Below, one piece after another: positions 1 to 64,000 of a stretch of 64,000 nucleotides of DNA. The translations under genes were made by a program, and so were the position numbers. The stretch lies in NCBI GenBank assembly GCA_001692895.1, contig KV748199.1:496001-560000 (forward strand). Direction: 5' to 3'. The DNA is from Cenococcum geophilum 1.58. Its lineage: Eukaryota; Ascomycota; Dothideomycetes; Gloniales; Gloniaceae. The notes beneath the pieces were generated by a model that had not been told where the DNA came from, did no database searches, and saw only the letters and a program-made list of their open reading frames with translations. Every line of letters starts with the position of its first letter. Position 1 is the stretch's first letter.

Positions 1-290
1 GGCAAGGCCTAGCTAGGACGTAGTGAACCCTAGCTAGGATAAGCTAGAGAAGGAAGTAGTAGTTCCTAAGAAGTTCGAACATCTAAGGAGGATAGGATGT
101 AGCCGTAGGCCTGTAGGGCCGCCGCTACGGACAAACATGGCAAACTGGGGTTTTTTATCTTACTAAGGTGGCCTATAGGATTTTTCCTCCCCCAAACTGC
201 AGGGTTTTCTTCCTGTAAATTATAAGTTTTCCCCCTGTGACGGAGTAGTCTATATGGGCCTAGATAGGATCCGTATTAGACGTTAATTAA
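1..290 (+). mobile_element. 3' end of a LINE-like (Tad-type) or non-autonomous retroelement
   Basis: The segment matches the reverse complement of 29404-29700 over nearly its whole length, allowing for RIP transitions. It ends with a 3' terminal block (CGGAGTAGTC ... GACGTTAATTAA) that also closes the LINE at 34366 and the LINE at 52153 (there on the minus strand). The element starts outside the window, so its 5' part is not visible. No coding sequence is recognisable. It abuts gypsy sequence at about 290, consistent with a retroelement inserted into an older gypsy copy. Confidence 0.6.
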
Positions 291-613
291 GAATTACTAT
301 ATAGTTTATATATAATATAACACTATAAGAAGGAATAGGTATATTACTATTTAAGGTAAATTACGGATATAAGCTAAGAATATTATTATTACTATAGTAA
401 GTAAAGAAAACGAGTAGTATAGCTAAAGAAAGAATAAAGATATTAATAAATCTTTATATAGACCTTATAGAATTAATAAAAAAAGTATAAAAGAGAATAA
501 AAAGGTACTATAACGTTAAGAGATCTAAGGGACTAGATCTTAAGAAGGGGGATAAAGTATAGCTACTATACAAATTTTTTAAGAGTTAATAACTAAGTAA
601 AAAGTTAGACTAT
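291..613 (+). pseudogene. Ty3/gypsy integrase C-terminal fragment (left half)
   Basis: The plus-strand frame reads a degraded integrase C-terminus, including VNYGYKLRILLL, a lysine-rich helix and the GDKV..LLYKFFKS block typical of chromovirus integrases, and ends at KKLDY just before base 614. Stops are TAA/TAG at expected Gln/Trp codons. The frame continues in the segment beginning at 33455, and the same sequence is uninterrupted on the minus strand at about 61020-61400. It is therefore half of one gypsy pol gene split by the large insertion. Confidence 0.85.
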
Positions 614-639
614 TGTCAGGAAAAAATTTACCAGCATTT
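614..639 (+). repeat. left terminal inverted repeat of the giant element
   Basis: It begins TGTCAGGAAAAAATTTACCA and pairs with 33429-33454 on the opposite strand. It is preceded by gypsy sequence ending GACTAT. Confidence 0.85.
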
Positions 640-690
640 AATTTTACTTTTCTGCCATTTTAGCATTTTCTAGCATTTCTAGCATTTCCT

Positions 691-873
691 AGCATTTAGC
701 TGCCAAATGCCGCATTTAGAATTAAGTGTTAGTATTTAGCTGCTAAATGCCGCATTCAGAATCAAGTGTTAGCATTTAGCTGCTAAATGCCGCATTTAGA
801 ATTAAGTGTTAGCATTTAGCTGCCAAATGCCGCATTTATAATTAAGTGTTAGTATTTAGCTACTAAGTGCTAA
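691..873. repeat. 40-bp subterminal tandem repeat with internal palindromes (4.5 units)
   Basis: Units start at 691, 731, 771, 811 and 851. Each contains GCATTTAGC-T-GCTAAATGC or a one-base RIP variant, a 19-nt hairpin. Similar GCATTTAGCCGCCAAATGCC blocks lie beside the right TIR (about 33393-33425). Arrays just inside the TIRs are typical transposase-binding regions, so that role is inferred. Confidence 0.85.
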
Positions 874-880
874 CTATAAG

Positions 881-1033
881 ATTACTAAGCATATATAAAA
901 GTATAATTTTTATAATTTTTATATTTTATATACACTTTATTAATATTACTAAGCATATATAAATATATAATTTTTATAAATTTAATATTTTATATACGCT
1001 TTATTAATATTACTAAGTATATAAAAATATATA
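881..1033. repeat. 64-bp AT-rich tandem repeat, third unit split by Copia-1
   Basis: Units of 64 bp start at 881 and 945. A third starts at 1009 and resumes after the Copia-1 insertion at 7384-7453, and the beginning of a fourth follows at about 7454. Each unit opens ATTACTAAGCATATATAAA or similar. The array is over 90 percent AT and non-coding. Confidence 0.8.
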
Positions 1034-1301
1034 TGTATAATTACAGCACCTATTGTACCAAACGCGTGCTTACGCGTTCGGTACACTAGGTACGCGTTTA
1101 CGCGTTCAGTGCACTAACCACTCGCTTACGCGTTTGGTGCACTTATGAAGCACTAACTAATTAGGGGGGAGGTGCATTAGTATATAGACCACGTAGTCTG
1201 CTTTATACAATTAACAGTTACCATCTAAATAAGCATATAATACTACATGTATTTTATGCCCGTGGATACAACTTACTTATGCTATTAAGTTAGTACAAAC
1301 A
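1034..1301 (+). repeat. 5' LTR of Copia-1
   Basis: It is 268 bp, starts TGTATAATTACAGCACC, ends GTACAAACA, and aligns end to end with 7116-7383. Five ACGCGT motifs sit in its first 100 bases. A tRNA primer-binding site just downstream was not identified with confidence. Confidence 0.93.
1062..1133. promoter_or_regulatory. cluster of five ACGCGT (MCB-like) boxes in the Copia-1 LTR
   Basis: ACGCGT occurs at 1062, 1072, 1092, 1100 and 1128 inside U3-like LTR sequence. ACGCGT is the MluI cell-cycle box bound by MBF (Mbp1/Swi6) in fungi. The palindromic hexamer lacks CpA/TpG and so resists RIP. In the 3' LTR only about two boxes survive; others became ATGCGT or ACGTGT. Cell-cycle control is inferred from the motif only. 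Confidence 0.5.
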
Positions 1302-1779
1302 CTAATTAGTAAGCGCGCACAGATTAGTAATTACTTAATACCTCCCCCCGAGCGATACTTAATAGCGACTACCCGTTTAGACTCCTAGTACGACCTACTA
1401 GAAGGTTAGAAGTTGGGGATTACGGACTTATCTCTAACTCTGTATACTTATTTAAGTCTTAGTATAGTTTACTAAAAGTATAATAGACACGAATATAGAC
1501 CTATACGGAACCCCCTACCCTTAAACCTTAAACCCCTATCCCTACTACACCCTCTTTTAATACCTCCGACGTCTTTTTAGACCCCTTACGGAGACCCCCT
1601 ACCCCTTTGCGAACTACTACGGACCTATTAAGACCCCTTATAAACACCCTCACCCTTCTACGAACCGCTATAGACATCAACCGCCTTTACGGACCACTAT
1701 AAGACCTCTTCCACCCACTGCGTACTACACTACACTATATAGTATAGCAGACCTAAGGAAGCAAGTCAATGAAGGCTAG

Positions 1780-4700
1780 GAAAAGTGGAGGTAGGGAGCC
1801 GACCTTACGTCTATACCTAACGTTAACAACTATATTAAATTTAAAGTTCTTAAATATGAATATTTTAAGCTTATAAACGTCAACCTATAGGAGTAATACT
1901 AGGAAGACTTTGCGGACTTTACGGAAGCTATCTTTAAAGTATACAACCCTACTACTATCCGTAACCTACGGACCCTCTTATATAACTAAGGTGTATAGGT
2001 TAAAAGGAATAAATAAGTTACTGTTGTATAGTCCTTGTATAATATAATATATAAGAAGGACTAAACAGAATGGACTAAAGAGGAAATCCTAGACCAGTTC
2101 TAAGAAACTAAGGAACTCTTTGCTTTTTTTAAACTTAATATAATTGCTAGCCTTATACCTAACCCACTTAACCAAATTCGTCCTATAAACCTAAGTAGTT
2201 TTAGAATTGATTTTACGGGCTAAAGCATACCTAGTACTTAAGTTATGGACCGCAATACCCCCGTAAACCAAAATACGGACCAAATTACCCCTATTATTTA
2301 AGTCACAGATCCATAAGCCATATATCCGCAAACTACAAATCCGTAAGTTATAGATCCGCAACCCACCTAACTAAAGACCTATGGTAAGGAGCTAGCTAAC
2401 CTGGCTAAGCTTTATACTAATGAATCTAAGTATAGCGGCGAAAATGATAACTTTAACTTTAAACTAACTATCTTTACGGACCTTTGCCAGAAGGCTAATA
2501 TTCCTAAATAAGAGTTTAGCTAAGCCTACTCTACCATGCTGCGCGGCCTAGTACTCAACCACTACTACACTAACCTTAAGAGTAACCCCCTTGGTGTTCC
2601 TTTTAATAAGCTATGCGAAGCTATACGTAACTACTTCAAAGGATTGGAATATAAGCGTGATATTTTTACCTAATGGAATGCGACTAAGCTACGGACCGTA
2701 ATGGACAAGAACACTGAAAAATTGACCATAGAGTGCCTGTAAATCCTTATTAAAGACCTCCGCTACCTATAGTACGGTTTTAATATCAAGCTTTAAACGG
2801 ACGACTTCCTACATAATAAACTTATTACGGCCTACCAGGAAGTAGAGCCCTGTAAGTACGCCTACTATAAGCCTACAGATACCTTAGCTGGCCTTATTAA
2901 TNATNTANGCTCCTCTATTANAACNTATAAAGTNTTAAACCCACNAGGNAGCACTTAAGCCTTTATTACGGATATTTAATATCCGTAAATAGACTTAGAC
3001 GTCTACTTTACGGACCACCGCTACCGCCAGCAGCACCCATACCGACCAAGTCCTACCTGTAACCCCTATAGTAACCCCCGTACAAAAATATACCCCCGCA
3101 GACAAACCAGCTAGAAGTGCTTCGTGTGCGGTAAGGAAGGATATTAGTCTATAAGGTATACCCGGGAAGAACGTAACAAGTCCAGGAAGAGACTTAATAG
3201 CCGTATTAACCAGTTTATTTTGGAATACAAAGGAGAGGAAGTAGAAGAGCCCCCTAATAAGTTAATAGAAGCCCTTATAATTAACTTTAACTTAGACGCT
3301 TAGGAATAAGAGACCTTAGAGATATTCCTAACTACTTTTGGACCTTTTATAGATAGCTAAGCCTTTAATATTACGACCGTATTAGCTAACCGTTCCTTTA
3401 TACACTCAGTTGCGCCTGAAAACTATTCCGTAAGCACCCCCGTTTGCATATATCACTACAAAACGCTATACCCCCAAGGAATTCTACGGTGTTATAATTA
3501 ACACAGGCGCCTCCAAAAAGTCTACTATAGGCTACGGACAATACCTCGCATATAGGACCACCGCAAATGATAATACGGACATTAATATTACGCAAACTAG
3601 GGCCGTAAACGTCTAATTTAGCATTGGCTTAACTGCATTAATTAGATCAGTTGCAGTTAAGACCCCAATTAGCCTAGTTAACTTCTATATAGTAAAAGCA
3701 GACACCCCTTTCTTACTTTGCCTTACGGACATGGATAGGTTATAGGTTTACTATAACAATATTACGGACACCTTAATCGGCCCCGCAACTGCCCTAAGAA
3801 GCAAGTATATTACCCTGCCAATTATACGATAATTTGGACACCCGTTCCTTATATAGGGAGAGACTTTACGGACCTACATTTAGGAATCTTTTAACTATAA
3901 CCCGTGCTACCTTACTAGTACGGAGATCTACCGTCTGCACCGCTGTTTCGGCCACCTGTTAGCCGAAAAGCTATATAGAGTCCTTAAATGCTCTGGACAC
4001 GACAACATCAATAGGAAGGCAGTTGATTACCTGACTAAATACTGCTCCTTTTGCTAGAAATACGGACGTTCCCTAGGCCGATTTAAGTTTACCCTTTATA
4101 AGGACCTTAACTTTAACTACTTAGTNTACGTAGANATTATNTACATTAACGNCAGCCNAGTATTATATATAATTNANAAGGCAACCCNCTACTAAGCCGC
4201 CTNTTNGTTGCAAAATATATCTATAAAGCACACTTAGGATATTTTACGGACCTACTAGATTGATACGTACGTTAGACCTCCTGAGTATATCACCTACGAC
4301 GCCAGTAGGAACTTTATTAGTAAGGAATTCNAGNAGTATGCTATAGCNATNGCTATATTAANAAAAGCTGTNNTAGTTNAGGCGTATTAGTCNNTTAGGC
4401 TTATTAAGNNAGCTTACCTAGCTCTACGGAGAGCTTATTAGATTATTATAGACGAGTATAAGGATATCTAAAAGGAACTGGCTTTATAAATGGCCGTAAA
4501 AGCTGTTAATAACACCGCTGGCCCTAATGGACTAATACCTACTCTCTTAGTTTATGGAGCCTACCTAAGGATAAGCAACCTAGGCCCCCCTGCCCCGTCT
4601 ATTACGGAACGAGCAGCTATAATACGGAAGGCAATAGCCGAAATAGTTAAATTACGGGCTAAACAAACTATTAATAACGCCCTGTATTACTGCAACGGAC

Positions 4701-6690
4701 CTAATACGACCTTAGTATATAACCTCCCGCTTAACTCTAAAGTCCTTGTATGGCGTAAAAGCGGTAGTTGGAATGGACCTTACTATCTACTAGCCGTAGA
4801 AAACGAGACGTGCTGCGTATAGCTTCCTAGCGGGCTAACTAGCTTCAAAAGCACGTCCGTAAAACCCTACTTTCGGCCTAAAAACACCCATGACGTTAAG
4901 CCAGATAAACTAGAAGCAACTACTAAACTAGACGAACTAGAAACAACTGCCGAATTAGATAAACTAGAGGCACCCTTACCTACCCTAGAGGTCCCCTAGA
5001 AACCCACTAAACCTACTAAACCTGCTGTAAAGCGTGGCCGAGGACGCCCCCGTAAGAATCCCGTAATGGAGAACCACCTAACCTCCGCAGGCACATCCGT
5101 AAAGCAATCTCCGCCTATAGATATATTAGTTCTAGTATAGGAAACCCCTTTTATGGACTTACGGCGTAAAGAGATTAACAGACTACTTAAAAAGGGTGTC
5201 TTTGCGATTGTAACGGAAAGAGACGTTCCGTAAGCGTCTGTATATTTAACTTACGCTTTATTAACGAGATTAAGCACCCTAGTACTAATAAAGCCTTTAA
5301 GAAATTAAGGCTTATTATATAAGCTTATAACGACTAGGGAAAGGACCTAGTTCTTATACAATCGCTTATAATTTAACGGGTTAGTTAATGGATTATACTC
5401 GCATTTATGCCTAGACTACAGCAAACTAAATCCGTAGCCCTTTACTTACGGGACATCTTATAAGCTTACGTGCAGTCTAATACTTACCTAAGTAGGGATA
5501 TCTTTATACGACCACCCTATGAGCTTAACCTATAACTAGGAACAATTTTATGGGTTATAAAACCTCTTTACAGAGTACTAGAAGCCGGAAATCATTGGTT
5601 TAAGATATACCACTAGTACCACGTTAGTAAACTTAAAATGGAACAGTCGACCTATAACCCCTACCTCCTATACAGCCCATTAAACGGCTTTAGTATTGTT
5701 AGACTCTAAACAGATAATACTTTCTTCTTAGCAGACCGGAAATTTATAGACGCTAAAGAGACTAAACTGTAAGAAGCTAAGTTCCTAGTAAAGCCGTGAG
5801 AGTAGTTAACTAAGTAGACTCTAATTAAGTTTAACGGAGGCTTAATTATATAAAAGGGCAACTTAATTTAGCTAACCTAGGAACGCCAAGCTTAAAACCT
5901 AAAGCTTATTATAGTAAAGCCTACGGACCTTACTAGTTCCCGCGGAGAGACCTATAAGACTATAAATATAAAAGACTAATATGCTGTATAGCGTGCAAGA
6001 GGCGCCTATATTGCTACAGTCTACTAACCCAAATCTGCCTATAACTTATCCTTTACGGCCTAAGTAGTAGATCCGTAAAAAGAAAATATTAAGCAGCTTA
6101 ATAAGCGCATTTAGTGGTAAATTAATAATGCAGTAAGGGGACTTACTTTTATACCACTAGACCTAAGTTCCTTTAGCTTACTAGTATTTACGGACGCCTC
6201 TTTTGCTAATAATAAAGACCTATTATTATAAATTAGCTTTATAATTGTACTTATGGACCGCAATTAGGACGCAAATATACTATACTAGTCTTTAATTAAG
6301 TGCAAACGAGTAACCCATAGTGTACTAGCTTCTAAACTATATACACTAGCTTATGAATTTAATATAGCAGCCGTAATTAAATTAACGGTCTAGAAGATTC
6401 TATAACTAAAGTAGTTACCCCTGGTTTTATGCACTAATTTAAAGTCTCTTTATAACTGCCTAGTTAAACTAGGTATAACATAAGAGAAGAGGCTTATGGT
6501 TGACCTAATGTGCTTACGTTAGGCCTATAAACGACGTGAGATTACGGAGGTTAAATAGATTAGTAGTAGAGACAATCTAGCGGACGCTATAACTAAGGCA
6601 AAGCTATATTAAGCCCTTAAAACCCTAATTAATACAAATAAACTTAACCTAAAAGTTATAGAATGGGTAGAATGGGACTAACGGAGCACC
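1780..6690 (+). pseudogene. Copia-1 gag-pol relic (Gag, protease, integrase, RT, RNase H)
   Basis: In order: Gag (about 1780-3110); a zinc knuckle reading CFVCGKEG at 3118-3141, with later Cys/His changed to Tyr; a protease reading GVIINTGAS at about 3488-3514, whose catalytic Asp has become Asn; the integrase zinc region with LHRCFGH at about 3933-3953; an integrase C-terminus open for 110 codons at 4490-4822; a reverse transcriptase (about 5225-5800, including YVQSNTYLSRDIF and LQTDNTFFL); and RNase H (about 6185-6600, DASFANN, CKRVTHSVLASKLY). Stops are nearly all TAA/TAG. The order protease, integrase, RT identifies Ty1/copia. It is not functional. Confidence 0.9.
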
Positions 6691-7115
6691 TATAGTATGT
6701 CTACGGCCCGTTAAAAGGCCGTATGGCTCGTTATACGGTATAGGTAGAAAACGGTGGAAAGCTATGGTGGAATTTGGTGGACTTACGTGACCTACCGAAT
6801 TTTGCAGGGTAGTTAAATTAACTAATTACGATTTTCTATCCCCGGGATGGAAAATCGCCATTGGTTTACTTAGCACTAGCGCCTTAGCGGCCCTTAAAAT
6901 CTGACTTATGGCTCGTCTACTGCCTATTAAAAGGCCGTATGGTTTATTTTATAGACCGTAAGCAGAATTTACGGCCAGCTTGGGGCACCGTTTGGAAGGC
7001 AGCCTAGACGGCACCTTAGGGAGATTTCCTATGTATTTTCCTTTGTGTTTTATAGTTTTATTAAAGCAATTACGGAGGCTGTATATAAGTGGTTTCATTT
7101 TTCAAGTACTGCTAG
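6691..7115. other. Copia-1 3' non-coding region with palindrome and direct repeat
   Basis: There is no ORF. TTAAAAGGCCGTATGG occurs at about 6711 and 6935. A 29-nt inverted repeat at 6829-6857 (arms CGATTTTCTATCCC and GGGATGGAAAATCG around one C, one G-T wobble) could form a strong hairpin. The region sits between RNase H and the 3' LTR. Confidence 0.6.
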
Positions 7116-7383
7116 TGTATAATTACAGCACCTATTGTACTAAACGCGTGCTTATGCGTTCGGTACACCAGGTACGCGTTTACGTGTTTAGTGTACTAAC
7201 CACTTGCTTATGCGTCTGGTGCACTTATAAAGCACTAACTAATTAGGGGGGAGGTGTATTAGTATATAGACTACGTAGTCTGCTTTATATAATTAATAGT
7301 TACCATCCAAACAAGCATACGATACTATATGTATTTCGTGCCCGTGGATATGACTTACTTGTGCTATTAAGTTAGTACGAACA
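7116..7383 (+). repeat. 3' LTR of Copia-1
   Basis: It is 268 bp, from TGTATAATTACAGCACC to GTACGAACA, the same length as the 5' LTR and differing by transitions. It is followed by the ATATA duplication. Confidence 0.93.
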
Positions 7384-7480
7384 ATATAATTTTTATAAAT
7401 TTAATATTATTAATAAAAATTTAATATTTAATATTTTATATATATTTTATTAATATTAGTAAGTATAGGGGGCGGGGCGG

Positions 7481-7505
7481 TATTATAAAAAAATTTACTA
7501 GTATC
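7481..7505 (+). repeat. third TIR-like sequence, direct orientation to the left end
   Basis: TATTATAAAAAAATTTACTA aligns with TGTCAGGAAAAAATTTACCA; all but one mismatch are C-to-T or G-to-A. It is followed by GGCATTTAGCTG subterminal-like sequence. It may be the left end of a second, more heavily mutated family member. No matching right end was found between here and 33429. Confidence 0.5.
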
Positions 7506-7979
7506 TTAAATTAGGTTTATACTAATTAAGCAATTTTGGCATTTAGCTGTATTTAGTTATATTTTATAGCTATATACTACACCGCTAATAATAATGCTGC
7601 AATTTGCGGCTAAACGCCGCCTTAATAATAAAAGTGCTGCAAGCTACAGCTTAATGCTCTCTTAGAAATAATAATACTAGAAATATTTTGGTTAACTAAG
7701 TTTACTATATACGCTACGCTACTACCTATAAGTTACTAGAAGACATATCCCTTAGCCTATATATACGCCACTATATAATTATAATAGGTTTCGCTATATA
7801 GCGGCTATATATAGTATTTGGAACTATCTATAGTTGTATTATACTCTTATAATTGTTACCAGTATTAGATAGTCTTAGTATCTTCCTTCTTATCTTAGCC
7901 TACTTTTAAGCTTAAATTGGCCTTCTCCTCGTACACTAACTTGTGCAGTAATAACATAAATTTAGTTAACTTTAATATC

Positions 7980-10900
7980 CTTTACTCGATACTTAACTTC
8001 TAATTAGCTATAATAGTACTATAGCAGATGGGCTTAGTTTATCCTCGTCAATCTATCTAAGTAAATAGTTGCTTTACCTCTAAGAGCTTATAGCTTAGCT
8101 TAACTATAATAGTATAATTTGCGCGCTATAGGTTAATAAACAGCCTAATTAATATAAAGGTGCAAAGTAGGATTTACTTAGAGTTATTAGTATCGAAGGT
8201 TTGCCTAGCCTTAGCCTTCTTAATATTAGATATACTAGCTGTATAGCGGAGCACCTTATTTTTACCGTATTTTTTATATAGCCTATTAAACTAATAAGCT
8301 AGTGTAAGAGGTAAGTGAGTGGTAATAATAATCTTATACGCTAAACTATCCGTTCGTTTTTTGACATAAACGTAATTATAGATTTTTTTAGCTTAAAAGA
8401 ACTTTATATTTTATTAAAAATAGTGGTTAAGTATATTGGTGAACTCCTTACTAAGTGGGTTAGTAGTTTACTTAGCGATAATTAGGTCCTTAAGTGTGCA
8501 ACTTTAAGTTTTTAGGCGTTCGTTATTAGACTTATTAGACTTGTTAGACTTAATTATAATAGGGGTATACTAGTCCTAGTATTGGATAACCTAAGCTATA
8601 CTTACTGCCGTTTTCGCGTTAGTGTATAACTTAGCTTAGGTAAGTTTTGGTATCTTAGGTTTAGTATTTAAATCGCTACTATCTTCCTCCTATATAGCCA
8701 GAAGTTCCTTATATTAGCGCCTCTGCTTTATTTTTACTTGGTCCTTTATAGCTATAATTATAGCCGCCTTAGTATTATTAGGGTCGGCCTATAATATAAC
8801 TAATTTAAGATAGCTATTCTTTGGGATAAGCTTTTACTAGTTAAACTAGAGTGTTAACTTCCCTCTATATATCTAAAACATTAGAATAACTATACAGAAA
8901 AATATAGCCAGTTCGCCGAATTTCCTATTTACTATTACTCTAGCTAGGTTAGTCTTTGTATCCTTATAGAGACAGTTAAATTCCTTCTTCTTTAGCTAGA
9001 TGTTTTCTTCTTTAAGCTTAAGCAGTACTTTAAACTCCGTTCCCTTTAGCTTATTAGCTTCTTCCTACTCTAGCCTCTTTAATCCTACTATAATAAACCG
9101 CATTAGTTATATTAGGTTTCCGTTATTAGGTGTACTAGACATACCCTATATAGTAGGGCTGCAATTATATATAATGCAGTACTCCTTAACCATATCCTTA
9201 ATAAACAATATTAAGACTCTATCGGTTGCGTCTAGGTAGTATTTATCCTAGAGGATACGCCTAACCTATATTATACTCTTTAATTTCTAATACGTTCTAG
9301 GGGATCGGCCATTTAGGTATTTCTATATATTAATTTATATGGTAATAAACCCGCGTATTAGTTATGTGGTAATATAATTTCGCGTAATAATTAAAAGGAA
9401 TTAGGTTAAGTATCTTAGCGCTAATAGTTCCATTATATTAGGGGTAGGGCTATAATTATTTTTAAACCTGGCTTTACCCTATGGGTATAATAGGAGAGCC
9501 TTACCAACCAGATATATATTATTATCGTTCTCCTATTATTCCTTATTAGTCCACTCAAGAGCCTTACGGATTTACGGCCATTTATCCTTTTTTAGTTTAC
9601 TAAATATTTTAACTTTATTATAGCTAGGGGCAAGAATTATAATCTAGGGTGGGTTAGGGCGCTTTATAATCGCGCCGTTTTATAATATTACACTTACGTC
9701 CTTTAGGAATCCTAGTAGGCCTAGGGTTAGCGTAAGGACGACTAAGCAGCCTCGCTATGGGTCTATAGGGTATAGCTTCTTAGGGTTATCTTTATAGTAG
9801 CATGTAATTGGCTACTTTACTACCTATAGGCATTTTAAATCCGGCGGATGTATCTTAGGTAGGTAGTAGGTTACGTCCCTAGCAGCTCGGGCCTCTTAAA
9901 TATCTATTACGTTCTAATAATAAAAGTAGTTTATTAGCTATTAAGTAATTATTTATATAGTCTTGCCCGCGCTAGGTTCGTCTGCACAAATACTACCTCC
10001 TTTAATTGTCCTCTCTTACTTAAATGCCTAAGTTATATATACTACTTAGTATGGGCTAAATTTAAAGCCTAATACGAGGCCCTAATTAGGGAGTTCGATT
10101 AGGGCGGTTTTAGAAAGTACTTTTAATAAGATAAGTAGGAAATACTCTAGAGTAAGTAGAAGATCCGCCTCCGTTATATACGCTAGTGCGCTATTTAGGT
10201 TATCCTTCCCAGCCTTATAGAGCTGGGCTAAGAAAGTTTACTAGTTAAGTTCTTCCTCTATATCTACGTCTTAGTTATTATTATTAACTAAATCCTTATT
10301 TTAGTTGCTATTATTAACTAAATCCTTGTCTTTATCTTTACTCTCTACGTCTTTAGAGTTAGTGTAATATGGGAACTAATTATTATGTCCACTGGCACGT
10401 TGCGGCAATTTGCTGTCCTCTATGGTAATATTTTAAGGGATATTAACGGTTAGTGATATAGTAGTAGGGTTATTTATTATATTGTTAGGCTAGTGTATAC
10501 CTTTAGGTTTAGTAATAGATTACAGTAATTTACTGTTATCTGCGGTAATTTCTCCGGTACCGCTGTTACTCGCTAATATAGGCTTATGGGTAGATAGGTT
10601 ACGTCTTCCCTTTACTAATCACCTTCTGTATATAACTGGCTTATTATTACTATTTTCTATAAGGGTACCTGCCGCTAATTTTATTTAAGGGCGTTTCCTG
10701 CTTCTATTTAGGTTGGCCTTATAACTATTTAACTTCCTAGGCGCGGCTGGCTTGCTTTTATTATCCTTTACTAGGGCACTTGTTACTAATCTTAGTTAAG
10801 GCTACTTATTATATCTGCCCGATTTAGTCTTACTATTGTCCAATTTCTTATGTCTAATAGGCTCGCCCTTATTATTTTTATTGGAGCTATATACTACTAA

Positions 10901-11960
10901 TCCTAAATAACTCCGCTTCTTACCTTTTTTTAGTTTACTCTTGCCGCTGGCCTTATATAGTATTGGGACTTACTAGCTGTCTTTTATACTACGTTTGTCG
11001 CGTCTAAACGCCTTAGATTTAATATCTAGTGGTGTATTATTAGTGGTAGTAACTTAGGAGTTTAAGCTAGGAGGTAAGAGTAATGCTATAAGTATAGCCT
11101 CCTTTGTGCTATTTCGCGTTATTTCGCTAAGAGCTGTAATAAGTATGCCCTCTAACTATATTGTAAGGTTTTTATATCTCTATAGCGATATATAGATGTT
11201 TTTTTTAGGCGGACCGTTAATATTAAGCTCTATATAGGCTTATAGTTCCTCCTATAGCTTGCCTAGAGCTATATATAGGTTTCCGCTTATTAGATATAAG
11301 ACTTAGACTACCCTAACTATTAACTTACCTATTAAGCCTGTAGATTGGATTTTAATCTTAATATCTCCTATATTAATTGCGTTGCTTGCTATTAAGGTTA
11401 CTGGCTAAGGCGAAGGGATACTATATAGTGGGGTTATGGTAATGTCTATAGGCTATATCGCATATAGTAGCTAAGGTGGCGTTATTTTGTCTTATGCTTT
11501 GGTCTTTAGGGGTAATATATATTTACGTAGAGTATACCTACTCTTAGAGGTACTTAGTACCCTCCTTACGCGATTAGAATAAGCACTTCCTATAATTTTT
11601 AGGATTACCTATAGTTTCCAATCTAGTAGAGTATTAGTAAATTGCGGGAGTTGCTTATAAAACTCCTTAACATGCCCTTTTTTTATTATTGTAAAGTTGC
11701 CGCGATATATTACGTACTTAGGCTTAACTTTAATTATAATATCTTTAACCTTCTCTTTTAGTCTATTATAGTTTTTAATACTTATTCTAAAGCCTTAGGC
11801 AATATCTATATTTTTAGTTAGCTTTAGGTTCGCCTCGTACTACGCGTCTAGCTTTGCCTATAGTTGCGTTATTATTAAGTCGCTTATTTAGTTAGGTATA
11901 TACAATATTACAGTATATATTAAGTAGAAGGTAACTATTAAAGTAAAAGGGCTTTGTATG
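7980..11960 (-). pseudogene. SNF2-family helicase relic
   Basis: The minus-strand reading runs from about 11960 down to 7980. The N-terminal half (about 11930-10100) is a basic, low-complexity region. The ATPase core begins near 10003 with SICADEPSAGKTIQII, a degraded Walker A of the SNF2 type. The C-terminal helicase lobe is clear at about 8350-7990: NNSKQILLC, INL.RANYTII, then QLFTQIDQRGQTKPIC, matching the SNF2 QxxxRxxRxGQ box with Arg changed to Gln; some of these Gln are read from TAG/TAA. SNF2 ATPases remodel chromatin or translocate on DNA. As an element-borne gene it may have acted on donor or target DNA. RIP stops throughout make it non-functional. Confidence 0.8.
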
Positions 11961-12346
11961 GTAGCTAGCTAGCGCTATACTAGCATAACTTTAGTATTAG
12001 ATGTAGTTAGAGGTTAGTTATAGGAGAGATAAAAGGTAGGGTAAGTAAAGTTAATTAAGAAGAGGTAAAGAGGTAGATTTTATAATTGCCTATACGTACC
12101 CGTATAGAGGTAAAATTAGCTATAGTTTACTGCTACTAGTTAGGGTAAATATAGCTAGACTTAGTACTATATAGTTAAATAAGGGCATAATTATATAACT
12201 TATGGAGACTACCCTACCTAGTTTATTTAGGGCTAGGTGGCGGTCTAGTACTACTAAACTCTTATAGTTTTTAATATAAGCAATTTATTAAGTGCCTATA
12301 AAGGGGTAACTAGTTATTACGGTATAGTAGACTATAGGAGGTTATG

Positions 12347-12672
12347 GGCGTTACTATATTTCTTATTATTATATAGAGTTGGTATATATACGCGCCGCTA
12401 GAGTTAAAGGGCTAGCCTATATCTATACGTGCGGGCTCTATTGCTGCGAAGTGTTTGCTATATAATAGGTAGTATTTCTAATAGATGGTAACGTATTGCA
12501 CTTATTATAGGCGTTACTATATTTCTTATTATTATATAAAGTCGGTAGATATACGCGCTACTAGAGTTAGAGGGCTAGCCTGCGTCTATATATGCGGACT
12601 CTATCGCTATAAAGTGCTTAGTATATAATAGGTAGTACTTCTAGTAAACGGCAATATATTACACTTACTTCG
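12347..12672. repeat. 163-bp tandem duplication
   Basis: Both copies start GGCGTTACTATATTTCTTAT (12347 and 12510). They differ by scattered transitions, so the duplication predates much of the RIP. Confidence 0.8.
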
Positions 12673-12864
12673 TAATTATTAGTGTTATTATTATACTATA
12701 TAGTACTTAAGGGCCTACTAGATAAGTCTATTTAGAATAATAATTATCTAATATATAGGATTTATGTCTATATATAAACATCTAGTGCTTATTTAAACGT
12801 ATGTCTACCGTAAAAGGTAGTAGAAGGTTTTATATCTTATATTATAAGTTTATATAATTAATAG

Positions 12865-12903
12865 TATTTTACGGCATTTTACGGCATTTTAGGGCATTTT
12901 AGG
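12865..12903. repeat. short 10-bp tandem repeat (ACGGCATTTT)
   Basis: Three to four units. The GGCATTT core resembles the subterminal repeats beside the giant element's TIRs. Confidence 0.6.
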
Positions 12904-13786
12904 ATAGTAGATATATTATATATATTAGTATCTAGCCGCTTAGCAACGTTAACTTATCTCGCTATTTATCTATTTAGTATTATATAAGAGGTTAGTATTC
13001 TACTATAGTATTTATTGCATTAAAGTCTCTTAAATTTAATATCTTTATTTTAGATCTATTTAGAACTATATACAGTCTTATAATATCCCACTCCCCACCT
13101 AGTACTCTAATAAGAGATTATTTAGTTAATAATACCTTTTCTCTTACTAATTAAGGGAGGAAAAAACTTATACTTTCTAGTAGTAGTAGGCTGTACTTAT
13201 TAGTAACATTTTTAACGGATTATAATATTTAAGTTTCCGTTTACCTATAACGTAATTAGCCTACCTATAGTAAAGTGCTTTTACTTTACTACTCGCTTCT
13301 CTTTTCCCTTACCCTTCTATATATCTATATACTCGTATTATAAACTATAAGAGCTTAATAGTGCTGGACTATTGCCTGGCCTATATTAAGAGATAGGCTA
13401 GGTAGGGTAGTCCCTGTAACTTATACTATACCGCGTCTTCCTCTATAGGTTAGTCTTATTACTATAAATTTACCCTTATACGCGTTTGACCTATAGAGTG
13501 TATAACCGTATACTTTACCGCTAAGGCCTTATTTATATAATTTTGTTAGGGCGTGCCTTATTTCCTTACCTTTACTAGTTAACCTAACTCTACTAACTAC
13601 CTACCCTTACTCCTACCCTACTAGTATCTACCTCTATAACTAGTGCCTCTATAGATCTATCTAAGCTATAGAGCCTTATAACGTAGTAAGTCAGCTGCTT
13701 TATCTTTGGCCTTAGCTATATAATAAAGGGTCTATATTTACTAATACGTTTATATAGATTACCGCTTAATATAGCCTACTACTAAA

Positions 13787-16700
13787 ATGGACCTACCTAC
13801 TAATTATTTTATAACTCGCGACGTTAACTATATCCGTGACTATAAAAGGTTCGCTAAGGGTGTTATAGTTTTTAAGATTGCCTTAATTATAGCGACTATA
13901 GGCTCCGGTATCTTGTAAGGTAATAGTAAGGGCCCTATACTTAATAAGCCTTTTTTTTTAGAGCTTAGCAGTCTATACCTCTCGGCTAACGACACTCTAA
14001 AATGCTATCTCTGTCTGTCTACCGGCCATATACGCGCTAATTATCCTCTTAAGAAAGCCTCTTAACTTTGTTATAGCTATGGTAAGGCTAGTTATTTTAA
14101 AGCTAACTACTTTAACCCTATGTGTAATAATTATAGGGAAGCCGGTTATCTTAAAAGTAACTATTTTAGTGTAATGTGTAACTAATATAGTACTATAGGC
14201 TATAGAAAGCGAGACTATCCTTAGCTATTAGGTAAGAAGAAGCGGATTTGCCTAAACTATAGCTCCTTAGACTATTAAACTGTCTTTTATAGTTAGGTAT
14301 ATAAGAACTATAGAGTTATAGGGTATAATATTAATAATTGTATAAGTGGACCTACTTTAATTTAGGCGATAGACGCCGTAACCGCTCTAGGTAAGGTAGA
14401 TGCACTAGGTATTACCGCTTTAAGTATAGCTACTACCTCTTTATTGCCTAAACCTTTTAATATAACTAGCTTCTATCCGGTAGTGGATAGCCTAGTAAAT
14501 AATCTAGATACCTATATAGAGGATAGCAATTCTATAATAGCCGAACCTTTAGATATACTCTAGCTTCTAAATAATAACTACCTTATAGTTTAGTTTATTA
14601 TATAAATTATTAAAGAGTATATTATAGCATATGGCATTACGTTTTAGGTATTTTATAAGACCGGTAAAATGCCTACTTATTATTTATATAAGATGGCGTC
14701 TGTCCGATTTACAGATGCTAATATTACTGGCGATATTAAGGTTAACACTGCTAATGCTACTTCTCTAGTTACTTAATAACTATTATATCCAACTACGCTT
14801 AAGTATCTTACTTGCATTCTCCTATAAGATGCCATAACCCTATAACTTTACTATATTAGGTTCGTTGTTACCTTTAATAAACTCGCACTAAGTACGCGTA
14901 TATTACTTAGTAAGTACTTCTTTATTAATAAAGACTTCGGCCTATTTATACCGCAAATCTATAAAGCTTAGGACATGCTATTAAATAGTCCTATGGTCGT
15001 TGTCCACTTCTTTACACTAAGTACTAAATAGCTTAATAATTATATCGCGAGCCTAAACGCGAGCCTATAATAGTAGAGCGTTAATAATCCTTGAGGTTGC
15101 TAGTAGAAGAACTGTAATATAAATATTTAGCTTAGCATATAGCTCTTAGTGGAGGACCGACTATTATATAAAATCCCCGCGAGGTATTAGTTTAATAGCG
15201 TTCTTAAGTATTTTACGGTCTAGTTCTATGCCGTAGTCGTAAGCCTTAAGGCCGTTAATTAGAACCCCTAGGTACCTACTATTATTTATCTTATTATCTT
15301 CCTAGGTAGCGCGGACTAAGTCTACTACGCTGCCATCTAGATAGTTAATAGTCTTACCCTTTACACTAACTTTATTATTGATATCTTATTCCTAGGTAAA
15401 GACGTAGATAGCTAGGCTAGCTAAAAAGGAGTTATTGTTAATACCACTCCCTTTAGCTCCGGCTATAACTACTATACTTTTGTCTTTTAACTATAGATAG
15501 GTTATAAGTTTATACTAAACCCTATATTTACTCCGGAGTATATCCTAAGCAGTAATAACTTTATAATAGTTAGTAACCTAAGTAAAGCCCTAATTACGGT
15601 ATAGGGTATTAAATGTCTTATAACCGAGCGTGTCCCTAAGGTTAGAATCTCCTAAGAGATTAACACTCTACGCCACCTATAGTAAGGAGGCGATAGTTTC
15701 TATATTAAGCGCTAAATTGCGCTGTCTAATAACTTTACAGATTTTCCGCGTATTAATTACTTTAACTGCGATATTACTAAATATAGGAAGAACTTGGTTA
15801 ATAATGCCCTTAAGGCCGTCTTATTATTACTTAATGAAGAGTAAACAGGTGCCTGTACTACGCTTAAATATATAATAGGCGGTATTTTGCTAATATAAGG
15901 CCCCGGTGGTGTTGGGAAATTAACCTTCTTAACTATTTTAGTACGATACTAGTATTAACTTAGGTCGCCCTAGTAGGATCCTACTAAAATCTAGGTCCTG
16001 TTGCCGCTTAATTACTAACTAGATATACTAGCTAAGATAATTAATAATGCGCTTATGGAGGACTATAAGGCACTAATTACGCAAGGCCATCCCGCTAAAT
16101 TTCCTATTATCCTTCGCCGCTATATGCGCTTAACGGAAACTAAGGTCTATAAGCGGGATGCCGTTATATAGCGAACAGCGGTAGGTATTAATACTTGTCC
16201 TAAGTATTTTAAGAAATAGGATAACTATGCTATAATTAACAAGGACGCGTTTATGCTAAATATAGCATTCCTACTCTACCGTACGTTTAAGGCTAGTAAT
16301 GCTACTGGCTTTAATAAGCGGTTATAGGTTATAGATTTGTCTAAAGGTTAGTGGTTATTACGCCTTATAGGTGTCCTGGATAGCGACGGAAACCTATATT
16401 CTATCGCAGACCTTAATATAACTAAATACGCCAAATTCCGCTAATACTTATATTAATTTACGCTTAGTGATAATATGACGCAAGATAATAAGATAGGATT
16501 AATACTCGCGGCTAATGTAGTTATCGTAGACCTAGCTAAGAAGGCTGATGTTATTTTTATAACACCTAATATAGTCTCGTAGACTTGTGTATATTTTATT
16601 AGCGCTATACGCGTAGTTTTCTATAACGAGGCTAAGAAGGCGTCCGAGCTAGGTAGTTTTGCTAGGTTCGCTTAGAGTAGACTATATTTAATTTAGGGAG

Positions 16701-17480
16701 GTCTATAGATCTAGGCTAGTAACCCTATGCCTTAGGTTCTCCTTGGTAATATATACTAACTAAAACTAATCTTTAGTCCCGATTTTGATAATCCGTTTTA
16801 CTATTAGAAATCCATCTCCTTCTATACGCGTCTCTTTGCGGCTAGTGCGGATACAGTATAGTTCTTACTATAATATTGATTTGTCAAAGATATTGTATAT
16901 CTTGTGAATACCGTCCTACTATACGGCTAGCTTTAGATAAGCCTAATAGTTAAGGACCGAGAGCAGTCAAAGCTGGCGGCGAGCTTTTTTAAGGATATGC
17001 TGCGCTGTAACCACCCTGTCGCCTTTTTTGCCGTTAATAATACTATATAGGTAAATAAGCTTAGCTAATTAACGTATAACCTAGTCTACGCTTAACGCGT
17101 ATTCTAGGTAGCTATAGCGCTAATAGACTTTAGATTTAAGCCATTAGAGGTTAGCTTTACCGTTCTGTATATAGCCTAACTTGCTATCTACTCTATAGCG
17201 CTATATGCGCTTAAAGAATAGTGCTATACCCAGTAAGATGGCAGTAAGTGGCGGGAATTTGCGCTAGTAGTTAGCGAGATTAAGGTCTTTACTATTAACG
17301 GCATCTAAGGCGGCTAGGTGGAGTTATTAGTATATAATATAACAGTCGCTAGTCCGCTAAAATTTGTCTAGGATATAGTAAGGAACCTTTTTATAATTAC
17401 TAAACTATAAGCGGGCCTTATTATCGTTAGTAGTCCCTAGGTAGTCTATCCCTTGCATGGATAGGGTCCTATATTTTGTA
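13787..17480 (+). pseudogene. CCHC zinc-knuckle / SF1 (UPF1-like) helicase relic
   Basis: ATG at 13787 opens a frame that can be followed to about 17480 through many TAA/TAG. The N-terminal part has a tandem of degraded zinc knuckles at about 14000-14230; the first reads CYLCLSTGHIRANY, and the others have Cys/His replaced by Tyr. A P-loop GPGGVGK lies at 15899-15919. The C-terminus (about 17270-17420) shows IKVFTINGI.GG, VELLVYNITVASPLKFV and AGLIIVSSP, with Gln at stop positions. This matches the AAA_12 lobe of UPF1-type SF1 helicases (usually ...DGxQGxE ... TRAxxGLIVVG). Such proteins unwind RNA or DNA. The knuckle-helicase fusion points to a mobile-element or repeat-amplified gene, not host UPF1. 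RIP has destroyed it. Confidence 0.75.
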
Positions 17481-17780
17481 GCCCGTGCGCGGGGTCAAGA
17501 ATATCAACTTTTTGGCGTCTAAATGTAAACAAATAACACCACCAAGATGGCGCGTAACTACACATCCAATGATATAGACCTTGCGCAGCCTATTTAATAT
17601 CTTATTTCCAAAAATCGAGTCGCAAAAAGGCCACCGCTAGAGCCTGAACCATTACCTGCCTTCGAGTCTCTCCTTTAGAGATATAGCAGAACAACTTACC
17701 GCCTATATATGCACCTTATTGATTGGTGCGCACGGGCCACATTTTATAGGACGTATCTATCCGTGCAAGGGATAATCATT
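17440..17780. other. RIP-poor patch inside RIP-saturated DNA
   Basis: About 340 bp retain abundant CpA and TpG (for example AACACCACCAAGATGGCGCG near 17520-17543) and near-50 percent GC, unlike both sides. A short frame starts at ATG 17538 and reads about 70 codons with two TAA/TAG. No family was recognised. Confidence 0.5.
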
Positions 17781-18250
17781 ATATTAGTAATAAAACCTTT
17801 ATAAATACCGCGTATTATAAAATTGAGAAGTGGTGTAAGGATAATAAGGTATTTATTAACCTTGAGAATCCTAAGTAAAAAGAGCACTTCTAGTAACTTA
17901 TTGCCCTGTTTAACGTTAACAAAACTATACAGCGTGTCTACCGCTAGCGTACAGCTAATTATACGCCTATTTCGTATAGTATAGACGTTAACTTTAATAT
18001 TGCTATCCCTAACTTCGCGGGTGTAGTAAATATTAGCGGTATTAGTAATTATACTAAAGCGTAAAATGAGGCTAATGGAGAGGGCGCTAATAATAATGGC
18101 TGGGGCGGTGCCGGTGATAATAACGAGGATAATAATAATAGAGAGGATATTGGTGGCGTTGGAATATAAAAAGGGTAGTAAGGATGGATATTATAGACTT
18201 TACTAGTAGTAAGACCCTTAAATAGGGACACTAGATAGAAGTTAAGAGCG
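17781..18250 (+). pseudogene. unknown relic with Asn/Gly-rich C-terminus
   Basis: A plus-strand reading (about 17780-18165) can be followed with several TAA/TAG and ends in a low-complexity N/G/E-rich tract (about 18065-18160). It could be a frame-shifted continuation of the ATG at 17538. I do not recognise it. The antisense ORF opposite the tract is a composition shadow. Confidence 0.25.
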
Positions 18251-18889
18251 GTAGTAGCTATAGGCCTTTAATATTTGCAATTTTACTATAGCACTAGGTA
18301 AAATATGGTATATTGCGATATTATATATTATAGCTAAATAAGATCTCTAAAATAGATAAGCGTATTATAGTAAAGATAGCCCGATTTATAAAGCCTAGTA
18401 ATTCTAGTTTCTATTCCTTTTAGGCTAGCGGTTAATTAATATTAATTTATAATCTAGATTTTAAGGGGTTGTTTAGTTATAATCTGTTACTTTTAAATCT
18501 AAACTAAAAGTTTAGTAGAAAAAACGCGTTCTTTCCCAATTTAATACGCGTCTATGGCTCTACGGGTTATATAGACGTATATAATCTAAAGCCTTTAGAT
18601 TTAAACTAACGCTAAGACCTTAGTTTAGATTCTGTATATAGTAAAGTTGCCAACTTTTTAGTAACTTTTAGCGTATTTTTTAGAATATTAAAATTTTATA
18701 GCTAAAGTTAAGTTAAACTAGAATTTAACTAAATAGTCGCCTTAGAATTAGATTAGAGCTTTAGATTAACTCTATTCTAAAGCCCTTATTCTAATTTAAA
18801 CTTATAACTAAATATTCCCTAAGTACTTAACTAGTTAGATTGTAGTCTAAATATCTTACTAGTAACCGTAACTATTATTAATTACTCTC
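18251..18889. other. AT-rich stretch, nothing recognised
   Basis: A possible 100-codon plus reading (18180-18480) has no recognisable motif. The rest contains repeated TTTAGATTTAAACTAA-like words but no feature I can support. Confidence 0.4.
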
Positions 18890-20230
18890 CGTATAGTATA
18901 GGCCGCCTCTATTTTTGCTAAACTGTAATAACCTTAAATAGGATCTAATCCTTTTCTCGCTATAGCTGCTACTAAGGTAATGTGACCTAACGCCCTCTCT
19001 TACTTATATTAGGTATGCTATTCCTAGTATTAGTACGCCGTTACTATATTTTAAGAAACTTGTCGCTAATACTATAGGCCCTTAGAATAATACCTGTCCT
19101 ACTATACTAGCTACTAGCTAGCAAAACATAGGATAAATATAATGTTTATATAGTTGCCCCTAATAGAAGAGCCTATAGTAAAGGCAATTCGCTATACTAT
19201 GTCTAGATAACCTAAGATTATATATATAGGCAATAATCTTAGGGCTTCTTAGTGCGATAGGAGGTCTCGCTGTAAGGCAAACTTGACTAAAGTTACTATC
19301 TCCACGTAGATTAGATTAGCTATAATTAATTAATGCCTTTTAGCCCGCCTAGTGAAACGTGTCGCGCTAAAGATAGGGCTAGATAAACGTTAGTAATATA
19401 TTATAATTATAACAGACACCTGTATACTATCTCTATGGATAGCCGTAAATATAACCTAGCCTACCCTATAATGAACTGCCCTTAATAAAGCAGCCTTTAA
19501 GGCCCTATTGTTTTGGATAGGTATAGTCTCTATATAGGCGGCCTATATCCACTCCTTATTATAATCCACCCCGGCCTCTAAAAACATCTTAACTAGCAGC
19601 TAATATTCGACTATACGTAGGTCTTAAGGCGTATTGGATAGCGACACTAGACTTAAGGCCACGTCTATACTTAGGACTAAGTTCGTACTATCTAGTTTCT
19701 GCTTACGAAGTAGTATAACAAGTTGTTTAAGATTATAGCCGTAGTTCTACGTATAGTTAAGCTAGGATAAACTCTGCGAGTTTATGGTAGCTATATGCCC
19801 CCTTTCCGTATCTACTATATAGTTAATACTAGGCCGCCCTAGTACCTTTATCTTCTTATATATATTTAACTATATGTGGGCTAGCATATTCTATATGGCC
19901 TTGTATACCTATAGCGCTAATGCCTTTTTACATTCTATTACCTAACGGATAACTTTCTGGATTGCCTGCTCGCGTAGCGAATTGTTTAGTTATCCGCGAA
20001 ATAAAATATATAGGATACTGTCCTTAATAATAACCTGCTTAAAAGTCCGCTTAATAGTATTAAGTCTCTCTATAGTAATACCTAAGCCGGTAATAAGCTG
20101 TATATCTTTTTATGGGTCTATAGCGCTTACAGAGTTATACTATACTGCATTTACGGCATACCGCTGTTATATATCGCGTCCTATTATAAAAAACAGTTTA
20201 GTATCCTAAGTAGGGAATAGTAGTGTTTAG
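18890..20230 (-). pseudogene. unknown relic ORF, possibly ankyrin-like
   Basis: One minus-strand frame can be followed for about 1.3 kb (20230 to about 18890). Its interruptions are almost all TAA/TAG, as expected for a RIP-killed gene. Segments such as EYQLLVKMFLEAG (about 19590) and LRLLPIYIILGYLDIV (about 19230), with Gln read at stops, resemble ankyrin helices, but no full repeat ladder is visible. Function is unknown. It lies convergent to the SF1 helicase relic. Confidence 0.35.
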
Positions 20231-20611
20231 AATCCTGTGCTTAGTATAATAAAGAGGCGGCGTAATATTAGTAATAAGTAGAGTTTTTTAGCCTAATGTA
20301 ACGCGATCTAGCGTAAATTAGCGTAAAATGTAACGGGTTGCGCTATTTAGCGCGTTAGTATCTACGGATATTACTATGCTCTTACTATACTCCTCCTATT
20401 TTAACTGGCTTATAATATAGTATAAGCTATAAACACTACTTTAAACATACGGTTTTACATAGATGTTATTTTTAGCTCCCTTCTAACTAAACTATAGTAA
20501 ATTGCAGCTTAATGCGGCAATTTATAAATAAGCTCTATTTAGCGGTAATATAGAAAGTATAGGACTAAAGTAAAAAGTATAGGCGGTCTGACCTATTATA
20601 AATAATATTAG
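20231..20611. other. non-coding flank upstream of Copia-2
   Basis: No gene was seen. The sequence contains TGTAACG-like words and ends in ATAAATAATATTA at 20598-20610, the flank that reappears after the element at 26000-26012. Confidence 0.4.
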
Positions 20612-20775
20612 TAGGGGGGGGGGTACTTAGGGCAGTCTCTTTAAGCTTAGCGGCGTGTCACGTGATAGCGTGCGGGCTATTGTGTAGATACCTTCTTAGG
20701 GCCTTTAAGCCCCTGAGATTCTTCCTTATAGAGCATTATATGTATTATTCCATTAGCCTACTTAGTGCCCTAATA
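20612..20775 (+). repeat. 5' LTR of Copia-2
   Basis: It begins TAGGGGGGGGGG (TGGGG in the less mutated 3' LTR) and ends CCCTAATA. It carries CACGTGATAGCGTGCGGGC and a TTAGGGCCTTTAAGCCCC inverted motif. Confidence 0.85.
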
Positions 20776-20787
20776 GGTTATAAGCCC
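20776..20787 (+). promoter_or_regulatory. primer-binding site (half initiator tRNA-Met)
   Basis: GGTTATAAGCCC directly follows the 5' LTR. It is the complement of the initiator tRNA-Met anticodon arm (GGGCTCATAACC) with one G-to-A RIP change. Priming from an internal tRNA fragment is known for copia-type elements. Confidence 0.75.
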
Positions 20788-20963
20788 TCTTACAGCTTCA
20801 ATTAAAGCTCTATTAGCTGCTATATTATTATTTAATTAACTAAGTCGATACAAACCCACAAATCCTTAAATTTGGACCCCGGTATAGTGCAATAGAAATT
20901 TATAACAAACCAATACAAATACACGCTATGTACGATACGGTTAAACCGACTGATTATATACTA

Positions 20964-23900
20964 TGGCGGATATAGTATAAAAGAAAAAGGAATACTAGAG
21001 CTCTCTTGGGGCTATTCCTGTATTAAAAGGGGACAGCAATTATAAAGAATGGTATTGTCGAATTGTACGACGACTTAAGCTTTATAACCTCCTACTAATA
21101 ATATAAGGTACGGCTGTAGAGCCACCTCAGCAGATAGACGAGTATAGAGATTAGCGTTATAAACAGATAACGGGACTTGAGGTAATTAAGGGCGCAGTGT
21201 CGGAATTAATTTGTGATCGACTTGCTACATTAGGCAAGCCGCGCGACTCCATTAAGGATCTGCTTAATTTAATTCGATTACTATATACCGCGTAAGGTCT
21301 TATTTATAACTACTAAATATGGAATTAATAGCTCGATTTTAGTCGCAAAGACTACACCTCGCTTAAAGCCTATATAGAAGCTTTCGTCTTAGGTATAAGG
21401 AAATTAAATACGGTATTAATGCTAATATTAAGGAAGTAAGCACACGCCTGACTGCTTTATGCGGTAGAGAAGAAGTTTCCTATTTAAATAGCTAATTGTT
21501 AAGAGGTAGCTAGGAGAGTTACAAAGGAGGATAACCTTATTATAATTAAGGAACTGGTAAGCGACCTTATGGACAAGAGTTGTACTTGACTAGCTACCTC
21601 TACCGCAATATCCTTAATTAGTAGGAAGCTATCTAAAGACAATTAACTAAAATCTAATATAGAAGGATTAGCATTAAATAAGAAGTATAAAGATTATACG
21701 TACTGCGGTAAAAAATATTATAGTAGCAAGGATAGGTGCTTTTACTTTTACTTGGACCTTTAACCTTAAACATAAAAGCCTTTTAATAAGGATATACTAT
21801 GCGTAGATCTACCCTAGGAACTAAAAGCAACTTTACTAAATTTAACTTCTTAAGTTGGGACGACAGGCAGAGGCTTAGTAGGAGGCCTATTTATTAGCAG
21901 TATGGCTATAGTTAATAACTTAGATAATAGTAACTAGGATAACTGGTTCCTTAACTCCTATTCTAATATCATAATAAGCAATAATTAAAGTAAGTTTATT
22001 AACTATAAGACTCTATTAACACCTATTATAATAGGGATATTAAGAGGAACCGTCTATTATACAACCGGTAAGGGAACGGTGTATATACCCTTACTAATAG
22101 ACGATAATAGTACCTATACGGTAGCTACTAAGGCCTTCTTTATATCCAAATTACCTTATAAACTCCTTTTAGAGTTAGCTCTTAAGAAGCGTAAGTAGCT
22201 CTATATTGGACCTAATAAGGAAATAGGTGGTTATATAATTCGGAGGTACTTAAATAACTTAATTATAGGCAGAGCGATGTGTATAAATGGCCTGTATATA
22301 ATTTAACTGGCTCTAAAGCCTTAATATATTGCGCACGCCACCATATAGCAGCTTGACATTAATATACTATATTAGCGTCTCGGCTATGTGGGCAAGGATA
22401 TACTATAAAAGGTAGCTAAGATAGGCGACTTTAGCCTTATAGGTAAGCTGACTTAATACAAAGCCTATTACCTAGCGATAGTAAAGCGCTAGGTCTTTTA
22501 TACTACATCTACACCACTTTAGCGGCCATTTAAACGTGTGTATATTAATACCTTCTACCTTACCCTAGAGGGAGTTGGGGGTAATAAGTATATAGTAATC
22601 TTTATAGAAGCGCACGCCAGATATATATACGCCTTCTTTAGAACTAAGAAGACAATCGCTATAGAAGGGCTTTAAGAGCTTAATAATCTAGTATATAACT
22701 AAACTGGACGATATATCGGCTCGCTCGTAATTAATAGCGGTAGAGAATTTAGTATTAAAGAGCGTATTAAATACGCTAAATTAATAGGCATAAACGTACT
22801 GCGTATAGCTCCTTATACCTCTAAATAGAACGGAACGCCTAAATGCATTAAAGGCATTATATTAGGTATAGCTAGATTAATAATGATTAAGGCTAATCTA
22901 CTAGAACACCTATAGGACGAAGCTTATAAGATAGTAATTTGAATTTGGAACAGAATACCTTACGGAAAAGAGACTAGATTACCGTTTTAAATTAACGCTA
23001 AATACTACGACTAGCCGTTCGAAATGCGCATACCAAATATATTATATCTATGACGTCATGGTATAACTGCCTATGTCCATATTAAAGGACCAGAAAGCGT
23101 ATAATTAAGGAAGCTAGCTCCGCGAGCTAAGAAAGGACGTCTAGTTGGTTATAAAGGTAATAACGGTCATATCTATCGTATCTGGATACCGGCTAAGAAC
23201 AAGATTATATAATTGCGCGATATAATATTTAATAAAGCTTAAGATCTACCGATTGCCACGTTGGAGGATAAGCTTACTGTGTAGGAGCTAGAGCCGGAAC
23301 TACCACTAGAACTACAAGGTCCGACTACTACTGTAGTTACTATAGTTACCTACCCTGCTGTAAAAGTACTAGAAGAAAAGGAACACTGTATAGATAAACT
23401 AGAAGGACCCTACACTCCTGACTTAGTACTAGAAGAACTAGGCCTAAGAGGGGTAATACTATAGTCGTCTCCTTTACTAGAACTAGGCCCGTCGACTTAG
23501 TTAAATTGGTTATTAAGTTGGAGCCTATTGACGGAGTTAGGGAACTTTTTAGCGTTAGCGCTAGTTTCTAAAAAGGTGACTAACCTGTATAGAGACATGC
23601 GACGGTATATTACTATATTTTAAATGACTAATGTACCTACTATAAAGGATGTAGCTAAGGCGTTGCGAGCCTTTAAGAAGGTAGCTTGGTAGTCGACTGC
23701 TAACTCACTTCTAGTGGGTAGGGAGAGTATAATACTGTTAATTGCTAAAAGCGACGACGAAGACTATAATGATTAAGACGACGTCGACTTAGATAATAAT
23801 GGAGTTTACCGAATTAACTAATAGCTTAAGGGGGGTGTGGAGATAGAGGCTTCCAAACTAGAGGAGCTTCCTGTTAGAGTAAATACTCGTGGCCAAAAGA

Positions 23901-25560
23901 AGAAGGTCTCTTACATGGCGATCGCATTCTCGTCCTATATGTAGATGCAGCCGGCTCCTTAGGAACCTCATCTAGAAGCTCCGCACAAGATCAAGATACC
24001 GCAAACGTTAAAGGAGGCTCTACAGTCACCAGAAGCTCCTTACTGGCGTTAAGCGCTAATGGTTGAAATAACTTAATACTAAAAGGCTAAGACGTATCGA
24101 CTGGTTAAAAGACTAAAGGGCGCACGAGTACTACTATTAAAGTTTGTCTTTAACCTTAAATATAATATATCTGGAGAGGTGATCTGGTATAAGGCAAGGT
24201 GGGTTATATGCGGTAACTACTAAGTGGCGAATATTGACTACAATAGTATGTATGCCGCGGTAGTGACCTTAACTACGTGTAGGATACTACTGGCGTTGAT
24301 CGCGGTATATGACCTTGAGGCTTACCAGATCGATGTTATTACGGCCTTCCTAAATAGCTTCATAAGGAAGTACTCGATCTACGTGCGACAGCTAAAAGGA
24401 TTTAAAAATGATGACTGCATATTAATCTGTCTATTACTGAAGGCGATATATAGCCTTAAATAGGTACCTCTACTGTAGTACGACACCCTGACGGAGTATC
24501 TGAAGATGATAGGATTTGACCCAATTGACGAAGATCCTTACGTATTTCGACACCGCGAATACTAGGACGCCTATCTCTGCTTATATATAGATAATATTAT
24601 AATTGCAGCGACGACAATACTGGTCATCGAGGCCCTTAAGGAGCTCCTGCGGAAACGATATAAGATTAAGGACCTAGGAGAGCTTCGATTCTTCCTAGGG
24701 ATTCGTATAGTACGCGACCAAGTCAATTAAAAGATCGCGATTATGCAGGACGCCTATATGGCGAGGATCCTTAAGTCCTTTAAGCTTACTAGAATTAACC
24801 CAAAAGCGACACTAATAGCTACTGGCCTTCAATTAAGAAAGCGCCATCTAAAAGACCTCGCAGATAAGGCCTACAAGAAGTAGTATCTAAAAGCTATTAG
24901 ATCCTTTACCTGGCTCTTATATTAGACAAGACCAGACCTATCTACGGCTATAGGAAAGCTATCGCGATATTCAGCTAACCTACCTAATAAATATTAAGCG
25001 CACGTTAAGAGAGTATTTGGATATATTTAAGGTATAAAAGACCATAGAATAATATATAGCGGCAACCAGTACAACCCCAGGAGACTTGACCTAGAGGTAT
25101 ACGTTAATGTAGCTTATAGTGATGACCTGGATAACCGTAAATTAACTTAGGGCTGGTTTATTAAACTAACTGGAGCTCTAATCCAAATGGGCCTTAAAGA
25201 AGCAATTAATAGTAGCGACGTCCTTTATAGTGGCAGAGTACCTAGCGATTAAATCGGCAGCATAAGAAGCGATTAAGATTATAACCTTCCTAAGAGCCCT
25301 TAGCTATAACGGCACGGATCTAGCTCTAGTTTAGATTTATACAGATAGTATAAACGTACAAGCACTTACTAAGGGCGAACGACCGGTGCTGAAAGAGCGC
25401 CATGCGGATATTAAGCTCTGTAAGATTAAGGATAATATTAAATAGGGTAGGATTAAACTATACTATATACTGGGCGTGGACTAGCTAGTAGATGGCTTAA
25501 CGAAGGCTCTACTAAAGGTCGCCTATAAGGCGTTTAAGATAGGTGTTAGAGTTACCAAAG
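20964..25560 (+). pseudogene. Copia-2 gag-pol relic
   Basis: Gag starts near ATG 20964 (MADIV). A zinc knuckle of the type YCGKKYYSSKDRC lies at about 21700-21745. The protease region reads PLLIDDNSTYTVATKAF (about 22090-22145). GAG-pre-integrase (QRLGYVGKDIL, about 22375) and the integrase core (about 22530-23000, including VINSGREFS and APYTSK) follow. RT spans about 24100-24720 and has a 79-codon open stretch at 24224-24463; its catalytic box reads YIDN at about 24585, the second Asp having become Asn. RNase H (about 25090-25560) contains VNVAYSDD and DGLTKALLK. TAA/TAG interrupt all domains. Confidence 0.88.
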
Positions 25561-25839
25561 TCTCCTGGGTTAACTAGGCCTAATTAGGAAATCATATTAC
25601 GACCGGTGGAACCTCGGAATTGATGCTAATTAACTCAGTTCCAAATTTTAAAAGCTTACTAATACTACTTTTTAGCATGGGAGACGGGCGATCGAGCGTT
25701 GTCGATATTCGAAAATTTTCTATTTTTTCCTAATTTCATTTCTTACTACTTGTACTACCCCTACCTATTAACTATAACCTTATAGAGCATAGTATAGTCA
25801 TCCCGGAGGAGTTTCCTATTCGCTAGAGCTCATAAAGCC

Positions 25840-26002
25840 TGGGGGGGGGGTACTTAGGGCAGTCTCTTTGAGCTTAGCGGCGTGTCACGTAACAGCGCGC
25901 GGGCCATTGTGTAGATACCTTCTCGGGGCCTTTAAGCCCCTGAGATTCTTCCTCATAGAGCATTATATGTATCATTCCATCAGCCTGCTCAGTGCCCTGA
26001 TA
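25840..26002 (+). repeat. 3' LTR of Copia-2
   Basis: It begins TGGGGGGGGGG and ends CCCTGATA. It retains more G/C than the 5' LTR (AGCGCGCGGGCC, TTCTCGGGGCC), so it is less RIP-damaged. Confidence 0.85.
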
Positions 26003-26012
26003 AATAATATTA

Positions 26013-29000
26013 TCTAAGATAATAGAAACGGAAGAAGGGTAGATATAAGGGCGTTAATATTAAAGAGATAAATAATAATATACCCTTACGCCATTAAAGC
26101 TTAGAGGAGTATTAGATAGCCTATTATAGGGCTAAGCTAGAGCAATATAATAAGTAGCTACTTATATAATATATAGACGATGATATACCATTATGCTATT
26201 AAACCTTGGAAGGGCATTATATAACTAATTGTAAGGCTAAATCGGAGTAAGGTAATAAATGGCTATCCGTATAAGCTCTAGGCGATAATATTATTAATAA
26301 GCTAAATAATAGGGCTACGGATATGCACTATAATAATAATTCTATAATATTTAATAGGGTGCATAACCTGGCGATAGTTAAGACTAATTAGTAAACTTTA
26401 ACTAGAATATTTATGGACGTCTTTTAAACTAAAACATTTAAAGAGGCCACTAGCTATGCTATAGAAAAGCCTCTAGGACGGAACTAAGGAAATTTATAAA
26501 CTGCGGATAATACTATGGCAGTATATAATATTATACCATATATTAAGCGTACTAGCAATACACTAGATAAAACACCTCCCCTATTTTATTTATTTGGTAG
26601 TAAGGCAGAATACGTATAGGTCTTATAGTGGGTAAGCTACGGAACTTTTAACCGCGCTATTAATGAGTGGTTTAACGATATTAGGCTTTAGGGAGTATTT
26701 ACTAACCATTTTTCTTACTAGAGTGCTAATAATGTTAAAGTAAAACTACTTTTAAAATAGATATAATCTAAGAGTAATTAACCGTAGTGGATTAAAACAA
26801 TTATAACTATAGGGGATTAGTAGCTGCTGGTACGTTACCGAAATGCTCTAGAGATTATGTCCTTCCTTATTAGTTATAGCCCTTTCTAAGGAGATATAAC
26901 TTTCTCGCTAGTAAGGTAGTACTTATTAGTAGGAATAAGAATATATAATAAGCTTAATACGGTAGACTAGTGGTAAGAGATATAAGAGTAGCTACCGCTT
27001 GGCGCAACTATAGTGCCAATTATATTAGCTAGCGATAAGACCTAACTAATATAATACGCTGGCGGTAAGAAAGCATAGCCGCTCTATATTTTAATTAGAA
27101 ACATTAAACTGCGCGTTTAATAATCCGTAAATTGACTAGCCCTATTACTGCTTATATACCTCCCGGTTTATATACCTAGTAACTAAATAATATAACTAGC
27201 GGTGTAACATAAGACCCTTACGGCTATCCTTAAACGTATGCTTTAGCGATAACCCTACTACTAGTATAGTTATGCTAATAATGCCTATAGCGTTAGAGAA
27301 AGCTAGTAAAGAAGGAGTACGTCTCCTATGCGCAGATGGCTAGAATTAATACTACTTTCTACTTTTGGCTATATTTATAGCTAATTATAAAGAACAGGTC
27401 ACGCTTATAGGTATTAAGAGTAGCCGTAAATATTTAACTTGTTATATATATACGAATAAACAGCATAATTTAACGACTACCATCTAGTGATTGTGGCCGT
27501 TCTGTATATATTAATTGATAAAAGACTAAATATAAATATAGTAGGAAGGTTGCAATACTAATAAAAAGGATAACTTAGATTATATTTGGCCGTTCTGTAA
27601 CTTTATATAGGGCTATAATCTATCTAATATTTATAAGATAATGGCGCCTAATTTCCTATACTAGGTGCTTAAAGGCCTTACTAGTGAATATCTTATGTAC
27701 TAGATTAAGGGGCTTATATAAAGCGAAATATAGGCCGGAAAATATTAGGGCCTTAATATCCCGCATATAGATGGTTACGGCCAGGAGATATCGAATATTA
27801 ATGTACTTATTACCACCCGCTTTATATAGGTGGAATAATTTACCGATATAATAGTATGGGATAGCTAGGTAAATGTCGGCTAATAGATAGGAAAGATATA
27901 TAAATCTCTATTACAACAATTGGTCCCTACTATAGCACCCTTACTAAAATAGAATAAAGGCGCTATACTATTTATCCGGGCATTTATGGACTTTACTATA
28001 CTATCTTAATATATATTATATAACGAATTAACCATTTAGTACCTAAGCTATAGAAGGCATTTTACTATAGGACTAATAAACGGAATAACTACAAAGAGTA
28101 GATGCTATGATATAACACTATATATCTTAACACTATGCTTTAAAACGAACTTAAGCTATAGGCGTTAACTAATATAATTAATATAGTAGACCTAATAAGC
28201 GTAATATAGACAATATAACTAGGCCCTGCAGTTAATATATGCGTATATCGCTTATATATATAGAACTTCGACGACTATATAACTTAGACACTTTAAAACT
28301 AGAGAATTAATATATCTATCTAGCGTACGGTTAAGGAGGTATAGCGCTAGATAGAGATTACCGACCTTATATCTAAACTAGCCCCCTTTATAAGGGAATG
28401 CTATAAGCAGATTAATAAAATCTGGCGAATAGACTGGGACGTTAACCGACTAAAGGCCGATAACAATTAGGTATTAAAGATGCCCTTAAGTATCTATTAC
28501 AGCGTTATATACTATATTCGCTTTAGAAAGGATGCCACTAACACTAATAAGCTTAATAAGGTGTTTACTTAATATACCCCGTTATAGGCTAATACTAGAG
28601 CCCCCCGCTATAATACTATAATGGTGCGAGAATACAAGCGGGTAAATAATAGCCTCTATAGCAATAAAGTAGGGAGGCTTTATCTACTACTTATAATCTA
28701 GGATACTAGGCAATTAGATAGTAAGGGTAAATACCTAAAATACGCTGGTGCGTTAGTAGAGACCCTCTAAGTTTATAATGGTGGTAAGATTAACATAAGA
28801 ACCGGAATGCTTAGAGTATAGAGTATAAAGCTATCTAATAGTAGGACGAAATGTATGCTAGATACCCTCTAGATATATAATATTAACCATATTATAAGGC
28901 CTATCTCACTTATACCGACGGATATTAACGTTATAGACTGTTTCTTTATAAATAACTATAGCGATTGGGATATATATAATACTATATATAATAAAGATTT

Positions 29001-29200
29001 TAAGCAAATAAATAGGGTATAGGTTAATGCATATATAAGGAAATAGGCTTATACTAGGCGGTAAATAAATACAACTTAGCTAAAATAGCGGTAAGTTATA
29101 ACTAGCGGCGCCGGATTATAATAAAGGGGTAGATTACTGTAACTATAATAAACTAGAATATAATACTACTACGCATTGCCTTTTACACGCTAGCTACCCT
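26013..29200 (+). pseudogene. Plavaka-type DNA transposase relic
   Basis: The plus frame shows a possible zinc-finger-like N-terminus (TLEGHYITNCKAKSE, about 26200-26245) and then a diagnostic block at 27001-27180: GATIVPIILASDKT, YAGGKKA, PLYILIRNI and LIYLPVYI. This is the core signature of fungal Plavaka transposases (usually GATIVPIILASDKTQLTxF ... PVYLTIGNI ... LIGYLPV). A further acidic-box region with DGYGQEISN follows at about 27770. Length of about 1,050 codons fits the family. Plavaka enzymes are DDE transposases of the CACTA/KDZ-related group that cut and paste DNA. It lies inside the giant TIR-bounded interval and is the best candidate for its transposase, though it could itself be a nested element, since its own TIRs were not found. 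Confidence 0.75.
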
Positions 29201-29399
29201 TTATATCCTATACACCGTACTATTTACCTTAAGAGTAGGTAAATATCGCGAGGAACTAGGCTTCTATGCGGTATAGAAAAAATATTATATAAAGTAGGAC
29301 CCTATGCTATGGTAAGGTAATCTAATCGCCCCGTTATAAAGCCTAATAAATAGTTAGGCCGCCCTCCTAACTTATTATTATAAGTTTATTAATAATTCT

Positions 29400-30400
29400 T
29401 CTTTGATTAACGTCTGATATGGATGCTATCTAGCCCTACGCAGACTACTCCGTATATAAGGGAAAAGTAATATTAACGGGAAAAAACCCTTGCTGCTGGG
29501 GGGGAGGAAAAACCCTATGAGCCACCTTAGTAGGATGAAAAACCCTGTTTGCCATGTCCGCATATAGCAGCGGCCCTGCGGGCCTATAGTTATGTCCTGT
29601 CCTCCTTAGATGTTCGAACTTTTTGGGAACTACTGCTTCCTTCTCTAGCTTATTTAAGCTAGGGTTTACTATGTCCCAGCTAGGCCTTGCCACTTAATTG
29701 CTGTGTCTTGCTGTTGTCTCCTATATCTTGGCCATCCCCTGTATGCTATTTCTTATTTGACTATTGCTATATACGCCATGCCTCCCCCCCCCTAGGGCCT
29801 ATTAAAGGCGTAAGGGGGATTTATCCGTTCTAACTACTGTAATACTAATAAGCGAGCGGGATATTGTGTATTTGGGTATCTTTTGTGCCTAGGCCCTAGC
29901 TAGGCCCTTTCTAAGGGTCACCACTCCGTTGAAAGAAGATAGGGAAAACTGTGGGTCGCAATCTAGGCTGCTAGGTAGTATTTGGTAGAAAAAACGGCGA
30001 GTGACCGCATGCTCCACGGGCGATCGCCCTGGGGGTTAGGAGGGGCCGTATATTTGCTCGTTGCTCGTTTGTTTGCGATCGCTCGTTCGTCGATATGAGA
30101 GGTCGTCGATGCTTTCTATTGGGGGTCAGGGGATGCTATCGAATGCTGTTTATCTACGTTGGATCGTATAGGTGCCTTAATAGGAGAATAGCGTAGCTAA
30201 ATTGTAGAGGGCCATAGTAGTGGTTTTCGAGATCTTACCATCTGAAAATTTTTCACTACCGCCTATAACGCTCACAACCACGACCACTAGGTCCTATCGC
30301 ACGCTATATAACGTTTCTGCGTTGGCTCTGAGTCTGAACTTCGAAGACCCAGGTTCGTAGCCGTCACCACGTACAGGTGTAGAGTCCGTTTTCAACGGCC
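29400..30400 (-). mobile_element. short LINE-like non-autonomous retroelement
   Basis: On the minus strand the element ends near 29404 with the same 3' block found at the ends of the two LINEs and of 1-290. Its 5' part (30390-29700) is GC-richer, little RIP-mutated and has no RT. An 82-codon antisense-looking ORF (29693-29445) is conserved only as part of the repeat and has no recognised domain. It is best read as a non-autonomous derivative sharing a LINE 3' tail. GGTTCGTAGCC at 30352-30362 resembles a Pol III B box, which would make it SINE-like; this is weak. Confidence 0.5.
30018..30029. repeat. 12-bp perfect palindrome GGGCGATCGCCC
   Basis: It is self-complementary and lies in the GC-rich 5' part of the short LINE-like element. 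Two further CGATC-rich words follow within 80 bp. Confidence 0.6.
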
Positions 30401-30429
30401 TTATAAGTTTATTAAAACTCCTTTTTATA

Positions 30430-32800
30430 TACTTAGCAAGAGATGCCTAATTTATATTATAAAAGTTAACTAGGTTATTGTTTAAAGTATATTAGGTATA
30501 AGACTTTAGACTGTCTGGCGTCTTTTAGGGAAGTAAGGTGCGTGTAAAAGCTAAATAGTTCTACTAAACTAATATACTTATCCTCTATTTATCCCGTAGA
30601 AAAGTAAATAAAGATGCTATAAGTTAAGTAGTAGCTCCTAAGATAATCTAGATCTTAAAGGGGATAATATTAGGCTCTATACCGTAACTGTCTCTATTAA
30701 AAGGCAAGGCTATTATTAATGTGCTATAGTATAACCTATTATTATTAATTTTAATAATGTTATCTTAACGAACAGTTCTGTTCTTATTAAATAAAAGCCT
30801 ATAAACCCTAAGCGACTATAAGATATCTAAAACCCACACTTAAAAAAATATATATATTACTTAAATAAACAACCGCTATAGAATGACTTTAGATAACGTA
30901 TAAAGCAGCTACTTAGCCTAGTTAATATAATAATATATAGTATCGCTTAGATATATCTTATTATATAAGTAATAACAGGCTCTATACCTAAAGAGCTCTA
31001 TCTTTTTCCCTAGCTAGAAATAAATATAAGCGGTCTAAATATACTAATAAAGTAGATGTGGAAAAAGGCGATTACTATTATAGACCGTTACAAAAACCTA
31101 ATAAATAGAGTATTAAGTATACTACTGGGGCTAGCGGCACGCAAGGTTCGCGGTCCTTAGATTTAGTAGCACTATACTAACTAATTTTTCAGCTATATGA
31201 CTAGCTTAGCGTGTTTTAGTATTATATAATAAATATAGTGCGCAATACCGTTGCTAGGAGCTATAACTGCCTTAAACTAGATACTAAGGCTATAGTAAAG
31301 GAAGTAGCGGAACTACTTAAGGATAACCGCTTTACGCTCGGTAGCCCGGTTAGTACTCTACCTTTTATTATACCTAACTAACTAAGGCTAGAATAGAGAG
31401 ATAAGATTTAGGGCGCTAATTATTACACGTTATATTAAGCGCGTATTCTTTAATACTAGGCTAAGGTTACTTACCCTTAATAAGAATAGTGCTGACCTCC
31501 TCTTGCCTATTACAGCTAATACGATATAGCTTATATACGTAGTAATTTAATATACTCTTAAGGACTATAGAAGCGGAATATAAGTTATTTATAAGTTTAA
31601 AGCCAACGCTATAATTATAGGTAAATCTATAGGAAGCCTCTTACTATACTTACTAAAGCGTATTATAGATAGTTAGGAGCGACTATANAATACNTANAAG
31701 AGCTACTAACCTAAGCGTAATAAAAGGCTATATAGGCTACTTTTATAATAAGTTAATAAGATACGGAATATAACTAAAGATAAGATGCTATAGACTTAGT
31801 AGGCAATTAGCAATCTATTTAAGGATACTATAGAAAATCTAAAGGAACTAGATCCTAAGTATAATAACGGGTTTACTTAATAACCGTATACTATAAGTGT
31901 AAACATATAATATTATATTAATCACATCGTAACGTTATATCGCGATACTCGCTGTATACTATAGCACTTTACCGCCGTTTCCTATGTTATAATATTACGC
32001 TATTTTAATTGTTATATATAGGCTAATAAAGATAATATAATAGGACAACGGTAGCCTAGCGTATTTATCGTAAAGAATAAACCCCAAAACTATATATAAG
32101 GTCTCCTTCTTATAGTATACTAATAAGACGATTTTAATGCTATATAACTATAATATTAACGCTATTTAAGCGCGCCTTAAATAAATTTAAGGTAATAATA
32201 AATAGGAAATAGGAATTAATTATTGTATCTTATAGTGTACTTTTACTAGCGAGTCTAAGGTTATAGATATTATAAATAGTGCTATATTAGAGGATATAAA
32301 GGCCCGCCTATAGAGTAGAGATAGACTAGTAATACTGGAATTTGCTAATAAAGAGGATAAGAGTAGAGAAGGTAGCGGAATAGATAGGGAAAATAACGGC
32401 GACGAAGAGGATAAGAGTAGAGAAGGTAGTGGGATAGATGGGGAAAATAATAGTAAAAATAACGGTAAGAATAAAAACGGTTAGGGGTTTAATAGTACGG
32501 TATTACTATTGCGGCGGGACTTATATAAATATTAAACTTAAAATAGTAGGTTAACTAAAGGGCGTTATTAGGCGTATTAAGGCTATACTATACTACTATT
32601 AGGTTAAAATATGTTCTTTATATAGTATATACTAGGCGTATAGAATAAGCAGAGAATACTAACTGTGTAAAATAAGTAAAGGGTACTAACTGCGTAGAAT
32701 AAGTAAAGGGTACTAACTGCTTAGATTAAGTAAAGTATACTAATTACATGGAATAGGTAAATACTACTAACCGCGTAGACTAAGTAAATACTATTAAGTA
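30430..32800 (+). pseudogene. unknown relic ORF ending in acidic and 9-residue repeats
   Basis: Plus-strand frames with mostly TAA/TAG interruptions extend from about 30430. Examples are VARSYNCLKLDTKAIVKEVA (about 31240) and SKVIDIINSAILEDIKARL (about 32255). The C-terminal part has a 60-bp tandem duplication (about 32350-32460) encoding EDKSREGSGIDRENN-like acidic repeats. It is followed by Y.T.NSRLTKGRY and a 9-residue repeat QNKQRVLTA (six units, 32641-32800). I recognise no family. Position next to the right TIR and plus orientation make it a possible element gene. Confidence 0.4.
32641..32800 (+). repeat. 27-bp tandem repeat (about six units)
   Basis: The unit is close to ACTAACTGCGTAGAATAAGT plus AAAGGGT. 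The 27-bp period preserves a reading frame (QNKQRVLTA), so it may be the repetitive C-terminus of the unknown ORF. Confidence 0.75.
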
Positions 32801-32952
32801 CGCGGGAAGAGCAACGCTTATCTATTGCTTAAAGTAAGTAAGATATATAGAATGTGTAAGGGGGGTATTATATATTAATTATATATTAAGTATAGAGAGA
32901 GCTTAATAGAATAAAGGTATTACTTGCCTAGGTAGCTGTAAATATATAATTA

Positions 32953-33352
32953 GCTATACCGCGTTATTAGATGCGGCAGTATGCTATACCGCGTTATTAG
33001 ATACGGTAGTATGCTTATACCGCGTTACTAGATATGGCAGTATACTACACCGCGTTATTAGATGCGGTAAAATGCTACACCACGTTATTAGATGTGGTAG
33101 AATACTATACTACGTTATTAGATGCGGCAGAATGCTATACCGCGTTATTAGATACGGTAGAATATTATACTACGTTATTAGATACGGCAGAATACTGCAC
33201 TACGTTATTAGATGCGGTAGTATACTTATACCGCGTTGCTAGATGCGGCAGTATGCTGTACTGCGTTATTAGATGCGGCAGTATGCTATATCGCGTTATT
33301 AGATGCGGCAGTATGCTACACCGCGTTATTAGATGCGGTAGTATGCCGCACC
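32953..33352. repeat. 30-bp tandem array with hairpin-forming units (about 13 copies)
   Basis: Each unit contains CCGCGTTATTAGATGCGG, a stem CCGC/GCGG around a 10-nt loop, followed by CAGTATGCTATA. Two units carry an extra base. A 108-codon ORF (33034-33360) is a by-product of the 30-bp period (10-residue repeat CYTALLDAVE). The array sits 80-500 bp inside the right TIR, matching the repeat-rich left subterminal region. Confidence 0.85.
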
Positions 33353-33428
33353 TAAGTTAATACTATACGCTACACGTTGTAGTGCGCGGATTGCGCATTT
33401 AGCCGCCAAATGCCGCCAAATGCTGCGA

Positions 33429-33454
33429 AAATGCTGGTAAATTTTTTCCTGACG
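33429..33454 (-). repeat. right terminal inverted repeat of the giant element
   Basis: On the minus strand it begins CGTCAGGAAAAAATTTACCA, identical to the left end except for the first base. It is followed on the plus strand by ATATTAGACTA, which resumes the gypsy reading. Confidence 0.85.
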
Positions 33455-33800
33455 ATATTAGACTAAAACCTTTTAAAATTATATAAAGGATTTTACTAGT
33501 TATATTTAAGTTAAATCTACTAGCTAAGATAAAGATCTACCCTATATAGTATATTATAATNCTANANCTAGTATATAGGAATATTAANCNACTANTTTAT
33601 AAAGNAGANATATATANAGGANANNAANAAGATAAATAGTAAGTTTTAAAGATTATTAGTTATAAGGATATTAATAATAAAATATAGTAAAAGGTTAAGT
33701 AAATAGGCTATAATAAGACTACCTAGGAACTACTATAAAATTTAAAAAACGCTATAGGAAAGGTATAGGAGTATTAGAGGAAAACAGATTAGGTAATATT
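33455..33800 (+). pseudogene. Ty3/gypsy integrase end and chromodomain (right half)
   Basis: The plus frame resumes IRLKPFKI and continues through FKLNLLAKIKIYPI, a gap of ambiguous bases (about 33561-33631) and a chromodomain reading VLKIISYKDINNK, VK.IGYNKTT.ELL and NLKNAIGKV. Chromodomains of this type direct chromovirus integration to heterochromatin. It aligns with the minus-strand copy at about 61020-60610. Confidence 0.85.
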
Positions 33801-34130
33801 AAGAAGGAGCTAAAGATAAAGGGATTAGTTAAAGGTAATAAATAAGCCGGATTATCTAAGGGATCTACTACTAGCGTATTAGTTATTTCCGCCTCTTCTT
33901 AAATATAATCCTTTTTAGCCTTCTTAGCCTTAAGCTTTAATAGACCTTGCTTTACTAAATATAACTCCTTTAAGTATACCTTTTTATAACCCTTTATTAA
34001 ACGGCTTAGGCGAGTATAAGTATCTAATTAAGCTTTTAGAGCTTAAGACGCCTTATTAAAATAACGCTAAACCTTAGCAAGGGCCTTAGCTAGCTTACTC
34101 TTTAGTCTTTTAGCCACTATTAATATGTAT
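33801..34130 (-). pseudogene. coiled-coil relic ORF, family uncertain
   Basis: The minus frame reads a Lys/Leu-rich helix: AKRLKSKLAKALAKV, LDTYTRLSRLIKGYKKVYLK and KQGLLKLKAKKAKK, with two or three TAA/TAG. It resembles the C-terminal coiled coil of pogo/Fot-like transposases, but there is no DDE domain next to it. Nothing is recognisable from 34130 to the LINE tail at 34366. Confidence 0.3.
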
Positions 34131-34365
34131 AACCCTAAAATAGATTAGATAAGGAACTAGATAATTATAAAGAATAATAAGATAATTATATATTCGCTCG
34201 CGTATACTTAGTATAGGAAAAAGGTTAGCGACTAGATAGAGCCGCGATTATAATATATACTAACTTCTTTTCTATATAACAAGAATAGGACGGTATAACT
34301 TTACTAAGAGAAAGGATAAACGTTACTAGCTAGTTATAATAATTAGACGTAAAAGATCTAATAAA

Positions 34366-36748
34366 AGGCATTAGGAATAATAATAATAATAATTTATTGC
34401 TTAACGTCCGATTTAGATCCCTATTAGGCTTACGCGGACTACTCCTTATATATATATAGAGAGAAAACTCTATTTAAGAAAACCCTATAATCTATCTCCC
34501 TGCCTTTTAGGACTCGCCTATAAGGCGCCTGTAAGGCGCCTATAAGTTACCTATAGTGCTCCTATTATCTTACTTTTTAACCTTTTTAGAAACCACTACT
34601 GCCGTAATAAGCCTACGGACGCGCTAGTATTGTAAACTTTACTCTACTACTATAAAGTCATTAGGGGGCACCCGTTACTCACCCCCCTACCTTTTATTAC
34701 TATTTCCTTTATAACCCAGAACTAGTTTAGTATATTTTGGCTAATAAGCTACTAGGTAACCGCCTTAAGGCCTTTTTATATTAAGAGTAGTGTCTTATAG
34801 TTCTTTGTGCTAGCTACTAAGAGTATTACTTCTTGGTTAGTATATAAAGGGCATAGTAGTATTATATGCTTTAGTGTCTGTCTTAGCCAGCTATATTTAT
34901 ATCTTAGGCTACCTACTAGGATACCTACCTAGTAGAGCCAGTCTTTTAGTCCTATTACTCCTATTTTTAAAAGTGTTGCTATTATGTTTTCTGCCTTTAT
35001 TAGGCCTTCTCGGAGCCCTAGAGTATTTACCCCCTATAGCATTAACTATGCTACGGCTTAGGTTCTTCTTGCCTTAGTTAACCTCTATACCTTTAACTTC
35101 TATACGCCTCTTTAGCGTTGGTCTAGCTAGTATTATATTACGGTAGTTGGTTTTCTGGCGTTCTTTTATACTTTACTTTAGCTCTTTTCTCTCTCTTGCT
35201 GTTATCCTTACTAGCCTCTTACGCGTCTCCCTTCCTCCTCTATATAGGCCTGGGCCCTAAAGTAGCACTATTCTTCTTCTGTTTTCTTTACCTGTTTCTC
35301 TAATATATCTTCCCTACTTTAGGGTTATTAGTTTGTTCTCCTATAAGGCGCCCTAGGGTCCCTCTATAGTTTATTTAGGNGTNTCTTAATATACTTTATA
35401 ANATTANAGTTNCGTTCCTTTTANGCCCTTTATATTNNAGTGGCTTTAATATATAGTTATAGGGGGGGAATATTAGCTTCCTTCTTAAGCAGTGCTGTGG
35501 CCGTTCGCTTATATCCGCCTATTATACTTTAGAGGCAGGCTGTTTGGACCTTTTAGAGTAGTTTAAGGAGTAATTTAGGGGGGCCTTTCTTAGATTCTCT
35601 AATGGCCTAAATACTAGACCTATACGTTATGGTTGGCCGGATAACTACTATATATAGTAGGCATAACCTCTAAAAGCATAGGCCCTATATAGAATTAACG
35701 ATCCTAGATAATATAATGTACTGTGCTTAGCCCTTATAGGCCGCTTAGGCCGTATATACGCTCTACTAGAGCTTACTGTCTACCTATACTTCTAATACTT
35801 TTAGGCCCTAAACTAGCTAACCCCTAAAGCCTTAGATGCGAATTATATGCTAGAGATTTGTAAATTAGTTGCGTTTTCTTATAAAATGGATTAGCTAGTA
35901 CTTCTCTAGTAAGAATTAAACTCTATATTATCTTACCTATTCTATATAGGTGTTATAAGCTTTCTCTAGCGTTCTGTAATTCTCTGCGGCTATTAGCCCG
36001 TATATAATTAGGTTTATGTTATTAATAAAACCTATCCCCTAGGTCGCCCCTTCCTTAAAGGAGTTAAGTAGGTTGCTTATAAAGAAAAGGAAAAGTATAG
36101 GCAAGAGGGGTAATTCTTGTGGTATTCCTATTGCAACTATAATAGGGGGGCTTTGGTATCCGCTAAAGACTAGCAATATTTCTTTTTGGCCTATAAACCC
36201 TTAAACAAATTATATAATCCATTCTAGGAAGCCTTTTGCTCTAAGGATGTATAGGAGACGCTTATAGGGTACGTTGTTATAGGCGCCACTAATATCTAGG
36301 CTAAGTATTAATACTATAAAGTCCCTTCGCATCGCCTATGCTGATTTAATGGTGGCAGCGAGTAGCGTAAGTGCTGATAGTGTTGAGCGGTTCTTTCTTG
36401 CCCCCATTTGGCTTTGTGGTAGTAGGGCGTGTTCCTCTGCCGTGTCTGCCATGCGGTCCGCTATTACCCTTTCTAAGATCTTGCTAAGGGTATTCTCTAA
36501 GGCAATAGGGCGGTAGCTCCCTAGAAATGAGTAGTTTGCTTTACCTTCTTTACGTAGGATAAATGTTGTTATAGCTCTTCCGAGTCTTGGGTAGTAGCCT
36601 ATTGTAAAGTATGCTCTAGCTATATCCGCAAGCCAAGGTGCTATTAGTGGTCCGCAGGTCTTTAGGGCATCATTTGGGATCCTATCTGGTCCTGGTGCTG
36701 TGTTATTTAAAAGGCGGCTAATGGTTCTGGCTATTTCTTCGGATAGGA
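34366..36748 (-). mobile_element. LINE-A: 5'-truncated Tad-type non-LTR retrotransposon with RT
   Basis: The minus strand encodes a LINE reverse transcriptase: APGPDRIPNDALK (about 36705-36667), YRPIALENTLSKILE (about 36520-36476), GARKNRSTLSALTLLA (about 36412-36365), LDISGAYNNVPYKRLL (about 36300), IGIPQELPLLPIL (about 36135), and a catalytic box mutated to FINN (normally F/Y-x-DD) near 36035. GGYKRTATALLKKEANIPPL follows near 35480. The 3' end is an (ATT)n tail at 34366-34393 preceded by the shared block GGAGTAGTCCGCGTAAGCC. The 5' end is cut at 36748, typical of incomplete target-primed reverse transcription. The 36250-36748 part is the least RIP-damaged. Ambiguous bases occur at about 35380-35440. 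Confidence 0.88.
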
Positions 36749-36880
36749 ATAATAAAGGTTATTAAATTAAAGATAGAAATGCTATACCTTTAATAGACGA
36801 CTTAGAGATAGGAGATATCTTTAAGGATAAAGATAAAGAGAAGGGGGATAGTATTACGGACCTTATATTAGCAGTAGTAT
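36749..36880 (+). pseudogene. gypsy 3' accessory ORF fragment
   Basis: It reads AIPLIDDLEIGDIFKDKDK and KGDSITDLI. It is similar to IIPLVNNLEIF.IFKDEDKK of the gypsy copy at about 59990-59900 (minus), between chromodomain and 3' LTR. The conserved acidic tail in two copies suggests that the family carries a C-terminal extension or extra ORF. Confidence 0.55.
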
Positions 36881-36910
36881 GTAACGGGACTAGCCCAGTT
36901 ACAGTAGGAA

Positions 36911-37100
36911 TGTCTCGGCGAAACACTTGACAGATGAATTCCGACGCTTTGACCGAATTCTGCTAGATCAATCGAATTCTACCGAAGTCCGTCGAAGACC
37001 GCGTGCGCACGTGCGCACGTGCGCACGCATTGACCACCAAGCCCCTGACTATTTAATTATATAATTCTCTTGTTATTCCTTTCTCTTCTTTACGCAACGT
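36911..37100 (+). repeat. probable LTR, RIP-poor
   Basis: It starts TGTCTCGGCGAAACACTTGA after a gypsy 3' ORF fragment and precedes a gag-like reading, as expected for an LTR. The right boundary is uncertain. It contains repeated CGAATTC words and a 28-nt alternating GTGCGCAC tract. No partner LTR was found. Confidence 0.4.
37002..37029. repeat. alternating purine-pyrimidine tract (Z-DNA-prone)
   Basis: CGTGCGCA is repeated to give 28 bases of strict purine/pyrimidine alternation. The tract is rich in CpG and TpG/CpA and has escaped RIP. Confidence 0.8.
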
Positions 37101-37119
37101 CTTGTTCTTAGCGAGAGCT

Positions 37120-37345
37120 ATATACCCTTAGATTTAGATAGAATTTATATCGTTCCTTCGAATCTTCCCGAAGTCTCTCCGCGCCCTTATATAGTACGAC
37201 TACTAAGAATGGATATAAATAGGTTAGTTAAGATAGTACGGGAGGCGCTAGAACCGATTAAGCTATAGGATAAGGGGTAGCCGAGTTATATAGCTAGTTA
37301 CGTTATAAGTTTAGAACGTAGAAATGTAGGAATATGGGAATGCGA
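37120..37345 (+). pseudogene. gag-like N-terminal fragment
   Basis: The plus frame reads LDRIYIVPSNLPEVSPRPY and then MDINRLVKIVREALEPIKL with two stops. It lies downstream of a probable LTR, consistent with a gypsy gag start, and is truncated into an 8-bp ACGTACTA repeat at 37345-37377. Confidence 0.4.
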
Positions 37346-37377
37346 CGTATTAACGTACTAACGTACTAACGTACTAA
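37345..37377. repeat. 8-bp tandem repeat ACGTACTA (about four units)
   Basis: ACGTATTAACGTACTAACGT and onward; it lies at the junction between gag-like sequence and an LTR fragment. Confidence 0.75.
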
Positions 37378-37384
37378 ACCCTTT

Positions 37385-37695
37385 ACTATGGGGAGGAGTT
37401 ATATATTTAAGGATACACGGTCTTTATAGATAGTTTCTCTTTTTTGTAGTAAATCTTAGAATATAACTAGAGTTAATCTATTGGGCAACTACTCCACCAG
37501 TTATTGTTACGTTATTGACTTCTTGTTTACCTACATACCCAGTGTAACGTTTCCCGCCCCAACGTCGCCATTCGGCCAAAAAGACACGGAGTGCTTGCGA
37601 TATTGATCGCAAGCGCGGCGGGATCTAATATATGTACTCTTACACCCAGCCCATTGACAAGTCTACTATAGTTCCTGCTACAAGGCTTCGTTACA
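37385..37695 (+). repeat. gypsy LTR fragment interrupted by a 102-bp insertion
   Basis: 37385-37542 and 37645-37695 together align with the complement of the gypsy LTR at 59519-59735: GGCAACTACTCCACCAGTTA is shared, and the right end CTACAAGGCTTCGTTACA matches CTATAAGGTTCCGTTACA. It is truncated on the left. Confidence 0.75.
37543..37644. mobile_element. 102-bp mini-element (TG...CA) with 5-bp target duplication
   Basis: TGTAACGTTTCCCGCCCC ... TACTCTTACA is flanked by CCCAG at 37538-37542 and 37645-37649 and interrupts the LTR alignment exactly. It is RIP-free and contains a 9-bp stem hairpin GCTTGCGAT-ATTG-ATCGCAAGC at 37593-37614. It is either a MITE or a very small solo LTR. Confidence 0.7.
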
Positions 37696-37793
37696 ATTAC
37701 CTTCTCCCTCTAGTTTAATAGTAAATTATAGCTACTAATACGCGTTCTATATAGGTAAAAATATAGTATCGCCGACCTTTTCCGGCACTCCAT

Positions 37794-37924
37794 TGGTAAC
37801 CACACTCAGCTTTCCCCGACCCCTCCCGTAACCACGCCGAGTTTTTCCGTAATTACGCCGAGTTTTTCCGTAACCACGCCGAGTTTTACCGTAACCACGC
37901 AGAGTTTTACCGAACCACCCCGAG
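37794..37924 (+). repeat. 21-bp tandem array upstream of the sugar transporter
   Basis: Four full units at 37826, 37847, 37868 and 37889, close to CCGTAACCACGCCGAGTTTT, plus partial units before (37794) and after (37910-37924). It lies about 630 bp upstream of the transporter ATG. Confidence 0.85.
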
Positions 37925-38224
37925 CTGTAAGCCCCACATGAACCATAAGATCGGAAAAGGAATGGGCTGGGCCGCGAAACAGGGGTTAAGGCTTGGCAGA
38001 GGCCCGGGCCGAGCCTTAATCTGCGTCATAATAACTAACGAATTGAATTACCAGAATTTGGTTATAGTATTCAAACTTCAAAATATAAATTGGAGAAAAG
38101 GGTATTATGTGACTTCAATTGCTTTTTCTTTAGTAAGCTTTCTGTTAAACAGGACAGTTGGCCACGTGAAGATGCCCGCGCAGAGAGTGGGGAAGGTTGT
38201 GTACCCTGTAGAGGCCTCGAAAGA

Positions 38225-38281
38225 CTTATCGGATAAGCGAATTTCCCGACCTCTACAGCAACTGTTGGCCCCACCGATAAG
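38225..38281. promoter_or_regulatory. GATA-factor site cluster
   Basis: CTTATCGGATAAG at 38225-38237 is a back-to-back pair of GATAAG motifs, and a third GATAAG is at 38276-38281. HGATAR is the AreA/NIT2-type nitrogen GATA-factor site. It lies about 280-330 bp upstream of the transporter ATG. Regulation is inferred from motifs only. Confidence 0.45.
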
Positions 38282-38360
38282 TGGGCGGCTAAACACCCTC
38301 GACCTGCTCTGTATGTCTGGGAATGTTTTACCCCACTCCAACACCCCATAGAGGACTCTT

Positions 38361-38370
38361 CTGGGCGGGG
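38361..38370 (+). promoter_or_regulatory. candidate CreA carbon-repression site
   Basis: GCGGGG within TGGGCGGGGTG fits SYGGRG. Further GTGGGG words occur at about 38187 (plus) and 38331 (minus strand). Plausible for a sugar permease promoter, but the motif is short. Confidence 0.3.
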
Positions 38371-38397
38371 TGATTACTTGCAGTAGGGCACCCAGTC

Positions 38398-38407
38398 TAT
38401 ATAAATA
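38398..38407 (+). promoter_or_regulatory. TATA box of the sugar transporter gene
   Basis: TATATAAATA lies 150 bp upstream of ATG 38557, a normal distance for a filamentous-fungal promoter. Confidence 0.55.
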
Positions 38408-38556
38408 CTTCCTATGGCTCCATCACAATCGACCATAAGCTTAGGGCCCAAATATAACGACCATATACAAGTATAGAGGCCTTTCAGCGCGTGATTTAAC
38501 AAGGTACCACTATTTATGAACAAGAAGGATTCTGTCAAATCAACCACAGCCTCAAG

Positions 38557-40294
38557 ATGCCCGATATTGTGACTATAGCGGAGACATCCTTATGGAAGAA
38601 TCGCCGATGTCTGCTCATTTGCTGCATTGTGTCATCGGCTAGCATGCAGTATGGCTTTGACAGCCATGCTGTGGGGGCTCTCCAGGCCATGCCGGGTTTC
38701 TTGAAAGTTTTTGGCTATCCTGACCCCAACAATCCATTGGGTTATGGAATCAACGTAAGACCTTCGAGAATGCATTGGTATATAAATTTCTAAACGTACG
38801 CAAAATAGAGTACGGTTCAACAGCTTATCGCATCCCTTCTCACCCTGGGAAGTTTCGTCTCCTCCCTAGCAGCCGGTGCATTTGGCTCCTACTTCGGCCG
38901 AAAATCTGCTCTATGGACTGCTTGTCTCCTCAACGCTATTGCCTGTGCTATCCAGATCGCGACAACAAACGCCGCAGTGCTCTACGTCGGCCGCCTGATC
39001 CTAGGTTTTGCCAACGGCTTCTTCGTCACATTCTCCAATGTCTATAATGCTGAGGCATCTCCGGCGCATCTGCGTGGTGTCATGGTCCCTCTTTTTGCAT
39101 ATTGGGTGAGTATTGGAGGCCTAATCGGGGCCATCGTGGATAATTATACGAAGAGTAGGATGGATAAAGGAAGCTATCGCATTCCTATTGCTTGCTTGTA
39201 TATTATACCAGCCTTACTGTCCGTGCTCCTATTCTGGGTGCCTGAGAGCCCACGATGGCTTCTCTACAAAGGCCGAGATGCGGAAGCTCGAAGGTCGCTT
39301 GAGGCCTTGAGGCAAGGTGCTATCAAGGGTGAAGAACTTGAGCTTGAGTGGACAGAGATGATTAAAGGCGTTGAAGAGGAAAAGAGGATTTCTAAGAAGT
39401 TGGCGTTCTTAGACATGTTTAGAGGTACGTCCGGAGGAAGCCACGAAGCATAAAATTGGCAGACAGTCAATTAACAAAGGATACAGGCACCGACCTCCGC
39501 CGCACTTTACTTTGCTATGGCATAATTGTCTCCCAAGCTGGCTCTGGATGCTGGTTCCTTGTCTCCTACCAAACCTATTTTTTCAGCATAGCAGGCATCA
39601 CCAGGGCCTTCCAGTTCTCCATCATGACAACTTGCATTGGCTTCCTCGGCGTTAACTGCGGCATGTACGCTATTCAGCATATCTTTGGTAGGCGGTCTAT
39701 ACTAATAATTGGCGCGCTCGCGTGCGGGCTCTGCGAATTGGCATCAGCGATTGCAGCCAGCGTTAATCAAAGCAGTCAGACGACGGGCCGTGTACTTGTG
39801 GCTTTTACTGCTGTCTTCATGTTCTTCTATGATGGATGCATGGGTACTGCAAGCTTTCTAGTTGCGACGGAGCTTGTGAGTTCGAGGCTGAGGGCATGGA
39901 CGGTAGGCACAGGAACGTCGCTGTGGTATCTCCTAGCTTGGTTAACCGGATTCTGCACCCCTTATTTTATTAACCCAGCCAACCTGAATTGGGCAAGTTA
40001 TTGTGCTTAGCATCAGATAGATTCAGCGGCTAATCTGTCCTCTAGGGAGCCAAATATGGTTACATATGGGCGGGTTCAAATTTTCTCTCCGCTATTTTCT
40101 TCTACCTCTTTATACCGGAGATGAAGGGTAGGTCACTAGAGGAGCTTGACGAGATATTCGCTACAAAGGTTCCAGCGAGAAATTTCAAAGACTATCAGTG
40201 CGTCATTGTCGACCAGGCTATGCATGAAGTGGGCGTTTTGGTAGAAAAGCAATGGCCCACGGCTTCGGTGAATAATGTAGATAAAGCAGTTTAG
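38557..40294 (+). CDS. MFS sugar transporter (sugar porter family), four exons, intact
   Basis: Exons 38557-38754, 38809-39424, 39487-39992 and 40046-40294 join in phase to 522 residues, the usual size of fungal hexose/maltose-type permeases with 12 membrane segments. Motifs: MQYGFDSHAVGAL in TM1; FGRKSAL after TM2; GRLILGFANG (residues 127-136) with NAEASPAHLRG; PESPRWLL (211-218) before the cytoplasmic loop; SQAGSGCWFL in TM7; PEMKGRSLEE (464-473) after TM12, where the family usually has PETKGRSLEE. It acts in the plasma membrane as a proton symporter or facilitator of sugars; the exact substrate cannot be read. The ATG has an A at -3 (AAG-ATG). No RIP-type stops occur and GC is near 50 percent. 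It is flanked by a 21-bp array and Copia-3, with TATA and GATA sites upstream. Confidence 0.92.
38755..38808 (+). other. intron 1 of the sugar transporter (54 bp)
   Basis: GTAAGA donor, TTCTAAAC branch-like sequence, ATAG acceptor, phase 0. Removal joins GYGIN to STVQQL as in related permeases. Confidence 0.85.
39425..39486 (+). other. intron 2 of the sugar transporter (62 bp)
   Basis: GTACGT donor, ATTAAC branch-like sequence, ATACAG acceptor, phase 1. Removal yields LDMFRGTDLRRTLL, the conserved loop-to-TM7 sequence. Confidence 0.88.
39993..40045 (+). other. intron 3 of the sugar transporter (53 bp, GC-AG)
   Basis: The donor is GCAAGT, not GT. The branch-like CTAAT and acceptor CTCTAG follow. 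Phase 0 removal joins NLNW to GAKYGYIWAGSN, which is conserved in the family. No usable GT donor is in phase, and read-through gives a stop five codons later. Confidence 0.85.
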
Positions 40295-40719
40295 ACGTAT
40301 CTCGATGTCAAGACGCACTGAATGGCCTCTGTCTTTAAATTTTAGCTTTCTTACAACGACTCAAGGTATCATCTCGCCATATACCACGCTGATATGAGTG
40401 GCCAAAGGCATCCTCAGACTTATGGGTACGATTCAACTCCAAAACTCCAAAACCTCCCTCAAAAGGGAACTTCATTGAGTGAAAGGGCAGGTCAAGGAAT
40501 CTGTCAATCGTAAAATCAAGAGATAAAAAGAATAATGACTCTGTCTATTAAATGTGGCTCTAGGGCCTCTATATATACATAAGAAAGGTACAGGCAACAG
40601 AAATAGATGGTTAGATATAGAATAGTAAGCAGCAGGGTGGTAAGTCATAGGGTAGTAGACAACTAAGACAGTAGTAGGACGGTAGTAAGTACATCCGATT
40701 CAGATCGACGCGCCCCCCC
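40295..40719. other. 3' flank of the sugar transporter
   Basis: RIP-free, AT-moderate sequence with no ORF support. AATAA-type words occur near 40530, but no polyadenylation site can be fixed. It ends in CCCCCCC directly before Copia-3. Confidence 0.5.
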
Positions 40720-40905
40720 TGTCAGATAGTTCATATAGAGCTATTCATTGATAAAATGGGTTGATTGATTGATGATCTTGATCGTGTCTTGATCGTTGCT
40801 TGACCTAGGGCCCCTAGGCTTAGACGAAGATATTTACAATGCACGTGACCCCATGCACGTGACTCGTGCACGTCCTACGCCATAGAGAATACAGATTATC
40901 TAACA
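40720..40905 (-). repeat. 3' LTR of Copia-3 (RIP-free)
   Basis: It retains TGATTGATTGATGATCTTGA and GCACGTGACCCC, where the other LTR has TAATTAATTAATAATCTTAA and ACACGTAACCCC. It is 426 bp downstream of the transporter stop codon. Confidence 0.93.
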
Positions 40906-40999
40906 CACCCCCTTAGCTTCGACCTAGTCGAGGACAAAGCTAACCACCTTCTCGTGTCCGTCAGTGCGTTAATTGAACTGTAATCTTATCTAAATCCTT

Positions 41000-43900
41000 C
41001 CGTCTCGCTCTAATATTCTCCCGTAGGTCCTCCAATTACTTCTCCTTATTTAGCCGCTCCTTAATATCCACTATTCCGATTATATTAACGAAGCTCTTGA
41101 ACCTCTACTTAGGCAGGGCCTTCGTAAGTCCATCGGCAATTATCTCCTTCGTCGTTTTCCATTGGAATATCACTCATCTCGTTACGTATTCTTAACGCAG
41201 CCAGTGTTAATAGATATTAACGTGTCGGAGCTTTATAATTAGCTTTACCGTGTCTTTTATAATTAGTTAAAGTGTCTAGATATTATTGCAGTTAATAATT
41301 AAGGGCTTATTTAGGTGTAATATTATTACTTTAAATAGTCTGCTAATAAAGATAGCTTCCTTTACTATCTGTAATAGGGCTAATAACTTAGCTTCTGTGC
41401 TCGACGTTATAACTATACCCTACTTATTAGCTCTCTAGGCGATTGGTCCCCTAAATAGCTTTATAATATATCCTTATAAGCTCTTTCTATTAACGGAATT
41501 GTCTGTAAATAATACGTCGCTAGTATAGATAAATAATTGCGCTTTACTTCTACCGTCTCCGTTATCTCGTCCTTTATTACGTATTCCTTTATCTTTTTCT
41601 CTACCATTCGTTCCTTCCTTATCTCCTCTATAGTAGATTGCTCTGCTCCTCGTGCTATATAGGTACTAGATTACTCTATCTACCGCTTAATAGTGCTCTT
41701 AGCTTAGGTTCTAATTAAACCTTACTAGCCGTAATACTATAAAAGCAATATCTAAACGCGTTATAGTAGCTATATAGAGTACTAAACCCATTTTTCTCTA
41801 ATATAGCATTATAGAAGCTGGTAGGGATATAGGATAGACTAATAGGTTTATATTGGGGGACGGACGCGTTAGATGGATTAATTAGTAATTAGTAGGGAGG
41901 AGTTTTAATTCTGCCATAGGAGTATCTAGAAGACGCCCTTTAAGATCTATCTTATATTAGTTAGCTATCTTTTTAATATAGGCTTTCTAGGATAGCTACA
42001 GGAGCCTTTAGCTATAATTGCGTAGTACGTAGATTCCTAGAAACTATTTTAACTCTTTAAGGGTACTTATCTAGTATTCCTTACTTAGCTTCTTAATCGC
42101 TTCTTAAGCCTTCTTCTTATCTATCTTTTGGTAGTAGAAGATAATATCGTTAATATAAAAGAAGACGACTATTTTACCTTTTAGTATAATATACGGCTTT
42201 TAAGGGACCTCTTTAAAACCTAATTCATTTAACGAGCTTATAAGATTCTTTTACTATAATAGAGGGGATCGTTATAGTCCATAAAGGGCTTTTCTTAAAC
42301 GCAGTACTTTATCTATCTTTCCTTTATTAAACCCTAGCAGTAGCTTTATATAGACGACCTCGTTAAGATCGCAATAAATAAACGCGTTAACTATATCTAT
42401 CTGTGTTATCTCTAGGTTAAAGTTTATAGTAATCGCCATAAGGGTTTGGAAGGTCGTACTAGCTAATATAGTAGCTCTTATAGGTAAGTCTCCTAGGGCC
42501 TATTAATTTCCGTATACTACTAAGCGTGCCTTATATTTCTAAAGGAATCCGTACTTGTCCGTCTTATAGATAAACACCTATATTAAGCTAAGGACCTACT
42601 ATCCCTTTATATACTTCTTATCTATTTCTTAAAACAACCTCATTTAATAATAAGATTATAGGTGGGCTTATTAAGCCTCTTAGAAATAATCTTAAAGAGG
42701 GTGTATATTAAAGTCCTAGATTAACTAGGGTAGGGGAAGTAAGTTCTTCCTCTATAGTCTAATATTACGTATTTTACCTAATTTTAGCTTACTATTATTA
42801 AGTTAACTATTAAGGTTAAACTTCCTTCCTGCTAAGAAGGCGCTATAATAGGCTAAATAATCCTTTTAATAATAAAGTTTTTAAACCTATTATCGCCAGC
42901 TTCCTTAAATAAGTCTTTAACTAAGTTATTAAATACCCCCTAAGTATTAAACCCGTCTCCTATTAGTTAGACAATGTCCTAATCTTATATATCTAACTTT
43001 ATAGGATACTTGACGTAAAAGGCATATAGAGATTCTTCGTCTTCCTCTATTAGAGGTGGCGTACGATATACGTCTTCGAGAGCTCTTGTAAGCTTAAGAT
43101 CTGCTAACTTATTAAAGGCTTAAACTAGCTCATTAACGTTATCGTCTTCCTCTTAAATTGACAGTTTAAATACTTTTTTATTGTCTTCTAAAAGGACCTC
43201 GTTCTTAGTCTAAGTATTAGGTAGTTAAATCTTCTTAATTAGCGTATCTAATTCGGCGTGTAGGTCCTTTAAAATATCCGTTCACTTGCCATTAAAGAAC
43301 GTCTTTTTATTAAAAATAATATCCCTAGTAGAGATAATGATACCTTTATATAGGATCCAGATCCTATAGATATTGGTAGAGTTATAGCTAATAAGGTAGC
43401 CGATATGGGCTCGCAGATCTAGTTTACTTAGCCTTTTCTTCTTTAGCTAGGCGTCTAACGTTATTATATACGCCCTATAGCCGTAGGCTTTTAGGTGCGC
43501 TAGTTACGGCTTTCTTAATCTCCTATTGGCTAGGAAGGTATAGAACCTCTTATATAGCAATTTCCATCCATTACTTTCTTATAGCGTTTAATTTCGAAGA
43601 TAGACTATATAGTTAATAATCTCGTCCTATAAGTTATATAGTAGATTAACAGCAATTCTTATTACCCGTGCTCTTTTAATAATTATACCCCCTAAGCGTT
43701 TGGCGGTACTATTCTAAGCTTAGGTATATAGCGCTAAAGGCTTAAATATAATCCCTTAGGACCGTAGCTATTTAAGGGTTTTCCTTTTCCCTAGCTTATT
43801 ATCTAATCTAATAGTGTTAACTTTAAGGTTATACCTTAGACAAATCTACTAGACGAAATCTTTAAGCACCTATAGTATCTCCTTTTCCTTATTATATGTC

Positions 43901-45830
43901 GTTATAAAATACGGAAAGGATCTTCCTAAGAAAGTATTGTAGATAAGTATAACTTATATAAATCCGGCATACGCTTCCTTTAGGTCAGTCTAGTTAATAT
44001 AAAGGTTAAGATAGGGTTTATTAATTTTCTATTTTAAGAACCTTCGTAAGACCTAACGCTTAATTTTAGTAAGGCTATAGTGTTGATATTCCGTTGTCTT
44101 AGGGCCTTAAAGCTTAACTCCTAGGGCGTTAATACCTAAATAATAAAGGCTTATAGGTCCTGGATAACCTAGATATAGGTGCTATAGTTATGCATTACCT
44201 TTTGCATTTAGATAAATGTCTCTTAACAATATTCTGCGCTTCCATTAACGGCGTAGTAGTTAGCTTATATTAAACGCTAATAGACTTCCTAGTTGTATAT
44301 ACTTAATAGTCTGTTATCTATAACGTTCTTCTATTTAATATAGGATTATATTATCCTTCTAAACTAGAAGATTATTATCTCCTTTACTGTCTTAATAGTA
44401 CCCTTATTTTTAAAGTAGACGGAATAACACTAGATTTATATTAAAGTCTGTATAAAAGGCAACGTCTTTAAGACGTAGGATTCCCTTACTCTTATTTAGT
44501 TTTATAACTTAAATAGTAATGTCGCCGTAACCTAGTATAGGCGCTTCTAAGCTACTGGCGATGACGTATTTATATCTTAAAGCTTTCTTAAAGTTATAGA
44601 AATAAGAGAGGTTATTAAAGATATAGAGAGTAGTTCCAGAGTTAAGAATAGTTAATAGCTTTAGTAGATAATGTTAACCGGTGTGAAACAATTCTAGGAA
44701 TATTGCATTAGCTTCTCCCTTAATCTTAACTATCTCCTAGCTCTTATCCTATTATTATTAAGCCTCGTCTTCTTATTCTTTAAGTCTAATCTTTATAACC
44801 TAGTTAGTGAGATCCTTATTCTTTTCTACCTTCTTTAGTAACCCTTTTAATACGAGCATCTCCGATTATAACTCCTTTGGGTCTCTTATCTTCAAATAAA
44901 TACTAATAGTTTTATAGGGAATGTCCTTATTTCTCGCACGCTAAGTATATAAGTAGTAGCTTCTTATAGGATATCTTCTCATCTACTAGTGACCCGGCTT
45001 TCTTTAAGCGTCTAGTATGTACTAAAGTTTCTTTCCCTAGACCTTTAGTAGTATTAAAGTAATCTATTATAGCTTACTCTGCGAAGTCTGCATTAAAGGT
45101 ACTTCCTCTTATAGTAGTATTGGCTTTCTTTAAGGGTATTCTAAGTCCTTCTTATAGCTCCTTTGCTACTCTACGGTATTTGGAAGATCTTAACTTCTAA
45201 GGGTTATTTAACTCAGTAGTATACTTTATATAGTAGGCGTCGCTAAAGGGTTAAACGACTTCTGCTAATTCTTATAGCCAGATTCTATTAGATATTTAAG
45301 GGATCTTATACTTCTCTTCTAGTACTATTATATACTCCTATTAATCTAACTACTAATTCAATTTTAATAAGTATTTAAACCCTTTAAGAGCTTCTGTATA
45401 CTAGTATTATACCTTTTTCCTAATAAACGATAAAGTAGGTTCTATATTCTCCTTTAACTAAGATATCTATTCCTTAACTATAAGAGAAGGGTTAAGCAGT
45501 AGCTTCTTCTAAATTAATACTATAGATATAATTTAGGTGCGAATCTTTTAAAGGTGCTCTTCTTATTTCAGGAAATACTTTATATCCTAATTATAGTATT
45601 ATTTACTATTCTCGTACGCTCTCTGTTAATTTGTTGAAAGCTATATATATAAGGTTACATTCTTATTAAAATCTATAACTTCTAGATAGGCTGGTTCTTA
45701 TAGTAGACCTTATTAAGGTGCTTTCTTATTTAGGTTAATATAGGCCCAAATTCGCTAATCCGCGAGAGCTTAGAGTTGCCATAGCTATTATTCCCAGTCT
45801 TCTGGCTTATTAAGAATAATCGTAGTTAAC
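41000..45830 (-). pseudogene. Copia-3 gag-pol relic
   Basis: On the minus strand, in order: Gag (about 45830-45050); a degraded zinc knuckle with KPGH (about 44995); protease reading TILNSGTTLYIF near 44650-44620, the catalytic Asp being Asn; GAG-pre-integrase and integrase (about 44500-43300); RT with YINDIIFYY at about 42165-42125, where the canonical box is YVDD; RNase H and the C-terminal ADGLTKALPK at about 41145-41116, the least damaged part. The protease-integrase-RT order is that of Ty1/copia. Interruptions are TAA/TAG. Confidence 0.87.
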
Positions 45831-45891
45831 AAACTTATTAGTAAAGTCATTTAACTGATAAGCAAAGGAGGAATTAAGATAGTATTTTGTC

Positions 45892-45960
45892 GTTAGGATC
45901 GTCCTTGTTATTAGGATCATCCTTATTATTAGGATTGTCCTTATTATTAGGATCGTCCTT
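45892..45960. repeat. 18-bp tandem repeat in the 5' part of Copia-3
   Basis: Four units close to ATTAGGATCGTCCTTATT. It lies upstream of or at the start of gag, between the primer site and the coding region. Confidence 0.75.
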
Positions 45961-46140
45961 TAACAATTAAGGTGGAGTCTTATGGAATCTCGTGGAATCT
46001 TATAAAATCTCGTCCTGTAATAATTGAGGTAGGATTTCAATTAGGGTCGTCTTATAACGATAAGGTGTCAGAGTCTAACAATAAGGTAGAATTTCTTTAA
46101 ATAATTAAGTAATAGCTAAATAGCTTCTTATATCGGCGGA

Positions 46141-46153
46141 CTGGGCTTATAAC
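46141..46153 (-). promoter_or_regulatory. Copia-3 primer-binding site (half initiator tRNA-Met)
   Basis: The plus strand reads CTGGGCTTATAAC directly beside the 5' LTR. It is the initiator tRNA-Met anticodon arm CTGGGCTCATAAC with one C-to-T change, so the minus-strand RNA would pair with it. Confidence 0.75.
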
Positions 46154-46339
46154 TGTTAGATAGTTTATATAGAGCTATTTATTAATAAAATGGGTTAATT
46201 AATTAATAATCTTAATTGTGTCTTAATTGTTGCTTAACCTAGGGCCCCTAGGCTTAGACGAAGATATTTACAATACACGTAACCCCATATACGTAACTCG
46301 TGCATATACTACGCCACAGAGAATACAAATTATCTAACA
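46154..46339 (-). repeat. 5' LTR of Copia-3 (RIP-mutated)
   Basis: It is 186 bp, TGTTAGATA to TATCTAACA, differing from the other LTR almost only by C-to-T and G-to-A. Confidence 0.93.
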
Positions 46340-46738
46340 CCCCCCCCCCCTACCCTACTCCTCCCCTAGCTCTGAGCTCTTATAGGTCAAAGCTACATCA
46401 CAAGTCTTAGCGTAGTGTTAGGTTGAATTTACCTTATATCTTCCTCCTTGTTTACCTTTATTAAGTTATATCTTTTCCTTAATATTAACTAAATTTAATT
46501 AATTGACCTAAGGTACGAGTGGTCTATTATATTTAGGTCTTAGATTTTAAACTCCGCCAAGCTAGCTTCTAATTAGTTAGAAAGCTGGCCTCTAATTAAT
46601 TAAAAACAAAACTATATGTGGTAATTTATGGCAGAATCCACGTAACAAACATTAAAATATTATAAATATTAAAATATCTTAGTATTGCACCTTCCTTTAT
46701 TAACACCTTAATTAATACTACTATATACATTCTAAATA
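46340..46738. other. degraded sequence between Copia-3 and the Helitron; possible second copia 3' end
   Basis: An 11-C run, then CTCCCCTAGCTC and GGTCAAAGCTA resemble the Copia-3 internal 3' end beside its other LTR (CCCCTTAGCTTCGACCTAG...GACAAAGCTAA). This suggests that the shared LTR once joined two internal regions. No gene was seen. Confidence 0.35.
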
Positions 46739-49700
46739 TGGCAGATCCTACTATAATTAAGTGCAGCAAATGCTATATCCATAAGCCCCGCCTTAACTTT
46801 GTTAAAGACGGCCCTTTAAAGAAGCTTTTAAAGCTGTGCCAGTTATATTAGTTAAAGGTACATCTTCCCTATATATTACTTCTACTTCTACTTACTTTTC
46901 TAAGTCTCTAAATATAATTTAAATAAGCGGAGAGCTCTTATAGAGTTAGGTTCTACTACTAAGAATTATCCTATAAGGCGCCAGTAAACTACTCCACCTA
47001 AAAATAATACTAAAAACGCCTTCCTGCCTCGCGGCCAGAATAGCCAAGATACTCCTAAAATAGCTTAACGGCGGAAGACAATTAGGGCAATATAACGGGG
47101 GCACTACATTCTTAATTAATGGGGTAAAGCTTACTTACCTACTCCTCTACTATATACTATAGATAAAGCTCCATATAGTAGAAGAGGCACTTTAAATAGC
47201 CTAAATACGTCCTTACTGGAACTAGCTCCTATACCTACCCTACCGCCAATACCTACCTTACCGCTAATACCTATACTACTACTAATACCTACTCTACTAC
47301 TAATACTACCTTCCTTGCAGTAAGCTCCCTTATAGCAAGCTCTGACTATAGCTATACTACTACCCATTTTAGCAGTTAATTGGGAGCGAATTAAGAAGTT
47401 TAAAAGTATATTATAAGCTGAACGTATAGAGATATGTAGTTATTGCAAGGAGCGGTGATTCCAAATAGGCTTAGCTACGGAGGGTAACAATATAGGTGTA
47501 TATAAAGCCTGTATTAAGGACGCTAATAGCCTTAAGGATCCAACCCTTTCTTCTTTATTTAGTAATAGCAATAGGCTTAATTTAGGGCCTATTCCTGGCT
47601 TCCTACCTATACTTACCGCAGTGGAGGAGCTTCTAATTGCGCGCGTATACGTTTATTTGCAAGTTGTGCGTATACACGGCTAGTAATATCGCTATACTAG
47701 CTATATTTACTACTTTAGCTAAAATATACTAAAGACCTAGAGGCAGCTACTACGGCTACCTACTAAACTTAATATACTAGTCGTAAGGCCTATAGTAGTA
47801 GAAGGTAGCGAATACCGTAAGGCGCTCTACTATAGCATAGTAGCTTTACTTTCTAAAGGTCAATTATCCTAATTATCGCGACGTTAAAATATGTAGCACT
47901 TAGCTTACTGGCTTACCTAAAAATAGCTCTATATTAGATTAGCTACCTTATATTAATAAGTTAGAGTCTAATTCTAGTGGCCTAACGGCTTACCCTACTA
48001 CTTCTATATAATATCCTCTTACTATTAATCCTCTGCCTACTAAGCTTAGCAGTAATATACTAAATAGCGAATTTAATAATAATATACTAGATACTTTAGT
48101 TCCTAATCTAGTGCCTAACCTTAGTAAATTAGAGCCTTTAGATCGCGAGGTTTAATACTAATAAGACCTATAAGTAGGCCTAGAGGTTCCTACTATGCGA
48201 TAAATACCTCTCTCTAAGCGATTAGCTAGTTTTATTATGCGTAGCGCCTTTCCTACTCTATTTCCTTATAGTAAAGCCGATTTTAATATACTACAAAGCC
48301 GTACGGTTACCTTAGCTACCTACGCTAAGCATATACTTAAGTATTAGGACGGTCGGTTTGGCCGTTACCCCTTATTTCGCTATTATGTGTTTAATTAGAT
48401 TATAAGAGAGTAAGCCCTTAACACTACCCGTTTCCTTTACAGCCGATTAAATAAAAATGGTCTATTTTTAAATAAGCTTAGTAATGTTATAAATAGTAAT
48501 AGGGGTGGCCAGTTGCTAAATAAGATTATATGGTATATACGGAACCTTAAGGGTACTAGACCTTACTAGAGGCAGAAGAGAAATAAGCTTATAGCTTATA
48601 TTAAGAATATTAAGAGCGGGTCTTTATTCTTTATACTTAGCGCTACTAATCTATATTAGCATAATCTATACTCTTATATACCTCTATTTAATGAATATAA
48701 GGCTACTAATAAGGTTTAGCGCTACTGGATTGCTTTTTAAAATCTCTATAATAATCCGCATATTACTGCTTACTGGCTATATCGCCGCTTTAATCTGTTT
48801 AGGAAGCATATACTTATAGGCCTATTTAATAATACTAACTTTTAGTCCCGATATAAGTGGTAGGTATAAGGTAGCGGCTATATATATAGCTTCTTATAGA
48901 GTTTAATAGCCCTAAGGCCGGATCCATTAGCTATTAAATTAAGGGCAGCTTTTGCTAAGTATTAGGCTACTTTTATATCCGTAATTAATCCTAATTAATC
49001 TAGGCCTTTTAGTCTCTAGTATTCTTTTACTCTTAGCTATAAAGAACAGCTTAATACTAGTAAGCTTCTTACTACCTACCTTAATTAATTTTAACGGCAC
49101 TATAATTGCACCGAATCTTACTGCTTAAGATTAAAGAAAGGCTCTACTAGAGTAAAGGAGTGCCGCTTCTATTTTCTACAGTCTCTCCATAATAAGGCTG
49201 CTCTATTAAAGGATTAAAATCCACATTACTAGATGTTCTGTCCGTAGCGTAATAATAAGCTTCTTAATAGTTATAATGTAGCTATAATATTAGCGTGGAT
49301 GGTAAATATTAATACGTCACCCGCTACAAGTATATTAATAATAGTTAACTATATAGGCAAATATTATAGTAAGGAAGAGAAGAAGTTAACTTCCTACTAA
49401 AAGTTACTCTAATTAGTATAGCCGCACGCTAATAGCCTTTATGCCTTTAGTTTAGTTGTGGTTAGGTTTATAAACAAGCTTATTACTAAACGCGATTAGT
49501 TAGCGTAGGAGGTATACTATTTGCTTCTTAATATTTCCCTTTATAAAGGCTTTAGAAATATAGTAACTTTAAACTACCACTAGGAGGATAATTAAAGCGC
49601 TATGTATAAGCTTAATAATGGGTAACTAAGAGGGTGCGGATTATCTAACTATAAGAAATATAAGCGCCGCCTAAATAGGGTAAAGGATATTACTTTCCTT

Positions 49701-51790
49701 AATTTTCTACTCTATTTTAATTACTTTACTTATAAGCGTTGGCTAAGAGCAAGGCCTTAAGTTATATTGTACTTTCCGTAATATAATAGCGATTATTTCT
49801 ATCTATAGTATCCTAAGTTCTGCCGTATAAAGCTTATTCTTTATTACCCGTAAAAGGAATATAAGGAAGTAGCTATTTATACTAATAAATTTAGGGCCCC
49901 TAATTATATGGCTTTCTATTAGGCTTACGTTAACTTTTATTAGTACCTATTTAACTACTTCTATAATTAGAAACTAGAGGAAGGTCGCGAAACTACTAAT
50001 AATATTAATAAGTTTAAGGGCGATTTCGCAAACAACTTAGAGTTATATTAGTCCTTTAAGGCCCTATATGCCCGCGTTTAAAATACTAATAGAGTTAAAC
50101 TTAAGGATTCTAACAGGCTTAGTAATAGGGAGCTTAATTATAACTATAACTGGAGTATATATTAGGGTACGTACCCAGAGCTTAATAAGAGGACTTATTA
50201 GTAAGAAGTATGGCTATAGCCTCTACTATAGAGCCGCCTATCCTAAATAGTAACTCTATCCTCCTTATAACTAGGTTAGCGTTATATCTATAATGTTATA
50301 GTTAATTACTATAGGTAGATCTAAGTGGGCCTTAGCCCCCCTACTGCGGATTAATATTAATGGAGAGGCAGGAACCGGCAAATCGCATTTTATTACTATC
50401 CTCTTTACTATACTCTGTAATATAGCAAGGGCTAATAGTAAGCCGTTGCTATTAGCTTAAGCTGCCCCTACTAGGGTAGTTGCCTTTAGTATTAACGGCA
50501 GAACTATATATAATCTATTAAGGTTGCTAGTAAACCATCTGTTTAAGAAATTGCCTACTACTAGTCTTACGACTTTATAATAAGCTTTTAAGGATATTTA
50601 CTATCTTATCCTTAACGAGAAATCTATAATTAGGTAAGTATACCTAGCTTAGATTAATTACCGCCTCCGTTAGATCTACCCTACGCGTAATAATAACTAT
50701 TTTAAAGGCTTAAATATCTTATTAGTAGTCGATTTCTATCAGCTTCCCCCTATAGGTTAAGTGGCCTTATATAATAATCTACCCGCTAGGCTATTAGAGC
50801 TCACTAGCTATAAAAAGGGAGCCTATAAGGCGATTAACCGAATAGCTGTCCTAGATTAAGTTATATAGCAAAGCGGTAATAATGCTAAGAGCTCTATATT
50901 TAGGACCGCCCTTATAGAGCTATGTAGTAATTTTATAAGTAAATTAACCTAGAAGCTTCTTTTAACTAGGTATAAGTAGGGCCTATCTACTAATAAGGTT
51001 ACGGGCTTTAATAACGTAATTTAGCTATATAGTATACGCGTTACTATAGGTAAGTATAACACTATTTAGCTTCGCGACCTTTTATAGCCAGTAGTAGCTA
51101 TTAAGTTAGTTAATACTAGTATAGGTATGCGGAAAGTTACTTCTAATTAGTGCGATACTATAGAGAATCTAGCCCTATATATTAGCGTAAAAGTAATGCT
51201 AATATAGAATATCTGGGTTGAACTAGGCTTAGTAAACGGTACTACTAGTATAGTTAAAGATGTTGTATAGAAGGGACACGCGGATATTAAAAAGGATTAG
51301 CCTTAGTTACTACTAATTATAGTAGATAGGTATAACGGACCTACCCTATTTACTTAGTAGGATAGTAAGAAAGTTATCCCTATATTTTCTATACTTCGTA
51401 AGTAGGAGGGTATAAGAGGCTTTTACTTACGGCGTTAATTTCCAATTACTTTAGCTTTTACTTTTACTATATATAAAAGCTAGGGCCTAATACTTAACTA
51501 GGCAGTTCTAGATATTAAGGAAAAGGATAAAACAGCTAGGCTAACCTATATAGTAATCTTATAAGTTAAGAAGCTTTTAGGGCTTATATTTAAACGTAAG
51601 TTTAATATAGAATGATTTTAGTTATCTATAAGTAAGACCAAAGAGGTATAATAAGAAGATTTTATACAGAGGTAGTAGTAACTACTTATAAACGACTTTT
51701 CCTAAATAAGAAATTATATACTAGCTTAGAGGTAAGCGGAGAATATAGTGTTTATCTCGGTTTCCTAATTTTTAAATAGCTTAACTATAA
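46739..51790 (+). mobile_element. autonomous Helitron relic (Rep/Pif1-type helicase)
   Basis: The plus frame starts MADPTIIKCSKCYIHKPR (46739). An 18-bp repeat encodes TANTYL units (47234-47305). A DUF6570-like segment reads LPILTAVEELLIARVYVYL (about 47615-47670). The Rep HUH site reads GSGYIYSFL at 48870-48896, both His codons now TAT. Helitron_like_N continues with ESYCLRLKKGSTR, NSYNVAIILAWMVN and NYIGKYYSKEEKK (about 49110-49385). Pif1 helicase starts NGEAGTGKSHF (50360-50392), then VVDFYQLPPIG (about 50725-50757), and ends near 51700 with FTFTIYKSQGL-like motif V/VI sequence. Helitrons transpose by rolling-circle replication. Many TAA/TAG and the lost HUH make it dead. Ends (5' TC, 3' hairpin-CTRR) were not fixed. 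Confidence 0.88.
47234..47305 (+). repeat. 18-bp tandem repeat within the Helitron N-terminus
   Basis: Four units starting CCTACCCTACCGCCAATA. They preserve frame as a 6-residue repeat; the long antisense ORF here is a shadow. Confidence 0.75.
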
Positions 51791-52152
51791 AATCTAATTT
51801 TCTAAATTTTAACCCCCCTATCCGTTCTACCTTTTTACCGCTTTTAGAGCTGTTAAATATATATATAATGGTATTTAGAGAGAATTAGCAGTATTACTAG
51901 ATCAATATTGCTGCTGTCTATAGCGTTAATTAATTTTTGGAATTTTTTAAGTTTTTTTAAAGGGCGGAAATGTTGCTTATATAAGGAGTTACGTAACCTC
52001 CGAGAATATATGCTACTTAGGACCGCATATTAGCAGCTACAACTTCTCTATACTATAGTTAAGATTTTATATATACCGCACCTAAAGCTACTTATAATAA
52101 CTATTACCTATAAATCTGCCGATTTATAAATTAAAAATTAGACATAGTTAGA
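51791..52152. other. Helitron 3' flanking region
   Basis: No ORF. AGCTACTTATAATAACTATT ... AATCTGCCGATTTATAA (52087-52135) recurs as AGCTACTTATAATAGGCATT ... GATCTGCCGGTTTAAAG at about 55775-55820, so it is a repeat terminus, perhaps the Helitron 3' end. Confidence 0.45.
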
Positions 52153-53548
52153 GCTATTAATAATAATAATTCATTGCTTAACGTCCGATTCGGATCCCTA
52201 TTGGGCCTACGCGGACTACTCCTTATTTATATGTGGGGAGAAAACTCTATTTAAGAAAAATAAGAAAACCCCGTAATCTATCTCCCCGCCTTTTAGGACT
52301 CGCCTACTTAGCGCCTATAAGTCGCCTATAGTGCTCTACTACCTTACTATTTAACCTTCTTAGGAACCACTGCTGCCGTAATAAGCCTATGGACGCGCTA
52401 GTATTATAAACTATTACTCTACTACTATAGAGTTACTAGGGGGCACCTACTGCTCGCCCCCTTGCCTTTTATTACTATTTCCCTTGCAACCCGGAACTAA
52501 TTTAGCCAGGTAGTTATATATTAGCTAGTAATATAGTAGAGTTTAATATACCTGCTTATTTAGGCCTCTACCCCAGTTTTCTAGTGCTTTGGTCCCAAAC
52601 TATAAGCAGTTGGCTGCCACTACTAATTGCGGGGAATTTTACCAGTTCTTTTAGATATCTTATAACGGTATTACCCGAGTACCAGTTTACCCCCTAGTAG
52701 TCTATATAAGAGTTTCCTTCTAGAGTTAGTACACTTTTATATAGCTTAGGAGCCTTCTATAGCCTCTAGTTTTACGCCTTCTTTATTATTTCCGCCGGTA
52801 TAGGCATAAGCTGCCGTTTCTAGGGGTTATAACTTCTATCTTCGCGCCTACTAACGTAATCCTACGGAGGCGTTATAGCTGCATCCTATAATATAGTTGG
52901 GTACACCTTCTACAGACGAGGCTAAGCTACTACCTCTCCCGCCTAAGTAACTCCTATTTGCTCCTTAAGTATATCTTACTAGTAAGCCGCCCTAGAGGCA
53001 AACGGTTCCGTCTATTAATATACCGATACGCGCATCCGTTTTTTTAAGCTATGTAGTAGTCTCTCTAGCTAGGGTGTAATCCTACCTACCTACTAGGTAC
53101 ACTAAAGGTTAAAGCCTAGTTAAGGGATAAGGTCCTTAGAGCTAGTAGTGGCTACTATATACTACGCCCTATAGGAAGCTAGTAGTAATATAGGGGCGTA
53201 ACACCCTATATACTACTAGTTTCCGTTTTACGTTGCCTATAAGAGTCTCCTTATAATAGGCCGACTGTATTTTATAGGAGGGGGGCCGTAGAGACTAGGT
53301 CCCGCACCAGGCGATCTGCTCTCCCCCCTCCTACTAACTAAGCTTATATTCCCCCTTTTTATAAGCTGGCCTATATCTCTAACTATTAAGTCCTTATCTA
53401 ACTGGCCTGTATTTCCCCTGTAGCCTCCCCTATATATATATATTAGGTTATATACACTATACCTATTAAGACCCTTCTATAAGTCGCCTTATATATATAT
53501 ATATTAGATTGCATACACCACGCCTATTAAGACCCTCCTGTAAGTCGC

Positions 53549-53592
53549 CTGTAAGTTAACCGTAAGTTAACCGTAAGTTAACTGTAAGTTGA
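53549..53592. repeat. 11-bp tandem repeat (GTAAGTTAACC, about four units)
   Basis: It lies within LINE-B and follows two copies of a TATATATATA...TATTAAGACCC block (about 53440-53545). Confidence 0.7.
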
Positions 53593-53805
53593 ACGCCATA
53601 GGGCCGTTAAAGCTGGCCTATGTTTCCGCTGCCTAGAGCTTTGCCCGTGTTTTTACCTCGTTAAGCCGTCTAGTCACTATCCGGTTATTATTGCGTTGCT
53701 ATTACATTGCCGGCGCGTCGCCGTTGTCTAGGTCGCGCGTACTATGCCTATTAAGACCCTCTTTTAAGTTACCTGGGTGTACTAGATACTAGATAGGCCC
53801 TTATA

Positions 53806-53880
53806 GAGGGGCCTTAATAAGTTCTCTAGGTAGGGCCTTAATAAGTTCTCTAGGTAGGGCCTTAATAAGTTCTTTGTGGT
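53806..53880. repeat. 23-bp tandem repeat (GGCCTTAATAAGTTCTCTAG, three units)
   Basis: Three near-identical copies, with a fourth degraded one ending at about 53900. Confidence 0.75.
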
Positions 53881-54228
53881 AGCCTTGGGGCCTTAATAAG
53901 TTTTATATAAAGTATCTATAACGCGTTAACCTTAACAAGTTCTTATAAAAAGAGGTTCCCTACGCCCTTGCTATATCCTCTTGGTCTTAGAGCTAGTGTA
54001 AGCCTAAGAGTGTCCTATTATATGCCTAGGGCGCGTCTACGTTAACTAGCTAAATAAGGCTAGTTTTAGGCCTGGCTGCGAGCTAGGTAGTTATACGTTA
54101 GGCGGTTTTTATATCCCAGTTTCCCTTAATGGCCCCCCTAGATAGTATAGTAGAAGCCCTAAGTAGGGGCAGTAGGATTCCTGGTATTGTTAAGGGCGAT
54201 ATACGCGTCGTAGGCTTAACACTACAGA

Positions 54229-54261
54229 GTCGCAACACCAGCGCGCTGCGCGCGCTGCGAC
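54229..54261. repeat. GC-rich inverted repeat at the LINE-B 5' end
   Basis: GTCGCA ... TGCGAC encloses CAGCGCGCTGCGCGCGCTG. It is nearly all CpG/GpC and unmutated inside AT-rich surroundings. Confidence 0.65.
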
Positions 54262-54380
54262 GGCTCTCCTCTATCGCCTCTGCACTTAGCCATCATAAGG
54301 AATGATTTCCCGATAATGTTTCCACCCGCGGCGACGTAGACGCGTGCAGTAGGGCTTCGCGGGCTAGTTAGAGCTATTAG

Positions 54381-54689
54381 TAGGGGTTATTAATTGCGCT
54401 CCCTATAATAAAATTTTAGATTTTAGTAATCTAAAGTCTAGATTATTAAATATAACCGACTACTAAGGCTGTTACTACCTTTTAACTTACTATACCTTAT
54501 ATATATATACAGACTCTTCTTTACCTATTAAATGAACGGACGATTAACCCTAGTTAATAAATATACCCGACTAATAAATAAACCGACGAATTAAATTAAA
54601 AGTTTGGAATATTTAAATAAGGTTCTGCTAAGACGTTAGCTAGACCCTAACCTAGACCCTTCTTAACCTGTTAAATTCTAAAAATAACA
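54381..54689. other. AT-rich spacer, nothing recognised
   Basis: It contains inverted TTTAGATTTTAGTAATCTAA-like words but no ORF or boundary I can support. Confidence 0.4.
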
Positions 54690-55150
54690 ACCTTTACTAA
54701 ATTAAAAATTAACCTTATCCTTAATAAGCCATCTAATTGGATTTAATGGTTCTTTATTATCTAAGACATATCTAAAACTAATAAGGTATAGTAGTATATC
54801 GACCTATCTAAGAAGAAAAAACGATCTTTTAAAGCTAAAACTACTAAGTCGGCTTATACTAAGGGATATACCACCTATAGCTATATTAATAGCAAAGCTA
54901 GACCTAAACTAGCTTACTACCTATAACTAGCTCTACGCCGAATATAAAAACGATCTACGCGTATACTAGAAGTAAAAATAGGATATTAATAACTATATCG
55001 TTCGCACTATATTAGTAGCCTACCTTCCACTTATTAACAGCCTTAGTAGTTACTTATATTAAATATTTAAGGCGTCTCTACTACTATAGTAGCCACTATA
55101 GTAACAGAGACACCTTATACTTTAGTAAGTAATTAAGCCCATCTTATATA
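54690..55150 (+). pseudogene. copia gag fragment
   Basis: The plus frame reads FTKLKINLILNKPSNWIQWF-like sequence (Gln at TAA) and then DISKTNKV and Y.TYSYINSKARPKLAYYL, a copia Gag N-terminus different from Copia-1, -2 and -3. No pol follows. Confidence 0.55.
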
Positions 55151-55193
55151 AGAATCTCGTGCTATTAGTACTTACCAAATTATATACTTATAG

Positions 55194-55700
55194 GGCCTCC
55201 TCCTATCTATAAATACTCCTTTTATACCTTCCTTTCTTCCTTTCTTCTTCCTTATAAGAGCTAGTGGTGCTTTAATACTTCTTCTTAGTCCCTACTAAGG
55301 GATCTATTGGTTAACGTGGCGATATAGACAGTATTAGATAAGGAGACGGGCGAAAGAGAAGATAAAAAGGACGGAGAAGCCTCTAGTAGGTGTTAGTTAA
55401 GCAACGTTAATAGCTATATTATGGCTGCCTAATCTCCTGCGCTTATAGGCCTCCTCCCGTCTATAAATACTCCCTCCTTTATACCTTCCTCTCTTCTTTT
55501 CTTCTTCCTTATAAGAGCTAAAGGTGCTCTAATACTCCTCCTTAGTCCCTATTAAGGGATCTATTAGTTAATATAACGATATAGATAGCATTGGATAAAG
55601 AGATAGGTAAAAAAGAAAATAGGAAGAACAGAGGAACCTCTAGTAGGTATTAGTTAAGCAACATTAACGGCTAGTTTTTATTACCTAAAAATTGCGTTAC
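55194..55700. repeat. 255-bp tandem duplication carrying TATA-like boxes
   Basis: Copies start GGCCTCCTCC at 55194 and 55448. Both contain TCTATAAATACTCC and a pyrimidine-rich TTCTTCCTTATAAGAGCT segment and end TAGTTAAGCAAC. It looks like promoter or LTR material duplicated in tandem, downstream of the gag fragment. Confidence 0.7.
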
Positions 55701-56641
55701 GTGACGATATTTAGGAACCCAAATATATACCCTATTCTATACTTATACCACTACTAAATATTCTAGATTTTGCTCGGAGCTACTTATAATAGGCATTCCT
55801 AAAAGATCTGCCGGTTTAAAGCTCTATAATTAAATATTGTTAACGTTTTATATAGGGGTCGTCGATTAAGCTCCTAGGATATAATTTTTAAAGTTTAACA
55901 CTATACTAATATCATGACCTTCTTACAGTGGCTAAGCCACCCCCAATCTCCTCCCCTCCCTCTCCTCCCTCCTATTACTTGGCGCTAAGCTATTATGTTA
56001 TCGTACGTCCGAACTAGGTGGGCAATAACGTAGTTAATAGTCATTAGGTATTAAAAATATTTAGTATATAAAGCTTTAAATTAGAATTACAATCTACTAT
56101 ATTATATCCTACGTAGAGGGCTTATTATTAAAGCTCTACAGTCTAAATATATGCTATATTCATGACTAATATATTCTTTAGGCCTAGCTTAAGTAGGGCG
56201 CCTTAATTACTATAGTAGATCCTTACCTAGCAGTAACTAAGGCGCCTTAATCTTACTACTACTTCTAAATTAAGTAAAAGCTCTATATAGGGGGGCCCCA
56301 GGGGGTCTCCCCCTAGAAAACCTTATCTCTATATATATTAATTAAAGTTTATATAATAAAGCTCTAAATTAAAGCTTTGGGTTAACTAATTGGCTTATTA
56401 CACTTGGGTTAAAATTTGCGTTAGGGGACTAACGTTCCGCATATTAAATAAATGCTTTATACTTTTACCTTAGTAGAGCTTTTATTAATCTGTCTACTAC
56501 TATTACTATAGTAGGTATCTAGTTAATCCTAATTTAATTATTATATACTTCTTGGCGGAGCTAGTAGTAGTATATATTTATATATTAGACCTTTATTAAG
56601 AGCCTATAGTCTACCCTTTATAAGTAGTTAAATTGTGTTAG
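55701..56641. other. degraded non-coding stretch
   Basis: It contains the second copy of the repeat terminus described at 52087 (55775-55830), a C/T-rich run (55948-55975), two AAGGCGCCTTAAT words and a GGGGGGCCCCAGGGGGTCTC hairpin-like block near 56287. No gene is supported. Confidence 0.4.
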
Positions 56642-56813
56642 TAGAGGGGGGTACTTAGGCAGTCTCTTTAAGCTTAGTGACGTACACGTAATGGGTCACG
56701 TGATAGTGCGCGGGCCCTCGTATAGATACCTTCTTAGGGCCCTTAAGCCCCTAAGATTCTTCCTTATAGAGTATTGTATATATTATTTCTATCAGCCTAC
56801 TTAGCGTCTAATA
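56642..56813 (+). repeat. 5' LTR of the second Copia-2 copy
   Basis: It aligns with 20612-20775, including the GTACTTAGG..AGTCTCTTTAAGCTTAG block. It contains a small extra ATGGGTCACG insertion-like difference near 56691. Confidence 0.8.
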
Positions 56814-56825
56814 GGTTATAAGCCC
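56814..56825 (+). promoter_or_regulatory. primer-binding site (half initiator tRNA-Met)
   Basis: GGTTATAAGCCC, identical to 20776-20787, directly follows the LTR. Confidence 0.75.
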
Positions 56826-56999
56826 TCTTGCAGCTTTAATCAAAGCTCTATTAGCTGCTATTTTATTTTCTAATTAACTAGTTAATATAAAGCCATAAAT
56901 CTTTAAATTTAGACCTAGGTACAGTATAATAGAAATTTATAATAAACTGATATAGATTAACGCTACGCATAATATAGTTAAACCAATTAATTATATATT

Positions 57000-59518
57000 A
57001 TAGCGGACACGGTATAAAAACAGAAGGAATACTATAGCTCCCTTAGGGCTGTTCCTGTATTAAAAGGAGAAAGTAATTATAAAGAATAGTACTGCCGAAT
57101 TGTACAACAACTTAAGCTTTAAGACCTCCTACTACTAATACAAGGCTCGGCTGTAGAGCCACCTTTAGGGACGGATAAGTATAAAAACTGGCGTTATAAA
57201 CAGATAATGGGACTTAAGATAATTAGGGGCGCAGTATCGAAATTAATTCGCGATTAACTTACTATATTAGGCAAGCCGCGCGACTCTATTAAGGATTTAC
57301 TTAATTTAATTACTATATACTATATAAGGCCTTATCTATAACTACTAGATATAGAACTAATAGCTTAATCTTAATTATAAAGATTATACCTCGTATAAAG
57401 CCTATATAGAAGCTTTTATCTTAGGCATAAGGAAATTAAACGCGGCGTTAATGCCGATATTAAGGAAGTAGGCGTACGCCTAATTACTTTACGCTATAGA
57501 GAAGGAGTTTCCTATTGAAATAGCTAATTTTTAAAAGGCAGCTAGGAGAGTTATAAGGGAGGACGATCTTATTATAATAAAGGAGCTAGTAAGTAACCTT
57601 ATAGATAAGAGTTATACTTAACCAGCTACCTCTACCGCGATATCCTTAGTTAGTAAGAAGCTATTTAAAGAAGATTAGTTAAGACCCAATATAGAAGGTT
57701 TAACATCGTTAAAAAAGCCTAAGTTCTGCGTATATTGCAAGAACAAATATCCTAGTAGTAAAGGTAAATGCTTCTATCTCTAACTAAACCTTTAACCCCT
57801 AATATAGAAGCCTTCTAATAAGGATATACTATACGTAGATCTACCTTAGGAATTAGAAGCGGCTACACTAAATCCAAATCTATAAGTTAGGACGATAGGC
57901 AAAGGCTTAGTAAGAGGTCTATTTATTAGCAGTATAGCTATAGGTAATAATTTGGACAATAGTAATTAGAATAACTGGTTTCTTAACTTCTGTTCTAATA
58001 TTATAATAAGTAATAATTATAGCGAGTTTATTAACTATAAGACTCTATTAATACCTATCGCGATAGAAATATTAGGAGAAACTATCTATTATATAATCGG
58101 CAAAGGAACGGTGTATATACCCTTATTAATAGATAATAGTAGTACCTATACAGTGGCTACTAAGGCCTTCTTCGCATTTAAATTACCTTATAAACTCCTC
58201 TTAAAGTTAGCCTTTAGGAAGCGTAAGTAGCTCTATATTAGGCCTAATAAGAATATAAGTAGTTGTATAATTTTAAAGTACTTAAATAACTTAATTATAG
58301 GCAGAGCAACTTATATAAATAGCCTATATATAGTTCGATTAGCTTTAAAGCCTTAATATATTACGCACGCTACTATACAGTAGCTCGATATTAATATACT
58401 ATATTAGCGACTAGGATATATAGGCAAGAATATACTACGGAAGGTAGCTAAAATAAGCGACTTTAACCTTATAGGTATGCTAACTTAATATAAGGCCTGT
58501 TACCTAGCGACGGCAAAGTGCTAGGTCTCTTAAACTATACCTATACTACCTTAGCGACCGTTTAAATGTGTTTATATTAATACCTTCCACCTTACCCTAA
58601 AGGGACTTAGGGGTAATAAGTATATAACAATCCCCGTTAAAACGCATACTAGATATATATATGCCTACTTTAAAACTAAAAAGATAATCGCCGTAAAAGG
58701 GCTTTAAGAGCTTAATAATTTAGTATATAATTAAACTTAACGATATATCGGTTTACTAGTAATTAATAGCGGCAGAGAGTTTAGTATTAAGAAGCTTACT
58801 AGCTACGCTAAATTAGTAGGTATAAATATACTGCATATAGCTCTCTATACCTCTAAGTATAATAAAATACCCAAATATATTAGAGGCATTATATTAGGTA
58901 TAGCTAGATTAATAATAATTAAGGCTAATTTACTAGAACACCTATAGGACGAAGCTTATAAGATAGCAATTTAAATTTGGAATAGAATACTTTATGGAAA
59001 AGAGACCAGATTACCATTTTAAATTAATATTAAGTACTACGACTAGCCGTTTAAAATGCGCATACTAAATATATTATATCTACGACGCTATAGTACTACT
59101 GCCTACGTCCATATTAAAGGACTAGAGAGTATATAATTAAGGAAGCCAGCTTTATAAGCTAAGAAAGGACATCTAGTTAGTTATAAAGGTAATAACGGTT
59201 ATATCTATTATGTTTAAATACCGACTAAGAATAAGATTATATAATTACGCGATATAATATTAATAAGGCTTTAGATCTACTAATCGCTATATTAGAAGAT
59301 AAGCTTACTATATAGGAACTAGAGCTAGAACTACCACTGGAACTATAAGGTTTAACTACTACTATAGTTACTATAGTTACCTACCCTACTATAAAAGTAC
59401 TAGAAGAAAAGGAATACTATATAGGTAAACTAGAAGAACTCTATACTCCTAATTTAGTACTAGAAGAACTAGGTCTAAGAGGGGCGATACTATAGTTATC
59501 TTCCTTACTAGAACTAGG
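57000..59518 (+). pseudogene. partial copia gag-pol relic
   Basis: It is collinear with Copia-2: Gag, a zinc knuckle, the LLIDNSSTYTVATKAFF protease-side segment (about 58125-58175) and integrase with LVINSGREFS (about 58758-58787). It ends at the ELEELGLRG-like linker before RT. RIP stops are as dense as in Copia-2 but at different codons, so the two copies were hit independently. Confidence 0.85.
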
Positions 59519-59839
59519 TGTAACGGAACCTTATAGCAAGGACTACAGTAGGCTTATTAATAGGCTAGGTGTATAGGTAAAGTAAGTTAAAGTTAACAAA
59601 GTAATAATAACTGGTGGAGTAGTTGCCTAATAGATTAACTCTAATTATATTCTAAGAATTACTATAAGGAAGGAACTATCTAGGTAGGGATTAAGGGACC
59701 TTAAATACATAACCGTACTCCTATAAAATCCTTCTTGTATATAATATATGTGTGCTTTATCTACTCTATTATAGATTATATAGATCCTATAGATTATACA
59801 GATTACCCTACGTAACCTTGGTTACTATTCCTCGTCACA
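59519..59839 (-). repeat. 3' LTR of the gypsy element (321 bp)
   Basis: On the minus strand it starts TGTGACGAGGAATAG and ends GGTTCCGTTACA (TG...CA). A related LTR fragment lies at 37385-37695 in the opposite orientation. Confidence 0.8.
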
Positions 59840-59879
59840 TAGTTTTATCGGCTCCATCTTAAACCGTGCCTAAATTAAC

Positions 59880-60550
59880 CAACTAGCTTCTTCCGACTCT
59901 TCTCCTAGTAATTATAATATTGTACTTAAAGCGTCTATAACACCATCTCCCTCCTTTTTATCTTCGTCCTTAAAGATTTAAAATATCTCTAAGTTGTTTA
60001 CTAGAGGTATAATATCCATCTAATTAATTTAGTTAATATTATTGCTTATTATACCTAAAGCAATTTCTTCTTCTTTAACTGCCCGTCGTACTCGCACTAT
60101 TGCTACGATATTATCTCTTGGTAAGATTATACCGTCTCTATATTCTTACTGTTTAAAAGAGGGGTTAGTTTATATTGCGTTAGCGAACCTATCTTTATAA
60201 TAACCGTCCTCTTATTTAGAGTGCACTAAAGCAAATATTTATTCGTCCTGTAACGTTCGCTTTGTCTTTAATGCTAAATATACGCGACCTATTACTTTTA
60301 ATAGTCGTCTAGTTCCCTAATTAATTTATCTTAGGGTTTTATATTTAATCTGCTGCTATATAGCTAGATAATAAACTATCTATTGCTCTAGCGGAACTGC
60401 GCTATTCTTATAATATAGAACGGGAGGCTGCCGATGCTTAGTAACGGGCTCTTAAGTCTTATCTTACGGCGTCTACTTAGTTAATCCGTCTTAAGAAGGT
60501 TCGTAAGAAGGTCTATTTTAAGGAGTAAAAACTTATAGAATAAGGTTTGC
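59880..60550 (-). pseudogene. accessory acidic ORF between gypsy chromodomain and 3' LTR
   Basis: The minus frame contains RDNIVAIVRVRRAVKEEEIA (about 60110-60050) and IIPLVNNLEIF.IFKDEDKK (about 60020-59950). The second block recurs at 36755-36850, so it belongs to the family. Function is unknown; it may be a pol C-terminal extension. Confidence 0.5.
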
Positions 60551-60599
60551 AGGAACTTAGTAATAAAAAAACGGATTCTCCTCTAACAGAGAAGGAAAT

Positions 60600-63500
60600 A
60601 GATCTAAGTAGTTTAGCAACTACTCCTCCTAGGTCCCTCTTAGATAACTTATTCTTTAGCAATCCTTTTTTTTTAATACTGCCTAACCTAATCTCTTCTA
60701 ATACTCCTATACCTTTCTTATAGCGTTCTTTAAATTCTCTAGTGGCTCCTAGGTAGTCTTATTATAGCCTATCTACTTAACCTTATACTATGTTTTATTG
60801 TTAATGTCCTTATAACTAACGATCTTTAAAACTTACCATTTATCTTCCTCCTATTCTCTATACGTATCTGCTTTATAGACCAGTGGCTTAATATTCCCGT
60901 ATACTGGCTTTAGCATTATAATATACTATATAGAGTAGATCTTTATTTTAGCTAGTAGGTTTAACTTAAACATAACTAGTGAAATTCTTTATATAATTTT
61001 AAAAGGTCCTAGTCTAATATAGTCTAACTTCTTACTTAATTGTTAACTCTTGAAATTTTTATATAGTAGCTATACTTTATCTCCCTCCTTAAGATCTAGT
61101 CCCTTAGATCTCTTATCGTTATAGTACTTTTTTATTCTCTTTTATACTTTCTTTACTAATTCTATAAGGTTTACATAAAGATTTATTAACATCTTCATTC
61201 TTTCTTTAGCTGTGCTACTCGTTTTCTTCGCTTACTATAGTAATAACAATGTTCTTGGCTTATATCCATAATTTACCTTAAATAGTAATATGCCTATTCC
61301 TTCTTAAGGTATTGCATTATATGCAAACTATATAACTAGTAATAGCGATACCTAATTATTCTATGCATAATTAATATAGTGCCTTAGATACTGCTCTAGT
61401 GTCTAATTTAGTCTCTTTGTTTAACCGTCTGTCTGCGGATAATATACGGTAGAAGTTACTACTTAAACTCCTTACTCCGCTAAAAATACCTCCTAAAATA
61501 CTACTACGAATCTTAAATCTCTATCCGATATAATTTTACTTAGTGCTTTATATCTTATAAATACTTCTTTAATATAGATTCTAGCGATATCTTCTGCTAA
61601 GATTTCTTCTGTACATGCTATAAAGTATTCCCACTTTATAAGCTTATCTACTATTACTAAGATCGTGTTATAATCTTATCCGGTAATAGGATCTCTTAAT
61701 TTTAGCAACTTAATAATAAAGTCCTATAATATAACCTCCTATAGTCTCTCTGGTATTTTAATAGGTTATAGCCCTTTATATAGCTTATACCTCGTTAATT
61801 TATTCCTTTAGCAATCTAGATATTTCTTTATAACTTTTCGCGCTAAGCCCCAAATTCCATTAATAATATACTCCTCTTTAAGTCTTAACACTAAGCCTAT
61901 AGCTCTATTGTGTCCCTAAGTTAATCCCTTATAGAATTCTTCTATAAATTACTCTGCTATACTTTTTAGGATATACTTAGCTTCTTAATTCTTATATATA
62001 TCCGTTTATAGATCTTCTAGCTATGCTTTTAGAATTCTTTATACCTAAAAGCTTTTTGGTGTCTCGTAAACCCTATCTAGTTTACTATCTTCCTATATTA
62101 CTACGATTTTTAGATAATTATATCTAATCAATCCGTCTATATCTCTTTATAGTAAAGCCCCTAATAGCTTTTTATTGTTTTAGAGTTTAGCCTTATAACT
62201 TAGAGTATCTACTTATATATTATCTATACCCTTAGTATACTAAATCTTAAAATAGTATTCTATAAGCATCTCTGCCCATCTAACCTATCTTTAGTTAAGT
62301 TCCTTTGTTATTAGGAATCCTATTAGGTTCTTATAATTTATTTTAACTATAAATAGTTTCTCTATACCTTATAAGAATGCTCTCTATTCCTTTAATACTA
62401 TAACTATACCTAATAACTCCTTGTTATAGATGTTATAGTTTAATTCTAATAGTATTATCTTTCGACTATAGTATACCACTAGGTGCCATCTATTTTAATA
62501 TTTCTATATAAAGTATGCCCCTAGTATATAGTCTAATGCATCTATCTCTATAACTGTCTTTAGACCTAGTTAATAGATTTTAAGAACTGGCTTCTGGGTA
62601 AACAACTCTTTAACTTTCTTAAAGAGTTCCTTCTATTCCTCTCCCCATGCCTACAGTTCTTCTTTCTTAGTTAATCGCGTAAATAGCTTAATGTCCTTTA
62701 GCCACTGCGTTATAAACCTTCTATAGTAATTGCAAAACCCTAAAAATAATCTTAACTACGTAATATTCTCTAGTTCTTACCAATTTACTATAGCCTCGAT
62801 CTTTTTTAGATCTATACTAAGTTGGCCTAGTTTAATAATAAATCCAACGAAATCGGTCTTCCTAGTAAAGAACTCGTATTTCTCAATTGCTACTAGCATC
62901 TATTCTTCTTATAGTCTCTTTAAGACCTATTTAACGTGTTCCCCGTATTCTTCCTTAGTTATTAAGTAAATAATAATATTGTTGAGGTATACTATAATAA
63001 ATTCATCTAAGTATTCTCCTAATATATTGTTAATACGCTTCTGGAATATTACTAGTACGTTTATAAGCCCAAATTGCATAACTAATAGTTTATATAGTCC
63101 TTCCTTTAACCTAAAGGCTGCCTTCTATTTGTCGCCTTCCTTAATTCTAATCTAATAGTATACCTATCTTAGATCTATCTTTATAAAGATTTACGTATTA
63201 CCTATCCTATCTTAGATTTTACTAATTAAGGGTAAAGGATACCTATCCTTTCTAGTAATGCTATTTAACTATCTATAGTTAATACACAGCCTTAGTTTAC
63301 TATTCTTCTTTAGTATAAACAGTACTGGATATCCTACTAATAACTGTAATAGTCTAATATATCCCTTCCGTAAGTTTTCCTAGATAAACTCTTTTAGTGC
63401 TCTACCTTCTTCTTTAGTAAGCTTATAGATTAGAAAGAACCTTAGACTTGTTCCTAGTTTTAACTCTATTTTATAGTTCTATGCTATATACTCTAACAGC

Positions 63501-64000
63501 TTTTTACTTTTTAGTAACTATAGTTTCTTGCCATACTTATAGTATCTCTTTAGTATATAACTTAAGCCTTACTTAGTCTCTTTATATATTGCTCCGACTT
63601 AGTACTATACTAACTTAGCTTATTATCGCATCTTATAGCGTTAAGTATTCTTAATATTAACCTAACCTATAATCCAATTAATCCTTAGATTGTATTCCTA
63701 TAACTAAGGCATTCCTAATACTGCCTTATCCTGTCCTAATAGTAGGATATTAAAAGACATCTCGACTTATCTCCCTTTAATAGTTAACTAAATAGGTCCT
63801 ATTTTAAGGTTGATGATCCCTCCTCTATAGGCTATTAGATCTCCTAAAATTGTAACTAATAGGTAAGGTTCCTCCTTCTGTCTATAAGGTAATCCCATTC
63901 TCTTAACTACTGCTAGTAAGATATGGTTTCTTATTGCTCTACTATCTATTAGCGCTTTAAACTACTAATCTTACCACTTAATTTATAAATTTAGGTGTTG
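60600..64000 (-). pseudogene. gypsy pol relic (RT, RNase H, integrase, chromodomain)
   Basis: RT motif LRLCINYRQLNSITRKDRYP is read at about 63295-63230. The catalytic box reads VYLNNIIIY at about 62990-62965 (normally YLDD). RNase H occupies about 62900-62400 and integrase about 62200-61000. The integrase C-terminus at about 61120-61000 (GDKV..LLYKNFKS, KKLDYIRLGPFKI) is the uninterrupted counterpart of the split copy at 613/33455. The chromodomain lies at about 60860-60650 (VLKIVSYKDINNK, VK.IGYNKTT.EPLENL). TAA/TAG replace Gln/Trp throughout. Confidence 0.88.

Follow-up and report, generated by a model that had tools for sequence, protein, structure and literature searches.

A putative giant Plavaka-class DNA transposon with helicase-type genes in Cenococcum geophilum 1.58

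Genes and boundaries of the element

The stretch of DNA analysed here (the window) comprises 64,000 nucleotides of contig KV748199.1; the features belonging to the interval between positions 614 and 33454 are collected in Table 1. Three large genes follow each other in a fixed order: an SNF2-like gene on the minus strand, a zinc-knuckle/UPF1-like helicase gene on the plus strand, and a predicted Plavaka transposase gene, also on the plus strand. These gene blocks were obtained by a codon log-odds scan. A scan for frames without conserved stop codons was abandoned as a gene finder because RIP-type stops are common to the copies of the element.

The PF18759 domain of the transposase is found in the window copy with 67.0 bits at positions 26779-27168 (2.2e-18) and with 34.8 bits within 27272-28048, and in another copy, C55a, at 2.8e-18. 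In the copies that were read, the transposase is split over two frames, reflecting either an intron or a frameshift. The UPF1-like gene of the window copy carries stops and is further disrupted by the 17450-17772 insertion. The SNF2-like and UPF1-like identities were assigned via stop-free relatives in the databases, namely by the domains of proteins P0003 and P0004. In the PDB, P0003 had no match at 0.001, and a relaxed cut-off brought up weak matches to the SNF2 family, whereas the same search with P0001 gave nothing meaningful; NCBIfam yielded only sub-cutoff IGHMBP2-like and PLuB-helicase matches, both for P0004. A C54-x2-C57 motif is found in P0001 and P0002, and structure prediction of P0001 with one relative gave a mean pLDDT of 29.8. 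A DUF6532-like match, present in two of three other copies and under the curated cut-off, marks a possible fourth gene. No Rfam match was found in the window at gathering thresholds.

The initial annotation had proposed that the interval is bounded by 26-bp terminal inverted repeats (TIRs), and we confirmed that these match at 25 of 26 bp. The ends of the family read CGTCAGG...CCTGACG, and the motif GCATTT is concentrated within the first 300 bp of the element in each of seven copies.

Table 1. Features of the interval, its flanks and the empty site (positions in the window)
Feature	Position	Strand	Remarks
Left target-duplication copy (AT)	612..613		2 bp
Left TIR	614..639	+	first base T here; C in most other copies
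Left subterminal repeats	640..1033	+	40-bp unit at 690-861, 64-bp unit at 877-1042
LTR-type insert, 6.35 kb	1034..7384		268-bp direct terminal repeats
SNF2/Helicase_C-type gene	7898..11872	-	81 stops; matches P0003 over 1-1328
Zinc-knuckle (CCHC) and UPF1-like SF1 helicase gene	13787..18115	+	matches P0004 in two pieces
Short TIR element, 323 bp	17450..17772		later insertion, inside UPF1-like gene
LTR-type insert, 5.4 kb	20611..26000		158-bp direct terminal repeats; relative of 56646-59518
Predicted Plavaka transposase (PF18759)	26779..29061	+	two frames, stops; ~59 codons absent at 28045-28048
LINE-like insert, 1.0 kb	29393..30401		14-bp direct duplication
Candidate fourth gene (DUF6532-like)	~31380..31660	+	placed by position only
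Right subterminal tandem repeats	32953..33346	+	30-bp unit, 13 copies
Right TIR	33429..33454	-	
Right target-duplication copy (AT)	33455..33456		2 bp
Uninterrupted gypsy copy (empty site)	60670..61334	-	aligned to joined flanks

The empty site and the later insertions

The flanks of the interval had been read as two halves of one gypsy sequence whose intact copy lies in the same window, and this proved correct. Flank 298-613 corresponds to 61334-61019 of the gypsy copy on the minus strand, and flank 33455-33805 to 61020-60670. When the flanks are joined with one AT of the duplication, their alignment to the gypsy copy spans 665 gap-free columns, 580 of them identical, and the junction is exact. 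A Tf2-type integrase SH3-like domain spans the insertion site in the uninterrupted copy (26.7 bits, below the curated cut-off of 30), so that it is reasonable to regard this sequence as a gypsy integrase C-terminus. A single 2-bp duplication thus accounts for the entire interval, and the single-insertion reading, as first proposed, is supported.

The claim of a 32.8-kb giant transposon holds in one part and not in the other: the interval is a real single unit, but the element proper measures ~19.9 kb, and that size of 32.8 kb applies to the window locus and not to the family, since most of the extra 13 kb was inserted later. It consists mostly of two LTR elements, a 323-bp TIR element and a LINE-like insert. 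The three nested inserts recognized initially are present, as judged from the direct repeats listed in Table 1; the 323-bp TIR element is a fourth, absent from that first reading.

Copies of the family across the genome

The family, with its core of ~19.9 kb, is represented by dozens of mutated copies in the genome. A 23-bp TIR pattern (up to two mismatches) occurs at 470 sites in the 177-Mb genome, and at none when the reversed control pattern is used. The search with both ends in inverted orientation, suggested by the initial annotation, yielded 25 correctly oriented pairs among the best 40 left-end and best 40 right-end matches, spaced 18.7-107 kb apart; the pairs with spacings of 67.7 kb and 107 kb may be mis-paired. 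All 25 pairs enclose the same transposase. It also lies, on the same strand, within 16 kb of 38 of the 40 best right ends; for 20 of these the distance is 3.2-3.4 kb. The SNF2-like gene was found on the opposite strand in at least 15 of the 25 pairs and was not found in the other 10 among the best 35 of 289 candidates scored; the UPF1-like gene was found on the same strand in at least 14 pairs and was not found in 11 among the best 34 of 129 candidates scored. Before the transposase and SNF2 counts, 13 of 68 rows were left out (12 from a diverged lineage and one split fragment), and two split rows were removed from 36 for the UPF1-like count. The 12 rows of the diverged lineage show 36-41% identity.

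We read six other copies in full together with the window copy. All seven are collinear over the ~19.9-kb core at ~90% identity with some indels, among them copy C73, in which ~1 kb of the core is absent. The expectation that TIR copies share interior genes was thereby borne out, as it was by the transposase within every end pair. Among 26 large copies (what is left of 30 rows once the mis-paired end C45x and the three short elements are set aside), the target duplication is exactly 2 bp in 23, compared with a permutation mean of 10.0 and a maximum of 18; the duplications mismatch in the remaining three (C50, C42 and C55a), and none of the 26 has a 3-bp duplication.

Every family copy scored contains stop codons, and the differences between copies are RIP-like. 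When the stop-free protein P0001 was compared with the broken copy C55a, only 4 of 657 codons were unexplained beyond RIP-type changes and all 44 stops fit RIP, whereas controls shifted by 1, 2 or 5 residues left 550-559 unexplained. The corresponding comparisons left 46 of 1316 codons unexplained by RIP-type changes for P0003 and 36 of 1324 for P0004. Transversions number 10-25 in 15 copy pairs and 71-82 in the six pairs that include C73 (~18,500-19,900 sites each), which favours a recent spread. In a six-frame Pfam scan of one copy, with stops rendered as X, the transposase was detected but the SNF2-like and UPF1-like genes were missed; RIP can hence make giant elements with several genes invisible to ordinary domain scans.

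Classification, rival explanations and a possible mechanism

Judged by its domain content, the transposase belongs to the Plavaka group (PF18759) of the CACTA/EnSpm-like class. The PF18759 domain is the criterion for autonomous Plavaka elements (PMC8290104), and the element encodes it. Plavaka target duplications are 2 bp for PlavakaA and 2 or 3 bp for PlavakaB (PMC12730594), and 23 of the 26 large copies have one of 2 bp. The fungal PlavakaA and PlavakaB elements are thus alike in transposase, TIRs and 2-bp duplication; they differ in their termini, TGT..ACA and CATCA..TGATG, respectively (PMC12730594), from the CGT..ACG of our element, and the latter has a ~19.9-kb core with SNF2-like and UPF1-like genes. 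We did not file it as PlavakaA, since 24 of the 26 large copies have C as the first base of the left end and 24 have G as the last base of the right end; the PlavakaB termini are absent from these copies.

The title of the AcademH report shows that a helicase gene aboard a DNA transposon has a precedent: AcademH reportedly comprises Academ DNA transposons that encode a helicase in animals and fungi. Likened by title alone, it shares with our element a helicase gene on a DNA transposon and differs, by name, in transposase superfamily. Giant Plavaka repeats and En/Spm families of 16-20 kb have likewise been published. The Plavaka giant repeats of Amoebidium contain clusters in which intron-poor genes stand in tandem, and many of these genes encode tyrosine recombinases (PMC11244446), whereas our element has helicase-type genes, defined ends and target duplications. 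In the red alga Chondrus crispus, enlarged En/Spm (CACTA) families, as cited in PMC6431247, reach 16-20 kb with 4-5 ORFs, a related transposase class with similar size and gene number. The term SNF2 is absent from the main text of PMC12730594 and PMC8290104, and helicase appears once in each: in the former it concerns Helitrons, and in the latter it belongs to the title of the AcademH paper, listed among the references. In PMC7473861, SNF2 is likewise missing, and the helicase passages listed deal with RecQ and DEAH genes.

We consider it very probable that the interval at 614-33454 arose by a single insertion of a giant DNA transposon of the Plavaka class with helicase-type genes aboard. An accidental pairing of two short TIR elements around an unrelated 33-kb stretch, the outcome that the initial annotation had named as fatal to its claim, could draw on the 470 TIR sites and on the three short elements with the same ends that were read (~1.5 to 2.7 kb), but it is highly improbable: the same ~19.9-kb interior recurs in the six other copies and is collinear at independent sites, the transposase lies inside all 25 end pairs, and the empty site shows that a single 2-bp duplication flanks the interval in its entirety. 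Size and multigene content would also suit another giant fungal element. Starships are defined by a tyrosine-recombinase captain gene. That the element is a Starship, a Helitron or a Maverick/Polinton is nevertheless just as improbable in view of the Plavaka transposase in 25 of 25 end pairs, the TIRs and the 2-bp duplication; six-frame Pfam scans of one copy revealed no recombinase, Rep or polymerase-B domain, which is weak evidence because the same scans missed the SNF2-like and UPF1-like genes.

A more serious competitor leaves the identity of the element as it is and disputes only the helper role, proposing that two helicase genes of the host were picked up by an otherwise ordinary Plavaka transposon and travel in it as passive cargo. 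Several classes of DNA transposons, Plavaka included, carry TET/JBP genes (PMC12730594), a precedent for such cargo; the six-frame scan of one copy, weak on RIP-damaged genes, detected no TET/JBP domain. Both helicase-type genes, however, can be matched along almost their full length to stop-free relatives in the databases and keep a fixed order across collinear copies. We regard passive cargo as possible but less likely than not. With equal reserve, we suggest that the element represents a distinct giant Plavaka lineage of a RIP-active fungus that encodes the machinery for its own movement, in which a chromatin remodeller and an SF1 helicase accompany the transposase.

Under the main reading of a single Plavaka-class insertion, a DDE-type transposase would bind the repeat-rich ends, excise the element and reinsert it at a target cut with a 2-bp stagger. 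Both helicase-type proteins may assist transposition, for example if they make chromatin accessible or if they unwind an intermediate of 20 kb and protect it. The family would have spread recently from closely related sources, RIP would then have hypermutated every copy scored, and several other elements would have invaded the window copy afterwards.

The element bears on the upper size of cut-and-paste transposons: ~20 kb long and equipped with a CACTA-like transposase, it has reached about two dozen sites as one coherent unit. The two helicase-type genes could account for its ability to handle its own length or chromatin, an idea that is testable since stop-free proteins exist in public data. 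If the lineage does have such machinery, it could excise 20 kb of DNA, keep hold of it and reinsert it, or could evade silencing by opening chromatin, as its TET/JBP-bearing relatives are proposed to do by methylcytosine oxidation.

Boundaries, ends and family copies

The element lies in contig 24 (window, bases 496001–560000) of a 177.2-Mb assembly with 162 contigs, and the boundaries at 614 and 33454 proposed in the initial annotation proved correct to the single base. The 26-bp terminal inverted repeats noted there were reproduced at 614–639 and 33429–33454, with matches at 25 of 26 positions. When the flanks 298–613 and 33457–33805 were joined, they aligned gap-free with the uninterrupted gypsy copy (580 identities in 665 columns; junction at 61019/61020), as expected from the empty site described in the initial annotation, whose observation is confirmed and whose interpretation as a single giant insertion is supported. 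The window contains 54 N bases, with a cluster just beyond the right end of the element (Table).

A genome-wide search for paired ends, suggested in the initial annotation as a check, was performed with the terminal 401 bp of each side, and the best 40 of 249 left-end and the best 40 of 244 right-end candidates were scored. Pairing each left end with the closest right end that shared its contig and strand (at most 110 kb away) yielded 25 correctly oriented pairs among the scored ends with a spacing of 18.7–107 kb, five of them at 18.7–20.3 kb; the longest two, at 67.7 and 107 kb, may have been joined in error. Six further copies were read completely; they and the window copy, in all mutual comparisons, are about 90% identical and collinear along a core of about 19.9 kb, except that C73 lacks about 1 kb, C38 carries an additional 3 kb and C72 contains small inserts. 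The window copy possesses insertions of its own (Table) and has lost about 180 bp relative to the other copies.

The 2-bp flanks are identical in 23 of 26 large copies (the exceptions being C50, C42 and C55a), versus on average 10.0 and at most 18 copies when the right flanks are shuffled (20,000 trials). Among the 12 copies without TA on both sides, nine still match (AA, AG, AC, TT, AT), while a 3-bp duplication fits none of the 26 large copies. C is the terminal base in 24 of the 26 left ends, as G is in 24 of the 26 right ends, and the ends thus read CGTCAGG...CCTGACG. GCATTT is clustered at the left end in seven of seven copies, and in the window copy a 30-bp repeat occurs 13 times at the right end. 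Short elements of about 1.5–2.7 kb that share these ends and likewise have identical 2-bp flanks (three of three; Table) are probably non-autonomous relatives.

Coordinates of features in the window and of related sequences elsewhere in the genome
Feature	Location
Insertion specific to window copy	1034–7384
Insertion specific to window copy	17450–17772
Insertion specific to window copy	20611–26000
Insertion specific to window copy	29393–30401
Cluster of N bases	33561–33628
Overlapping MFS-type open frames	38809–40010
Short same-ended element	C33:1176500–1179000
Short same-ended element	C47:111800–114200
Short same-ended element	C46:1400900–1404600
Diverged-lineage transposase	C42:249915–251855
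Diverged-lineage transposase	C64:386507–388447
Diverged-lineage transposase	C53:963371–965311

Gene content

The Plavaka transposase domain is detected in the window copy (2.2e-18, 67.0 bits). When copy C55a was translated in six frames (stops as X, last 0.4 kb left out) and scanned with Pfam, the domain was recovered in one frame (2.8e-18) and again, slightly below the cut-off, in the next; no other domain exceeded the curated cut-off in these scans. P0001, the stop-free database relative of the transposase, is likewise a Plavaka protein. The frame changes at one shared place in the copies compared (core position ~14510–14634 of C55a) with no indel there among seven aligned copies; a short GT..AG candidate intron is a plausible explanation. 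In position counts using 55 of the 68 genomic matches, all 25 end pairs enclose a same-strand copy of the transposase, and for 38 of 40 right ends it lies no more than 16 kb away (at 3.2–3.4 kb in 20 of these 38). A second, diverged Plavaka lineage (36–41% identity to P0001; examples in Table) accounts for 12 of the 68 matches, all with stops.

A scan of codon log-odds, with the transposase as training set, revealed two additional long blocks, and protein searches provided stop-free relatives for all three genes, with one or two matches each; in the P0003 and P0004 searches, the 7988 candidates with the most shared words were scored. P0003 contains SNF2 and Helicase_C domains, P0004 zinc knuckles and a UPF1-like helicase (top PDB match 'Regulator of nonsense transcripts 1', 6.7e-13). 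Domain scans of the window copy itself found no SNF2 or UPF1 domain; it aligns to P0003 1–1328 and P0004 1–1335, and we therefore named its genes SNF2-like and UPF1-like after these relatives. The former is located inside at least 15 of the 25 end pairs (best 35 of 289 candidates), the latter inside at least 14 (best 34 of 129 candidates). A DUF6532-like match downstream, present in two of three copies and there under the curated cut-off, is only a lead to a possible further gene.

Relation to known transposons

By its transposase domain and target duplication, the element belongs to Plavaka, a group whose ends and 2–3 bp target duplications are given in the available sections of PMC12730594, where CACTA/EnSpm, Mirage, Chapaev and Transib belong to the same clade; PF18759 serves as the criterion for autonomous Plavaka in those of PMC8290104. 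The termini of PlavakaA and PlavakaB differ from CGT..ACG, and the element was therefore assigned to neither. Excerpts of the literature record Plavaka giant repeats of up to 50 kb in Amoebidium (PMC11244446), En/Spm families of 16–20 kb in a red alga (as cited in PMC6431247) and, by title, helicase-encoding Academ transposons, AcademH (as cited in PMC8290104), so that neither size alone nor a helicase alone is new. The combination of Plavaka, SNF2-like and UPF1-like genes with CGT..ACG ends was not found in the available sections of PMC12730594, PMC8290104, PMC11244446, PMC6431247, PMC11075540, PMC9674265 and PMC7473861.

What has been observed directly are the ends of the element and its target duplication, its set of genes and their order, and its recurrence. 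Judged from its class, its transposase, presumably of the DDE type and related to those of CACTA/EnSpm, would act on the repeat-rich ends; the two helicases might assist excision, integration or escape from silencing, a helper role that we propose tentatively and regard as somewhat doubtful.

RIP and the history of the family

C-to-T differences between copies affect 0.49 of CpA and 0.27 of CpG versus 0.04 of CpC and 0.06 of CpT sites. Between C55a and P0001, 442 codons are identical, 211 differ in a manner explained by RIP and four are unexplained, versus 550–559 unexplained codons in control alignments shifted by 1, 2 or 5 residues; RIP likewise explains 44 of 44 stops in C55a. Stops occur in every scored genomic match (68 for the transposase, from the best 67 of 266 candidates; 35 for the SNF2-like and 36 for the UPF1-like gene); stop-free proteins of the three genes are present in public data. 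Outside the element, two overlapping open frames that match the two portions of an MFS-type sugar-transporter domain (Table) sit in a 2-kb block whose G+C content (0.48) is the highest of the window and where the RIP-like dinucleotide bias of the surroundings is absent.

Transversions among the copies number 718 in 407,443 sites compared; the six pairs that include C73 contribute 447 of them and the other 15 pairs 271. C73 appears to derive from a somewhat older source, and the family as such seems to have spread recently from closely related sources, with RIP acting on the copies afterwards.
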